Of a stretch of 64,000 nt of DNA, positions 1 to 64,000 are shown one piece after another. Under the pieces are notes generated by a model that was given only the letters and a program-made list of their open reading frames with translations, ran no database searches and was not told the DNA's origin. The stretch is taken from NCBI RefSeq assembly GCF_963576545.1, contig NC_083638.1:7483522-7547521 (forward strand), in the 5' to 3' direction. The stretch is from Limanda limanda (taxonomy: Eukaryota; Chordata; Actinopteri; Pleuronectiformes; Pleuronectidae). Each line of letters opens with the position of its first letter. The first letter of the stretch is position 1. A program made the translations under genes and the position numbers.

Positions 1-3000
1 CCGACACCGAGGGCCCGCCTCCGTACCAGCCCCTCCCAGATCGGACAAACCCCTCCATCTACGAGGAGGACGAGGTCTACGTCCCCCCGCCCTCGTATGC
101 TTCCTGCGTAGAGTCCCTCATCACGCCGCCCAGCATGGCGCTCTCAGCTCGCTCCGCCCTCGCCCTGGACCTCAGCTTGAAGGGGGCAGGAACGGGGGCC
201 GGGGCTGTCCTGAGAGCAGGGTCCTCGGTGGAGTATGTGGACGCCACAGATGAAAGCTACTGTGGAGAGGACGAGGATGTGGACAGGATAATAATGGACG
301 GAAGAATGAGGACGTGTGTAGGAAAAGGCGGCGGCGGCGGTGGCAGATCTGCCCCCCCGAGGACTTCCATGAGCTCGGAGGCCAGCGGCCTTTCGTATGA
401 CTCAGTCAAATACACGCTGGTGGTGGACGAGCACGCTCAGCTGGAGCTGGTCAGTCTCCGTCAGTGTTACCAGGGTTACAGTGACGACAGTGACACGGCC
501 ACCATCTACGACAACTGCGTCTCCTCGCCCTACGAGTCGGCCATCGGCGAGGAGTACGAGGAGGACGAGGACGACGAGGACGGGCTTCAGATGGGAGGAG
601 TCAGGAGAGAGGCCACGGCTTGTCTGTCTGAAGACTCCACCCCCGAGGCCGACCTGCACTTCTCCAAGAAGTTCCTCAATGTCTTCATGAACGGACGCTC
701 CAGCTCCTCCAGTAAGTCATTTCCATTAGTATGTGAAGGTTAGTTCTTTGTGTTAAGGCTGTTTAACTCTAACACTAAGGGTATAGTTTAAATGAAATAT
801 TCCTAAATCAAGATTGTCACATATTATTAGAGGTGGAGGTGAGAAATGTGTTTTATCGTGTGTTGACTTCTGCTGGAATTAGATAACAATGTGACACAAT
901 GAATTATACCAAGACAACAAAAGCTTTTAGGGAGATTGATCGAATGCAGAGCAGAAGAAAACACGACACTGCATCAAACGTAATACTTAACATGCAATCT
1001 TTGTTTTCTAACCATAATTATGAAACAATTAAAGAGGCCGAGCGAGGGAAAGAGAGAGAGAGAGAGAAACGTAGTTTGTGAGCTTGAACAAGAGAATAAT
1101 GTTTTTTACGAAGAGTTGGTGTGATCCGTCATTTCAGAAGATTCCTCAGGCATCCAGGTCGACATAGAGTTGATTCTATTTCATTATCAGAATACAAATC
1201 TGCAGTTCCCATGAAACGATGTGTGAAACAGCGAATCAGCAGAGCAGCCGGCTGCTCTGTGCACGTCCCTGTGAACACACAGTCACTCAGCACTGAGGCC
1301 TGTCTGGAGGAATTGGCAGCGTGGTGGAAAAGGATTAAAGTGACGCGGCTGATGATGAGTCCAGAGATTCTCAGGAGCTGGAACACGCCCTGTAAAGCTC
1401 AGACCATCGTGCACATGACTGGACACTGTGACTATAGGTCTGAGTGAGGTTTGAACTCGTAAAATGGTACAAATTTAAGGTTAAAATCATGATTAAAAGT
1501 CTACAGAGCAATAATGTACTATTGCTGAGAGATAATATTATGTTCTAAAGATGAATACTAGCTCGTTTCAGAATGGGATTTACTTGAAAGTTGCACTAAT
1601 TGAGGCCGTTTCTCCCGGCTCAGCTTGTACGTCTCTGCCTTGTTAATATCTTTATCAGCAGAGTTACAGCATCGTGTTCAGAGCACAAACCCAGCTGGGA
1701 TGTGATGTCCAGATTCACATTAACAAACAGGTTCCGAGCCTTTTTCTGGGCATTAAAAGAAAGTTAGACGAGCGATGTTTAGAGGAAATGGGGCAGGGAC
1801 GTGGTTTTATATATTATGTGTTTTTTCTATATTGTTTCTAAGCTATATCTGCTAAAGTGAGGTTTATTCGCCACCTTTTTTGCACCGGCCCACACATTTT
1901 GGAACTCGTAAAACAAAATCCCTACTTCAAAGACGAATGGCCCAACTTTTCAAAGGCACAGCTTGCCAACTGATTTGCCTCCAACTAGATTTCTAGGTTC
2001 TCGACTATAATCGCCGACGACTACGGCAAATCAAAGATGAAGATTGGTTGAATGAATATCGAGGTGAAATTGCAGAGATCAAAAGATTTTGTAGTCTGAA
2101 CATGGTATTACCCATAATGCAACTGAACCACAGTTTGAGCTAGATGGCTAAATGCGGTCATGAGGAGAGGACCGGTATCTAGTGAGTGTTCATTTCTCTC
2201 TGACTCAGACATCCACAGTCATTTTTCGAACTTTACCAGCTGTAACCATTATAACTTTGACTTGAAATTGACATACAATCCAAGACGCCCAGTTTAAGTC
2301 ATGAGTTTGGATTTTTTACAGTAGTTTTTCATAGACACAAGAACTGCAAAGTTTGTTTTGTTGCCGGAGGAAAGATGAGTCAGTCACATCATCTGGAGAC
2401 TTTGCATGAACTCTGCCGCTCGATGTGCTTTGAGCAACAGCTTCAATCTGTCAGTTTACAGTTCTGCAGCTTTCCCAGAATAAATAGTTTCTCTCCTGGT
2501 GGAAAAGCAAGAGGACGACGGTCCTGTGATGGAGGATTTACCTTCATTCTCCCTTTTGTCACCAATCTGAATCATGGGCTGACCCACATGACGATGTTTG
2601 TAAAGAGAGGATTCAGACACAGAGGGATTTGTCTGTGATGTATATGTGGTCATTTCCTCTAATGCTCCTCTTTTGTTGTCCACTTGGACGCCGTCCATGT
2701 TTTTACAGACTCATTAGAAACACCACAGCAGTTCATCTAAATAACTGATGTCTCCGTGGGGAAAGTAAATATAAATACACGAAGCTCAGCTGTTAGACGC
2801 CTTATTAAAGTCTGATTCATGGTTCGTAAAGAATCCATGCGAGCGCTAGAGTAAACACCATGTGCCTCGGTTGTGTTTTCTATTTGTTAAATAACTTTTA
2901 TCGCAGTTTGACGCTGTCGTTAGTCTTTAGAAAATATTTGTTCTCTCTTTATATCATTTCCCTCGTGTTTTCCTTTTTCTTGGTGTTGAAGGTGCAGAGT

Positions 3001-6000
3001 CCTTTGGTTTATACTCGTGTGTCATAAACGGCGAGGAGAAGGACCAGAGCCACAGAGCCGTGTACAGGTGAGGAAGAGCTCCCCCATCATCATCATCATC
3101 ATCATCATCATCGTCGTCCTTAAGCGCACACTAAATCAAGTAACATGACTCCAGGCCAGGCTTGCACAGTGTGAGGTAGAACAAGTTAAGCAAGTATCCT
3201 TTTTCATATAATACTTATTCAAAGAAACAAGACAAAAACACAGCTCATAGCTATTTAGAGACGACTTATTGATAAAATACCACAGATGTTTTAAATTACA
3301 AGTTTAGATAATGTCTCCAGAGTCGTAGAAGACGACTTTAATACTCAACCAACTTTAATACATGTCCTTCGACTGCAAACTGAAAGCTCTGAGTCACTTC
3401 GCTCGGCTCGTTCTGTTCTCGCATGTGCATGTTGCTTTGAGTTTATCTCAAAATGATTTCACACATAAGCACAGAGATATTAGCTTTGATATAAAGACAG
3501 TTATGGAGAAATTTCATTGACTTTCCCCAGATATTTTCGCAAAGTGAGCAAAACCTTCCCCATAACTGACAAGAACGATATCAAAAAGATGCCTTTCTCA
3601 TTAGGTTGCTCATCTCCAATCTGTTATTTTGTGTTTTTAAAATGGTTTCGGAGCAGGAAACACAAACTTGCAATTTGTTTCCACGGTAACAGTCCGACTC
3701 CAGCTGTCAGCACAGACTTACAGATGCTGCCGATACCCTCGGGCTGTCACATGCACAGTGGAGGAGGGAGGAACCTCCGCTGGGCAGTCATGGGAACAGC
3801 AGCATCTCTGTGCATGAACAGATCATGTGATGATGCTGGATATTATCAATGCATGGCTGAAAGCAGGGGTGGGGGGGGGAGGTGGTTACAGTTGGCCTTT
3901 GATAACATGGGTTTCAATCTTTGCATCATAGACTGGACATACAAAAATGAAACCAAAATATCCTGGATCTTTCACATTTGATCAGGGTGCAGAGTCGTGA
4001 TATTTATTAAAACACAATTCTTTCACATGGAGGCGGCAGTAGTGTTCATTACCTTTATGTTCACCACCAGGGGGCGATCAAGAGGAATTGTCTTCACTTA
4101 TGTGGGCCGTCATGTCCATCTTCATACAGTTTAAGGCGTCTGTCTCTTACTGCAGCAGCGAGCTATTCTCTTGGTTAAGTGATAGTTTCAGGTCATATTA
4201 AGTCTTTTGACTCTTTCCCATTGAATCCATTAGTTTGTTCGTTGCTCAGTCAAATACAGACTCAGACACAAATGAAGAGAAAAGAGAATTATTATTATCA
4301 TAGTGCCTGAAGATTCTTGTGTATGGTTTTGTTTCCCTTTAAAACTTGGTTGCTGTTGAAATCAAACGTGAATCAAAGCTAATTACAATTTTGTGTAATT
4401 TTTTAGCTGATTATTACTTTGAAAATATACCAGACGTCCCGGCGGACAGAACCTAAGAGACGTTATTTTGTCTCTACAGTTCGGCTGCATAACTGAATTT
4501 GTCCTCCACAGATTTGTCCCTCGCCATGACGACGAGTTGGAGCTGGAGGTGGACGACCCGCTGCTGGTGGAGGTCCAGGCCGAGGATTACTGGTACGAGG
4601 GCTACAACATGCGAACTGGTGCCCGTGGGATCTTCCCGGCTTACTACGCTATAGAAGTGACCAAGGACACCGAGAGCTACAAAGGAACCGAAGGTAACGA
4701 CACCGAAAGAGTTTGGATAATTTACAGTTGAACTATAAACAACTAGGCAACAAATATTGTTATGTTGTGTTTTCATGGGCTCTGACTTATCTATCATTGT
4801 AATGTCCTTCCTGTGCAGTGAAGAGCAGTGAGTGGATGGACAGATACCGGCTGAAGTTCCTGGGCTCGGTCCAAGTCCCGTACCACAAAGGAAACGATGT
4901 TCTGTGCGCTGCTATGCAGAAGGTACCAGACTAATAAATGTGTTTTTTGCATAATTAAGCCATTAAATCATTTTACAACTATAGCAGAGTCCCCTCATGC
5001 AGTCGTTGTACCTTGAAATGAGAACTTGGGAGGATGGTGCCTTTTTCTCTGTGTCCTGAATGTGTGTTCTTGCTCTCTGTTCCTTTTAAAGTGGACAGGA
5101 TTTCAAACTGAATGAAACCAGTAGATTAAACTGTTGTAAAAAGGCCGGACGGGTTGAAAAGCAATGCAGAATTGATGTAGATCTGTTAAAGAGTCATTAA
5201 AAAGTGGGACCATGTAGTAATATAATAAACAAAAAAGTGCATTACCACTTGGCCTGCAGAGGTCGCTGTTTTCCAGGAAAGGTTAAATGGGGAGAAATGC
5301 CACCTCAGTGTTTGTCCCTGAAAACTCAGGTAAAAGACATGTGACATAACGTGAAAGATATTAAATAAGGCAGAGGATCTCCTGATGGTAATGTTTCCCT
5401 TTTGACTCTTCTAAAAAATGTCTATCTAATTGGGTGACTGTCCAGAAAAAACGTGCATTTAAATAAAAGATACAGTCCGATGCATACATCCACATATCTT
5501 CATTATATCATATTACTCTGTGATATGTAAATGAAAAATGCTCATTAACATTGTTTTGATCTGTCAATGTTTGAGCGTTAATCTTCTCAATGTGTTTTCC
5601 AGATTGCCACCAACAGAAGGATGACAGTGAAGTACAACCCACCGTCCTCCTGCATCCTGGAGATCAGCGTGAAAGGCGTCAAACTCGCAGTTCAAGAGGA
5701 TTATTACGCTTGTGACCGAGTAAGACGCTTTTTTAATGTGTCGTTTCTTTAGGGTTTAAGTCAAAGTTCATTGAAAACTATTGGGTCATATCGCCTCCAT
5801 GTGGCTGATAATGGACAGTGCGGAAAAAATGATGTTTACTTTTGAATTTCCAAATCGAGTACTTTTAAACATTTCAGAATCACTGAATTAGTTTTCTTCA
5901 CTTCATTGATTTAACAGTGATTCTCTAAACTATTTTTTTTTAAATATGATTTCTTAGCCTGTTTTTAAAAGTTATAAATATGAATACAACGTTTTCCTTA

Positions 6001-7348
6001 GTGAGCTGCTTTTCCTGATGTATTGCTCTTAATCACACTATACAAAAATATATTATAGGTTTACTGTAGTAGTTTCCACTAGTTTTCTCTACCACAAACT
6101 TGACCAGCATTAAAAATCTGCATATAACATATTGCATTAATAAATATATATTAGAGTAATTACTGACAGGAGCCACTTTACATATTAAGAACCCTGCTGC
6201 CAGTAAACTCATCCATCAATCAATGGAATCAATCACGTTCTATTTCTAAAGCCCACATTCACCAATCAGAATTTCTCTCATTGGGCTTTAAAGGGAGCCT
6301 GCAAATGATCCATTGATATTTCAAAATCATTGTTCACGTTAATTATCTCAACATTTATTTTGTTTTCTATGTTTTTTTTCCCAGAGTAATGAGTGCAGCC
6401 ACTTCTTCCAGTTGAAGAACGTCTCCTTCTGCGGCTTTCACCCCAAAAACAGCAAGTAAGTAGAGCGCCTGAAGCAAAGTGTTCGGTCAGGGGGTTAGAA
6501 CAAGGCAAAACCCAAACCCAGAAAATATAGACTGGACTGAAAATGTTATGTTCTCAGCCTTTCACCACAAGGTAGCCCTAAAAAGCAACCAATCTACCTG
6601 TCGTCAAACACAGACCTCAGCTGATCAAAGTGCACGTTAACATTCCCAGGACGTGATGAGATGACGATGCTGAATGTGTTGATTCTACTTCTGTGTAGCT
6701 CCTTCATGGTTTTTCTTGATCCCCCCCCCCCGCAGGTATTTCGGTTTCATCACAAAACATCCAGCAGACCAGAGATTCGCCTGCCACGTGTTTGTGTCTG
6801 AGAACTCCACTAAGCCCCTGGCGGAGTCAGTAGGGTGAGTCGCTTTTTGAATATCCAGTCTGGGAGGTTTATGCCCTGCAGGCGGACAAGAACATTACCT
6901 GGAAGATTATCCGGTAAAGATTATTACATCTTGCTGCAGGTAAATAATTATTATAAAGATTATAACCTGATCCATCTGCATGCTGCCAGATTCAAAATAT
7001 GCATTACATTTACAATTCAAATTCAGAGGTCATAACACAGGTGTCGGCCTGTGTTGGTAACAGCAGTTGAGGCAAAGCACAACAAACCGTAAAACATGAA
7101 CCACTGGGCCCTGGGCTGCATTACTTCCTCCTCCATAAACAAAATGCATAAACAACATGTAAATCATGTTCTCTTTCATGAACTGTATTTATGCATTTCA
7201 TAGAATAGAAAGTGAATAGATAAATAAAATAAGTTATAAGCATCACTATTGATAGTTAATAACAAACAATAAAAGACAACACAATCCAGTTGTGGCAACA
7301 AGACGAGGATGAGTAATATATATTTTAATTAAGATTATTATTATTTAA

Positions 7349-7391
<43 letters not shown>

Positions 7392-7795
7392 TAATCTTAT
7401 AATGATTATGATTATTGTGTTTTTGATCATTTAAGATAATCTTTTTAATGATGAGAGTATTGTTATTATAAATCTGGTCATATTAATAATATAATTTAAT
7501 ATTGAACGTTTTTTCCTTATGCTCTCCACCAAATTATAATTGTATATCCTTATATATTAAATAATTATTATGATTGATATATATTTATATTTGTTCACTG
7601 GCCTCTATTGACTGTCCTTGTCCTTATTTTATTTCAATGTCTCTTCTCTCACTAAATGAAAAAGGAAGAAGACACCAGACATTTGGATGACTATCTCCTG
7701 TTTCCTGTTTTCTGTTTTGCAGGAAAGCCTTCCAGTTGTATTATAAAGAATTTGTGGAGTTATCGTGCCCGACAGAGGACATCTACTTGGAATAG
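1..7795 (+). CDS. mapk8ip1: mapk8ip1 (JIP1), JNK-interacting protein 1, C-terminal 476 residues in eight exons; 5' part outside window
   Basis: JIP1 is a cytoplasmic scaffold that holds JNK, MKK7 and MLK kinases and links cargo to kinesin-1. Coding exons, chosen by frame and GT-AG sites, are 1(3)-711, 2992-3067, 4512-4693, 4819-4922, 5603-5719, 6385-6455, 6736-6834 and 7723-7795 (TAG). Together they form one open frame of 476 codons. Exon 1 is open to the window edge and encodes the conserved [20 protein letters not shown] stretch, an acidic run and the [20 protein letters not shown] region. Exons 2-3 encode the SH3 domain ([19 protein letters not shown], ending [11 protein letters not shown]). 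Exons 4-8 encode the PTB/PID domain ([54 protein letters not shown]). The C-terminus CPTEDIYLE is the acidic/Tyr motif that binds kinesin light chain. The sequence fits JIP1 better than JIP2 at the SH3 and at NPPSSC. The teleost a/b paralogue is undetermined. Confidence 0.95.
712..2991 (+). other. mapk8ip1 intron after the acidic-linker exon
   Basis: A 2.3-kb intron bounded by the donor a|GTAAGT at 712 and an AAG acceptor at 2991. It contains short non-conserved ORFs (for example 899-1081, 1121-1447, 2375-2638) that lack family motifs and splice logic. I see no RNA gene or clear transposon in it. Confidence 0.7.
3068..4511 (+). other. mapk8ip1 intron inside the SH3-coding region
   Basis: A 1.4-kb intron from GTGAGG at 3068 to ...CCACAG at 4511. 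A short CAT microsatellite lies near 3088-3112. The 154-codon ORF at 3517-3981 has no recognisable domain and is probably chance. Confidence 0.7.
6835..7722 (+). other. mapk8ip1 last intron, with TTA microsatellite
   Basis: Intron from GTGAGT to TTTTGCAG. Its middle is very AT-rich and holds a (TTA)n tract at about 7350-7391. Nothing coding is seen. Confidence 0.75.
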
Positions 7796-7891
7796 CACTG
7801 CCCTGCCTTCAGCCACAGCTCTGTACATTACACTGTATCATACCTTAACGTTGCATGAGGGACAGAAATATTCTAATTTAAGATAAATAAA
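7796..7891 (+). terminator. mapk8ip1 proximal 3' UTR with AATAAA polyadenylation signal
   Basis: AATAAA at 7886-7891 lies about 90 bases after the TAG stop in an A/T-rich context. The real 3' UTR could be longer: the next 700 bases include a GC-rich, non-repeat segment (about 7980-8100) that may also be transcribed. The distal end cannot be set from sequence. Confidence 0.5.
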
Positions 7892-9429
7892 AAATTAACC
7901 CATATGACCAACAAGCAGGAGAATGAAGGATTGAGTATTGGAGCAGCGACGAAACCCTGAGGAAAAACAAAATATGCAAGATGGAGTCGGGGATGAGACG
8001 AGCACGAGAAGCACAAACACTCGGCAGCGCCTGGAGCCCGGAGCATTGTCCGGGCAGGTGCGGCGCCGGAAAGCCCGGGGGAGAGAACAGCAGCACGGAC
8101 GTGTACATTTACTGAGCGGCATCCTCTCACTGACCATGTGCTCTGTGCTGTAGGAACACTTTATCCTTTTAAGGACACCTGATATAAAGAGGTGATCTAC
8201 GTTGTTCTGAATCCACCTGATCCACGATGTTTAAAAAACAAAAGAAAACTGCTGTAGGTGATGTTCTTTGCATTTTTTGGCTCCTCTCAGATCTTTGTTT
8301 GGAGTGAAGGCCAAACCAAAATGAGACGATTTCTGTTACTTGTGTCCCCAGCTTGTCCCGTTACCACTGTCCCCTGAGCTGCAGGTGGACACTTGGGTTT
8401 CGTACACGTGGACCCTCAGCTCCCCCTTGGCTGAAAGTATTGTGTTGTTGTCGTCCTATGACACAAACAATTCATCACTGCACCACAAGGAATCCTGAAT
8501 TTTTTAGTTAGTTCGCCTCTACGAATATCCTCCTGTCTGCAATAATTAGTCACTCAAAAATTTCCACTCTGTCTTTAAAAAAGAATTTTGAAACTTTCTT
8601 ATCTTTTATTGAACTAAGACCTTATTGATAACGACCCAATCGCTAAGAAGAGTTGGCAAGTGTGAAAGTTGCTCCGGTGACAGAGAAAATTAATCTGCTG
8701 TCGAAATCCTTAAAAGTAAAAAGCAGATAAGTTTCTACACTGAATCCTAACGCTCTCCTGAAATGCACCGAGCATCACCTGTGCTTTCGAAACGCACTGC
8801 TTCTCTACCGTGTGTTTTAATACGGTATGAAACCAGTGATGAAGATGTTTAACCACAAAAAGGAGCCCAACCGATATTAGGGGTTAAAAATTTCAGACAC
8901 CGATATATCAAGACATATATTTGGATTAAAAAAAGGTTGTTTTCATTAAACCTGTATGCCAAAGACATTTAATCGAGGCTTAATGTTCGTTTAAATTTCA
9001 TCTTGTCTTCTCAGCATTATCAATTTTGTAAAATATAAGTTTTCTTTGAAGCAAACATAAACACAGATTTGGATATATCGGTGAAATGCTCACATGGGCC
9101 AATTTCTTCCAGCCAATGAATCTGACTCTAATACTGAAAACAGGAAAAACATATTGGTTTAACCTCTGTGTGCTGTGCTGGAAACTCCCCCCCCCCCCCC
9201 CCCCAGTAGTGCCTCTTTCTCATCGCATCATTTCCACCTCGCTCAGCGACCGGTCTCACGACATTCTGAGGGATTTGCATCGAGTGTGTGTTCGAAGTTC
9301 AACGAGTTTGAATGCAGACTGAAGTGCAGGAGCATGTGTTGATGTACGTTGCACTTTTTTTCTCCACTGTCTGAACTGTACCTGTGCTGGGGTTTGTTTG
9401 TTTTTTCTTCTTCTTGCCAATATCTGCAT
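7892..9429. other. Distal 3' UTR or intergenic DNA with a MITE-like patch
   Basis: No coding signal is seen. The stretch around 8868-9110 carries 'aaccgatatta' and 'ggatatatcggtgaaa' blocks resembling the 'ccgatatatcggt' short interspersed repeats of fish genomes. A poly-C run lies at about 9187-9204. Short ORFs here look random. Confidence 0.4.
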
Positions 9430-10560
9430 TAGACCAAGCAGGATCCAATGAAACTGAGCTCATACAAAGCCTTATGTCTGAGAGTAATCCTTTGAAGAGA
9501 TCCAGGCTAAGCTGAGATAGATCTGAACAATATGTAGAGAGAGATCCATGATACTCGTAGGAATGTGAAAAACACGTGTGTGGGAAATGATGCATGTTCG
9601 AATATATTATATAAGACACTTGCACATTAGCTGCAGGCGAAGAATCGTCAAACCAACCTTGATAATTAAACTGAGCTTGAGATTTAAAAATGTTAAAGTC
9701 CCATTTAATGCAAAAAAATCCTGTAAGAATAGACAAAACCTAAACTAGCCATTATAAATATATATATTATATATTTATATATTATAGCCAATATAACTAA
9801 AAGCCATAAAGATGTCTTGACTTGCAGTTCGCTTGATAGAGACTTGACTTGAGTAGAATGGAAACAGTTTAAAGTTTCATTGATTTAACTAGGCCCAACT
9901 AAACATGCTGTTCCATCATGATCCATTAATTCATCACTAAAAAGCTAAATAAACATATAAATATATATATATGACTCTATTTAAGATAAAAGTTCCTGCC
10001 CAGGATCCATCCTCCCACCAAATTTTGTGGAAATCTATTTTGTTGTTTTTTCTGGAAAATCCCTAAAAGAAGTTTGTTAGTGAAACAACTTTCTGGACGA
10101 TTTGTTTTTTCTATAGACTGTAAATTGAGATAGAACCCCCCTCCTCCCTCTATCCAGAACATGAACCCGTCCCGGCACAGGTCCAGATGCTCTGCAGAGA
10201 AAAACAAACTGAAAACGTGCTTCCTGTGTCTTTTATTCTTTGTCCTTTTCCAAAAACAAAAAAAGTGAATTATTTCTTATCACTGGCATCGCATCAACAT
10301 ATCAACACTGACTTTTATATGGAGTTCCCTTCTCATGAGCCAATCAGGTGGACAGTAGGGAAAAGGTACTGTAGGGGGGAGGGGGGGTGGCGGCTATACA
10401 AAGGGTGTACAGACATGCCATATATAAATAAATACTTTAATATCTGTAATTATAAACATGACATTGTATTGATTCAACATGTAGTACGTAAAATTTATCT
10501 TTATTTTTGATTTTTCTTTTTTTTTTAGGTGTGAATTCTTTATTTAAAAATGTTAATGCT
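9430..10560 (+). repeat. Orphan 3'-flank relic of a glycosyltransferase array unit
   Basis: This stretch matches the DNA just downstream of copy A (16730-17520) and of copies B and C (33665-34200, 45460-45990). It runs from 'gctgagatagat' through 'gcaggcgaagaatcgtcaaacc', 'ggcccaactaaa' and 'gttccctt...gagccaatc' to 'ctcacggtgtcctgtcatta', where the next unit begins. No glycosyltransferase exons precede it; mapk8ip1 lies directly upstream. I infer that an array copy once stood here or that the array boundary was created at this point. Confidence 0.7.
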
Positions 10561-10953
10561 GATCTCACGGTGTCCTGTCATTATTTTGTCTTTGTCAAAG
10601 TGTGAAACCACACACACACACACACATGAAGCCTATCATTAGAGCTGGTACAGGTTCATCACTACAGATCCAGGGCCGAGGCTGAAGAAAAGGCACTGAA
10701 AAAACCTTCTGAACAGGAATCCTTGATCTCTGTAGACACAGACTTTCTAAAAAAATATTTGATCAACAGCTCAAAATGGCAGTTTTGGATATTTAGGCTT
10801 CATTTCTGGAGGGATTCCAGATCCAGTGAGTTTAAATGTGATTTCAAGTAGATAGTGTATCATTCCTTGGGTCACAGCCTGGAGGCAGGGCTGTTCCGTG
10901 GTGAAGATCCTGATTCCCTCCCCTCAGTGAGAGGAACCACACCCTCTCTGCAG

Positions 10954-11143
10954 GTAGTAGACACACTTGCTGAATTATTGGCAGTGGTCGGGGAAACAGT
11001 GATAACGTCCTGGACTCTTACACGGCGGCTTTTGCCATTTGGAACGTGACACCAGAGGAAAATCCAAACTCAGCTTGCTGACCAGCGTTGCTTGTTCATC
11101 TTCACCAAATCCACGCCAGTGAAAACAACCTGCACACAGGAAG
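10954..11143 (+). other. Candidate 5' untranslated exon, copy A
   Basis: A pyrimidine-rich acceptor (ccctctctgcag) and a donor AAG|GTAAAC bound a 190-base segment conserved in all four units (24635-24820, 36442-36627, 48280-48469). Every frame has stops, so it would be leader sequence. Conservation could simply reflect recent duplication, so support is weak. Confidence 0.3.
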
Positions 11144-13440
11144 GTAAACATGTCTCAGAGTTTGCTAATGGAACTCGACAACCTGAAACCCTGACTTGTC
11201 AGAAACTCAGTTTTATACAAATATTTCTTTGTCTTCAACTTTTTATCATGACATACGGGATGCGTTAACTTCTTCTTCTAAATCCTCTTCAGTTCTTCTT
11301 TTAGAGTCAGTGGCTACAAGTCAGATTTATCATTACGTTTGAAACTTCTTCACATTAGTTAAGTAGTTTTAGTTTTTTTGCAAATATAATAAAAGATCAT
11401 TCAACTTGTACAAGCCGCTGTTACTTTTGTTTTTATGAAAAACATGCATTTCATTTGTTCTAAAAATCTGAAATATTTGCACAACACAGTGGGGTAAAAT
11501 TTTTGAAAAATGCTCGATAAATAAAATGTATTAATCATTATTATTATTCCTACAGGAATCCAGTGCTCTGAGTAAGATGCCGTTTGTTGGTTGACTTGAA
11601 AATGTTTTCATTTGTTAATAGTTAAAATGCTGTTATTCCCTCAAAGGTAAAGTTTTACCACCATCACCAGAAGCCAAAATTGTGGTTGAGCTTGTTTGCT
11701 GGAACGTTTCCAAGCGATGAGGTAACTCTTTGCTCAGATGTTGATCTCTTGAAGCCACTCATTAAAAGCTCAGTCAATCCAAACCATCCACATTCCTTCA
11801 GCGACGACGTTAACTTGTTTATTTGCATATAAAAGCATCTAAACTCTATTGTATTTTTTTGAATTGCTTAATGAGATAAAGACATGATGACACGGAGTGC
11901 ACATACGATAAGAGTTAAAAGTACAAAGCATTTCAGTTAAATTAGAACTAAATCAAAGAACTGCTCACACAACTAAACATAATTTTTTACCACTATTAGT
12001 TAATCTCTTTCCTAACAGTCATGTCATGTCTCTTTGTGACCAGCAAAGCAAGTACAAGAACAAAAGAACAATCCTGACATTCATTGTTATTCAAGAAATA
12101 TAGAAAGAAAACAAAGCCGTCAATAACCAACGTGATTTATTTGTTTTTAAAAGTTTCTTTCTCAGTGTTTACTCGTTTGTTTGGTTTCTCTAAAATATTG
12201 AAAGGTCTTGATCTTACTTCCTGCCTCGAGAGAATGTTAGTTGGGATTTGGTGCAATAGAAGTTAAATTGAATTGAACTGAAATTTAATTGGTTCCTGCC
12301 AGACTCAGGCCCCACCCATCCACCGAGTTCGGAGGTAATTAGTTTGTTCCTTATTTTGCATAATCCTGCACAACGTACACACTTTACAGTATTCACCTTT
12401 TAATGTCGTCACTGGGCTTCATGTTCATGCTAAATGTCTGCTCAACACACATTTCCCTTGTAAGGCTGTAAAGATATGAAGTGAAATATTTTGTAACTAT
12501 ATATTATAAGAAATTCAACTTGTTAATTTCCTGCTTTTCTATCGTTGCAGGCGGCACCGTGATACTGTGAGGAAATGGGGGCTCGGCCTCTGTTTTGTGA
12601 TGGTGGTGCTCAGCTTACACTTTTTATACAACAGGTGAAAAAACTTCACGCTCTTCCTGAACAGCTGCAGAACTTTCTGTGTGAGATGATGTCATTTCAT
12701 TGCCAGAATCACCTCAATTTACTTCACTGTCATGACGACTTCTTTTGAAAGGTTCTTTAGATTTGTTTCCAATGAAGAAAACCCGCCGGTGCCCAGAGAG
12801 AAAGAAAAGAGGAGGAACAAAGAGGCCGACCTTAACTTTGGGTAAGAGATCTGACACTTGCACTGTAAACAATTGTATATTAACAGTTAACTGCAGGCAG
12901 CAGGGTTGCCTGCAGTTTACTGTTATTGTACAGTACTCATACTGTTATCAACTTTACAGTGTGTTACCATAGAAAACAAAATCAACTGAACAGTGCATTG
13001 CTGTATTTTCTTAAATTCACATTAAACTGCCGGCAGCAGGGTTGACAGGGATTTGACGTTTTCTTACTGTAACCATAATATACAGTTTAGTGCTGTCCAC
13101 ATACTAAAACACACTATAGTGCTGTGTTATTTTATATCTACAGTTTACAATTAGCATCAGTCTGTACATTACTATTATTTAAAATGTGTCACATAAAGAG
13201 ATAGCATTAATTGCTTATTCCCTATAACCCTATTACTCGTGCAGGGTGTAAAGAATACAAGTTAAATAAAGTGCAGCAACCAAAACATTCTATAAAAAAG
13301 AGGAGACTTAGATAAAACATGAGCACTTGATTTACCCAACATTTATTCATAGAAGGCGACTCCAATTGAAATACTTGCTGTTTTTGTTGATAGAAAACAG
13401 TTTCAAAATGTCAGCTATGCACAACAGAACATGACAGTTA

Positions 13441-14415
13441 AGGCCAATTTATGCCTCTCCGTTATTTCTATTACGGACAGATAAGACCGCCCTATCCGTC
13501 GTGAAACGTCCTCTCCGAGCGCCTCCGACAGCTTTTCGTACACGTCTGATTTTTCTAACTATCCGTCTTCATTTTGGAGACCCGACGGACCGCTCTTGGC
13601 TGTGATTGGTCCGCGAACGACATCATTTCCGTATGACGTCATTTCCGTATTTCCGGACCTCAAACTTTCTGTTTACTTGTAGCAACAAACACGAACACAA
13701 CTATGATTCTACGATTAATGTGACGTGTGTGTTAAGCCAGCGGAGTTGTCCGGCTGACGGTGGCTCGTTAGAGCACTGAGGGCATGTGTGCAGGGTCACA
13801 TACGGTTATAACGAGCTTTCAAAACGGCGCTAGCAGGCTAGGCTAGCGGGCTAGGCTAGCCACCATGCTAACTGCGGTGGTAACAGTGCAAGAACCCGCC
13901 GTCACGACTTTAATTCCACTTCTATCATGACACTGTTTCTATAATACCGTCAGGTTAGAAGCAAACACTGGGTAGTAGTTAGTGCCGGGAGTCCCTGCTG
14001 ACTGTGTGTGGAAGCTGGGGGGAGCTAGGTCCGGGTAGCTTCTAGCTACATGTAGCCTCAAGCAGATTCAAGCTGTGGAATCAGCAACACAGTTCGGAAA
14101 CAAGACCGGGGAACCGCTGCGCTAAGAAACGATTACATCAGCATCTTGACACGCTGGGTGTCACTTTATTTAGATCTGTTAGTTGCCATGGTTCAGTGTG
14201 TGGGACGCAAGCTAACATGTCAACAGAGACACGTGGACTTCTTCTTCCCAAATGGGGTAGGCTTCTCTGAGCTCGTCTTCCGTTGCGCCACCTATGGGTT
14301 TGGCGGGGAATTGTTTTTAGACGGATAGTCGTCGGAGAAGTAAAAATCAAAAAGACACTTTGTCTCCCGCTGAGACCTCTCCGAGAAACGGATACGTAGA
14401 AGTATATAAGAGCCT
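13441..14415. mobile_element. PIF/Harbinger-like non-autonomous DNA transposon in intron 3 of copy A
   Basis: A 975-bp insertion flanked by TTA duplications (13438-13440 and 14416-14418). Copies B and C show the empty site with a single TTA (28091-28093 in B). The ends are imperfect inverted repeats: AGGCCAATTTATGCCTCTCC on the left, and the complement of the right end reads AGGCTCTTATATACTTCTAC. A 3-bp TTA target duplication is characteristic of PIF/Harbinger. No transposase ORF is seen. Confidence 0.75.
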
Positions 14416-14999
14416 TTATCAGTATGTTCATTAAATGTGATAAAACCAATAAACCTTGTAAAACACTTGGAGAAATGATGCATCCTGACAATGCCAGTAT
14501 TAGGACAAAAACATTAATCGCACAAACATAATCTATAACAGGTGATAATTAAATACTATATGAAAGATTACTTAAAAAAAAAAAGTTAAATAAGAGTGCC
14601 TCCATCAGACAAGTCTCTTTAAAACTGTTAATTTAACAACAAAATGGCAGGAGTCGTGTCCTCTAAACACTGTCATTAGAACAGTATTGTGTGTGAAGCA
14701 CAGACGGAGGGAGCTCTGCAACTTGATTGCATGGAAGATCCACAAGTTACATTCATGAAGTAAACACATCCAATAACTGATCCAAATTTCTAACAGAGTG
14801 AAATAAAGTGAAGGATATTGGGTCAGCTCAGATACTCCATAATATACACAGTCACCTTCAAAAGCTTAAGTGATCAAATCCTACAATGGCATACTTGCCC
14901 TGGGACAAGTGAGTATGTTCCCTGTTGTTGACATAAAAAGGACGCATACCCACATATTGAAATATTTCATATTAAGTGGACAGGAGAACAAGAATATGA

Positions 15000-15440
15000 T
15001 TACATGAACGCAGTTGCATCGACGGACTCGTTTTGGTTTATGGTTCCACAAGGGTTGCGGGTGTTAATCCCCCGCCAGAACACTGGGCGGAGTAACGTGT
15101 TTTGTCGAAGACGACCTTAGAGACGTCTTTTTTGTGTGTGGCAGTCGTCGTTGACTGTTTATTTACATCACCACTGCTGCTCCTCATAGACTTTTTCTGG
15201 CTGACAAATCCGCCAGTCAGTGATGGGTTATACAAGTGGTCATACTTTCGGATCTTCTATTTGGTCTATATTTGTTCTTCTAAATCTTCAGTGATTTCTC
15301 CCTATGTTATGGGGCATGAAACCGGAAACTAGACTCCGGACGGGATGTAGTAAGCAGACCAATCACAGCCTTGCGGGCTGCGTGAGGCTTGCGTAGCTTT
15401 GTCGTATAGCTGGAAAAATTGGCGACTATAAATCGGCCTT
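15000..15440. mobile_element. Second Harbinger-like fragment in intron 3 of copy A
   Basis: The right end reads inward as AGGCCGATTTATAGTCGCC and is flanked by TAA, the same terminal style as the element at 13441. Homology to copies B and C resumes immediately after it ('taacacgtcaggttcac'). The left end could not be placed because B and C carry a different insertion at this point. Confidence 0.45.
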
Positions 15441-16707
15441 AACACGTCAGGTTCACATGTACATACAGTCAGAGTTGCAGAACATGATTAATTCAGATTG
15501 TTATCGAGCGTTAAACACACAAATCCCGCTGCCAAACATGTAGTGCAGGTTTGCTCAAGGAACAGCAGAATGACATCTCCGAGCATTGTTTGTCGTTTTT
15601 GTATTTCCTGAGAAGCAGAGTACAGAACAGATTTTCATCTTGTCTATTTCCAGGGCCAGACAGACGGTTAAAACAATGACATCCTGGAATGGCCCGATCA
15701 TGTGGAACGGGATATTTGACGGGAAGGCTTATGATGAGCTGCATATTCAACTCCAGTCATCCGTGGCTCTCACTGTGTTTGCTGTGGGCAGGTTTGTTTA
15801 CCCTGTGAATATTGTGACTGCTGAGATGCCGACATTTTCATTCGTCGTACTTTTTCCAAATGTGGGTGACGATTTAGAAACGCTACCTGACTCCAACTGA
15901 ACAAAGTGCAAATGATCAGTTGGACTATGGCACAGTCAATTTGTGTTTTGTTGTCTCTATCTCAGGTACCTGGATGCCTACTGCAAGGATTTCCTGACCT
16001 CAGCAGAACAACACTTTATGTCGGGGTTACCAGTGACGTACTACGTGTTTACAGATTCACCTGAGAAGGTACCGCAAATCAAGCTCGGCCCTAAGCGACA
16101 CCTCAAGGTTATCAAGGTGAAAATGTACACCAGACGGCAGGACATCTCTATGATGCGCATGAGTATGATATCGGATCTCATAGAATCAGAGATTGCTTGC
16201 AGCTTCAGATACATCTTCTGCTTCGATGTGGATCAAGTGTTTGAAGCGAGGTTCGGCTCAGAGGCTCTGGGGGATTCTGTGGCTTTGATTCACGGGCATT
16301 ATTACAAACTTCCAAAGGACCAGTGGAGCTATGACAAAAACAAGAAATCCACAGCTTTCATGGAAACTGGAGATTTCTACTACCATGCTGCCATCTTTGG
16401 AGGATTGTGTGCAAACGTGAAGAATCTGACAGACGCCTGCTACCTGAGCATCATGGAGGACAAAATAAATGACGTGGAAGCTGTGTGGCAAGATGAGAGT
16501 CACCTCAACAAGTACTTCTGGCTGAACAAACCAAGCAAGCTGCTCCCCCCCGAGTATTGCTGGGACTATAGTCATGGTGACAGGAGCGACATAAACATCA
16601 TACGCCTGAGATGGGCACCAAAACATTAAGATACACTTCGCACTAATGTCTGAATAACTTTGAAAAGATGGAGCCAATTCTTTTCAGAGGTCACGCTGAC
16701 TTTCACC

Positions 16708-16713
16708 AATAAA
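16708..16713 (+). terminator. Polyadenylation signal, copy A
   Basis: AATAAA about 80 bases after the stop, at the same relative place as 33644-33649 (copy B) and 45439-45444 (copy C). Confidence 0.6.
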
Positions 16714-16729
16714 TTCTAATGGGGTCATC

Positions 16730-17636
16730 AAAGCTGAGATAGATCAGAACAATATGTAGAGATATAAGATCCATGATACTCGTAGGAACGTTGAAAACAC
16801 GAGTGGGAAATGATGCATGTTCGAATGTATACTATTTAAGACACTTGCACTTTAGCTGCAGGCGAAGAATCGTCAAACCAACATTGATAATTAAACTGAG
16901 CTTGAGATTTTTAAAGTCCCATAAAATGCAAAAAATCCTGTTAAAATAAACAAAAACTAAACCAGCCAATATATATATATATAGCCAATATAACTAAAAG
17001 ACATAAAGACGTCGTGACTTGCAGATCGCCTGATAGAGACCTGACTTGAGTAGAATGGAAACAGTTTAAAGTTTGATTGATTTGACGATTGAACATGAAC
17101 CCTTCACGGCACAGGTCCAGATGCTCTGCAGAGAAAAACAAACTGAAAACGTGCTTCCTGTGTCTTTTAATCTTTGTCCTTTTCCAAAACCAAAAAAAGT
17201 GAATTATATCTTATCACTGGGATCGCATCAACATATCAACACTGACTTTTATATGGAGTTCCCTTCTCATGAGCCAATCGGGTGGACAGTAGGGAAAAGG
17301 AACTGTAGCCAGGGTGGGGTGGCTGCTATACAAAGGGTGAACAGAAATGCCATATATAAATAAATACTTTAATATCTGTAATTACAAATATGAAATTGTA
17401 TTGATTCAACATGTAGTGTGTGGTATTTCTCTTTATTTTGGGCTTTATTTTGGGGGGGGTGAATTCTTTCTTTAAATATTTTAATGCTAATCTCACGGTG
17501 TCCTGTCATTATTCTGTCTTTGTCAAGGTGTGAACACACACACACACACACACATAAAGCTTACCATTAGAGCTGGTAAAGGTTTGTCGTGTTGGAGGAC
17601 ACATAATGCCTCCTCAGGAATACGACACAAGATGAT
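16730..17636 (+). repeat. 3' flank of copy A and start of a disrupted next unit
   Basis: Matches 9430-10640. From about 17470 the sequence is the beginning of another array unit ('ctcacggtgtcctgtcatta', an AC microsatellite at 17528-17552, 'attagagctggta'). It is cut off at 17636 by the LTR that starts at 17637. Confidence 0.7.
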
Positions 17637-18109
17637 TGTAACGGCCCCCCGCTTCTCCATACAAACGCTGAGTCTCGTGGACTGATGTTTACACGGCTCT
17701 TTATTTTTGCATCTGGCTTGCCATAGTAACACCGTAAAACTGTAATGACAGTTACAAGTTACAACAATAGCGACTCCCTTCCGCATTACCCGCAGCAAAG
17801 TAAATGGGACCAGCTTCCTTACCTTGTTCCGCTTGGCGAGGGGTGTTAAGCTATAGTTGTTTGGATGATTCTTTAGGTCCGAGAAATGCCGCAAACCTGG
17901 CGTCCGGTTTGGTTTCCGCTCCTATCTGCGCCGGGCTGTACGGCCGGTATTTTATTGCACTGGGGCGGAACGAGGGATCTGGTGTGTCGAATGAAACCGT
18001 CCGCTCCTTTGCTGCAGGTATTTATGTGAGGGGAGTCGCTATGTGTAAAGACAATAAAATAAAAGAATATAACAGTCTGCATAAACTGGCCGGTTAGCTG
18101 ACAGTTACA
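17637..18109 (-). mobile_element. 3' LTR of a BEL/Pao-type retrotransposon
   Basis: Read on the minus strand, the segment begins TGTAACTGTCAG and ends GGGGGCCGTTACA, so it has TG...CA ends with TGTAAC/GTTACA inverted termini over 473 bp. A purine-rich tract (ggtgggag) lies directly before its start, at 18110-18117, as expected for the polypurine tract next to a 3' LTR. It lies downstream of the gag remnant on the same strand. Confidence 0.7.
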
Positions 18110-18275
18110 CTCCCACCAAATCCTGATATAAACATTTCAACCGACTGTGCTATACAGGATTTCTAGTGCATATCTAATGGCCCTTTCAATTCAAATATCT
18201 AGTAGTGTTATGCGTGCGATATTTATCTATATGCCACATGTTTAAACTATTTGTCGCGTCCCCTGGTCCTTTCAA

Positions 18276-19349
18276 CTACTCCTCATGCAGGCAAGTGGGA
18301 TGCCTACGACCACAGGTATTACATGCATGTCGCCCTCTACAGTCTTTGGTGATGTGTCCCTTCCTTATGCAACCAAAACAGAGGCGGTTTTCGTGGATGA
18401 ATGCCTTTTTGTCTTCCATAGATTTCGCAGCGAAAGAAGGGCACCTGACGATGCCATGCGTTTCATCTTTGCAGACCACACATGGGGATCTTCCCCTATA
18501 ATTGGCCGTTTCAGGTGCATCTCGGGTGCCGTACTTTAATTGGGCAGTTGTATTGAGGGATCTGGCTCCCTTCTCGACTGTGGGTTTAACGTTCATCCAA
18601 TGTGGGGAGGTGATAGGGTTGCAAGATATCCGGGCCTCTTTGTTCAGGAACGCTGTGAAACTTTTGAAATCGGGGTAATCCCCCGATTTATACAGGTTAT
18701 CGTTGACGATTCGGCCCCACTTTCGTACAATCCAGTCAGGTAGTTTTTGAAGTCGCTTGTGGTTTTTCTCTTCGCAATCATTCAAGATGGTCAAACCTTT
18801 AACGTGCGGGATTGCCTCTGCGCAGCCTTGGAGAAAGTCTGTTAAATCTCTCAGTGCTAAAGGATCAGTCGCACTGATTTTGGGCCATCTGGCGAGCTTG
18901 TCTCTGAAGGCCTTTTGAACAAGGAATGGGTTTCCGTATCTCTCATGTAGGACTTTCCAGGCGCCTGTATATGCGTCCTCAGAGTTCCTATAGAAGAACC
19001 CTTCCACTGCTCTGCGGGCTTCTCCGACGAGGTAGATCTTTAGATAACACATCTTCTGGCTTGGTGAGAGAGGTTTCCGATCGATAAGGGTTGGAAAAGA
19101 CATCTTCCAATCAGTGAACTTCAAAGGATCGCCATTAATTGTTTCTGGCTCAGGTACAGGCAAGCGATTTATGCTTAGTGCGCTTGCTATTGCTTGGGCC
19201 AGAGAGACAGTATCTTCAGATGTTGTTGCTCGCAAAGGTGCTAGTCGAGGTTGAGATGGTGACCCATTTGAATTTAGCCGAGCTTCATATCTGGTCTCCT
19301 GGTGAGCAGCGATTCGAGGTTCAAGTGGGAAAGGTAAATAATTAGACAA
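18276..19349 (-). pseudogene. BEL/Pao-type retrotransposon gag-like ORF, truncated
   Basis: A 357-codon open frame on the minus strand. The central region (GDPLKFTDWKMSFPTLID, GEARRAVEGFFY, AWKVLHERYGNP) matches the DUF1759-type gag of BEL/Pao elements. The C-terminal part has cysteine-rich zinc-knuckle-like motifs (CVVCKDETHGIVRC, CFGCIRKGHITKDC, CNTCGRRHPTC). It has no credible ATG: the frame opens with a TTG beside the LTR-like block at 19350, and a stop lies a few codons upstream. The N-terminal part of gag is therefore missing. Only about 165 bases separate its end from the 3' LTR, so pol is deleted as well. This is a dead remnant. Confidence 0.8.
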
Positions 19350-19970
19350 GTTCAGTGTTCAAAAGTCTCATAGTAATACGTTTATTGTATAAGAACAATA
19401 CTTACAGAGAATCTCTGGAGTTCTGCCGGACACGTCACCAGGTCACTGGATCATGTCGCGAAAGAAGCCCCCACTTTCCCAAGTCCACAGTATTTATAGA
19501 CACAGAGTGCAACACAGAGGCGGTTCTTTTCTTGAGGGCACTCAGCAATTGGCCAGATGTATACTGTCTCTCAAAGTGCAGTTTTTTGCAAGCATATCTC
19601 TGTGAGAGAAGGTCAGGTCCAGCAGGTGTCTCCCACCATTATGCCCTTATTAAAAAAGGGAGTTCACAGTGGAGAGACCCAGCAGATTAGACTTTAAAGG
19701 AGGATTTAATATCTTTTTCTCATAATAATTTGGAAAATGGTTATCTAAAGATGGATTTTCTTCTCACGCATCCCCAAGCTGCACTTTGCGGTCAGATTGA
19801 CCCTCAGATGGTTGCACTCTGTGTTTGACCCTGTACCTGAGTCCAGAACTGTTATATCACTCCAGGATAAAAGAAACAGTTGTAATATTGTTAATTCTAT
19901 TCTTACACAGCTAATATTGATTCACAGGATATAATGTAGGTAAAATGTAGTAACATATATTCATAAGATA
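19345..19970 (-). mobile_element. LTR-like block, minus orientation (inverted partner of 20270-20985)
   Basis: The reverse complement of this block matches 20270-20985 over about 0.6 kb. Shared features are 'cacgtcaccaggtcactgg', 'acaataaacgtatta' (a polyadenylation-type AATAAA) and 'cttttgaacactga'. It joins directly to the truncated BEL gag and probably inserted there. Confidence 0.65.
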
Positions 19971-20269
19971 GATAGCCTTCTCAATATTAGTCTGTATGTG
20001 AGAAGGCAAATGTCAGTTACTTTTCCTGCCAGTCCGCTTATACAATGTCTGAGTGATGTCATATGCTGCCTTTACCCAAACTCCACTTCTCACCTGAAGG
20101 TTCTGAAAATGTTCCTGTTGTTTCACCAGTATTATAATTACAGTCCAACGTGGAGATGTATCACTGTTCATTCATTTGCCGTAAGCATAATTCACGTAAT
20201 CCAGATCCGGTGAATCTTAATGTGATGTCAAGTTGATAATGTATCATTCCTTGGGTTACAGCCTGGAGG
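19971..20269 (+). other. Host spacer between the inverted LTR blocks
   Basis: The 3' part ('gatccggtgaat...gtatcattccttgggttacagcctggagg', about 20200-20268) matches 10818-10890 in unit A. It is therefore a surviving piece of the disrupted array unit. Confidence 0.55.
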
Positions 20270-20985
20270 TGTTGAGATATCTATGTTTTGTCCTCTATCT
20301 TATGAATATATTTTACTATATTTTACCTACATTTATATCCTGTGAATCAATATTAGCTGTGTAGTCTATATAATTAACAATATTACAATGTTTCTTTCAT
20401 CTGGAGTAATGTATAACTTCTGGTCTCAGGCACAGGGTCAAACACAGAGCGCAACCATCTGAGTGTTAATCTGACCGCAAAGTGCAGCTTGGGGATGCGT
20501 GAGAAGGAAATCCATCTTGAGATTTGAGATAATGAAAGCACAGATTCTCAGGACGGAGAGAGGACGTGCCAGGACTAACACAAATAACCATTTTCCAAAT
20601 TATTATGAGAAAAAGATATTAAATCCTCCTCTAAAGTCTAATCTCCACTGTGAAAAACTCCCTTTTTTAATAAGGGCATTATGGGGGGAGACACCTGGTG
20701 GACCAGACCTTCTCTCACAGAGATATGCTTGCAAAAAACTGCACCTTGAGAGACAGTATACATCTGGCCAATTGCTGAGTGCCCTCAAGAAAAGAACTGC
20801 CTCTGTGTTGCACTCTGTGTCTTTTACAAATACTGTGGACTTGGGAAAGTGGGGGCTTCTTCTCGACATGATCCAGTGACCTGGTGACGTGTCCAGGAGA
20901 ACTCCAGAGACTCTCTGTAAGTATTGTTCTTATACAATAAACGTATTACTGTGAAACTTTTGAACACTGATCTTGTCCTATTGGC
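20270..20985 (+). mobile_element. LTR-like block, plus orientation, followed by a PBS-like TTGGCGCC
   Basis: Begins TGTTGAGATATC, carries AATAAA near 20936, and is followed at about 20980 by TTGGCGCC, which resembles a tRNA primer-binding site. A poly-C run and an AC microsatellite (21031-21059) come next. No internal coding region follows, so this is a solo or truncated LTR. Confidence 0.6.
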
Positions 20986-22734
20986 GCCCCCCCCCCCCCC
21001 CCCCAGATCAGCCGCAGAGCCTCCTCTCCTGCGCACACACACACACACACACACACACAGATGGATTTCCAGTGAAGCAGTGACTGTAGATGAAGTGCAA
21101 ATTCCAACCTTCACTCCAGAGGTTACATTCATTAGTTAATAAAACAAGTTAACAAAAAAATATTTCTGAAACAAATGACCTTCTGTGTACTGGATGTAGG
21201 CTATAAAAACATTACAAATATCTAATAAAAAGAGTCAGAAATCTGCTGTTCTGACAGCTGATACTTATTCATGTCGACAAAAATAAGTCAGTTTCCTTGT
21301 AAGAAACTTGAGAGACTTGTACGAGGTGTCTGCTAATTAAAGTGATTGTGCATTGTGTCCGGGACACTGCAGCAGCTCTTTCACGTTCAATGTGGGTGAG
21401 ACACTGGCCGGGATCCTGCTGCTGTGGCTTGTGTATTGCTGAATAATCACTTTAGTCTCAAGTTACTTACAAGGAAACTGAATATTAGTTTTCAATACAA
21501 ACAGCTCTAACAATAGTCCAGCAACTGAAAGCTATTTGTGTGAGACACACCTTGGATTCATTCCATGCAGAACCTGAACGCAGCTAAGGGTAGAGGAATG
21601 AAATGCTCCTGTAAAGTGACACACTGAGTTCCATGGAAGAGCATAAGTGACAAGGATATGGTAATAAATCATTTCATTAATTAATAAAAAATTGAGAAAA
21701 ACACATGCATTAATGCATTTATTTGCAAATTAATTCAAGAATCAATAAATGAATAGACTATGATACAAAGTTGCTCATTTTTAGATTCCATATTTTAATT
21801 AATTATAAAAATAACCATGACACTTTTTCACAGTGATGTCTTATCTGTGGATCAGACATGTACACATACAGTTAACCCATACATATGTTTGTTTTCGCAT
21901 GTGTAGACTATTTTTTATTGTTACAGTATTCATCTAAAAAGAAATAAAATCCCATAGGAACTGATTTGGTGCAATAGGATAATTATTATTCCCTGTTTTG
22001 GGAAAGTTTTGATGGAGGTCGATAGAGGCTTTGCAGGGATCCACGTAAGAGCCTTCAGTCACCTGTTCCTTTTAGATGTAGTAAGTTATAGTTAAAAATA
22101 ACTTTCTATCTTCTTAACTTTAATTGGTTGAACTTAACAGTAGTAAGTAGGTTCAATGTAAGAATGAAAATTGAAAAAATATATATAAAAATAGAAAAGA
22201 TTTGCATTTTTCTTTACACATACTCAAAACATTTCTTTAATCTGAAACTTTGAGCTGCCTGTATTTTGGTATTTCTCTTTTCTTGATATTTCTCAAATGA
22301 TGGTAAAAATGTAAAATATCAAGTTTCAATTCAAATACATTCATTAAGATAACATATAGAAAAATAATAATAAGAATAAATAATAATAATAACTAAAATT
22401 TCTAGGGCTGCAAAGCAGCACTGGGTGGGCCCGAGCACATGCATTTTGAAGCATTGCATGCTTTTTGTCTGAAAAAGCAAAAATAACCAGTTCTGAGAGA
22501 GAAAGAGACGTGACCTTTGAAAGACATAAAGTTTCCTTTGATCTAGGAAGACTGATATCAAAGGATTCATGGTCCATGTAAGTCCGCGTTACAGAACATC
22601 GTGTTTTAATGGCGTGTAATCAAACTTTGACGCCACGCCACGGTCACACCGTGTGATTAAAAAAAAATCCGTCAGTCAGTTTTTATCTCCATCTTGTTGT
22701 GATGACACTCATCTCAATTTGAAGTTGATCTGAT
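20986..22734. other. Non-coding spacer between the LTR blocks and unit B
   Basis: AT-rich DNA with short random ORFs. No gene, RNA or clearly bounded element is seen. Confidence 0.5.
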
Positions 22735-23070
22735 GAAAGCCCTGGTACAAGTGCATCAAACAAAAAATGTGGAATATGGCCAAAATGGCCACTAAATGCA
22801 AAATAGCAGGCTTCCTGTTGTGTTTTTCCAATTGCACCTAAAGATTTTTTTGTTTGTCTGGTCATGATACACCTGTATATCGATTTTTGTGAAGATTGGT
22901 CAATGGGAACACGTTCCAGGGGTCTCGGGGGCACCGTTGAGCCATTTTGAGACGCCCATTGAAAATTCCTTCAGAATACGTAAATTTTCACCACTTTCTA
23001 ACTTTCTGCAAATTTTGGTAAGAAGTTGAGCAAAATGGCCACTAAATGCAAGATAGCAGGCTTCCAGGAG
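22735..23070 (-). repeat. Dispersed repeat, inverted relative to those at 26700 and 38507
   Basis: Shared blocks on opposite strands include 'catgatacacctgtatatcg', 'ggcaccgttgagccatttt', 'cccattgaaaattcc' and 'ctttctgcaaatttt'. It lies just outside the left edge of the 11.8-kb unit B. The family is non-coding and its class is not determined. Confidence 0.6.
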
Positions 23071-23111
23071 CAAGCCTCCCGAACTCAGTCTCCCAGGGTG
23101 CAACATGTTTT

Positions 23112-24230
23112 CTTTGTTCTTGGAAAGCCAAGAAACTCAGCCTCCCAGGGGGAAACAGGTTTCATTCTTCTCCCAGGATGCCCAGAGGTGTGAAAAAAGC
23201 CACCAGGGTCAACTCCAATTGGTCACTCTGGCCCATGACCTGTGAGGTCACCGGGCCTATATAAGGGGACTTCTGCCCCTCTTCTATCTCTTTTTTCCAC
23301 AACTCTCCAAGGACAGCAGTCGGCCAGCCCTCTTCTCCTGCATTCGCCGAGGGGGGTCCGGGCTGCTCCAGATAATCTTCTCTTCCCACCCAACAACCGG
23401 AGGTCAGAGGTGCAGTTTCCAACTCATCTCTTCAAGGAAACCTCCACGCATCTCAAGCTTTTTCCAAACTCCTAGCAGCGACTCAATGTCCTGCAGGTAG
23501 GAACTAAGATTCAATAAGCAACTGAAGTGCACAGCTCAACAGCACCGCGAGGACTTCAACCTTCCGACCGAACCGGAGACGTCACAGGACTGCAACTGCA
23601 CAGCAACTTTCTCCCTTTCTAAAGACTGGTAACATACTGGGCTTAATAATTATACTGAGCTAAGCAAGACTGTTTATTTGATTCTGTGTGGTGTTTATAA
23701 GTTTGATATATGTGTGATATTGTGGTTAAAAGTTAAATGAAAGTAGGGTTAGTTTGTAATGCTCTTCACAAGCTTCCTTTGTAGGTCTCTCTGACTCATT
23801 ACCTGCTTAACATCAACACAGACGCATATCTCTACCTACTTATCTACTCCCCCACTCCAGAAGAAGGGGGGGGGGGGGGCTACCATCTTAGGAGCCCACA
23901 GGAAGGTGTTACTTTCTTGGTCAACAACCATTTTGAAAGCACCCTTATTTACATACACACACACAAATCTTTGTTTTAGTTCGTACTCTGTTAGTAATTT
24001 ATGTTTTATACTTTATTATATTCATAATAAATGTTTTTCTTTCACAAGTGTTCTTTCATTAATGTTGCATAAGGGAATTTTTCCAACCTCTACACTGTCA
24101 AGAACTCCATAAACCTTCACTGTTCATTATATAATCTGTAATAGTAAATATTAAGATTTCTAAGTGATCTAGATCTAAATGAGACTGATCTTAAACAATA
24201 AATTGGCTATCTTTTCCCTTCTTTGAAGGG
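23112..24230 (+). mobile_element. LTR-like module at the head of unit B
   Basis: Starts TGTTTTCTT, has CCAAT and TATA boxes near the 5' end and AATAAA signals (24026 and 24198 regions). It ends directly before TGGTGCCCC, which looks like a primer-binding site. A diverged antisense relative, ending with the same TGGTGCCCC, lies at 28.65 kb. It is absent from unit A, where the surrounding host DNA is continuous. Identification as an LTR is inference. Confidence 0.5.
23215..23496 (+). promoter_or_regulatory. CCAAT/TATA promoter and candidate first exon, unit B
   Basis: CCAAT at 23215-23219, TATATAAG at 23258-23265, then a pyrimidine-rich start region and a donor CAG|GTAGGA after 23496. Transcription from about 23290 would give a roughly 207-base untranslated exon that could splice to the ATG exon of copy B, 1.8 kb downstream. 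Confidence 0.5.
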
Positions 24231-24634
24231 TGGTGCCCCAAGAGAACTTTAACAAACTAAAGTTATGATTAAATATTTTAAATATTAATGTTTTATAGGT
24301 ATCACTCCTAACCATAATTGCACAACAACTGTAATGTCTTATTATAAATATGACATTGTATTGATTCAACATGTAGTACGTGAAATTTCTCTAGTGAATT
24401 CCTTATTTAAAAATGTTAATGCTAATCTCACGGTGTCCTGTCATTATTCTGTCTTTGTCAAAGTGTGAACACACACACACAGACACACATAAAGCGTATC
24501 ATTAGAGCTGGAACAGGTTTGGGAGGACACATAATTCCTCCTCTTCATCACGTCTCTGAAAAGAGGCAGGGCCATTCCGTGGTGAAGGAAATGATTCCCT
24601 CCCCTCAGTGAGAGGAACCACACCCTCTCTGCAG

Positions 24635-24820
24635 GTAGCAGACACACCTGCTGAATTAGTGGCAGTGGTCGGGGAAACAGTGATAATGTCCTGGACTCTT
24701 ACACGGCGGCTTTTGCCATTTGGATCGTGACACCAGAGGAAAATCCAAACTCCGCTTGCTGACCAGCGTTGCTTGTTCATCTTCACCAAATCTACGCCAG
24801 TGAAAACAATCTGCACAAAG
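24635..24820 (+). other. Candidate 5' untranslated exon, copy B
   Basis: Acceptor ccctctctgcag and donor AAAG|GTAGGT. Counterpart of 10954-11143 in copy A; no open frame in register with the ATG. Confidence 0.3.
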
Positions 24821-25325
24821 GTAGGTAAACAGGTCTCAGAGTTTGCTGATGGAACTCGACAACCTGAAACCCTGAATTGGCAGAAACTCAGTTTTATACA
24901 AATATTTCTTTGTCTTCCACTTTTTATTGTGACTTATACGGGATGTGTTAACTTCTTCTTCTAAATCCTCTTCAGTTCTTCTTTTTGAGTCAGTGGCTAC
25001 AAGTCAGATTAATCATTACGTTTGAAACTTCTTCACATTAGTTATGTAGTTTTAAGTTTTTTGCAAATATAATAAAAGATCCTCAAACTTGTACAAGCCA
25101 CTGTTAGATTTGAAAAGCGTAGATAAATAAAACGTATTAATCTTTATTATTATTATTCCTACAGGAATCCACTGCTCTGAGTAAGATGCTGTTTGTTGGT
25201 TGACTTGAACATGTTTTCATTTGTTAATAGTTAAAATGCTGTTATTCCCTCAAAGGTGCAGTTTTACCACCATCACCAGAAGCCATTATCGTGGTTGAGC
25301 TTGTTTCTTGGAAAGTTTCCCAGCG

Positions 25326-28300
25326 ATGAGGTAACTCTTTGCAAAGATATTCCTTTTTTGAAGCGATTCTTTATAAAGCTCTTGATCTTACTTGCTGCCT
25401 CCAGAGAAGGTAAGTTGTGAGTTGGTGCATTAGACGTTAAATTGAATTGAAGTGAACTGAAATTTAATTGCTACTTGCCAGACGCAGGCCCGACCCCTCC
25501 ACCGAGTTCGGAGGTAATTGATTTGTTCCTTTTTATGCGTAAACGTGCAAAACAACTGAAAACACAACCGTGTCGGTGGAGGTAATTAGTGCCCTTAGCT
25601 TTGATATATTTTAAAGTAGAATATCACTCAGTCGACAGCATTCATCCGCCAAGGCCTAACACACTCCCTTTACTTCAATCACTAAATTGCACACATTCAT
25701 AGATATCAGTTCCCTAAATGGGCCTGATTATAAGTTTCGTTGTAATCAGTCCATTAGCTTTTCCGTGATCCTGCTCGCTAACAGAGAAACAAAAAGACGC
25801 ACCATGGTGAAAACACAACCTCTTGGTTCTTCACAGGGCGTGGCACTTTACTTTTCCTTGTTGTTATTCTGTTTATCGCTGTGCTCTTGCTTTTATCGTA
25901 CACACTTTACAGTATTCACCTTTTAATATGTCGTCACTGTGCTTCATGTTCATGCTGAATGTCTGTTTAACACACATTTCACTTGTAAGGCTGTAAAGAT
26001 ATGACGTGAAATATTTTGTAACTATATATTATACAAATTCAACTTGTTCTTTTCCTGCTTTTCTATCGTTGCAGGCGGCACCGTGATACTGTGAGGAAAT
26101 GGGGGCTCGGCCTCTGTTTTGTGATGTTGGTGCTCAGCTTCCCCTTTTTATACAACAGGTGAAAAAACTTCACGCTCTTCCTGAACAGCTGCAGAACTTT
26201 CTGTGTGAGATGATGTCATTTCATTGCCAGAATCACCTCAATTTACTTCACTGTCTTGATGACGGTGGCTTTTTTTTTACAGATCTTTTAGATTTGTTTT
26301 CATTGAAGAAAATACGCCGGTGCCCAGAGAGAAAGAAGAGAGGAGGAACATAGATGCCGACCTTAACTTTGGGTAAGAGATCTGACACTTGCACTGTAAA
26401 CAATTGTCATGTATATTAACAGTTAACTGCTGGCAGCAGGGTTGCCTGCAGTTTACTGTTATTTTACAGTACTCACACTGTAATCAACTTTACAGTGTGT
26501 TACAGTAAAAAACTAAATCAACTGAACAGTGCATTGCTGTATTTTCTTAAATTCACATTAAACTGCGGGTAGCAGCGTTGACAGGGATTTATCGTTTTCT
26601 TACTGTAACCATAATATACAGTTTAGTGCTGTCCACATACTAAAACACACTATAGTACTGTGTTATCTTATATTGACAGTATACGATTAGCATCAGTCTG
26701 TACATTATTATTAGGACCTGAGCACCGAACAGAGAGTGAGACAGTGAGGCCCTATTGTAGGCAAATTCATTGGCTTTTTCAGGGCTTTGACATGCTCACA
26801 TTCTTACCAACATTTGCAGAAAATTTGAAAGTGGTGAAAATGTACGTATTCTGGAGTAATTTTCAATGGGCGTGGCAAAATGGCTCAACGGTGCCCCCCC
26901 GAGCCCCCTGAACGCGTTCACATTGACTGATCTTGACAAAAATCGATACACAGGAGTATCATGACCAGACAAACAAAAAGTCTAGATGTGCAATTTGAAA
27001 AACACAAAAGGAATCCCTTCATTCTCATATTACATTACATTTCATCTAGCTGACGCTTTTATCCAAAGCGACTTACAATAAGTGCATTCAACCCCTAGGG
27101 TACAAACCCAGAACAACAAGAATCAAGAAAGTACAATTTCTTCAAAAATAAAGCATAACTACAAAGTGCTATAAGTGAGTGCCATTTATAGTGAGTGCTG
27201 GGGTGTAACGTTTGACCATGTGCTGGATGTAGACTGGACCTGATCTGTTCACAGCACGGTACGCAAATACCAATGTTTTGAAACGGATGCGGGCAGCCAA
27301 TGGTAACCAGTGAAGGGAGCAGAGGAGCGGAGGAGTGCGAGTGAATTTAGGTTGGTTAAAAACCAGTCTAGCTGCTTCATTCTGAATGAGCTGCCAAGGT
27401 CTGATGGCACTAGCAGGTAGACCTGCCAGGAGGGAGTTAGAGTAGTATGGGCGTGACCATATGAAATGTCCTCAATGTCTTCACTGTTCAAAACGTTAAA
27501 GACATTTCCTTGAGCAACAGTCAACAGACAGAACATTGATATGCTGTTTCCTTTTCTTTTTTGTCATAAAATGAAAAATAGGCCATGCCACACAGATTAC
27601 GAAAAGGATGTTTATTTTTTACTTTTCTATGAGCGCAGTTAAACAGAAAAGTGATATATATTAACAGCAGTGGATCTGTACGGTTGATAATTCTCACGCT
27701 AAGATGAATTTAGAAATCAATGAAATTAGAAAGAACATCCTTTAAAATGAATGTCATTGTTCAGAATAGCACATCAAAATAGCGAACCAAGGTTTTGGTA
27801 AGGAGGAGTTTAATTTATAGGAATTGACTGTCATCCATTCTGCTATTGCATTAAATTACATTGTAACCCTATTACTCGTGCAGAGTGTGAAGAATACAAG
27901 TTCAATAAAATGCAGCAACCAAAACATTCTATAGAAAAGAGGAGACTTACAAAAAACATGATCACTTGATTTACCCAACATTTATTTATAGACGGCGACT
28001 CCAATTGAAATACTTGCTGTTTTTGTTGATAGAAACAAAGTTGTCCATTACAGTTTCAAAATGTCAGCTATGCACAACAGAACATGACAGTTATCAGTTT
28101 GTTCATTAAATGTGATAAAACCAATAAACCTTGTAAAACACTTGGAGAAATTATGCATCCTGACAATGCCAACAACATTAATCCCACAAATTTAATCTAT
28201 AACAAATGATAATTAAATACTATATGAAAGATTACTTTTTTAAAAATGTTAAATGGTAAACCCCTGGTTAAATAAGAGTGACTCTATCAGACAAGTCTCT

Positions 28301-29016
28301 TTAAAACTATTAATTTAACAACAAAATGGCAGGATACGTTGTCCTCTAATCACTGTCATTAGAACAGTATTGTGTGTGAAGCACAGACGGAGGGAGCTCT
28401 GCAACTTGATTGCATGGAAGATCCACAAGTTACATTCATGAAGTAAAAACATCCAATAACTGATCCAAATTTCTAACAGAGTGAAATAAAGTGAAGGATA
28501 TCGGGTCAGCTCAGATACTCCATAATATACAGAGTAACCTTTAAAAGCTTAAGTGATCAAATCCTACAATGGCATACCTACAATGAAAACAATAAAATGA
28601 TCAATTAAGAATGAAACAATCTGTAATTATTACTTATCGTAGCGGGGCACCACCCTGGTTACAGGGACCAACAAGTCAATCTATAAATAACAGTCTCAGT
28701 TGATAAATGTTAAATGAATAATCTCAATATTTAACATGAATGATTATATGATAAACAATGAAAGGATTTATGTTAATGCGCAGGCTATCATAACCCAGCT
28801 GCATTCACATACATATGCACAAATAATCACAGAATAACGATACTTTAATTACAAAAGGATTTATTAAAAAGGAAAATAAAGTTAATGTTATTCAATGATT
28901 CATCATTTTAACAAACTCCAATATTTCAAAGATAACAACGGCACTTATCACAATTTAGAACACATGTAAACATGTAAAACCTATGGTCTATCTTTGTGTG
29001 TATGTGTGTCTGTGTC

Positions 29017-29047
<31 letters not shown>

Positions 29048-32000
29048 AAGGGGAAGTGGCAATGACGTATGACGCAGTCACGTGGTGATGTAGTCTGGTC
29101 GCATCCAAGATGGCGGTACCTTCACGTTATTCAAAACAGAGGCCTATGTTAATGACAACGTGAGGCCGAAGCCAAAATGGCGGTGGGCCACGTGAGTTAC
29201 ACAAAGGAATCGTCAGACAAAGGTGTTTCTTTATCTCTGCTTTCTTTTGGCGCCAAATGGCGGCGAGCTGCGTTCAGGCTCTCCAAGTATAGATTTAGCT
29301 ATGTGATGTGAAATGTGTGACTGCCAGTGTTGCCACAGTTACTTTGAAAAAGTAACTTAGTTCCTTTACAGATTACTTTATTTTAAAAGTAACTAAGTTA
29401 CTTTATTAGTTACATTCAGCAGCTGCCGACAACACCCCCGCGGCCTCAACATAAAAATGACAACCGGTTTTGCCAACACTCACTTTATTAGAAGTGCATT
29501 TTTAAAAGTAATGTACAGAACAACAATGTATCTCCTGACATTTTAAGTTGAACTTAAAAACTATTTCCTGAAAAAAAACATTTTTTTCTAAAATAAAGAC
29601 AGTCTTTCTTGACCTGACATATTTAACACTGTAATGGCAAAACTGACTATTTATGATCTACATTGTTTATAAATGTAGCTATTAAATTCTTTTCAACATG
29701 TTTTATGAACATTGTACCGGTTGTTCACAGCATTAGAGAAGCAATGAGTGGTTTTACAAAACAAAACAAGTGTATAACACCTAGGGTTGCAAAATTCCGG
29801 GAATTTTCAAAGTTGGAAACTTTCCATGGGAATTAACGGGAATATACGGAAATTAATGGGAATTAACTGGAAATGTTGTGGGTAATTTATACTTACTGTA
29901 TTTACCTTGTTATATACAGAGAAATATGAACATTTTGTTTCGTCATAGGCTGATTTGAGCCCTGAGGAAACTTTGGGAACTTGACTATACGCTTCTGCAT
30001 CGTTGTGTCATTCTTAACATAGATCTTTGTACAGTATTTGCAAATGTACACAGCCTTTCCTTCTACATTGGATGGGGTGAAATGTCTCCACACATGAGAT
30101 AGTGCACGTGGCATTGTTCTGTAGAATAAGATGAGAAAAAAGTATGTTAAAAAACACTAATGCAATGCCAGAGATATAAATAGTTAGCCAAACAATTGGA
30201 ATCGTCTGTAAAAATATTTTATAATTTGATGTCTAAATGAATGGAAATAGGCTAGATGAACAGATGAACAATCCTCAATCAACATGCTAATATATTTTCA
30301 TCGAAACTTACCTGACTATAGTCCTGCACACTACAGCAGGCCTCAATAGCCTGCTGTAGTATGCAGGATGCTGGGAATTATCTGTGCATGTGATGGAAGA
30401 ATGCACAGTGGAGGGTTGAAATTCAACGTGCAGCGTGTGCTGCATTCCATACATCTTTAAAATAGAGTTTTGAATAATGTTTTTATATCTCAGCGCTTAA
30501 TTTGTGTATTTTTTCTTTTTTTTTCAAAATTCCCGAGCTCAACTTCCCATGGAAAGTTTCTGGAAAGTTTCCGGAAATTTACCGGAAACTTTCTGCCCCT
30601 TTGCAACCCTAATAACACCACATGTAGGCTGATATCATGTCTACATTTGTAACTTTGGCCTAATCTTATGTAGTAATCGTATGTTATGAAGTGGAGTGGG
30701 GCGAGTGGTCCGCACCAGTTCTCAGTCAGCTGCTAGGCGCCAGCCGAGGCGCACCGCCGGAATGCCCCCCCCCCCCGCGAAGGGAAGGTTCCCCCAGCGG
30801 GTGCCGTAGCTGAGGTGATCCGCGAGAAGGGCCCGAGTCGCCACCGCGGACCGCTGTACCCGGTTACCTCCAACCGGTCCCCGCCTTCTGCACCGGCGAC
30901 GGACACCACCCGCGGTCCAAGAGAAAGAAAGCCCCCGCACCAGCGACGCCGTGAGGCACCGCGGACGAGGACCCCCCCCCAAAAAAACGATTTCTCCCCC
31001 AGCCGCGGCACATGCCCAGCGTGCCAGAAATCAAATATACATTTTACTATTAATGACAAAATAGTAATGCACAGTGACTTGGACAAGTAACTTTAATCTG
31101 ATTACTGGTTTGGAAATAGTAACGCGTTAGATTACTCTTTACTGAAAAAAGTGGTCAGATTAGAGTTACGCGTTACTAAGTAACGCGTTACCGGCATCAC
31201 TGGTGACTGCAGATCAGAACGTGTGTGTAAGCAGGTTTAGGAGAAGAGAGAGAGAGAGAGAGAGAGAGAAAGAACATGCAAGAAAAGAACAGTGAAGCTC
31301 TTAAAAACACGCCGGAGGTAAGTTCACAGTGATTTCACCACTTGGGGCCCAAATAAGCGTTGTGCATCGATATTTTGATCGGTAAAATCTATGCAAACTT
31401 AAATGGACGTTAGCAGTGCGGCCAGAGGCGCTTCTAAACGCTAAGGCACTTTAACACAATGAACACGGCCGTAAAACCGGAAGTGCCGGCTCGTCACAGC
31501 TAAACGAGAGAGACACGGAGGTCTCCAACAAACATATACACTCAAAAACAGCTAACACGCTAAGTATTAAAACTAGTCTCTGCCCAGACAATATAGCCTC
31601 TTACTGTGACCGTGGTTTCGTAGGATGCGTGCGCGTTGGCGCGAATGTCCCGGAAGTCCAGTGAAAGTATCGTGGCCCTTAAGCTCTGTGTCGCTGGTTC
31701 GTCTGAGGCAGCGGGCGTCGTGCTGGGCCAAATAGGAGCGGATTCTCTCGTGCTCCTTGATGGGATGATGCTTCGTCCTTCTTCTGCAGAGATGTGCGGC
31801 TGCTTGGGGCCGCTTGTAGATCGTGTGGAAAGAAAAGTCTTTGTGGAACTCGGCCCGCGAGTGAATTTCCTGTGCTAATCTTTTCAAGTTAAAATAACAA
31901 AAAGGTCCTATCAAAATAAAACTTTGACTGAAGATAAAAGAACGAAAATAAAATTAAAAGAATTAAAACAAATGTTTGTGGTTGCCCCCTTTAGCAGCTG

Positions 32001-33589
32001 TAACATTTGGAAAGACCCGCAGGTCTTGGTCGAAGTCTTTTAGCAGGGAAATGGCAGCGATTTCTTTGATTTCAGCAGTTTTAAGCTACCTGAAAAGTTC
32101 CAGCCTCCTCAAGGTGGGGCTATGGGGTTCAGCCAATGGAATGTCAGAGTTCAACTCTCAGGGAGCGGTTAGAAACACAGTGGGGGTCCCTGAAGGAGCC
32201 CAGGAAATGCTTCCCCCACTAGGAGAGGCTCCACGTTGTCTGAGGAAGGTGTGGATTAAGAGTGAAAACCAGTAGAACTGTTTTTTTGGAATGTATTGTA
32301 GGAGAAAAAGTTTATAAGCCATTGTGTGGTAGTCAATACACTGGGATCTCCCCCAACACTGTTGTACTCAAATTCAGACCTAACACGTCAGGTTCACGTC
32401 TACATACTGTCAGAGTTGCAGAACATGACTAATTCAGATTGTGATCGAGCGTTAATCACTCTTATCCCGCTGCCAAAATTATAGTGCAGGTTTGCTCAAG
32501 GAACAGCAGAATGACATCTCCGAGCATTGTTTGTCTTTTTTGTATTTCCTGAGAACCAGGTACAGAACAGATTTCATCTTGTCTATTTCCAGGGCCAGAC
32601 AGACGGTTAAAACAATCACATCCTGGAATTCCCCGATCATGTGGAACGGGACATTTGACGGGAAGGCTTATGATGAGCTGCATATTCAACTCCGGTCATC
32701 CGTGGCTCTCACTGTGTTTGCTGTGGGCAGGTTTGTTGACCCTGTGAATATTGTGACTGCTGAGATGCGGTCATTTTCATTTGTCATACTTTTTCCAAAT
32801 GTGGTGACGATTTAGAAACGCTACCTGACTCCAACTGAACAAAGTGCAAAGGATCAGTTGGACTATGGCACAGTCAATTTCTGTTTTGCTGTCTATCTCA
32901 GGTACCTGGATGCCTACTGCAAGGATTTCCTGACCTCAGCAGAACAACACTTTATGTCGGGGTTACCAGTGACGTACTACGTGTTTACAGATTCACCTGA
33001 GAAGGTACCGCAAATTGAGCTCGGCCCCCAGCGAAGCCTCAAGGTTATCAAGGTGAAAATGTACACCAGATGGCAGGACATCTCTATGATGCGCATGAGT
33101 ATGATATCGGATCTCATAGAATCGGAGATTGCTTCCAGCTTCAGATACATCTTCTGCTTCGATGTGGATCAAGTGTTTGAAGCGAGGTTCGGCTCAGAGG
33201 CTCTGGGGGATTCTGTGGCTTTGCTCCACGCGCATTACTACAAACTTCCAAAGGACAGGTTCACCTATGACAGAAACAAGAAATCCACAGCCTTCATGGA
33301 AACTGGAGATTTCTACTACCATGCTGCCATCTTTGGAGGATTGTGTGCAAACGTGAAGAATCTGACAGACGCCTGCTACCTGAGCATCATGGAGGACAAA
33401 ATAAATGAAGTGGAGGCTCTGTGGCACGATGAGAGTCACCTCAACAAGTACTTCTGGCTGAACAAGCCAAGCAAGCTGCTCCCTCCCGAGTATTGCTGGA
33501 ACTATAGTATTGGTGACAGGAGCGACATAAACATCGTCCGCCTGAGATGGGCACCAAAACATTACGATACACTTCGCGCTAATGTCTGA
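25326..33589 (+). CDS. GT6-family glycosyltransferase, copy B (alpha-1,3-galactosyltransferase-like)
   Basis: Exons: 25326-25330 (ATGAG), 26075-26158, 26283-26372, 32593-32730, 32902-33589 (TGA); 334 residues, near the usual family length. ATG is chosen because AG|G joins in frame to the signal-anchor exon (MRRHRDTVRKWG, then LGLCFVMLVLSFPFLY). Stem is residues 30-59. The catalytic domain has RWQDISMMRM (162-171), the DVD metal site (193-195), the HAA donor triad (246-248), the glycosylation sequon NLT (259-261), WHDESHLNKY (280-289, with E283 as the family's candidate nucleophile) and the YDTLRANV tail. HAA matches mammalian alpha-1,3-galactosyltransferase, not the LGG/MGA of ABO, so UDP-Gal is the likely donor; the acceptor is unknown. 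It differs from copy C at N306 (D in the others) and S137 (L in C). Intron 3 is 6.2 kb because of transposons. Confidence 0.9.
26700..26990 (+). repeat. Dispersed repeat in intron 3 of copy B
   Basis: Inverted relative of 22735-23070, duplicated in unit C at 38507-38797. It shares 'atgaccagacaaacaaaaag' and 'aatggctcaacggtgcccc'. Confidence 0.6.
27025..27440 (-). mobile_element. L2-like LINE 3' end remnant, copy B intron 3
   Basis: The 'gctgacgcttttatccaaag' block is a common fish LINE 3'-end signature. Upstream on the minus strand, broken frames resemble the C-terminus of an L2-type reverse-transcriptase protein ('VNRSG.VYIQHMVK', 'LHWLPA'). Heavily frameshifted. The duplicate lies at 38832-39247. 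Confidence 0.55.
29782..30611. mobile_element. Nested hAT transposon inside the outer hAT, unit B
   Basis: Perfect 8-bp duplication ataacacc (29774-29781 and 30612-30619), and inverted ends TAGGGTTGCAAAATTCC / TTTGCAACCCTA. The minus-strand ORF 29902-30114 carries a BED-finger-like stretch (SHVWRHFTPS, YICKYC), a relic of a hAT transposase N-terminus. A hairpin (19-bp arms, one mismatch) lies at 30323-30367. Confidence 0.9.
30706..31010 (-). rRNA. 28S rRNA gene fragment captured in the hAT (unit B), degenerate
   Basis: The minus strand reads 'cctcggctggcgcctagcag' followed by 'agaactggtgcggacca', the conserved 28S sequence just before the 'ggggaatccgac' block. Upstream, 'cgggcccttctcgcggatc' and 'ctcagctacggc' match the preceding 28S segment. 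About 300 bp, mutated and truncated, so it is a non-functional pseudo-rDNA fragment. Its high GC explains the overlapping long ORFs. Confidence 0.75.
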
Positions 33590-33643
33590 ATAGCTTTGAA
33601 AAGATGGAGACAATTTTTTTGTGAGGCAACGCTGACTTTGACC

Positions 33644-33649
33644 AATAAA
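33644..33649 (+). terminator. Polyadenylation signal, copy B
   Basis: AATAAA 55 bases after the stop, conserved with copies A and C. Confidence 0.6.
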
Positions 33650-33933
33650 TTCTAATTGGGTCGTCCAAGCTGAGATAGATCAGAACAATATGTATAGATA
33701 TAAGATCCATGATACTCGTAGGAATGTGGAAAACACGTAAGGGAAATGATGCATGTCCGAATAAATTATTTAAGACACTTGCACATTAGCTGCAGGCAAA
33801 GAATCGTCAAACCAACCTTGGTAATTAAACAGAGCTTGAGATTTAAAAAACGACTTGATAAAACTAGAACTAGGCCCAACTAAAGATGCTTTTCCATCAA
33901 GACCCATGAATTATTCACTAAAAAGCTAAATAA

Positions 33934-33935
<2 letters not shown>

Positions 33936-33970
<35 letters not shown>
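33936..33970. repeat. TA microsatellite, unit B
   Basis: A (TA)n tract of about 35 bases. The equivalent tract in unit C (45733-45747) is about 18 bases shorter, one of the few B/C differences. Confidence 0.9.
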
Positions 33971-33974
<4 letters not shown>

Positions 33975-34352
33975 TACTATAAGATGAAAGTTCCTGTATC
34001 TGTTTTAATGAGTTTCCTCCCACCAAATTATGTGGAAATCTATTCTGTTGTTTTTTCTGCAAAATCCCCCAATAAGTTTGTTAGTGAAACATCTTTCTGG
34101 ACGTTGTGATTTCAAGGTCAAACCCGTTTGCTAAAAAGACGCCGGTTTACCTGTGGACTACGAATTGAGACAGAACCCCCCTCCTCCCTCTATCCAGAAC
34201 ATAAACCCATTCCGGTGTAACAGGCCAATTTAACCCCCGCCCAGATTAAACCTTTGTATACTTTGGCCCAGGCATAAACTGTCCTAGGCAAAACTATACC
34301 CATGGGTGTAAAATAGCCTAGGCCAGACTACACCCCTCCAGGCAGGGCCGGT

Positions 34353-34918
34353 CCTTCCTATAGGCGACAAAGACGGTTGCCTAGAGCGCCACATAGAGGG
34401 GGGCGCCAAAAACTGCGCCGAGCAAAAATAAAATATATATCTTTTTTATTTTCTTTTTGCTGGGCAGAGTTTTTTGCATCCCTTTTTCTCCAACCAATAT
34501 TTTGATATTAAAAAATATTTAACAAAAGGGGAAAATTTGGCAAAAATCTAAAGAGGTAGGGGTGTTGTCAGAACATGCTAGCGCACTCCTCCACTCCCTG
34601 AGATGCCCAGACATGCAAAAGACGTCCTAACAAACATTAGATCCTGGCTGAAGTTCAAGCACTCTCTACTCTGGTACTGGAAGAAAATAATAGATATCTG
34701 GACACTCTTATTATAACTTGACAGAAATAAAACACAACGCACTGCAAGAACGGGAGACAAGCATGATCATTTTGATGTTATCAGTGTTTAATTTTGAAAA
34801 TGTATATTGTAGCGAGGACTTGTTAGTCTTAGAAGTTGAAGTTTCAGGATGTTATGACTTTTACTATATTATCTTACAATTGCATTATGTTTTGGGAATG
34901 TGCTTTTATTTTAATGTG
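34353..34918 (+). mobile_element. Truncated hAT-like fragment at the end of unit B
   Basis: Starts CAGGGCCGGTCC, followed by 'tataggcgac', 'ttgcctagagcgcca', 'ggggcgcca'. This is the left end of a common fish hAT type. No right terminus is present: the sequence stops at the unit junction, where unit C begins. The same truncation recurs at 46130-46695. Confidence 0.5.
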
Positions 34919-36037
34919 TTTTCTTTTCTTGGAAAGCCAAGAAACTCAGCCTCCCAGGGGTAAACAGGTTTCATTCTTCTCCCAGAATGCCCAGAGGTGT
35001 GAAAAAAGCCACCAGGGTCAACTCCAATTGGTCACTCTGGCCCATGACCTATGAGGTCACCGGGCCTATATAAGGGGACTTCTGCCCCTCTTCTATCTCT
35101 TTTTTCGACAACTCTCCAAGGACAGCAGTCGGCCAGCCCTCTTCTCCTGCATTCGCCGAGGGGGGTCCTGGCTGCTCCAGCAAATCTTCTCTTCCCACCC
35201 AACAACCGGAGGTCAGAGGTGCAGTTTCCAACTCATCTCTTCAAGGAAACCTCCACGCATCTCAAGCTTTTTCCAAACTCCTAGCAGCGACTCAATGTCC
35301 TGCAGGTAGGAACTAAGATTCAATAAGCAACTGAAGTGCACAGCTCAACAGCACCGCGAGGACTTCAACCTTCCGACCGAACCGGAGACGTCACAGGACT
35401 GCAACTGCACAGCAACTTTCTCCCTTTCTAAAGACTGGTAACATACTGGGCTTAATAATTATACTGAGCTAAGCAAGACTGTTTATTTGATTCTGTGTGG
35501 TGTTTATAAGTTTGATATATGTGTGATATTGTGGTTAAAAGTTAAATGAAAGTAGGGTTAGTTTGTAATGCTCTTCACAAGCTTCCTTTGTAGGTCTCTC
35601 TGACTCATTACCTGCTTAACATCAACACAGACGCATATCTCTACCTACTTATCTACTCCCCCACTCCAGAAGAGGGGGGGGGGGGGCTACCATCTTAGGA
35701 GCCCACAGGAAGGTGTTACTTTCTTGGTCAACAACCATTTTGAAAGCACCCTTATTTACATACACACACACAAATCTTTGTTTTAGTTCGTACTCTGTTA
35801 GTAATTTATGTTTTATACTTTATTATATTCATAATAAATGTTTTTCTTTCACAAGTGTTCTTTCATTAATGTTGCATAAGGGAATTTTTCCAACCTCTAC
35901 ACTGTCAAGAACTCCATAAACCTTCACTGTTCATTATATAATCTGTAATAGTAAATATTAAGATTTCTAAGTGATCTAGATCTAAATGAGACTGATCTTA
36001 AACAATAAATTGGCTATCTTTTCCCTTCTTTGAAGGG
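34919..36037 (+). mobile_element. LTR-like module at the head of unit C
   Basis: Duplicate of 23112-24230, ending before TGGTGCCCC. Same evidence and same uncertainty. Confidence 0.5.
35024..35305 (+). promoter_or_regulatory. CCAAT/TATA promoter and candidate first exon, unit C
   Basis: CCAAT at 35024-35028, TATATAAG at 35067-35074, donor CAG|GTAGGA after 35305. Confidence 0.5.
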
Positions 36038-36441
36038 TGGTGCCCCAAGAGAACTTTAACAAACTAAAGTTATGATTAAACATTTTAAATATTAATGTTT
36101 TATAGGTATCACTCCTAACCATAATTGCACAACAACTGTAATGTCTTATTATAAATATGACATTGTATTGATTCAACATGTAGTACGTGAAATTTCTCTA
36201 GTGAATTCCTTATTTAAAAATGTTAATGCTAATCTCACGGTGTCCTGTCATTATTCTGTCTTTGTCAAAGTGTGAACACACACACACAGACACACATAAA
36301 GCTTATCATTAGAGCTGGAACAGGTTTTGGAGGACACATAATTCCTCCTCTTCATCACGTCTCTGAAAAGAGGCAGGGCCATTCCGTGGTGAAGGAAATG
36401 ATTCCCTCCCCTCAGTGAGAGGAACCACACCCTCTCTGCAG

Positions 36442-36627
36442 GTAGCAGACACACCTGCTGAATTAGTGGCAGTGGTCGGGGAAACAGTGATAATGTCCTG
36501 GACTCTTACACGGCGGCTTTTGCCATTTGGATCGTGACACCAGAGGAAAATCCAAACTCCGCTTGCTGACCAGCGTTGCTTGTTCATCTTCACCAAATCT
36601 ACGCCAGTGAAAACAATCTGCACAAAG
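36442..36627 (+). other. Candidate 5' untranslated exon, copy C
   Basis: Duplicate of 24635-24820, with the same acceptor and donor. Confidence 0.3.
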
Positions 36628-37132
36628 GTAGGTAAACAGGTCTCAGAGTTTGCTGATGGAACTCGACAACCTGAAACCCTGAATTGGCAGAAACTCAGTT
36701 TTATACAAATATTTCTTTGTCTTCCACTTTTTATTGTGACTGATACGAGATGTGTTAACTTCTTCTTCTAAATCCTCTTCAGTTCTTCTTTTTGAGTCAG
36801 TGGCTACAAGTCAGATTAATCATTACGTTTGAAACTTCTTCACATTAGTTATGTAGTTTTAAGTTTTTTGCAAATATAATAAAAGATCCTCAAACTTGTA
36901 CAAGCCACTGTTAGATTTGAAAAGCGTAGATAAATAAAACGTATTAATCTTTATTATTATTATTCCTACAGGAATCCACTGCTCTGAGTAAGATGCTGTT
37001 TGTTGGTTGACTTGAACATGTTTTCATTTGTTAATAGTTAAAATGCTGTTATTCCCTCAAAGGTGCAGTTTTACCACCATCACCAGAAGCCATTATCGTG
37101 GTTGAGCTTGTTTCTTGGAAAGTTTCCCAGCG

Positions 37133-40100
37133 ATGAGGTAACTCTTTGCAAAGATATTCCTTTTTTGAAGCGATTCTTTATAAAGCTCTTGATCTTACTT
37201 GCTGCCTCCAGAGAAGGTAAGTTGTGAGTTGGTGCATTAGACGTTAAATTGAATTGAAGTGAACTGAAATTTAATTGCTACTTGCCAGACGCAGGCCCGA
37301 CCCCTCCACCGAGTTCGGAGGTAATTGATTTGTTCCTTTTTATGCGTAAACGTGCAAAACAACTGAAAACACAACCGTGTCGGTGGAGGTAATTAGTGCC
37401 CTTAGCTTTGATATATTTTAAAGTAGAATATCACTCAGTCGACAGCATTCATCCGCCAAGGCCTAACACACTCCCTTTACTTCAATCACTAAATTGCACA
37501 CATTCATAGATATCAGTTCCCTAAATGGGCCTGATTATAAGTTTCGTTGTAATCAGTCCATTAGCTTTTCCGTGATCCTGCTCGCTAACAGAGAAACAAA
37601 AAGACGCACCATGGTGAAAACACAACCTCTTGGTTCTTCACAGGGCGTGGCACTTTACTTTTCCTTGTTGTTATTCTGTTTATCGCTGTGCTCTTGCTTT
37701 TATCGTACAAACTTTACAGTATTCACCTTTTAATATGTCGTCACTGTGCTTCATGTTCATGCTGAATGTCTGTTTAACACACATTTCACTTGTAAGGCTG
37801 TAAAGATATGACGTGAAATATTTTGTAACTATATATTATACAAATTCAACTTGTTCTTTTCCTGCTTTTCTATCGTTGCAGGCGGCACCGTGATACCGTG
37901 AGGAAATGGGGGCTCGGCCTCTGTTTTGTGATGTTGGTGCTCAGCTTCCCCTTTTTATACAACAGGTGAAAAAACTTCACGCTCTTCCTGAACAGCTGCA
38001 GAACTTTCTGTGTGAGATGATGTCATTTCATTGCCAGAATCACCTCAATTTACTTCACTGTCTTGATGACGGTGGCTTTTTTTTTACAGATCTTTTAGAT
38101 TTGTTTTCATTGAAGAAAATACGCCGGTGCCCAGAGAGAAAGAAGAGAGGAGGAACATAGATGCCGACCTTAACTTTGGGTAAGAGATCTGACACTTGCA
38201 CTGTAAACAATTGTCATGTATATTAACAGTAAACTGCTGGCAGCAGGGTTGCCTGCAGTTTACTGTTATTTTACAGTACTCACACTGTAATCAACTTTAC
38301 AGTGTGTTACAGTAAAAAACTAAATCAACTGAACAGTGCATTGCTGTATTTTCTTAAATTCACATTAAACTGCGGGTAGCAGCGTTGACAGGGATTTATC
38401 GTTTTCTTACTGTAACCATAATATACAGTTTAGTGCTGTCCACATACTAAAACACACTATAGTACTGTGTTATCTTATATTGACAGTATACGATTAGCAT
38501 CAGTCTGTACATTATTATTAGGACCTGAGCACCCAACAGAGAGTGAGACAGTGAGGCCCTATTGTAGGCAAATTCATTGGCTTTTTCAGGGCTTTGACAT
38601 GCTCACATTCTTACCAACATTTGCAGAAAATTTGAAAGTGGTGAAAATGTACGTATTCTGGAGTAATTTTCAATGGGCGTGGCAAAATGGCTCAACGGTG
38701 CCCCCCCGAGCCCCCTGAACGCGTTCACATTGACTGATCTTGACAAAAATCGATACACAGGAGTATCATGACCAGACAAACAAAAAGTCTAGATGTGCAA
38801 TTTGAAAAACACAAAAGGAATCCCTTCATTCTCATATTACATTACATTTCATCTAGCTGACGCTTTTATCCAAAGCGACTTACAATAAGTGCATTCAACC
38901 CCTAGGGTACAAACCCAGAACAACAAGAATCAAGAAAGTACAATTTCTTCAAAAATAAAGCATAACTACAAAGTGCTATAAGTGAGTGCCATTTATAGTG
39001 AGTGCTGGGGTGTAACGTTTGACCATGTGCTGGATGTAGACTGGACCTGATCTGTTCACAGCACGGTACGCAAATACCAATGTTTTGAAACGGATGCGGG
39101 CAGCCAATGGTAACCAGTGAAGGGAGCAGAGGAGCGGAGGAGTGCGAGTGAATTTAGGTTGGTTAAAAACCAGTCTAGCTGCTTCATTCTGAATGAGCTG
39201 CCAAGGTCTGATGGCACTAGCAGGTAGACCTGCCAGGAGGGAGTTAGAGTAGTATGGGCGTGACCATATGAAATGTCCTCAATGTCTTCACTGTTCAAAA
39301 CGTTAAAGACATTTCCTTGAGCAACAGTCAACAGACAGAACATTGATATGCTGTTTCCTTTTCTTTTTTGTCATAAAATGAAAAATAGGCCATGCCACAC
39401 AGATTACGAAAAGGATGTTTATTTTTTACTTTTCTATGAGCGCAGTTAAACAGAAAAGTGATGTATATTAACAGCAGTGGATCTGTACGGTTGATAATTC
39501 TCACGCTAAGATGAATTTAGAAATCAATGAAATTAGAAAGAACATCCTTTAAAATGAATGTCATTGTTCAGAATAGCACATCAAAATAGCGAACCAAGGT
39601 TTTGGTAAGGAGGAGTTTAATTTATAGGAATTGACTGTCATCCATTCTGCTATTGCATTAAATTACATTGTAACCCTATTACTCGTGCAGAGTGTGAAGA
39701 ATACAAGTTCAATAAAATGCAGCAACCAAAACATTCTATAGAAAAGAGGAGACTTACAAAAAACATGATCACTTGATTTACCCAACATTTATTTATAGAC
39801 GGCGACTCCAATTGAAATACTTGCTGTTTTTGTTGATAGAAACAAAGTTGTCCATTACAGTTTCAAAATGTCAGCTATGCACAACAGAACATGACAGTTA
39901 TCAGTTTGTTCATTAAATGTGATAAAACCAATAAACCTTGTAAAACACTTGGAGAAATTATGCATCCTGACAATGCCAACAACATTAATCCCACAAACTT
40001 AATCTATAACAAATGATAATTAAATACTATATGAAAGATTACTTTTTTAAAAATGTTAAATGGTAAACCCCTGGTTAAATAAGAGTGACTCTATCAGACA

Positions 40101-40823
40101 AGTCTCTTTAAAACTATTAATTTAACAACAAAATGGCAGGATACGTTGTCCTCTAATCACTGTCATTAGAACAGTATTGTGTGTGAAGCACAGACGGAGG
40201 GAGCTCTGCAACTTGATTGCATGGAAGATCCACAAGTTACATTCATGAAGTAAAAACATCCAATAACTGATCCAAATTTCTAACAGAGTGAAATAAAGTG
40301 AAGGATATCGGGTCAGCTCAGATACTCCATAATATACAGAGTAACCTTTAAAAGCTTAAGTGATCAAATCCTACAATGGCATACCTACAATGAAAACAAT
40401 AAAATGATCAATTAAGAATGAAACAATCTGTAATTATTACTTATCGTAGCGGGGCACCACCCTGGTTACAGGGACCAACAAGTCAATCTATAAATAACAG
40501 TCTCAGTTGATAAATGTTAAATGAATAATCTCAATATTTAACATGAATGATTATATGATAAACAATGAAAGGATTTATGTTAATGCGCAGGCTATCATAA
40601 CCCAGCTGCATTCACATACATATGCACAAATAATCACAGAATAACGATACTTTAATTACAAAAGGATTTATTAAAAAGGAAAATAAAGTTAATGTTATTC
40701 AATGATTCATCATTTTAACAAACTCCAATATTTCAAAGATAACAACGGCACTTATCACAATTTAGAACACATGTAAACATGTAAAACCTATGGTCTATCT
40801 TTGTGTGTATGTGTGTCTGTGTC

Positions 40824-40854
<31 letters not shown>

Positions 40855-43800
40855 AAGGGGAAGTGGCAATGACGTATGACGCAGTCACGTGGTGATGTAG
40901 TCTGGTCGCATCCAAGATGGCGGTACCTTCACGTTATTCAAAACAGAGGCCTATGTTAATGACAACGTGAGGCCGAAGCCAAAATGGCGGTGGGCCACGT
41001 GAGTTACACAAAGGAATCGTCAGACAAAGGTGTTTCTTTATCTCTGCTTTCTTTTGGCGCCAAATGGCGGCGAGCTGCGTTCAGGCTCTCCAAGTATAGA
41101 TTTAGCTATGTGATGTGAAATGTGTGACTGCCAGTGTTGCCACAGTTACTTTGAAAAAGTAACTTAGTTCCTTTACAGATTACTTTATTTTAAAAGTAAC
41201 TAAGTTAGACTAAGTTACTTTATTAGTTACATTCAGCAGCTGCCGACAACACCCCCGCGGCCTCAACATAAAAATGACAACCGGTTTTGCCAACACTCAC
41301 TTTATTAGAAGTGCATTTTTAAAAGTAATGTACAGAACAACAATGTATCTCCTGACATTTTAAGTTGAACTTAAAAACTATTTCCTGAAAAAAAACATTT
41401 TTTTCTAAAATAAAGACAGTCTTTCTTGACCTGACATATTTAACACTGTAATGGCAAAACTGACTATTTATGATCTACATTGTTTATAAATGTAGCTATT
41501 AAATTCTTTTCAACATGTTTTATGAACATTGTACCGGTTGTTCACAGCATTAGAGAAGCAATGAGTGGTTTTACAAAACAAAACAAGTGTATAACACCTA
41601 GGGTTGCAAAATTCCGGGAATTTTCAAAGTTGGAAACTTATATACGGAATATACGGAAATTAATGGGAATTAACTGGAAATGTTGTGGGTAATTTATACT
41701 TACTGTATTTACCTTGTTATATACAGAGAAATATGAACATTTTGTTTCGTCATAGGCTGATTTGAGCCCTGAGGAAACTTTGGGAACTTGACTATACGCT
41801 TCTGCATCGTTGTGTCATTCTTAACATAGATCTTTGTACAGTATTTGCAAATGTACACAGCCTTTCCTTCTACATTGGATGGGGTGAAATGTCTCCACAC
41901 ATGAGATAGTGCACGTGGCATTGTTCTGTAGAATAAGATGAGAAAAAAGTATGTTAAAAAACACTAATGCAATGCCAGAGATATAAATAGTTAGCCAAAC
42001 AATTGGAATCGTCTGTAAAAATATTTTATAATTTGATGTCTAAATGAATGGAAATAGGCTAGATGAACAGATGAACAATCCTCAATCAACATGCTAATAT
42101 ATTTTCATCGAAACTTACCTGACTATAGTCCTGCACACTACAGCAGGCCTCAATAGCCTGCTGTAGTATGCAGGATGCTGGGAATTATCTGTGCATGTGA
42201 TGGAAGAATGCACAGTGGAGGGTTGAAATTCAACGTGCAGCGTGTGCTGCATTCCATACATCTTTAAAATAGAGTTTTGAATAATGTTTTTATATCTCAG
42301 CGCTTAATTTGTGTATTTTTTCTTTTTTTTTCAAAATTCCCGAGCTCAACTTCCCATGGAAAGTTTCTGGAAAGTTTCCGGAAATTTACCGGAAACTTTC
42401 TGCCCCTTTGCAACCCTAATAACACCACATGTAAGCTGATATCATGTCTACATTTGTAACTTTGGCCTAATCTTATGTAGTAATCGTATGTTATGAAGTG
42501 GAGTGGGGCGAGTGGTCCGCACCAGTTCTCAGTCAGCTGCTAGGCGCCAGCCGAGGCGCACCGCCGGAATGCCCCCCCCCCGCGAAGGGAAGGTTCCCCC
42601 AGCGGGTGCCGTAGCTGAGGTGATCCGCGAGAAGGGCCCGAGTCGCCACCGCGGACCGCTGTACCCGGTTACCTCCAACCGGTCCCCGCCTTCTGCACCG
42701 GCGACGGACACCACCCGCGGTCCAAGAGAAAGAAAGCCCCCGCACCAGCGACGCCGTGAGGCACCGCGGACGAGGACCCCCCCCCAAAAAAACGATTTCT
42801 CCCCCAGCCGCGGCACATGCCCAGCGTGCCAGAAATCAAATATACATTTTACTATTAATGACAAAATAGTAATGCACAGTGACTTGGACAAGTAACTTTA
42901 ATCTGATTACTGGTTTGGAAATAGTAACGCGTTAGATTACTCTTTACTGAAAAAAGTGGTCAGATTAGAGTTACGCGTTACTAAGTAACGCGTTACCGGC
43001 ATCACTGGTGACTGCAGATCAGAACGTGTGTGTAAGCAGGTTTAGGAGAAGAGAGAGAGAGAGAAAGAACATGCAAGAAAAGAACAGTGAAGCTCTTAAA
43101 AACACGCCGGAGGTAAGTTCACAGTGATTTCACCACTTGGGGCCCAAATAAGCGTTGTGCATCGATATTTTGATCGGTAAAATCTATGCAAACTTAAATG
43201 GACGTTAGCAGTGCGGCCAGAGGCGCTTCTAAACGCTAAGGCACTTTAACACAATGAACACGGCCGTAAAACCGGAAGTGCCGGCTCGTCACAGCTAAAC
43301 GAGAGAGACACGGAGGTCTCCAACAAACATATACACTCAAAAACAGCTAACACGCTAAGTATTAAAACTAGTCTCTGCCCAGACAATATAGCCTCTTACT
43401 GTGACCGTGGTTTCGTAGGATGCGTGCGCGTTGGCGCGAATGTCCCGGAAGTCCAGTGAAAGTATCGTGGCCCTTAAGCTCTGTGTCGCTGGTTCGTCTG
43501 AGGCAGCGGGCGTCGTGCTGGGCCAAATAGGAGCGGATTCTCTCGTGCTCCTTGATGGGATGATGCTTCGTCCTTCTTCTGCAGAGATGTGCGGCTGCTT
43601 GGGGCCGCTTGTAGATCGTGTGGAAAGAAAAGTCTTTGTGGAACTCGGCCCGCGAGTGAATTTCCTGTGCTAATCTTTTCAAGTTAAAATAACAAAAAGG
43701 TCCTATCAAAATAAAACTTTGACTGAAGATAAAAGAACGAAAATAAAATTAAAAGAATTAAAACAAATGTTTGTGGTTGCCCCCTTTAGCAGCTGTAACA

Positions 43801-45384
43801 TTTGGAAAGACCCGCAGGTCTTGGTCGAAGTCTTTTAGCAGGGAAATGGCAGCGATTTCTTTGATTTCAGCAGTTTTAAGCTACCTGAAAAGTTCCAGCC
43901 TCCTCAAGGTGGGGCTATGGGGTTCAGCCAATGGAATGTCAGAGTTCAACTCTCAGGGAGCGGTTAGAAACACAGTGGGGGTCCCTGAAGGAGCCCAGGA
44001 AATGCTTCCCCCACTAGGAGAGGCTCCACGTTGTCTGAGGAAGGTGTGGATTAAGAGTGAAAACCAGTAGAACTGTTTTTTTGGAATGTATTGTAGGAGA
44101 AAAAGTTTATAAGCCATTGTGTGGTAGTCAATACACTGGGATCTCCCCCAACACTGTTGTACTCAAATTCAGACCTAACACGTCAGGTTCACGTCTACAT
44201 ACTGTCAGAGTTGCAGAACATGACTAATTCAGATTGTGATCGAGCGTTAATCACTCTTATCCCGCTGCCAAAATTATAGTGCAGGTTTGCTCAAGGAACA
44301 GCAGAATGACATCTCCGAGCATTGTTTGTCTTTTTTGTATTTCCTGAGAACCAGGTACAGAACAGATTTCATCTTGTCTATTTCCAGGGCCAGACAGACG
44401 GTTAAAACAATCACATCCTGGAATTCCCCGATCATGTGGAACGGGACATTTGACGGGAAGGCTTATGATGAGCTGCATATTCAACTCCGGTCGTCCGTGG
44501 CTCTCACTGTGTTTGCTGTGGGCAGGTTTGTTGACCCTGTGAATATTGTGACTGCTGAGATGCGGTCATTTTCATTTGTCATACTTTTTCCAAATGTGGT
44601 GACGATTTAGAAACGATACCTGACTCCAACTGAACAAAGTGCAAAGGATCAGTTGGACTATGGCACAGTCAATTTCTGTTTTGCTGTCTATCTCAGGTAC
44701 CTGGATGCCTACTGCAAGGATTTCCTGACCTCAGCAGAACAACACTTTATGTCGGGGTTACCAGTGACGTACTACGTGTTTACAGATTTACCAGAGAAGG
44801 TACCGCAAATTGAGCTCGGCCCCCAGCGAAGCCTCAAGGTTATCAAGGTGAAAATGTACACCAGATGGCAGGACATCTCTATGATGCGCATGAGTATGAT
44901 ATCGGATCTCATAGAATCGGAGATTGCTTCCAGCTTCAGATACATCTTCTGCTTCGATGTGGATCAAGTGTTTGAAGCGAGGTTCGGCTCAGAGGCTCTG
45001 GGGGATTCTGTGGCTTTGCTCCACGCGCATTACTACAAACTTCCAAAGGACAGGTTCACCTATGACAGAAACAAGAAATCCACAGCCTTCATGGAAACTG
45101 GAGATTTCTACTACCATGCTGCCATCTTTGGAGGATTGTGTGCAAACGTGAAGAATCTGACAGACGCCTGCTACCTGAGCATCATGGAAGACAAAATAAA
45201 TGAAGTGGAGGCTCTGTGGCACGATGAGAGTCACCTCAACAAGTACTTCTGGCTGAACAAGCCAAGCAAGCTGCTCCCCCCCGAGTATTGCTGGGACTAT
45301 AGTATTGGTGACAGGAGCGACATAAACATCGTCCGCCTGAGATGGGCACCAAAACATTACGATACACTTCGCGCTAATGTCTGA
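37133..45384 (+). CDS. GT6-family glycosyltransferase, copy C (alpha-1,3-galactosyltransferase-like)
   Basis: Exons: 37133-37137 (ATGAG), 37882-37965, 38090-38179, 44388-44525, 44697-45384 (TGA); 334 residues. Protein is identical to copy B except S137L (TDLPEK) and D306 in EYCWDY, where C has the family-typical residue. All catalytic motifs are present: RWQD, DVD (193-195), HAA (246-248), WHDESHLNKY, and an intact C-terminal tail. The signal anchor and stem are unchanged, so a Golgi type II enzyme is expected, with Gal as the likely donor sugar by family comparison. It sits on the second near-identical 11.8-kb unit, so short reads will not separate it from B. Confidence 0.9.
38507..38797 (+). 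repeat. Dispersed repeat in intron 3 of copy C
   Basis: Duplicate of 26700-26990. Confidence 0.6.
38832..39247 (-). mobile_element. L2-like LINE 3' end remnant, copy C intron 3
   Basis: Duplicate of 27025-27440, with the same disrupted frames. Confidence 0.55.
41599..42418. mobile_element. Nested hAT transposon, unit C
   Basis: ataacacc duplications at 41591-41598 and 42419-42426, with the same inverted ends as in unit B. About 10 bp shorter than the B copy near its left end. Confidence 0.9.
42513..42815 (-). rRNA. 28S rRNA gene fragment in the hAT (unit C), degenerate
   Basis: Duplicate of 30706-31010, with a shorter poly-C run. Confidence 0.75.
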
Positions 45385-45438
45385 ATAGCTTTGAAAAGAT
45401 GGAGACAATTTTTTTGTGAGGCAACGCTGACTTTGACC

Positions 45439-45444
45439 AATAAA
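45439..45444 (+). terminator. Polyadenylation signal, copy C
   Basis: AATAAA 55 bases after the stop of copy C. Confidence 0.6.
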
Positions 45445-46129
45445 TTCTAATTGGGTCGTCCAAGCTGAGATAGATCAGAACAATATGTATAGATATAAGA
45501 TCCATGATACTCGTAGGAATGTGGAAAACACGTAAGGGAAATGATGCATGTCCGAATAAATTATTTAAGACACTTGCACATTAGCTGCAGGCAAAGAATC
45601 GTCAAACCAACCTTGGTAATTAAACAGAGCTTGAGATTTAAAAAACGACTTGATAAAACTAGAACTAGGCCCAACTAAAGATGCTTTTCCATCAAGACCC
45701 ATGAATTATTCACTAAAAAGCTAAATAAATAAATATATATATATATAATTATACTATAAGATGAAAGTTCCTGTATCTGTTTTAATGAGTTTCCTCCCAC
45801 CAAATTATGTGGAAATCTATTCTGTTGTTTTTTCTGCAAAATCCCCCAATAAGTTTGTTAGTGAAACATCTTTCTGGACGTTGTGATTTCAAGGTCAAAC
45901 CCGTTTGCTAAAAAGACGCCGGTTTACCTGTGGACTACGAATTGAGACAGAACCCCCCTCCTCCCTCTATCCAGAACATAAACCCATTCCGGTGTAACAG
46001 GCCAATTTAACCCCCGCCCAGATTAAACCTTTGTATACTTTGGCCCAGGCATAAACTGTCCTAGGCAAAACTATACCCATGGGTGTAAAATAGCCTAGGC
46101 CAGACTACACCCCTCCAGGCAGGGCCGGT

Positions 46130-46695
46130 CCTTCCTATAGGCGACAAAGACGGTTGCCTAGAGCGCCACATAGAGGGGGGCGCCAAAAACTGCGCCGAGC
46201 AAAAATAAAATATATATCTTTTTTATTTTCTTTTTGCTGGGCAGAGTTTTTTGCATCCCTTTTTCTCCAACCAATATTTTGATATTAAAAAATATTTAAC
46301 AAAAGGGGAAAATTTGGCAAAAATCTAAAGAGGTAGGGGTGTTGTCAGAACATGCTAGCGCACTCCTCCACTCCCTGAGATGCCCAGACATGCAAAAGAC
46401 GTCCTAACAAACATTAGATCCTGGCTGAAGTTCAAGCACTCTCTACTCTGGTACTGGAAGAAAATAATAGATATCTGGACACTCTTATTATAACTTGACA
46501 GAAATAAAACACAACGCACTGCAAGAACGGGAGACAAGCATGATCATTTTGATGTTATCAGTGTTTAATTTTGAAAATGTATATTGTAGCGAGGACTTGT
46601 TAGTCTTAGAAGTTGAAGTTTCAGGATGTTATGACTTTTACTATATTATCTTACAATTGCATTATGTTTTGGGAATGTGCTTTTATTTTAATGTG
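46130..46695 (+). mobile_element. Truncated hAT-like fragment at the end of unit C
   Basis: Duplicate of 34353-34918, again ending at the unit junction. Confidence 0.5.
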
Positions 46696-47811
46696 TTTTC
46701 TTTTCTTGGAAAGCCAAGAAACTCAGCCTCCCAGGGGTAAACAGGTTTCATTCTTCTCCCAGAATGCCCAGAGGTGTGAAAAAAGCCACCAGGGTCAACT
46801 CCAATTGGTCACTCTGGCCCATGACCTATGAGGTCACCGGGCCTATATAAGGGGACTTCTGCCCCTCTTCTATCTCTTTTTTCGACAACTCTCCAAGGAC
46901 AGCAGTCGGCCAGCCCTCTTCTCCTGCATTCGCCGAGGGGGGTCCTGGCTGCTCCAGCAAATCTTCTCTTCCCACCCAACAACCGGAGGTCAGAGGTGCA
47001 GTTTCCAACTCATCTCTTCAAGGAAACCTCCACGCATCTCAAGCTTTTTCCAAACTCCTAGCAGCGACTCAATGTCCTGCAGGTAGGAACTAAGATTCAA
47101 TAAGCAACTGAAGTGCACAGCTCAACAGCACCGCGAGGACTTCAACCATCCGACCAAACCGGAGACGTCACAGGACTGCAACTGCACAGCAACTTTCTCC
47201 CTTTCTAAAGACTGGTAACATACTGGGCTTAATAATTCTACTGAGCTAAGCAAGACTGTTTATTTGATTCTGTGTGGTGTTTATAAGTTTGATATATGTG
47301 TGATATTGTGGTTATAAGTTAAATGAAAGTAGGGTTAGTTTGTAATGCTCTTCACAAGCTTCCTTTGTAGGTCTCTCTGACTCATTATCTGCTTCACATC
47401 AACACAGACACCTCGCATATCTCTACCTACTTATCTACTCCCCCACTCCAGAAGAAGGGGGGGGGCTACCATCTTAGGAGCCCACAGGAAGGTGTTACTT
47501 TCTTGGTCAACCACCATTTTGAAAGCACCCTAATTTACATACACACACACACACATCTTTGTTTAAGTTCGTACTCTGTTAGTAATTTGTGTTTTATACT
47601 TTATTATATTCATAATAAATGTTTTGCTTTCACAAATGTTCTTTTATTAATGTTGCATAAGTGAATTTTGCCAACCTCTACACTGTCAAGAACTCCGTAA
47701 ACCCTCACTGGTCATTACATAATCTGTAATAGTAAATATTGAGAGTGAACTAGATCTAAATGAGACTGATCTTAATCAATAAATTGGCTAACTTTTCCCT
47801 TCTGTGAAGGG
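46696..47811 (+). mobile_element. LTR-like module at the head of unit D
   Basis: Nearly identical to units B and C for the first 0.4-0.5 kb, then more diverged. Ends before TGGTGCCCG at 47812. Confidence 0.5.
46801..47082 (+). promoter_or_regulatory. CCAAT/TATA promoter and candidate first exon, unit D
   Basis: CCAAT at 46801-46805, TATATAAG at 46844-46851, donor CAG|GTAGGA after 47082. Confidence 0.5.
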
Positions 47812-48279
47812 TGGTGCCCGACAGAACTTTAACAAACTAAAGTTATGATTTAATGTTTATATTTTATTTTGATAACCAAATTTATTGAAGGCCTAAAGGC
47901 ACACCATATTATGGCATCACTCCTAACCATTATTGCACAACAACTGTAATATCTAATTATAAATATGACATTGTATTGATTCAAAATGTAGTACGTGAAA
48001 TTTCTTTTTATTTTGGACTTTTTTTTTTTAGGAGTGAATTCCTTATTTAAAAGTGTTAATGCTAATCTCATGGTGTCCTGTCATTATTCTGTCTTTGTCA
48101 AAGTGTGAACACACACACACACACATATAAAGCTTATCATTAGAGCTGGTTTAGGTTTGTTGTTTTTGAGGATACATATTTCCTCCTCATCGTCACGTCT
48201 CTGAAAAGAGGCAGGGCTGTTCCGTGGTGAAAAACCTGATTCCCTCCCCTCAGTGAGAGGAACCACGCCCTCTCTGCAG

Positions 48280-48469
48280 GTAGCAGACACACCTGCTGAA
48301 TTAGTGGCAGTGGTCGGGGAAACAGTGATAACTTCCTTGACTCTTACACGGCGGCTTTTGCCATTTGGATCGTGACACCAGAGGAAAATCCAAACTCAGC
48401 TTGCTGACCGGCGTTGCTTGTTCATCTTCACCAAATCCACGCCGGTGAAAAAAACCTTTACACAGGAAG
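48280..48469 (+). other. Candidate 5' untranslated exon, copy D
   Basis: Acceptor ccctctctgcag and donor GAAG|GTAAAC, as in copy A. Confidence 0.3.
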
Positions 48470-49027
48470 GTAAACATGTCTCAGAGTTTGCTGATGGAGC
48501 TCGACAACCTGAAACCCTGACTTGGCAGAAACTCAGTTTCATACAAACATTTCTTTGTCTTCAACTTTTAATTGTGACTAATACGGGATGTGTTAACTTC
48601 TTCTTCTAAATCCTCTTCAGTTCTTCTTTTTGAGTCAGTGGCTACAAGTCAGATTTATCATTACGTTTGAAACTTTTTCACATTATTAATGTAGTTTTAA
48701 GTTTTTTGCGAATATAATAAAAGATCCTCAAACTTGTCCAAGCCACTGTTACTTTTGTTTTCATGAAAAACATGCATTTCATTTGTTCAAAAAACACAGT
48801 GCGGAAAAAATATTTGAAAAGCGCTAGAAAAATACAACTTATTAATCTTTATTATTATTCCTACAGGAAGCCATTGCTCTGAGTAAGATGCTATTTGTTG
48901 GTTGACTTGAAAATGTTTTCATTTGTTAATGGTTAAAATGCTGTTATTCCCTCAAAGGTAAAGTTTTACCACCATCACCAGAAGCCATAATCGTGGTTGA
49001 GCTTGTTTGCTGGAAAGTTTCCAAGCG

Positions 49028-51283
49028 ATGAGGTAACTCTTTGCTCAGATATTCCTTTTTTGAAAAGATTCTCTAAAGCTCTTGAACTTACTTCCTGCCT
49101 CGAGAGAATGTTAGTTGTGAGTTGGTGCAATAGACGTTAAATTGAATTGAACTGAAATTGAATTGCTTCCTGCCAGACTCAGGCCCCACCCCTCCGCCGA
49201 GTTCAGAGGTAATTGGTTTGTTCCTTTTTTTTGCGTAATCCTACAAAACAAGTGATAACACAACCGTGTCGGTGGAGGTAATTAGTGGCCTTTGCTTTGA
49301 TATATTTTAAAATAGAATATCACTCAGTAGACAGCATTCATCCTCGGAGGCCTAACACTCTTCCTTTACTTCAATCACTAAGTTCCACTTTACTTTTCCT
49401 TGTTATTCTGTTTATCGCTGTGCTCTTGCTTTTATCGTACAGACTTTACAGTATTCACCTTTTAATATGTCGTCACTGTGCTTCATGTTCTTGCTGAATG
49501 TCTCTTCAACTTACATTTCACTTGTAAGGCTGTAAAGATATGAAGTGAAATATTTTGTAACTATATATTATAAGAAATTCAACTTGTTCATTTCCTGCTT
49601 TTCTATCGTTGCAGTCGGCTCCGAAATACTGTGACGAAATGGGGGCTCGGCCTCTGTTTTGTGATGTTGGTGCTCAGCTTCCCCTTTTTATACACCAGGT
49701 GAAAAAACTTCACGCTCTTCCTGAACAGCTGCAGAACTTTCTGTGTGAGATGATGTCATTTCATTGCCAGAATCACCTCAATTTACTTCACTGTCATGAC
49801 AATGTTTTTTTTTTTAAAAGATCCTTTAGATTTGTTTCCATTGAAGAAAACCCGCCGCTGCCCAGAGAGAAAGAAGAGAGGAGGAACATAGATGCCGACC
49901 TTAACTTTGGGTAAGAGATCTGACCCTCGTGCTAAACTAAACAGATCACAGAGCGAAGCAAAGTTTTTGAAGCGCAGGTTGTCTCATGGAACAGCAGCGA
50001 GCTTTGAGGTAACACAAATCACTTCATCTCAGCTTGGTGGATCCGGACTTCCCTGATTTTCATCCGTCTTAAATGGAAGAACGGAAGTTATATTTTCTGC
50101 GAAAACAAACTACAGATAAAGATCTTCCAGACGTTTCACTCCGTCGCACATCTTATTGTTATGATTGGTTGTATATTCATCCATTTATAATAAATCTTGC
50201 AAATTGAGTTTCGAGACTGAGGCTTCAAATTAATCTGTTCATCTTCATCGTCAACTTTGTTTTCATATTTCATCTAATTCCAGGGCCAGACGGAAGGTTA
50301 AAACAATGACATCCTGGAATGGACCGATCATGTGGAAGGGGATATTTGACGGGAAGGCTTATGATGAGCTGCATATTCAACTCCGGTCGTCCGTGGCTCT
50401 CACTGTGTTTGCTGTGGGCAGGTTTGTTTACCCTGTGAATATTGTGACTGCTGAGATGCAGACATTTTCATTCGTCATACTTTTTCCAAATGTGGGTGAC
50501 GATTTAGAAACGCTACCTGACTCCAACTGAACAAAGTGCAAATGATCAGTTGGACTATGGCACAGTCAATTTGTGTTTTGTTGTCTCTATCTCAGGTACC
50601 TGGATGCCTACTGCAAGGATTTCCTGACCTCAGCAGAACAACACTTTATGTCGGGGTTACCAGTGACGTACTACGTGTTTACAGATTCACCAGAGAAGGT
50701 ACCGCAAATCAAGCTCGGCCCTAAGCGACACCTCAAGGTTATCAAGGTGAAAATGTACACCAGATGGCAGGACATCTCTATGATGCGCATGAGTATGATA
50801 TCGGATCTCATAGAATCGGAGATTGCTTCCAGCTTCAGATACATCTTCTGCTTCGATGTGGATCAAGTGTTTGAAGCGAGGTTCGGCTCAGAGGCTCTGG
50901 GGGATTCTGTGGCTTTGATCCACGCGTATTTCTACAAACTTCCAAAGGAAGAGTGGAGCTATGACAAAAACAAGAAATCCACAGCCTTCATGGAAACTGG
51001 AGATTTCTACTACCATGCTGCCATCTTTGGAGGATTGTGTGCCAACGTGAAGAATCTGACAGACGCCTGCTACCTGAGCATCATGGAGGACAAAATAAAT
51101 AACGTGGAGGCTCTGTGGCACGATGAGAGTCACCTCAACAAGTACTTCTGGCTGAACAAACCAAGCAAGCTGCTCCCCCCCGAGTATTGCTGGGACCATA
51201 GTTATGGTGACATAAGCGACATAAACATCATCCGCCTGAGATGGGCACCAAAACAATACGATACACTTCGCACTAATGTCTGA
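49028..51283 (+). CDS. GT6-family glycosyltransferase, copy D (alpha-1,3-galactosyltransferase-like)
   Basis: Exons: 49028-49032 (ATGAG), 49615-49698, 49821-49910, 50284-50421, 50596-51283 (TGA); 334 residues. The N-terminus diverges from the others (MSRLRNTVTKWG), followed by the same signal anchor; the stem is RSFRFVSIEENPPLPREKEE. Motifs RWQD, DVD, HAA, WHDESHLNKY and the YDTLRTNV tail are intact. Catalytic-domain variants (IKLGPKRHLKV, WSYDKNKKS) are shared with copy A, not with B and C, while its upstream DNA matches B and C. Intron 3 is only 373 bp and free of transposons, perhaps the ancestral state. The 3' flank is unlike the other copies and lacks their AATAAA block, marking the distal edge of the array. 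Confidence 0.9.
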
Positions 51284-51889
51284 ATAACTTTGAAAAGATG
51301 GAGCCAATTCCTTTCCAAGGAGTCATCCTTGAATGTTCTGAACGTAATAGAATATCCCTCTTTTAACATACACATCCAAGAATAACGTTTGAGCCAAATA
51401 TGAAAAAAGACAACAACCAACCTTTAAGTAATCTTGACATTTTTTCAGTGCAGCGTCTCAGTCTGAAGAAGCAAAGATCAGAGGCCAGGAAAGAAGAGAA
51501 ATGATCCAGTTTAAGTGCAGTTTAGCCTTTAACCACTTGTGGGAGCTGGTGCTGAGTCTATAGTCCGTATGCATGTGTAAAGCAATGTAATATTACAGGT
51601 GTGTCTGTGCATGTCTGTGTGTGTCTGTGTGTTTGTCCCACGTCAGGTGGTTGGATCTCACCTGCATCTGCTCACCTCATCATGATCCAAAGTTTAAAAC
51701 TTAGCTGCCTCTGTGGAATCGGTGCATGTGTTTTTTTTATTTTGTTAATTTTCTTTCATGTAAATAAGATAATTATTCGGTGCTTCACTTTCACTTCTTT
51801 CTTTTTCCTTATTCATTTTTCGTGATTCTTGGGTTGTGATTTATTCTGTGTGATCTGACTTATTCTGTTTCGGTGTCATGAATACCAGG
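51284..51889 (+). other. Downstream flank of copy D
   Basis: Unique, non-coding sequence with a TG-rich stretch near 51600-51640. The array homology stops shortly after the stop codon. Confidence 0.5.
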
Positions 51890-52080
51890 CGGCTGTGAAC
51901 CAGAGGGTCGTCCACTAACCACTAGGTTGTTGATTTGATCCCTGGAGCCTCTGGTCTGCATTCTGAAGTGTCCTAGGGCAGGATAATGTCTTTTAAATGT
52001 TGCCTATGTAAGCACTATATGAACATGTGTTAATGGGTGAATGTGACTTGTCTTAAATTTATGTGCAATTAAAATAACCT
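51890..52080 (+). repeat. tRNA-related SINE-like repeat
   Basis: Contains 'gtcgtccactaacc' and a box-B-like 'gatttgatccctgg', then 'aagtgtcctagggca' and a tail with 'gtaagcactatatgaa'. Relatives lie at 59565 and 59800. Confidence 0.55.
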
Positions 52081-53119
52081 GTTTAAAAATGTGACATGTG
52101 ATGTTCTTTATAATAAGCTGCACCAGATACCACATGGGATCATGCAATCTGCACAAACTCTCCACAAGGTGGTGCTCAATTCACAAAGAATACAATTACA
52201 GAAGCAAGGAGCACAAACCAGTCTCCAGTCACAAGGAAATAAAATCAGAGTTAAATCCCAAACAAACAGGAGCAGAAAGATCTGACAACACACAAGCAGG
52301 ATGTGATTCTTCTACTGAGAGCATCAGAGTGTCACTGTAAGAAAAGCAGGAAAACAATGTCGGTAATGAAGTTAAAAGGGATCAGTTTCAGGGTCCTGGT
52401 GTTTTTCACACAATCATTTCTTCAAACATGGTATTCAAACATCAATCTTTCAATTACGCAGACACTATATACGCAGATTCCAGCTCCAGTCTCAGGGGTT
52501 CACCCCCCCCAAGTCCACGTCACCTGTATCCGTATGTCCGAGTCGCTGTGTGCATTTTAACGAGGCCGCAGTCTGTTTACGACGTGCTGTAAGACTAGTG
52601 CAATACCTGGCCATCGACTCTAATCAGCATGTGTGTAAATATGTCAGGTGCCGCTCATCCTCTGAGGGTCGTGGAGGCGCTGGAGCCAATCACAGCCGAC
52701 ATTGGGGCGAGAGAGGTCGCCCGTGTGTCGCAGGGCCGACGTGCAAACAACCAATCACACCCACAGATGTTTTAGAGTCGCCGCTGGTGAAGGAGAAAAC
52801 ATAAAATAACAGCATGTATAAGCTAAAACCAGAAAACACACACATTCTGGAGCATCAGTGCAAACACCAGCGGGCACAGACTGAGTTTCACTATTTGATG
52901 CCGACATGTCAACCTTGTAGTTTCCGCCCTTATTTTCATATCATTAACAAACTGTGTGATTTGCTTCATTTGATTTGAAGGATTTTGCTTTTTTCCAAAT
53001 AATTAGTTTAAGAATCACGTCCATTCACACTTTTTCTTTTCTTCTCAATCCAAAGATGTAAACCTCACCTGACCCACGTTGACCACGGTTTCACTCACAA
53101 CACAATGATCGACCTCTGG
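52081..53119. other. Non-coding spacer
   Basis: No gene found. The ORFs at 52091-52804 are short, overlap in several frames, and show no motif. Confidence 0.5.
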
Positions 53120-53265
53120 GGGGCGCTTTTTCACTTCTTAAAATGTAATGAATATAAAGATATAGGTGACCATCTCCACCTGGTGGCTGGGTACAGTATG
53201 TGTCTTAAATCCTGCTTCCTCCATGTTAGCAGATGGGACATGGACCAAACTAAAAATTCAAAGTA
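53120..53265 (+). repeat. 'ctcctccatgttag' dispersed repeat, copy 1
   Basis: Shares 'cctggtggctgg', 'cttcctccatgttagcag' and 'atgggacatggaccaaacta' with 54340, 56830, 61940 and 62780. Confidence 0.6.
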
Positions 53266-54339
53266 CACCACAAATACATTTCTTGTCATTTTGTTTGTTC
53301 AAGTGTTAATTTTTACGATATGTTTGCTTTTATATTTGATTATAGATGATATAGAAATGGGCTGAAATGTAATGATTTAACTACGTCATTGTGTCTCAGA
53401 GTTTGTGACTTTATGCCGAGTCATTTTGGGAACATAACACGTCAGAGTTTGAAGATATATCTGTGAAAAACACTGTAATAAAATCAGTTAACTGGTTCAG
53501 CAGAATATTAGATTACATGTTTGACTTTACAGATGAGATACAAGGAGAATTGCATGTCCCTCCAGGTTTTGGAATTGCTTGGAACTGTACATCACTGAAC
53601 ATGTGCAAAAAATGAATTCAACTTTTACCTCCAGGATCCAGGGCAGCCAAAATACCCCCTAAGTCCCATGTGGTCACTTATTTTTGTAATTTGGCAGAAG
53701 GAAAAACCAAAGAGAAATCAAATGCATTTTTAAATATGGAGGGAAAAAGTAGCTTGTGCTGCTGAAAAACACACGACGAGCAGACGGAGTAATCGCAGCT
53801 TAATACGGTGACTCCAGCTGCCGGTATGAGAATCATCACGGCAGAGGGAGGGCGGCGACTGGAGAATCCGTGGATCACAGAGTTTTCATGTAAGTTCCTC
53901 CAACCGCACCAGCACAATAAATCCTCAGCTTAGTTCCTTTGTGATGGCTGTTTGTGTCGACTACCGTGTGTGTGTGTGTGTGTGTCGGCGTAAGAGAGAC
54001 AGTTCAAACAGGGAGACATGCTGTTGTTGTGATTCACACACAGGCCAAACCCGCTCTGCTAAATTATGTCTAAACTAGTTCACATTTACAACTTTTATTT
54101 TGGTGGAAAGATATGAAGGGTTCAACGCTTGAAGATTCATTCCAGAGGAGAAACAAAATAAAAAATCGCACTGCAATAATAAATAAGCAAAGTTTGAACT
54201 CCTTCTATTCAGTGATGTTTGAGGCAAGAAATCTGAGCAATGATTTAAAACATTGAAATATGTTCATAGATCATAGAATGTAAATAAAGATAAATTACAT
54301 GTCAGTGCTCTGAAGTGAAGGTAAATCATCTTTATTTCC
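53266..54339. other. Non-coding spacer
   Basis: A short TG microsatellite lies near 53967-53985. No coding or RNA signal is seen. Confidence 0.5.
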
Positions 54340-54425
54340 CCCTGGTGGTTGGCTGCAAAATAGGCCACGAACCCCACCTCCTCCATGTTAGAAGATGGGA
54401 CATGGATAAACTAATAATTGAACGA
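54340..54425 (+). repeat. 'ctcctccatgttag' dispersed repeat, copy 2
   Basis: 'ccctggtggttggctgcaaa' followed by 'acctcctccatgttagaag' and 'atgggacatggataaac'. Confidence 0.6.
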
Positions 54426-55937
54426 TCACGTTGAATTCAAAACAACTTTATTTGTCCCTTGGGGAGCAATTCTAATTAATCCATCAATGTGTGGATATCC
54501 GGCCCGATTGGTGAATCTAAAAACTATATTTTAAAAACTATTTTGGCCTCTTTGACTTTACGCTGTCAAACGTGTCTTAAAAATCTCAGAAAAACAGCCG
54601 CCTGATGAAAAGGTCGAGAAGAAAACGGTCCCATGTTGGTTTAAGCTGTAGTGTAATCAAACTGCTTCACAGAGTTGTTGAATAGTGTCGAGTGTTCTCG
54701 CCCTGAGAGGCGGCTCATTTCTTCACCGGGGTTTGGAAGCAGCGGTTTCGGGACACACTGACATCATTTCCCTTTCGTGTTTTACAGGAGGTGACATCTA
54801 TGTTGAAACGCAGCTATGAAAATATGGAGGTGAACTGGAATTACACCAAAAAGACTAAAAAACACTGGCACATGCACATCATGGTGAATATGAAGTCAGC
54901 ACTATAAGTGAACCTGCATCTGGATTCCTCACTGGCAGTTTGGCACATGCACGTCATGTTTGCAGATATGTCCAGCTTCTCTGCGTCCTGGCTTTGAAGA
55001 ATTGTACAAAAGTGCAGGAGTCCTTTCACCTGGTTAGAAACAGGAAGTGTTGCTTATCTCACCCATGCAGTGTAGCCCAGGTGTAAAGGTTCCAACACTG
55101 GTTCCATTTAGGATAAAATACAAAACCTCCTTCAGGTCAGATTGGTTCTGGGGAAGAGGAATCCCTGGTTTTTATTCATTTCATTTAGCCTTTTTTATTT
55201 GTGACATATCCGCTTGGTGCGGCTCTGCTTTAACTTTGAAATGACGTATTAAAACCACACTGTACGTTAATAACCAGTCAGCTGTATTTTTCATTTCACT
55301 GTAAGTATTTCACGATATCGTCATATCATCGGCAACGGTGGTGAAGACGTGACTTATATTTTCAATTGAAATTAATGTTTGAATTAGTTTAGCAAAACCA
55401 AACCTGGCAGCAGAATAACCAACGTCCTGTTTCGGAGTTTTTCTTGCACTATATAAGCCTGTGGGTGGTGCACATGCCCCCCCAAAGTTTTTTTTTAAAG
55501 AGGTTTTTCAAGCAGAATTCTCAGGACAGAAAACTTTAAAGAATCGACCTCAGTTATTCCGTCGTCATTGATCTGTGTTTGTACACAAACGTAATGTTGT
55601 CTGAGATTTCCACAGCGGCCCACAGAAATTCCTCTGGATTATCGTCCACATGTAAACTTAATACTAAAGCCTTGTTTGGTTAAATGAGGGGCAGATTTGG
55701 GGATTTTTGGAGGTTTAGACTCTCACACTAATCTTTGAAAGTTGCTTTCACAACACAATAGACCCCCACTCCCCCCCACATCACCAACACACACACACAC
55801 ACACCCCCGTGCATACCCATGTGCGGATACATGTCAAAGCTGGAACATCATCCTCCAGAGTATCACTTTGACTCTGCTCGGGTCACATTCCTCTGTGACG
55901 GTGGAGGACATGTGAAAGGATTCACCGATGTGAGAGC
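54426..55937. other. Non-coding spacer
   Basis: Short scattered ORFs only. C-rich and AC-rich patches lie at 55760-55810. Confidence 0.5.
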
Positions 55938-56020
55938 AGGAGGAGGAGGAGGAGGAGGAGGAGGAGGAGGAGGAGGAGGAGGAGGAGGAGGAGGAGGAGG
56001 AGAAGGAGGAGGAGGAGGAG
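55938..56020 (+). repeat. GGA triplet microsatellite
   Basis: About 80 bases of nearly perfect (GGA)n. It creates artificial poly-Gly, poly-Pro and poly-Ser ORFs. Confidence 0.95.
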
Positions 56021-56218
56021 AGTTGAAGAGGAGGATGAAAAAAGAAGAGCACAGAGAAAAGAGCGAGAGGAAAACCAGAGTTACTGACACACAGCACCAT
56101 CTGGCACGGTTCATCCTTCCCATCATACACATTCCTGTCTGACACGCTCACAAAGCACCATTGTACTGAACTGGATCTGACTCATATCCTCGCTGCTACC
56201 TAGCCCATAAGCTACGAC

Positions 56219-56220
<2 letters not shown>

Positions 56221-56309
<89 letters not shown>
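56221..56309. repeat. AC microsatellite
   Basis: About 89 bases of uninterrupted (AC)n. Confidence 0.95.
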
Positions 56310-56311
<2 letters not shown>

Positions 56312-56829
56312 CACATTTGGCCTTGAGCCACCTCCATTGTGCAGAGTTATAGGCTGACAGTTTTAATACACCTGTAAGTGATTCTCTACTGTACAGAGAG
56401 GAGGTGTTAACTTCAAAAGATGAGGAGAGAAGAAGAGAGGAGGAAGAGGAGGAGGAGGAGGAGGATGAACCTTGATATAGTATTCCTCTTATCTCATGTG
56501 ACCCATGAAGGGGACATGCATTGAGCTGTGTGTGTGTGTGTGTCTGTGTGTGTGTGTATGTGTCTGTGTGTGTGGCGTGCAGACCTTTCTCCCCTCACCT
56601 TCCTCATATATGTCAGTTTTTTAAACATTGACCCCTGAGCTCATCTTCAGAAGCCTCCTGACTTCAGCTTTTACATAAATCATAACCCGTCATATTTCAG
56701 TTTTTTCATCATTTGATAAAGAAGGAACAATTGATCCAACAATAGTTTTAAAAAAGGGAAATATCATGTAATAAAGAGAGAGCTCAGTGTTTCCTTCTGA
56801 AATATCAAGGATCCATTGCACTGTGTATA

Positions 56830-56985
56830 AAGCCCCCTGGTGGCTGGGCTGCAGTATGGCTCATAAATCCACTCTCCTCCATGTTAGCAGAGGGGACATG
56901 GGCCAAATTTAACAAGTGCACGTTCAGTACGTTTTCCTTGAAGACGGTTTCTGTCATGTCAGGTCGTTCTTATCGACCTAACATG
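56830..56985 (+). repeat. 'ctcctccatgttag' dispersed repeat, copy 3
   Basis: Longest copy. After the shared core it continues with 'gaagacggtttctgtcatg' and 'ggtcgttcttatc', also seen in copy 4. Confidence 0.6.
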
Positions 56986-57109
56986 ACACCAAAAAAGGTG
57001 ACAGCGTTTGTATCCAGGATCCTTTGGCCTCCTTTCTGGATAGTGAGAAGAACCAGTAACTCAACATCTGTCTTTATATGTTAAATTATTATTGTATTTT
57101 AAGTGTTAG

Positions 57110-57310
57110 ATTTATATTTTAAATCAAGGACCATGAATTATTCCAAGGAAATCAAGCCCTGCCTCAAAATGTTAAGGGAAGCGAATGAAAGATTCTGCCC
57201 CTTTTTCTGGATCTACACACAAATTGAATGATTTCTCTCTTGGCTCATGTCCCGTCCTTCCAAGGTTTTAGTGGAAATTCATCCAGTAGTTGTGTTGGGG
57301 GGGGGAAGAG
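57110..57310 (+). repeat. RTE-tail-like dispersed repeat
   Basis: 'tggatctacacacaaattgaa', then 'ccaaggttttagtggaaat' and 'catccagtagttgtg'. It resembles the 3'-tail repeats at 57975-58110, 10000-10110 and 34015-34100. The class is tentative. Confidence 0.4.
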
Positions 57311-57974
57311 GGAAACCAAAAGGAAAAAGTAATTATCTCAAAGTAGCCTACAACTATAAATGTCTTTGGCTTCGCAAACTGTCAAACGTGTGTCGCTCGT
57401 GTCCTTGAGGCAACAACAGCTTTTTTTTTCCGTGAGCTCCAGTTCAAAGCCAGCGAGGAGTTATTCTCTCTTCATCCCGTTTACACTCTAACAGAGCGAG
57501 CGGGGGGGGTAGAGTGTCCCCGGGGCAGAGGTGTGTGTCCGTCAAACGGGACGAGGGAGAAAAATCCCCAAAATTCCCTCAGTGAATGGCTCTGAGTAAT
57601 TAATCTGCAGCAGGGGTTTGCCCTCCTCGCTGACGTGTGAGTGACAAGGGTGTGAGAGGTGTTTCATTGCACCCCCCCCCGCCCCCCCCCGGGCCTCCTC
57701 CATCATGGCCTCCTCCTCTTTCATGTGCCTCCTTTCTTTTTTGCTTCATCTCTCTGCTCGCTCGTCTTTTTTTTTATCACACTTCTAAGTTCTCTTTACT
57801 TTTTGGGTGTCTTCCATCAATGCAGAGACAATGAACTGTTGCAATAAATACCGTAATGACTTTAATGATTCATGGGGACAAACCCACAGAGAATTAGATT
57901 GACATTATTATAAATATAATGACTGATATTTTTTTATCCATGAGTTGTTCTCTGAGAAATCAACCAAAAATGTT

Positions 57975-58135
57975 GAAAACAAGTCAAAAAAGTTACCTCC
58001 CCTGATCCAGATTCACACTAAAGTTTGATCGATTCTTCCCGGACCTTCCACAGAGTTTTGTGTTAATCCATCCAGTTGTTTTTGTGTAATCCTGCAAAAG
58101 AAACAAACCAGACAAAAAACATAACCTCCTTGGCG
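57975..58135 (+). repeat. RTE-tail-like dispersed repeat
   Basis: 'cctgatccagattcacacta' followed by 'gtgttaatccatccagttg' and 'gtgtaatcctgcaaaag', then an A-rich tail. Same family type as 57110-57310. Confidence 0.4.
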
Positions 58136-59564
58136 AAGGTGATGACCTCACAGCTCTGAAAGAAACCTGTGAAAGTCTTAAAGTGGCTTGTGATGCATGA
58201 CAGATATTTCACTTTGATTGAAAAGGTGCAAATCAAATCAAACAGGGAAAAGAAAGGAGAGAAAAGCTTGAGCAGCAATTAATCATTTTAATTTCGACCC
58301 AATGCTTTAATAGTCTGTAATTCTTTAATCCAACATCTGTGGCGTCTGTTCTTTTGACAGATTGTCAGTTGATGAGAAAGTGTGAGTGTGAGTCTGTCAA
58401 CCTGGAGTTGTCTCTTCCCCATAAACTGCATAGGCCTCTATTCATTCTGGACTAGCCGAGCTGTTGTGAGAGTGGAAGTTTTCCCCTGAATTTAGAAATG
58501 ATGACTTACTCCCTCAAGTTTAGATCGATTTCTCTGCACTTCTTCTGTGATTTATCACCTGGAGTTTGACTGAATGGGTCTGGAAAAACCAGTTAAAAAA
58601 GCTCTACCAGTCCAACACAGCCGTGAGTGTGTCTGCATTTATCATCTGTAAATACTGGAACATTTTATTTCCCATAATTCTGCTTCTTTAAATAAAAAGG
58701 ACCAGGGACGGTCGATGGGCCGTAACTCGAGCAGCAGCTATTTGTGAGCGACACTAAGTGTGTGTTGGTGCTGCCGAGGAGGAGAGGCGGCCACATTAAT
58801 GACAACCACACTTATGTAAAGCTCCGCACAGTATTTATAGAGTCAGCTGGGCTTCGGAGAAGCCACAGTCGGAAAGTCCACAAACCGCCGGTCGTGACAC
58901 ACGTACGCAGGCACACAAACACACACACGTCCCCATGAATGTGGTACAAGGAGAGCGCCGCATGGCAAACTCATTTATTAAAAGGTTTCCTCGCTGTCTG
59001 TGGTCAAATTCATCATGTACAGTTCACCACAAACAACCTGTGTACATATGAGGAGTCAGATACAATCTCAATGTTCTTTAAAGGGACCCGGGGTTTCGCT
59101 CTTGACCCTTTGTGACCCCTTATCCCCAACTGTCACACAAAATTATTGTGCTTGTGTATTTTTGAGTGTGCAGTATATTCAATTTAAAGTATGACAAAAT
59201 GACGGAGACTTAATATGACGACATTCAGACTTCTAGGGCCACAGATTTCAAGATTTATAAAAGTATTATTTAAATGTCGGCACAGTGGCCCTAACAGCTG
59301 TGGGTGAGTTAAGACGTGATATTTCTCACTTAAATGTGATTTTTTATTTCAATAAACTGAACTAAAAATATTAGACGACATTATCGACTTACACTAACTT
59401 AAACCATCTTTCCTTATCTCTTAAAGTCAAATTCCAAATCGTAAATATCTCACTTTGTTGAAGTTTGTTGACCTTCTCAGAACATTTGCATGGGAACTAT
59501 TTTATGTGGCTCTTACATCAAATGTTATAAATCATATCATAATCAATTATTTTGGACACAAACA
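58136..59564. other. Non-coding spacer
   Basis: No supported gene. The 64-codon ORFs at 58744 and 59000 lack motifs. Confidence 0.5.
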
Positions 59565-59710
59565 TCGTGGGCGGCCGAGGCCCAGGAGGTAGAGCGGGTC
59601 ATCCACTGGCCCGGAGGTCGGGGGTTTGATCCCTGGCTCCTCCGGTCCACATGCTCTGTGAATGATGTGGCCTTTTCTAACTTTCTATTTTGCAATGTAG
59701 CAAGATAATG
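59565..59710 (+). repeat. tRNA-related SINE-like repeat
   Basis: 'aggaggtagagcgggtc' (box-A-like), 'tcgggggtttgatccctgg' (box-B-like), then 'ctcctccggtccacatgc'. Confidence 0.55.
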
Positions 59711-59794
59711 AGCAACGAATGATTAATTCCTCTATGAAAAGGACATCGGCTCTTCAACTTTTCCCTGTTGCCACAAAAACAGAGATGAACAGAA

Positions 59795-59965
59795 AGAACT
59801 GGTCGTCTTCTATACATCCAGAAGGTCGGAGGTTCAATCCCCGGCTCCTACACAACTGTGTGATGATGTGTGTGAGTAGCTGAATGTGGCTTGTACTGTA
59901 AAGTGCGGGGAGTGGTCAATGAGACCATGAGCAGCTCTACATAAACACAATCCATTTACCACTGT
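59795..59965 (+). repeat. tRNA-related SINE-like repeat
   Basis: 'ggaggttcaatccccggctc' and 'gctgaatgtggcttgtactg', with a tail 'agctctacataaac'. A diverged relative of the previous repeat. Confidence 0.5.
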
Positions 59966-60745
59966 GTGTAGGAGCAGACACAGTGTGTGTGCTGAACAAC
60001 ACACTCAGCCTTGCTGGGTGTCTCTGACCCGTCAGTGGCCGTCCCCCTGACTTCAGACCTCCTCCTCCTCAGCCGTGTGTTTACCGGAGCTACATCTGTG
60101 TTTACGGAGCTGCCAGGGAAACTGCACACGCAAAAATACACAACATCAGTGCCGACACATCTGCATCTGTACATACGTTGCAGAGGAAATGGAAATAATT
60201 GGGCAAAAACGTTGCTGTAAAGAAGGAATGAAAGTGTTAAGCTGTTCTTCCATGGGGATTCCTGCAGTTTTACACGTGCAACACATGCTCACTGGATTAT
60301 CAGAATTAAACGTTCCCTTTCTTCATTGTTTGTTTTAAATCGCCGTACGTCAGGAGGCAGCGGGCTGTGCTCGGGGGGGGCGTTGCAGGTGTTTGACAGC
60401 TGACGTTGGGGTTTAAAATTTCATTACAGCGTCCTCTTATAGCTAATTATTGCAAACGGGGGTTGCTGAATGTGCAGCTGCGAGATTAATGTCAATACAC
60501 TGTCGGCTTTGCTGAGGTGAGCGACGGATTAATGCGCTTACGTATTTCTTTACTTATATTATTCACATTTTCACAGATTAAAGCGATACTCTGAAGAGCA
60601 ATTTAAAAGGTGGTCAACCGTTAATCCCGTGTTTAGTGGCAGTTGATTTACTTACATGAGAATTTGAAGAATCGTCCGCTGTGCACAACAAATCACAAAC
60701 ACAATCTCCTCACACAGCCTTGTTGATAGCAGCTGACAAACATGT

Positions 60746-60807
60746 AGTACACATGTAGTACTCTCATGACACAACCAGATGTGTCATGAGAGTACTACAT
60801 GTGTACT
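60746..60807. repeat. Perfect 27-bp inverted repeat with 8-base loop
   Basis: Arms 60746-60772 and 60781-60807 are exact reverse complements; the loop is aaccagat. The left arm is itself partly repeated ('catgtagtac' then 'acatgtagtact'). Confidence 0.95.
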
Positions 60808-61939
60808 ATGTATGTTACTGGAGTATTTCTCTAGAGGACACAGGAGGAGGTTAGCCTTTGTACTTCTGACATCACGGCTACTTCTGACAATATCTACTCC
60901 TACTGTTCACGTGCACCAATATATACATCACATCTCGATACTGCCTGGCCTGTCTACACCTATATATGTTTATTATGTAAGGAATTTAATTAGCAACTCA
61001 ATCGACAGTACGTGAGTGACGTCTTTTCTGCTCTGATTTTGTTAGTGTAGCTTACACGCTATTTACATAACTGTAGATACAACAATTGTACTCTGACAGG
61101 TTATTTATACTCCATATAACGACATCATCATCCACCAGTTAGAGATACCACCTTAATAACTGAAGCACACGTGTGACCTGTGAGTTCACACAAACTAGTC
61201 AAGGAAACAACACACACACACTTTATCAAAACAAATACAATATTCCACGTTTAAACTGTATTTTTAGAAAGATACTGACTCTTGAGTTTTGGGAGAAAAG
61301 TTTTTACAAAAAATCTTAAAGAAACACAACAGTCCCAAATCTCCATACTCCTGATATGCGGATGCTTTAATTTCTGTCAGTCTTGACAACTCCTCAGAGG
61401 ATAAAAGACGCTGCCGCAGTGGGTGGTCTCCGTAATTGGCCCGACCTCACGGCTGGTGGATGGAGCAGGATTATGTAGGCTGGTGTGTGTGTGTGTTTTT
61501 CTGTATGTATGTGTGTGTGTGTCTGTGTGTGTGTGTGAGCGGGTACTTGCTGGACCGTCCTGTGGAACTAAATTTACCAGAAAAAGCTGTGAATTGTTAA
61601 AAAACTGCACACAAGGCTGCACACACAAACCAGACGGCATCACTTTGTATCACAATCAGTGTGTCATTGTGTGTGTGTGTTTGTGTGTGTTGTTATTCAT
61701 GTGTTTGGGGATTTACACCATTTGTTGATAGCTATAAAGAATAAAAGTAAATTTATGAATTAAATTGTTGTGATGTCTCTACATGCAGCAAAATGATGCT
61801 GCTCAAATTCCACCTCTGTTAAAAAACGTTAAAAATTCAGATTTCAAAGTTAAAACAAGAGGAAATTATTATTTTAACTGTTTTAAACCATTCAGTTATA
61901 AAAATATATGATAATTCATGATATCACATCCTCTCAATA
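60808..61939. other. Non-coding spacer
   Basis: TG-rich blocks lie at 61480-61540 and 61665-61690. No gene is seen. Confidence 0.5.
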
Positions 61940-62075
61940 TCATCGTGTGGCCGGAGGCAGGACAGGTCATGAATCATACCTCCTCCATGTAAAAAGTTAA
62001 GATACACGTTAAATAATATTTTCTCAAAGATGGTTCCTGTCATTGTAAGGATGTTCTTATCACACTGATGTATGT
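61940..62075 (+). repeat. 'ctcctccatgttag' dispersed repeat, copy 4
   Basis: Diverged: 'gtggccggaggcaggac', 'acctcctccatgtaaa', then 'aagatggttcctgtcattg' and 'gatgttcttatc' as in copy 3. Confidence 0.55.
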
Positions 62076-62769
62076 TTTGTTTTAATTAGTCATTTGATGC
62101 TGTAAAAACAGGGTGAATGTCATGATTGACAGCTGAGACTGACTCTTGATTGGTTGAGCTTATGTATGGGGGGGCGGGTTCACTCTGGATAGTGGGAGGA
62201 AGAGGAGATGCATCGTCCACACTCCCTTCATGTGAAGACTTCAAGTACTCTGGTTGATGCTTGTGTTGTTGTGTGAGTGACACCGACCTGCAGGGAGTTG
62301 GTGAAAGTGTCTTTTAGCAAATCTCTTCTGTGAATCTGCTGCTCACTGACACATCCATCCAGCAAACACTGAAACATTGAAACAGTGCCGAGTGCTGGGA
62401 GTCACAGATTATTATTTCATAATCAAGTTCATCCATGTTGCAGAGCGGAGCGGTGGAGGTCGGCTGCAGTTCACCACCTCGCTCTGGTAAAGTTCACAAA
62501 CTCCTTCTCTCTCTCTCTGCAGCTCAGCTCTGGTTTATCTCTCCACTTGTGATTTCACACAATCCTGTCTGTCTCTGTTCTACAGTTAATTAATGGATGC
62601 AGGTCACATGCAAGGAAGCAGCCGTGAAACAAGCTGTAAACTATATTATCACTTTCGGAGTTCAGATGTCCAACCTGTGCACAAACAGACGTCTATATAT
62701 CTATTAAAACTAATTTCTATGCAATGCAATTTCTGCAGATTCCGGCTGCAGATCTCACATTGAACCACA
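62076..62769. other. Non-coding spacer
   Basis: A CT-rich stretch lies near 62500-62520. No gene is seen. Confidence 0.5.
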
Positions 62770-62880
62770 TCCCAAAGTTTGCCATCTAGTGGCTGGCGGA
62801 AGAATAGCTCTTAAACCCTGTCTCCTCCATGTGAGTGGATGGGACATGGATCAAACTAAAAAGGCAAATTGCATGTTTCA
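62770..62880 (+). repeat. 'ctcctccatgttag' dispersed repeat, copy 5
   Basis: 'gccatctagtggctggcgg', 'tctcctccatgtgagtgg', 'atgggacatggatcaaacta'. Confidence 0.6.
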
Positions 62881-63677
62881 AAAAAGTGTGTTTTTCATTT
62901 AATGGTATTAAGAATGACAACAAAAACATATAACATATAACCAATACAAAATATTAAAACAAATATATTCGAAAGAAGCTAAAACATGAAACCGAACTGC
63001 AGTACAGGGGATAATGTCTGTCTGGGAATGAGCATCAGCTTCCACATGCATTTGACCAACAGTTAATAAGATTAAATTGATTGAAGCAGCTTTAACTTTA
63101 CATTTGGTTGCAAACATTTTGTTATTTCCAGTCTTGAAGGTGTTGAAATTCATTCTTCCGACTTCTCACATGAATTTCTCCCTGAACACTGTTGCTGTCA
63201 AGATGAATAAACACGACATTGGGCACTAAACACAAAACAACCTTGACAATATTGTCTGGAAGACTCACACTCGGCCATTTAACACACTCGCACTGCATTA
63301 ACTGTAACACAACCCTGAGGTGAACGTGTTTCACAGCACACTGCGTACAACTCAGACTCCACGAAGCCCTAACATCATATTTCCTGGCTGCTTTCTCAGG
63401 TTCTCAGGCGCCCGGCGGTGGACCGGTTGGACGTGTGGACGGTGACGTGTCCGGGAAGGCCGTCCACATGAGCCTCGTTTGTGTCCCCTGGAGAAGGAAT
63501 AACCCTCGCTCCAGACGTCCGTCCATCCATAATCATGTTTCTCAGAGTCCGAGACATGTCCACACGGTTTGTCCACACTGTAAATCTGCTTGCACAGCTG
63601 GGAAATCCATCCACACCTCGTACATTGTCCCAACAATTTACAAGTTGTTGCATCAGCGAAGAGAATTTATCAGCAGC

Positions 63678-63679
<2 letters not shown>
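62881..63679. other. Non-coding spacer
   Basis: Short overlapping ORFs on both strands, none with a recognisable motif. Confidence 0.5.
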
Positions 63680-63739
<60 letters not shown>

Positions 63740-63745
63740 TTGTGT
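63680..63745. repeat. TG microsatellite
   Basis: (TG)n with two TTTG interruptions, about 65 bases. Confidence 0.95.
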
Positions 63746-64000
63746 AAACCTCAGAGGTCTAAGGTAAAGCTCAGGGTCTTTTGAAGCTTTTCAAAGTGCT
63801 GTGTTCATGCGGCTCCACAGTGAAAACTGATCAGGTGTGTATGCGATGCCTGACATCAGGAATCCGTGGAATCCCGGCGCGTCGTTTGACACCTTGAAGA
63901 GGATTTGGAAGCCAAGCTGCGGCGCTGGTCCCAACGACACGCTGAGCCAAGAGAAAGTGTCTTCTTTTGAAACAAGCTCATGAAAGCAATACAGCAGTTT
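63746..64000. other. Window edge, non-coding as far as seen
   Basis: No open frame of useful length. The context beyond the window is unknown. Confidence 0.4.

Follow-up and report, generated by a model that had tools for sequence, protein, structure and literature searches.

The common dab (Limanda limanda) carries a tandem array of five-exon GT6 glycosyltransferase genes, four of which lie head-to-tail on the forward strand at positions 11717-51283 of the window, i.e. the whole 64,000-nucleotide stretch of DNA that was analysed. Judging from the sequences, we consider it probable (roughly 0.6) that this is a young cluster of A3GALT2-type genes in which the predicted acceptor loops of copies 4 and 5 have been re-tuned to another acceptor and copy 1 is dead or impaired.

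Gene models of the array

A preliminary description of this DNA had proposed four genes in the same orientation, with identical exon lengths and phases and with the DVD and HAA motifs kept. Indeed, complete models with GT/AG boundaries, identical phases and coding exons of 5, 84, 90, 138 and 688 bases were obtained for all four copies in the window, each with DVD and HAA, from the ATG of copy 1 at 11717 to the stop codon of copy 4 ending at 51283. This confirmed that the five-exon GT6 tandem array is real. The proposed number of four holds for the window, but the genome contains at least five complete genes plus an exon-4 relic:

11717..16653 (exons 11717-11721, 12551-12634, 12752-12841, 15654-15791, 15966-16653), forward strand: copy 1, decaying
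25326..33589 (exons 25326-25330, 26075-26158, 26283-26372, 32593-32730, 32902-33589), forward strand: copy 2, intact, 334 aa
37133..45384 (exons 37133-37137, 37882-37965, 38090-38179, 44388-44525, 44697-45384), forward strand: copy 3, intact
49028..51283 (exons 49028-49032, 49615-49698, 49821-49910, 50284-50421, 50596-51283), forward strand: copy 4, intact
C3:7770995-7774949, minus strand, inverted relative to the array: copy 5, intact, ~236 kb from copy 4
C3:7776714-7776851: exon-4 relic in the dab genome

From exon conservation and the splice sites, we infer that the five exons are spliced together. The annotated Limanda protein P0003 matches the copy 3 locus but uses another first exon (at 42569), while P0005 matches the copy 4 locus with exon 1 joined directly to exon 4, omitting exon 3 and also exon 2, in which a hydrophobic stretch was read by eye. 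The lengths of the last two dab exons are near the mammalian pattern. Of ten stretches run against Pfam, nine were open reading frames in the flanks, outside the last exons, and of these only 18279-19358 matched (DUF1759).

Family membership and orthology

The last exons of the four window copies matched the Glyco_transf_6 profile (PF03414) over positions ~81-312 of 313 with E values of 7.3e-90 to 9.9e-84, so that a chance match is of no concern. The best solved relative was bovine alpha-1,3-galactosyltransferase (E 9.4e-84; 132 of 238 aligned residues identical). The dab copies resemble bovine GGTA1 in DVD, HAA and the equivalent of the catalytic Glu317: all five contain the DVD metal motif, HAA at the triad matching ABO 266-268, and Glu283, which in copy 2 aligns to the catalytic Glu of the bovine enzyme (E317) and of ABO (E303). 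They differ from it in the acceptor loop, which reads QAWWY in bovine GGTA1 and HAHYY in dab copies 2/3. Human ABO A/B transferase shares the GT6 fold family with the dab proteins and the lid equivalents with copies 2-5, but its donor triads LGG (A) and MGA (B) are absent from all five dab copies, which have HAA instead. Among the 120 homologues listed, HAA was found in 114 and NAA in one, the remaining five giving no pattern match; the listings comprised the best 120 of 1193 and the best 120 of 514 matches.

In a tree of 46 GT6 proteins, 39 of which were hand-picked from the best 120 listed matches, the dab copies came together among fish A3GALT2-type (isogloboside-3 synthase-type) proteins, which likewise have HAA. 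The expectation of a single orthologue group was thus borne out, and different groups are unsupported by the tree. As to the preliminary label GGTA1/ABO-family, GT6 membership stood and the rest proved too loose, since by sequence the copies are of the fish A3GALT2 type and not ABO. The names ABO and GGTA1 were ruled out by the triad, the loop and the published gene history, in which, according to a section of PMC5571153, GGTA1 derived from A3GALT2 within mammals.

The dab genome holds a second A3GALT2-type gene at C4:5984862, which adjoins a FAM83 gene and belongs to another fish group in the tree, and an LDL-receptor/LRP-type repeat gene occupies C3:7695230-7712374, in the interval separating copy 4 from copy 5. 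LRP4 flanks one of the published fish A3GALT2 loci, and the dab gene neighbours appear compatible with the two described in that section (PMC5571153). The same source reports multi-copy GT6 in fish, zebrafish having as many as 10 GBGT1 genes. A GBGT1-type set is present in the dab genome too; fish GBGT1-type genes differ from the array in representing another GT6 branch, with the catalytic domain spread over several exons and donor triads CGG or AMG.

Compared with other fish A3GALT2, the dab has at least five complete copies. Full-length similarity to copy 3 is 88% for annotated A3GALT2 of Platichthys flesus and 82% for that of Hippoglossus stenolepis. The proposed lineage-specific expansion was upheld when the dab was set against Hippoglossus and Paralichthys. 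With Platichthys flesus as the reference, the outcome shifted with the columns used: support was 99/93 with full proteins and 59/78 with exons 4-5, and without two variable stretches the tree contradicted a dab-specific expansion, non-significantly (p-AU 0.123). Because of these column-dependent trees, a dab-only expansion cannot be asserted against Platichthys, and the array may have expanded before the two lineages split. Our literature search turned up no description of a GT6 array in a flatfish; work by Turcot-Dubois from 2007 reportedly treats long-term GT6 evolution from fishes to mammals and may bear on it.

Origin of copies 2 and 3

Copies 2 and 3, which differ at two amino acids, stem from a duplication much younger than those of the other copies. 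Three left-flank repeats are relevant here:

23100..24280, forward strand: left-flank repeat of copy 2, one crossing-over substrate
34907..36085, forward strand: recombinant left-flank repeat of copy 3, switch near 35.15-35.4 kb
46684..47862, forward strand: left-flank repeat of copy 4, other crossing-over substrate

The first ~360 aligned columns of the copy 3 flank are identical to the copy 4 flank, and the following ones to the copy 2 flank. Judged by these repeats, copies 2 and 3 were shown to be products of unequal crossing-over between homologous flanks. Conceivably, they could instead be two haplotypes of one gene set placed in tandem by the assembly, as the two units show ~23 differences in 11,379 positions beyond the first 500 aligned bases, which is in the allelic range. 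We judged this very unlikely in view of the copy 3 flank, a clean copy 4/copy 2 recombinant as unequal crossing-over predicts; moreover, there is no N anywhere in the window, and an artefact would leave copies 1, 4 and 5, which are far more divergent, untouched.

Decay of copy 1

One decaying member had been suspected, and copy 1 answers to this: a premature TAA at 16627-16629 shortens the protein by 8 residues, and W163R (16135-16137) and H281Q (16489-16491) change residues that are invariant, W and H respectively, across all 168 homologues scored. This family set consisted of 173 fetched homologues minus P0001, P0003, P0005, P0006 and P0007, which were left out as the dab's own or closely similar sequences or, in two cases, as odd or long-branched. 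In the alignment W163 matches bovine Trp195 and, lying equally far from DVD, corresponds to human Trp181; the stop deletes R331, which equals human Arg352. Stacking of Trp181 and Arg352 shuts the active site in human ABO transferases (PMC4692239). Both lid equivalents are retained in copies 2-5 and missing from copy 1, which is probably catalytically dead or badly impaired because its active-site lid could not close.

Divergence of the predicted acceptor loop

The differences between copies concentrate in codons 214-230, a predicted acceptor-side loop:

16288..16338, forward strand: loop of copy 1
33224..33274, forward strand: loop of copy 2
45019..45069, forward strand: loop of copy 3
50918..50968, forward strand: loop of copy 4

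These 17 codons hold 10 of the 32 variable exon-5 positions (scan P 14/20000, for a window picked after the data were seen and copy pairs that are non-independent). When positions were weighted by family variability, P was 0.0018-0.004; with a 10-codon window the scan gave 1325/20000, the clustering not being uniform. Between copies 2 and 4, loop dN was 0.284 against a CDS dS of 0.057, which neutral simulation reached in 1/1000 runs; between copies 2 and 5, the values were 0.362 and 0.073 (0/1000). Loop dN of copies 4 and 5 versus copies 2/3 was thus ~5 times dS, whereas the simulations were non-significant for copies 1 and 2 (221/1000) and copies 1 and 4 (933/1000).

The loop of copy 2 is the flatfish-typical HAHYY..FTYD and that of copy 4 the derived IHAYFY..WSYD; residues 217/218 are H/Y in copy 2, Y/F in copy 4 and G/F in copy 5. 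HAHYY and FTYD are kept in all six other flatfish proteins looked at, in which the loop of copies 1, 4 and 5 was unseen. Among the 168 homologues, the derived residues are rare: W226 occurs in 1, S227 in 2, I214 in 3 and G217 in 4. Together, these differences appear to cluster in a selection-like manner.

Ordinary birth-and-death duplication, the published GT6 model according to part of PMC5571153, would leave the copies functionally equivalent, with loop differences due to relaxed constraint or drift. Whole-CDS dN/dS is below 1 in all ten copy pairs (0.10-0.99), which counts against positive selection, and its range of 0.55-0.99 outside copies 2/3 suits weak constraint. The decaying copy, the relic and the free variation of loop positions 220, 223, 224 and 225 across the family also favour this model. 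However, relaxation does not lead one to expect a loop dN several times dS, or changes in the near-invariant positions 214, 226 and 227 while DVD, HAA, RWQD and WHDES stay unchanged in copies 2-5. We therefore regard this explanation as rather unlikely, though the most serious competitor of selective re-tuning.

Residue 217 of the dab copies corresponds in the alignment to bovine Trp249 and to residue 235 of human ABO, and residue 218 to bovine Trp250. Trp250 is an acceptor-binding site, its replacement by Phe in squirrel monkey hardly altered activity, and none of the selected Ggta1 sites of that study was involved in activity (PMC5164903). Residue 235 is one of the four A/B-determining residues of ABO, described as a donor-recognition and not an acceptor residue (PMC4692239). 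An AlphaFold2 model of the copy 4 protein P0005 (28 aligned rows) was poor (mean pLDDT 56.6), and no conclusion was drawn from it.

The derived loop might also have been imported, by gene conversion or from an old allelic or paralogous lineage, in which case the excess dN would reflect the age of the imported tract. The loop of Sander lucioperca P0058 is strikingly alike (VHAYFYKLPKDMWSYDKN versus IHAYFYKLPKEEWSYDKN in copy 4), and the promoter and catalytic blocks disagree in their informative sites (10:5 versus 3:12; Fisher 0.025, uncorrected), which makes recombination among the copies likely. Nevertheless, once the variable stretches are removed, Sander is placed with Perca (89/77) and not with the dab, and TGGAGCTATGACA was present in 4 of 27 fetched dab loci (the window not counted), all being copies 1, 4 or 5 (L002 and L009, copy 5; L004, copy 4; L006, copy 1). 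A converted tract should furthermore bring synonymous changes, of which the copy 2-copy 4 loop has 0. Import is thus improbable.

Proposed course and meaning

Under selective re-tuning, the dab copies would encode Golgi type II alpha-1,3-galactosyltransferases, as family and motifs suggest, and UDP-Gal would still be the donor of the intact ones. Copies 2 and 3 would retain the ancestral acceptor preference, positive selection would have re-tuned copies 4 and 5 toward a different acceptor glycan, and copy 1 may have been likewise re-tuned before its decay.

Since fish are without the alpha-gal epitope according to part of a review (PMC8601398), the dab enzymes are unlikely to make the mammalian epitope; in spite of this stated lack, intact HAA-type genes are kept in fish genomes. 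The Etheostoma (HAWYY/HAGFY) and Melanotaenia (HAHFY/HADFY/HAGYY) duplicates differ at the same loop positions, so loop divergence between duplicates may recur across spiny-rayed fish. The near-identical natural enzymes of the dab, differing mainly in the predicted acceptor loop, are a ready experiment on acceptor choice, with copy 1 as a natural lid-loss mutant. Dab diversity lies between loci, human ABO diversity between alleles. Tentatively, the cluster might be a locus-encoded counterpart of ABO-type variation, with UDP-Gal kept, the residues that pick or place the acceptor (equivalents of ABO 235 and bovine Trp249/250) driven apart, and several alpha-galactosylated glycans per fish. If the copies make different glycans, tandem duplication would be tied to host-surface diversity by locus and not by allele.

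Structure and family of the array

The window (C3:7483522-7547521, within a 717-Mb genome; unprefixed coordinates are those of the window) holds four GT6 copies and a further open frame, and a fifth copy and a relic lie outside it:

11717-16653, + strand, copy 1
18276-19358, minus strand, probable retrotransposon remnant separating copies 1 and 2, an open frame that matches DUF1759 (E 1.4e-13) and includes a stretch resembling CCHC
25326-33589, + strand, copy 2
37133-45384, + strand, copy 3
49028-51283, + strand, copy 4
C3:7770995-7774949, opposite strand to copies 1-4, copy 5, complete, 334 codons
C3:7776714-7776851, relic in which exon 4, intron 4 and the very start of exon 5 survive

Exon structure and copy number could be read from the genomic sequence itself. 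As the preliminary description had stated, copies 1-4 have identical exon lengths, counted in coding bases as 5, 84, 90, 138 and 688. Their splice junctions are of the GT/AG type, and stop-free 334-codon frames are found in copies 2, 3 and 4. The metal motif DVD and the donor triad HAA, also claimed at that stage, are retained in copies 1-4 as well as in copy 5, and the catalytic Glu is present in all five. The annotated proteins of common dab (Limanda limanda) disagree with the five-exon models at their 5′ ends: P0003, which is identical to copy 3 across the 82% of query covered, starts at 42569, within intron 3, while in P0005, the match to copy 4, exon 1 is joined straight to exon 4.

The last exons matched PF03414 (Glyco_transf_6) in a profile search, and among solved structures bovine alpha-1,3-galactosyltransferase comes closest. 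When 46 proteins were placed in a tree, copies 1-5 group together and join Platichthys, then Hippoglossus, then Paralichthys, which places the copies in one orthologue group; a gene at C4:5984862 is placed in a different fish group. Two fish A3GALT2 loci have been described, one beside LRP4/NELL1 and the other beside FAM83E/EMP3 and ZNF362/TRIM62 (PMC5571153). Between copies 4 and 5 lies an LDL-receptor-repeat gene (C3:7695230-7712374, 8 matches), a putative LRP4 counterpart, and a FAM83 gene is found ~20 kb from the C4:5984862 gene. On account of the family matches, the tree and these neighbours, the array was filed as fish A3GALT2-type. The earlier GGTA1/ABO-family label stands as to GT6 membership (PF03414), but not as to the subgroup. 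Copy 5 is inverted and lies beyond the LDL-receptor/LRP-type gene, which implies inversion or transposition on top of tandem duplication.

Further GT6 loci of the same genome are:

C3:3583516-3788397 (L018-L027), C10 (L013), C11 (L014-L015) and C17 (L016-L017), together a second set of GT6 genes that is larger than the array
C4:15181509-15182513 region, minus strand, L012, one uninterrupted 335-codon frame that resembles GT6 but is divergent

In the second set, several exons make up the catalytic domain, the closest solved structures are human ABO transferases (one gene compared), and the 10 donor sites located by pattern read CGG (5/10) or AMG (5/10); multi-copy GBGT1 sets are already known in fish (PMC5571153). 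L012 has DID in place of DVD, and an HAA-type triad was absent from its 335-codon frame.

Age of the duplications and exchange between copies

Among copies 1, 2, 4 and 5, dS is 0.057-0.081, and for copies 2 and 3 it is 0.024. The proposed lineage-specific expansion holds against Hippoglossus and Paralichthys, which fall outside the grouping of copies 1-5 with Platichthys. The older duplications may predate the divergence of dab and Platichthys. Against Platichthys, represented in the trees by one protein from a cluster of 5 members, the five-copy clade has support of 99/93 with full proteins and 59/78 with exons 4-5, and without two variable stretches (codons 214-230 and 306-318) it is broken by Platichthys, though not significantly (p-AU 0.123).

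The units of copies 2 and 3 show 68 mismatches over 11,879 aligned bases, ~45 of them within the first 500 bases. The left flank of copy 3 equals that of copy 4 over ~360 aligned columns and thereafter that of copy 2; this switch shows that the copy 3 flank arose when two homologous flanks recombined by unequal crossing-over. At sites informative for copies 1, 2, 4 and 5, copy 1 groups with copies 5, 4 and 2 at 10, 5 and 4 sites of the promoter block, as against 3, 12 and 3 sites of the exon 4-5 block. This conflict (Fisher 0.025, uncorrected) suggests additional exchange among these four copies. At two of the seven coding differences between copies 2 and 3, copy 3 equals copy 4, which faintly suggests a small conversion tract in copy 3.

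Decay of copy 1

The decaying member expected in the array is copy 1, whose sequence carries a stop at codon 327, W163R and H281Q. Codon 327 aligns with ABO His348, the C-terminal histidine that bonds the acceptor (PMC4692239), and because of the stop copy 1 lacks R331 (ABO Arg352). W163R falls at the ABO Trp181 equivalent, both lying 30 residues ahead of the first Asp of DVD; full activity depends on the stacking of Trp181 against Arg352, which shuts the active site (PMC4692239). Position 281 is H in 168/168 homologues, a set drawn from the best 120 of 1193 and best 120 of 514 matches. Together, these three lesions make copy 1 very probably inactive, despite its DVD, HAA and catalytic Glu.

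A variable loop in exon 5

Read directly from the five copies, amino-acid differences cluster in codons 214-230 (the loop), which hold 10 of the 32 variable positions of exon 5. When positions were shuffled, 14/20000 arrangements were as extreme for a 17-codon window, a size picked post hoc, compared with 20/20000, 73/20000 and 1325/20000 for windows of 14, 20 and 10 codons; the scan P was 0.0018-0.004 once positions were weighted by family variability. In neutral simulations under a simple equal-rates model, with copy pairs that are non-independent, the observed maximum was met in 1/1000 for copies 2-4 (loop dN 0.284 vs CDS dS 0.057), 0/1000 for copies 2-5 (0.362 vs 0.073) and 13/1000 for copies 4-5, where the loop has just 5 of the 11 changes of the best window. 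The remaining pairs gave 32/1000 (1-5), 221/1000 (1-2), 933/1000 (1-4) and 1000/1000 (2-3).

Codons 306-318 (51194-51232 in copy 4) form a second cluster of differences; position 309 is I, H, Y or M among the copies and I in 157/167 homologues.

The loop of copies 2 and 3, LHAHYYKLPKDRFTYD, is identical to that of Hippoglossus, and HAHYY and FTYD are retained in 6/6 other flatfish proteins examined. Common to copies 1, 4 and 5 are I214, W226 and S227, carried by 3, 1 and 2 of the 168 homologues, respectively. The sole W226 carrier, from Sander lucioperca, joins Perca without the variable stretches, so that its loop seems to reflect convergence or ancient sharing. At position 217, copies 1-3 have H, copy 4 has Y and copy 5 has G.

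The same loop also differs among GT6 proteins apparently on one contig in Etheostoma cragini (P0043/P0046, HAWYY/HAGFY) and in Melanotaenia boesemani (P0074/P0081/P0086, HAHFY/HADFY/HAGYY).

By alignment, codon 217 corresponds to bovine Trp249, and codon 218 to bovine Trp250 and ABO Phe236; from this adjacency, codon 217 also corresponds to ABO 235. Gly235/Ser235 is among the four A- versus B-transferase residues and is described as critical for donor recognition (PMC4692239). Codon 250 is described as an acceptor-binding site with diversifying selection in primates, and Trp-to-Phe there is reported to have little effect (PMC5164903); Trp residues are described as critical for LacNAc binding by the bovine enzyme (PMC4202792). 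Predicted properties of the copies are the donor they would use, a shift in acceptor, placement in the Golgi and a possible part in mucosal glycans. Since the loop aligns with ABO 235 and bovine Trp249/Trp250 as characterized in these papers, its changes are likeliest to represent acceptor re-tuning.
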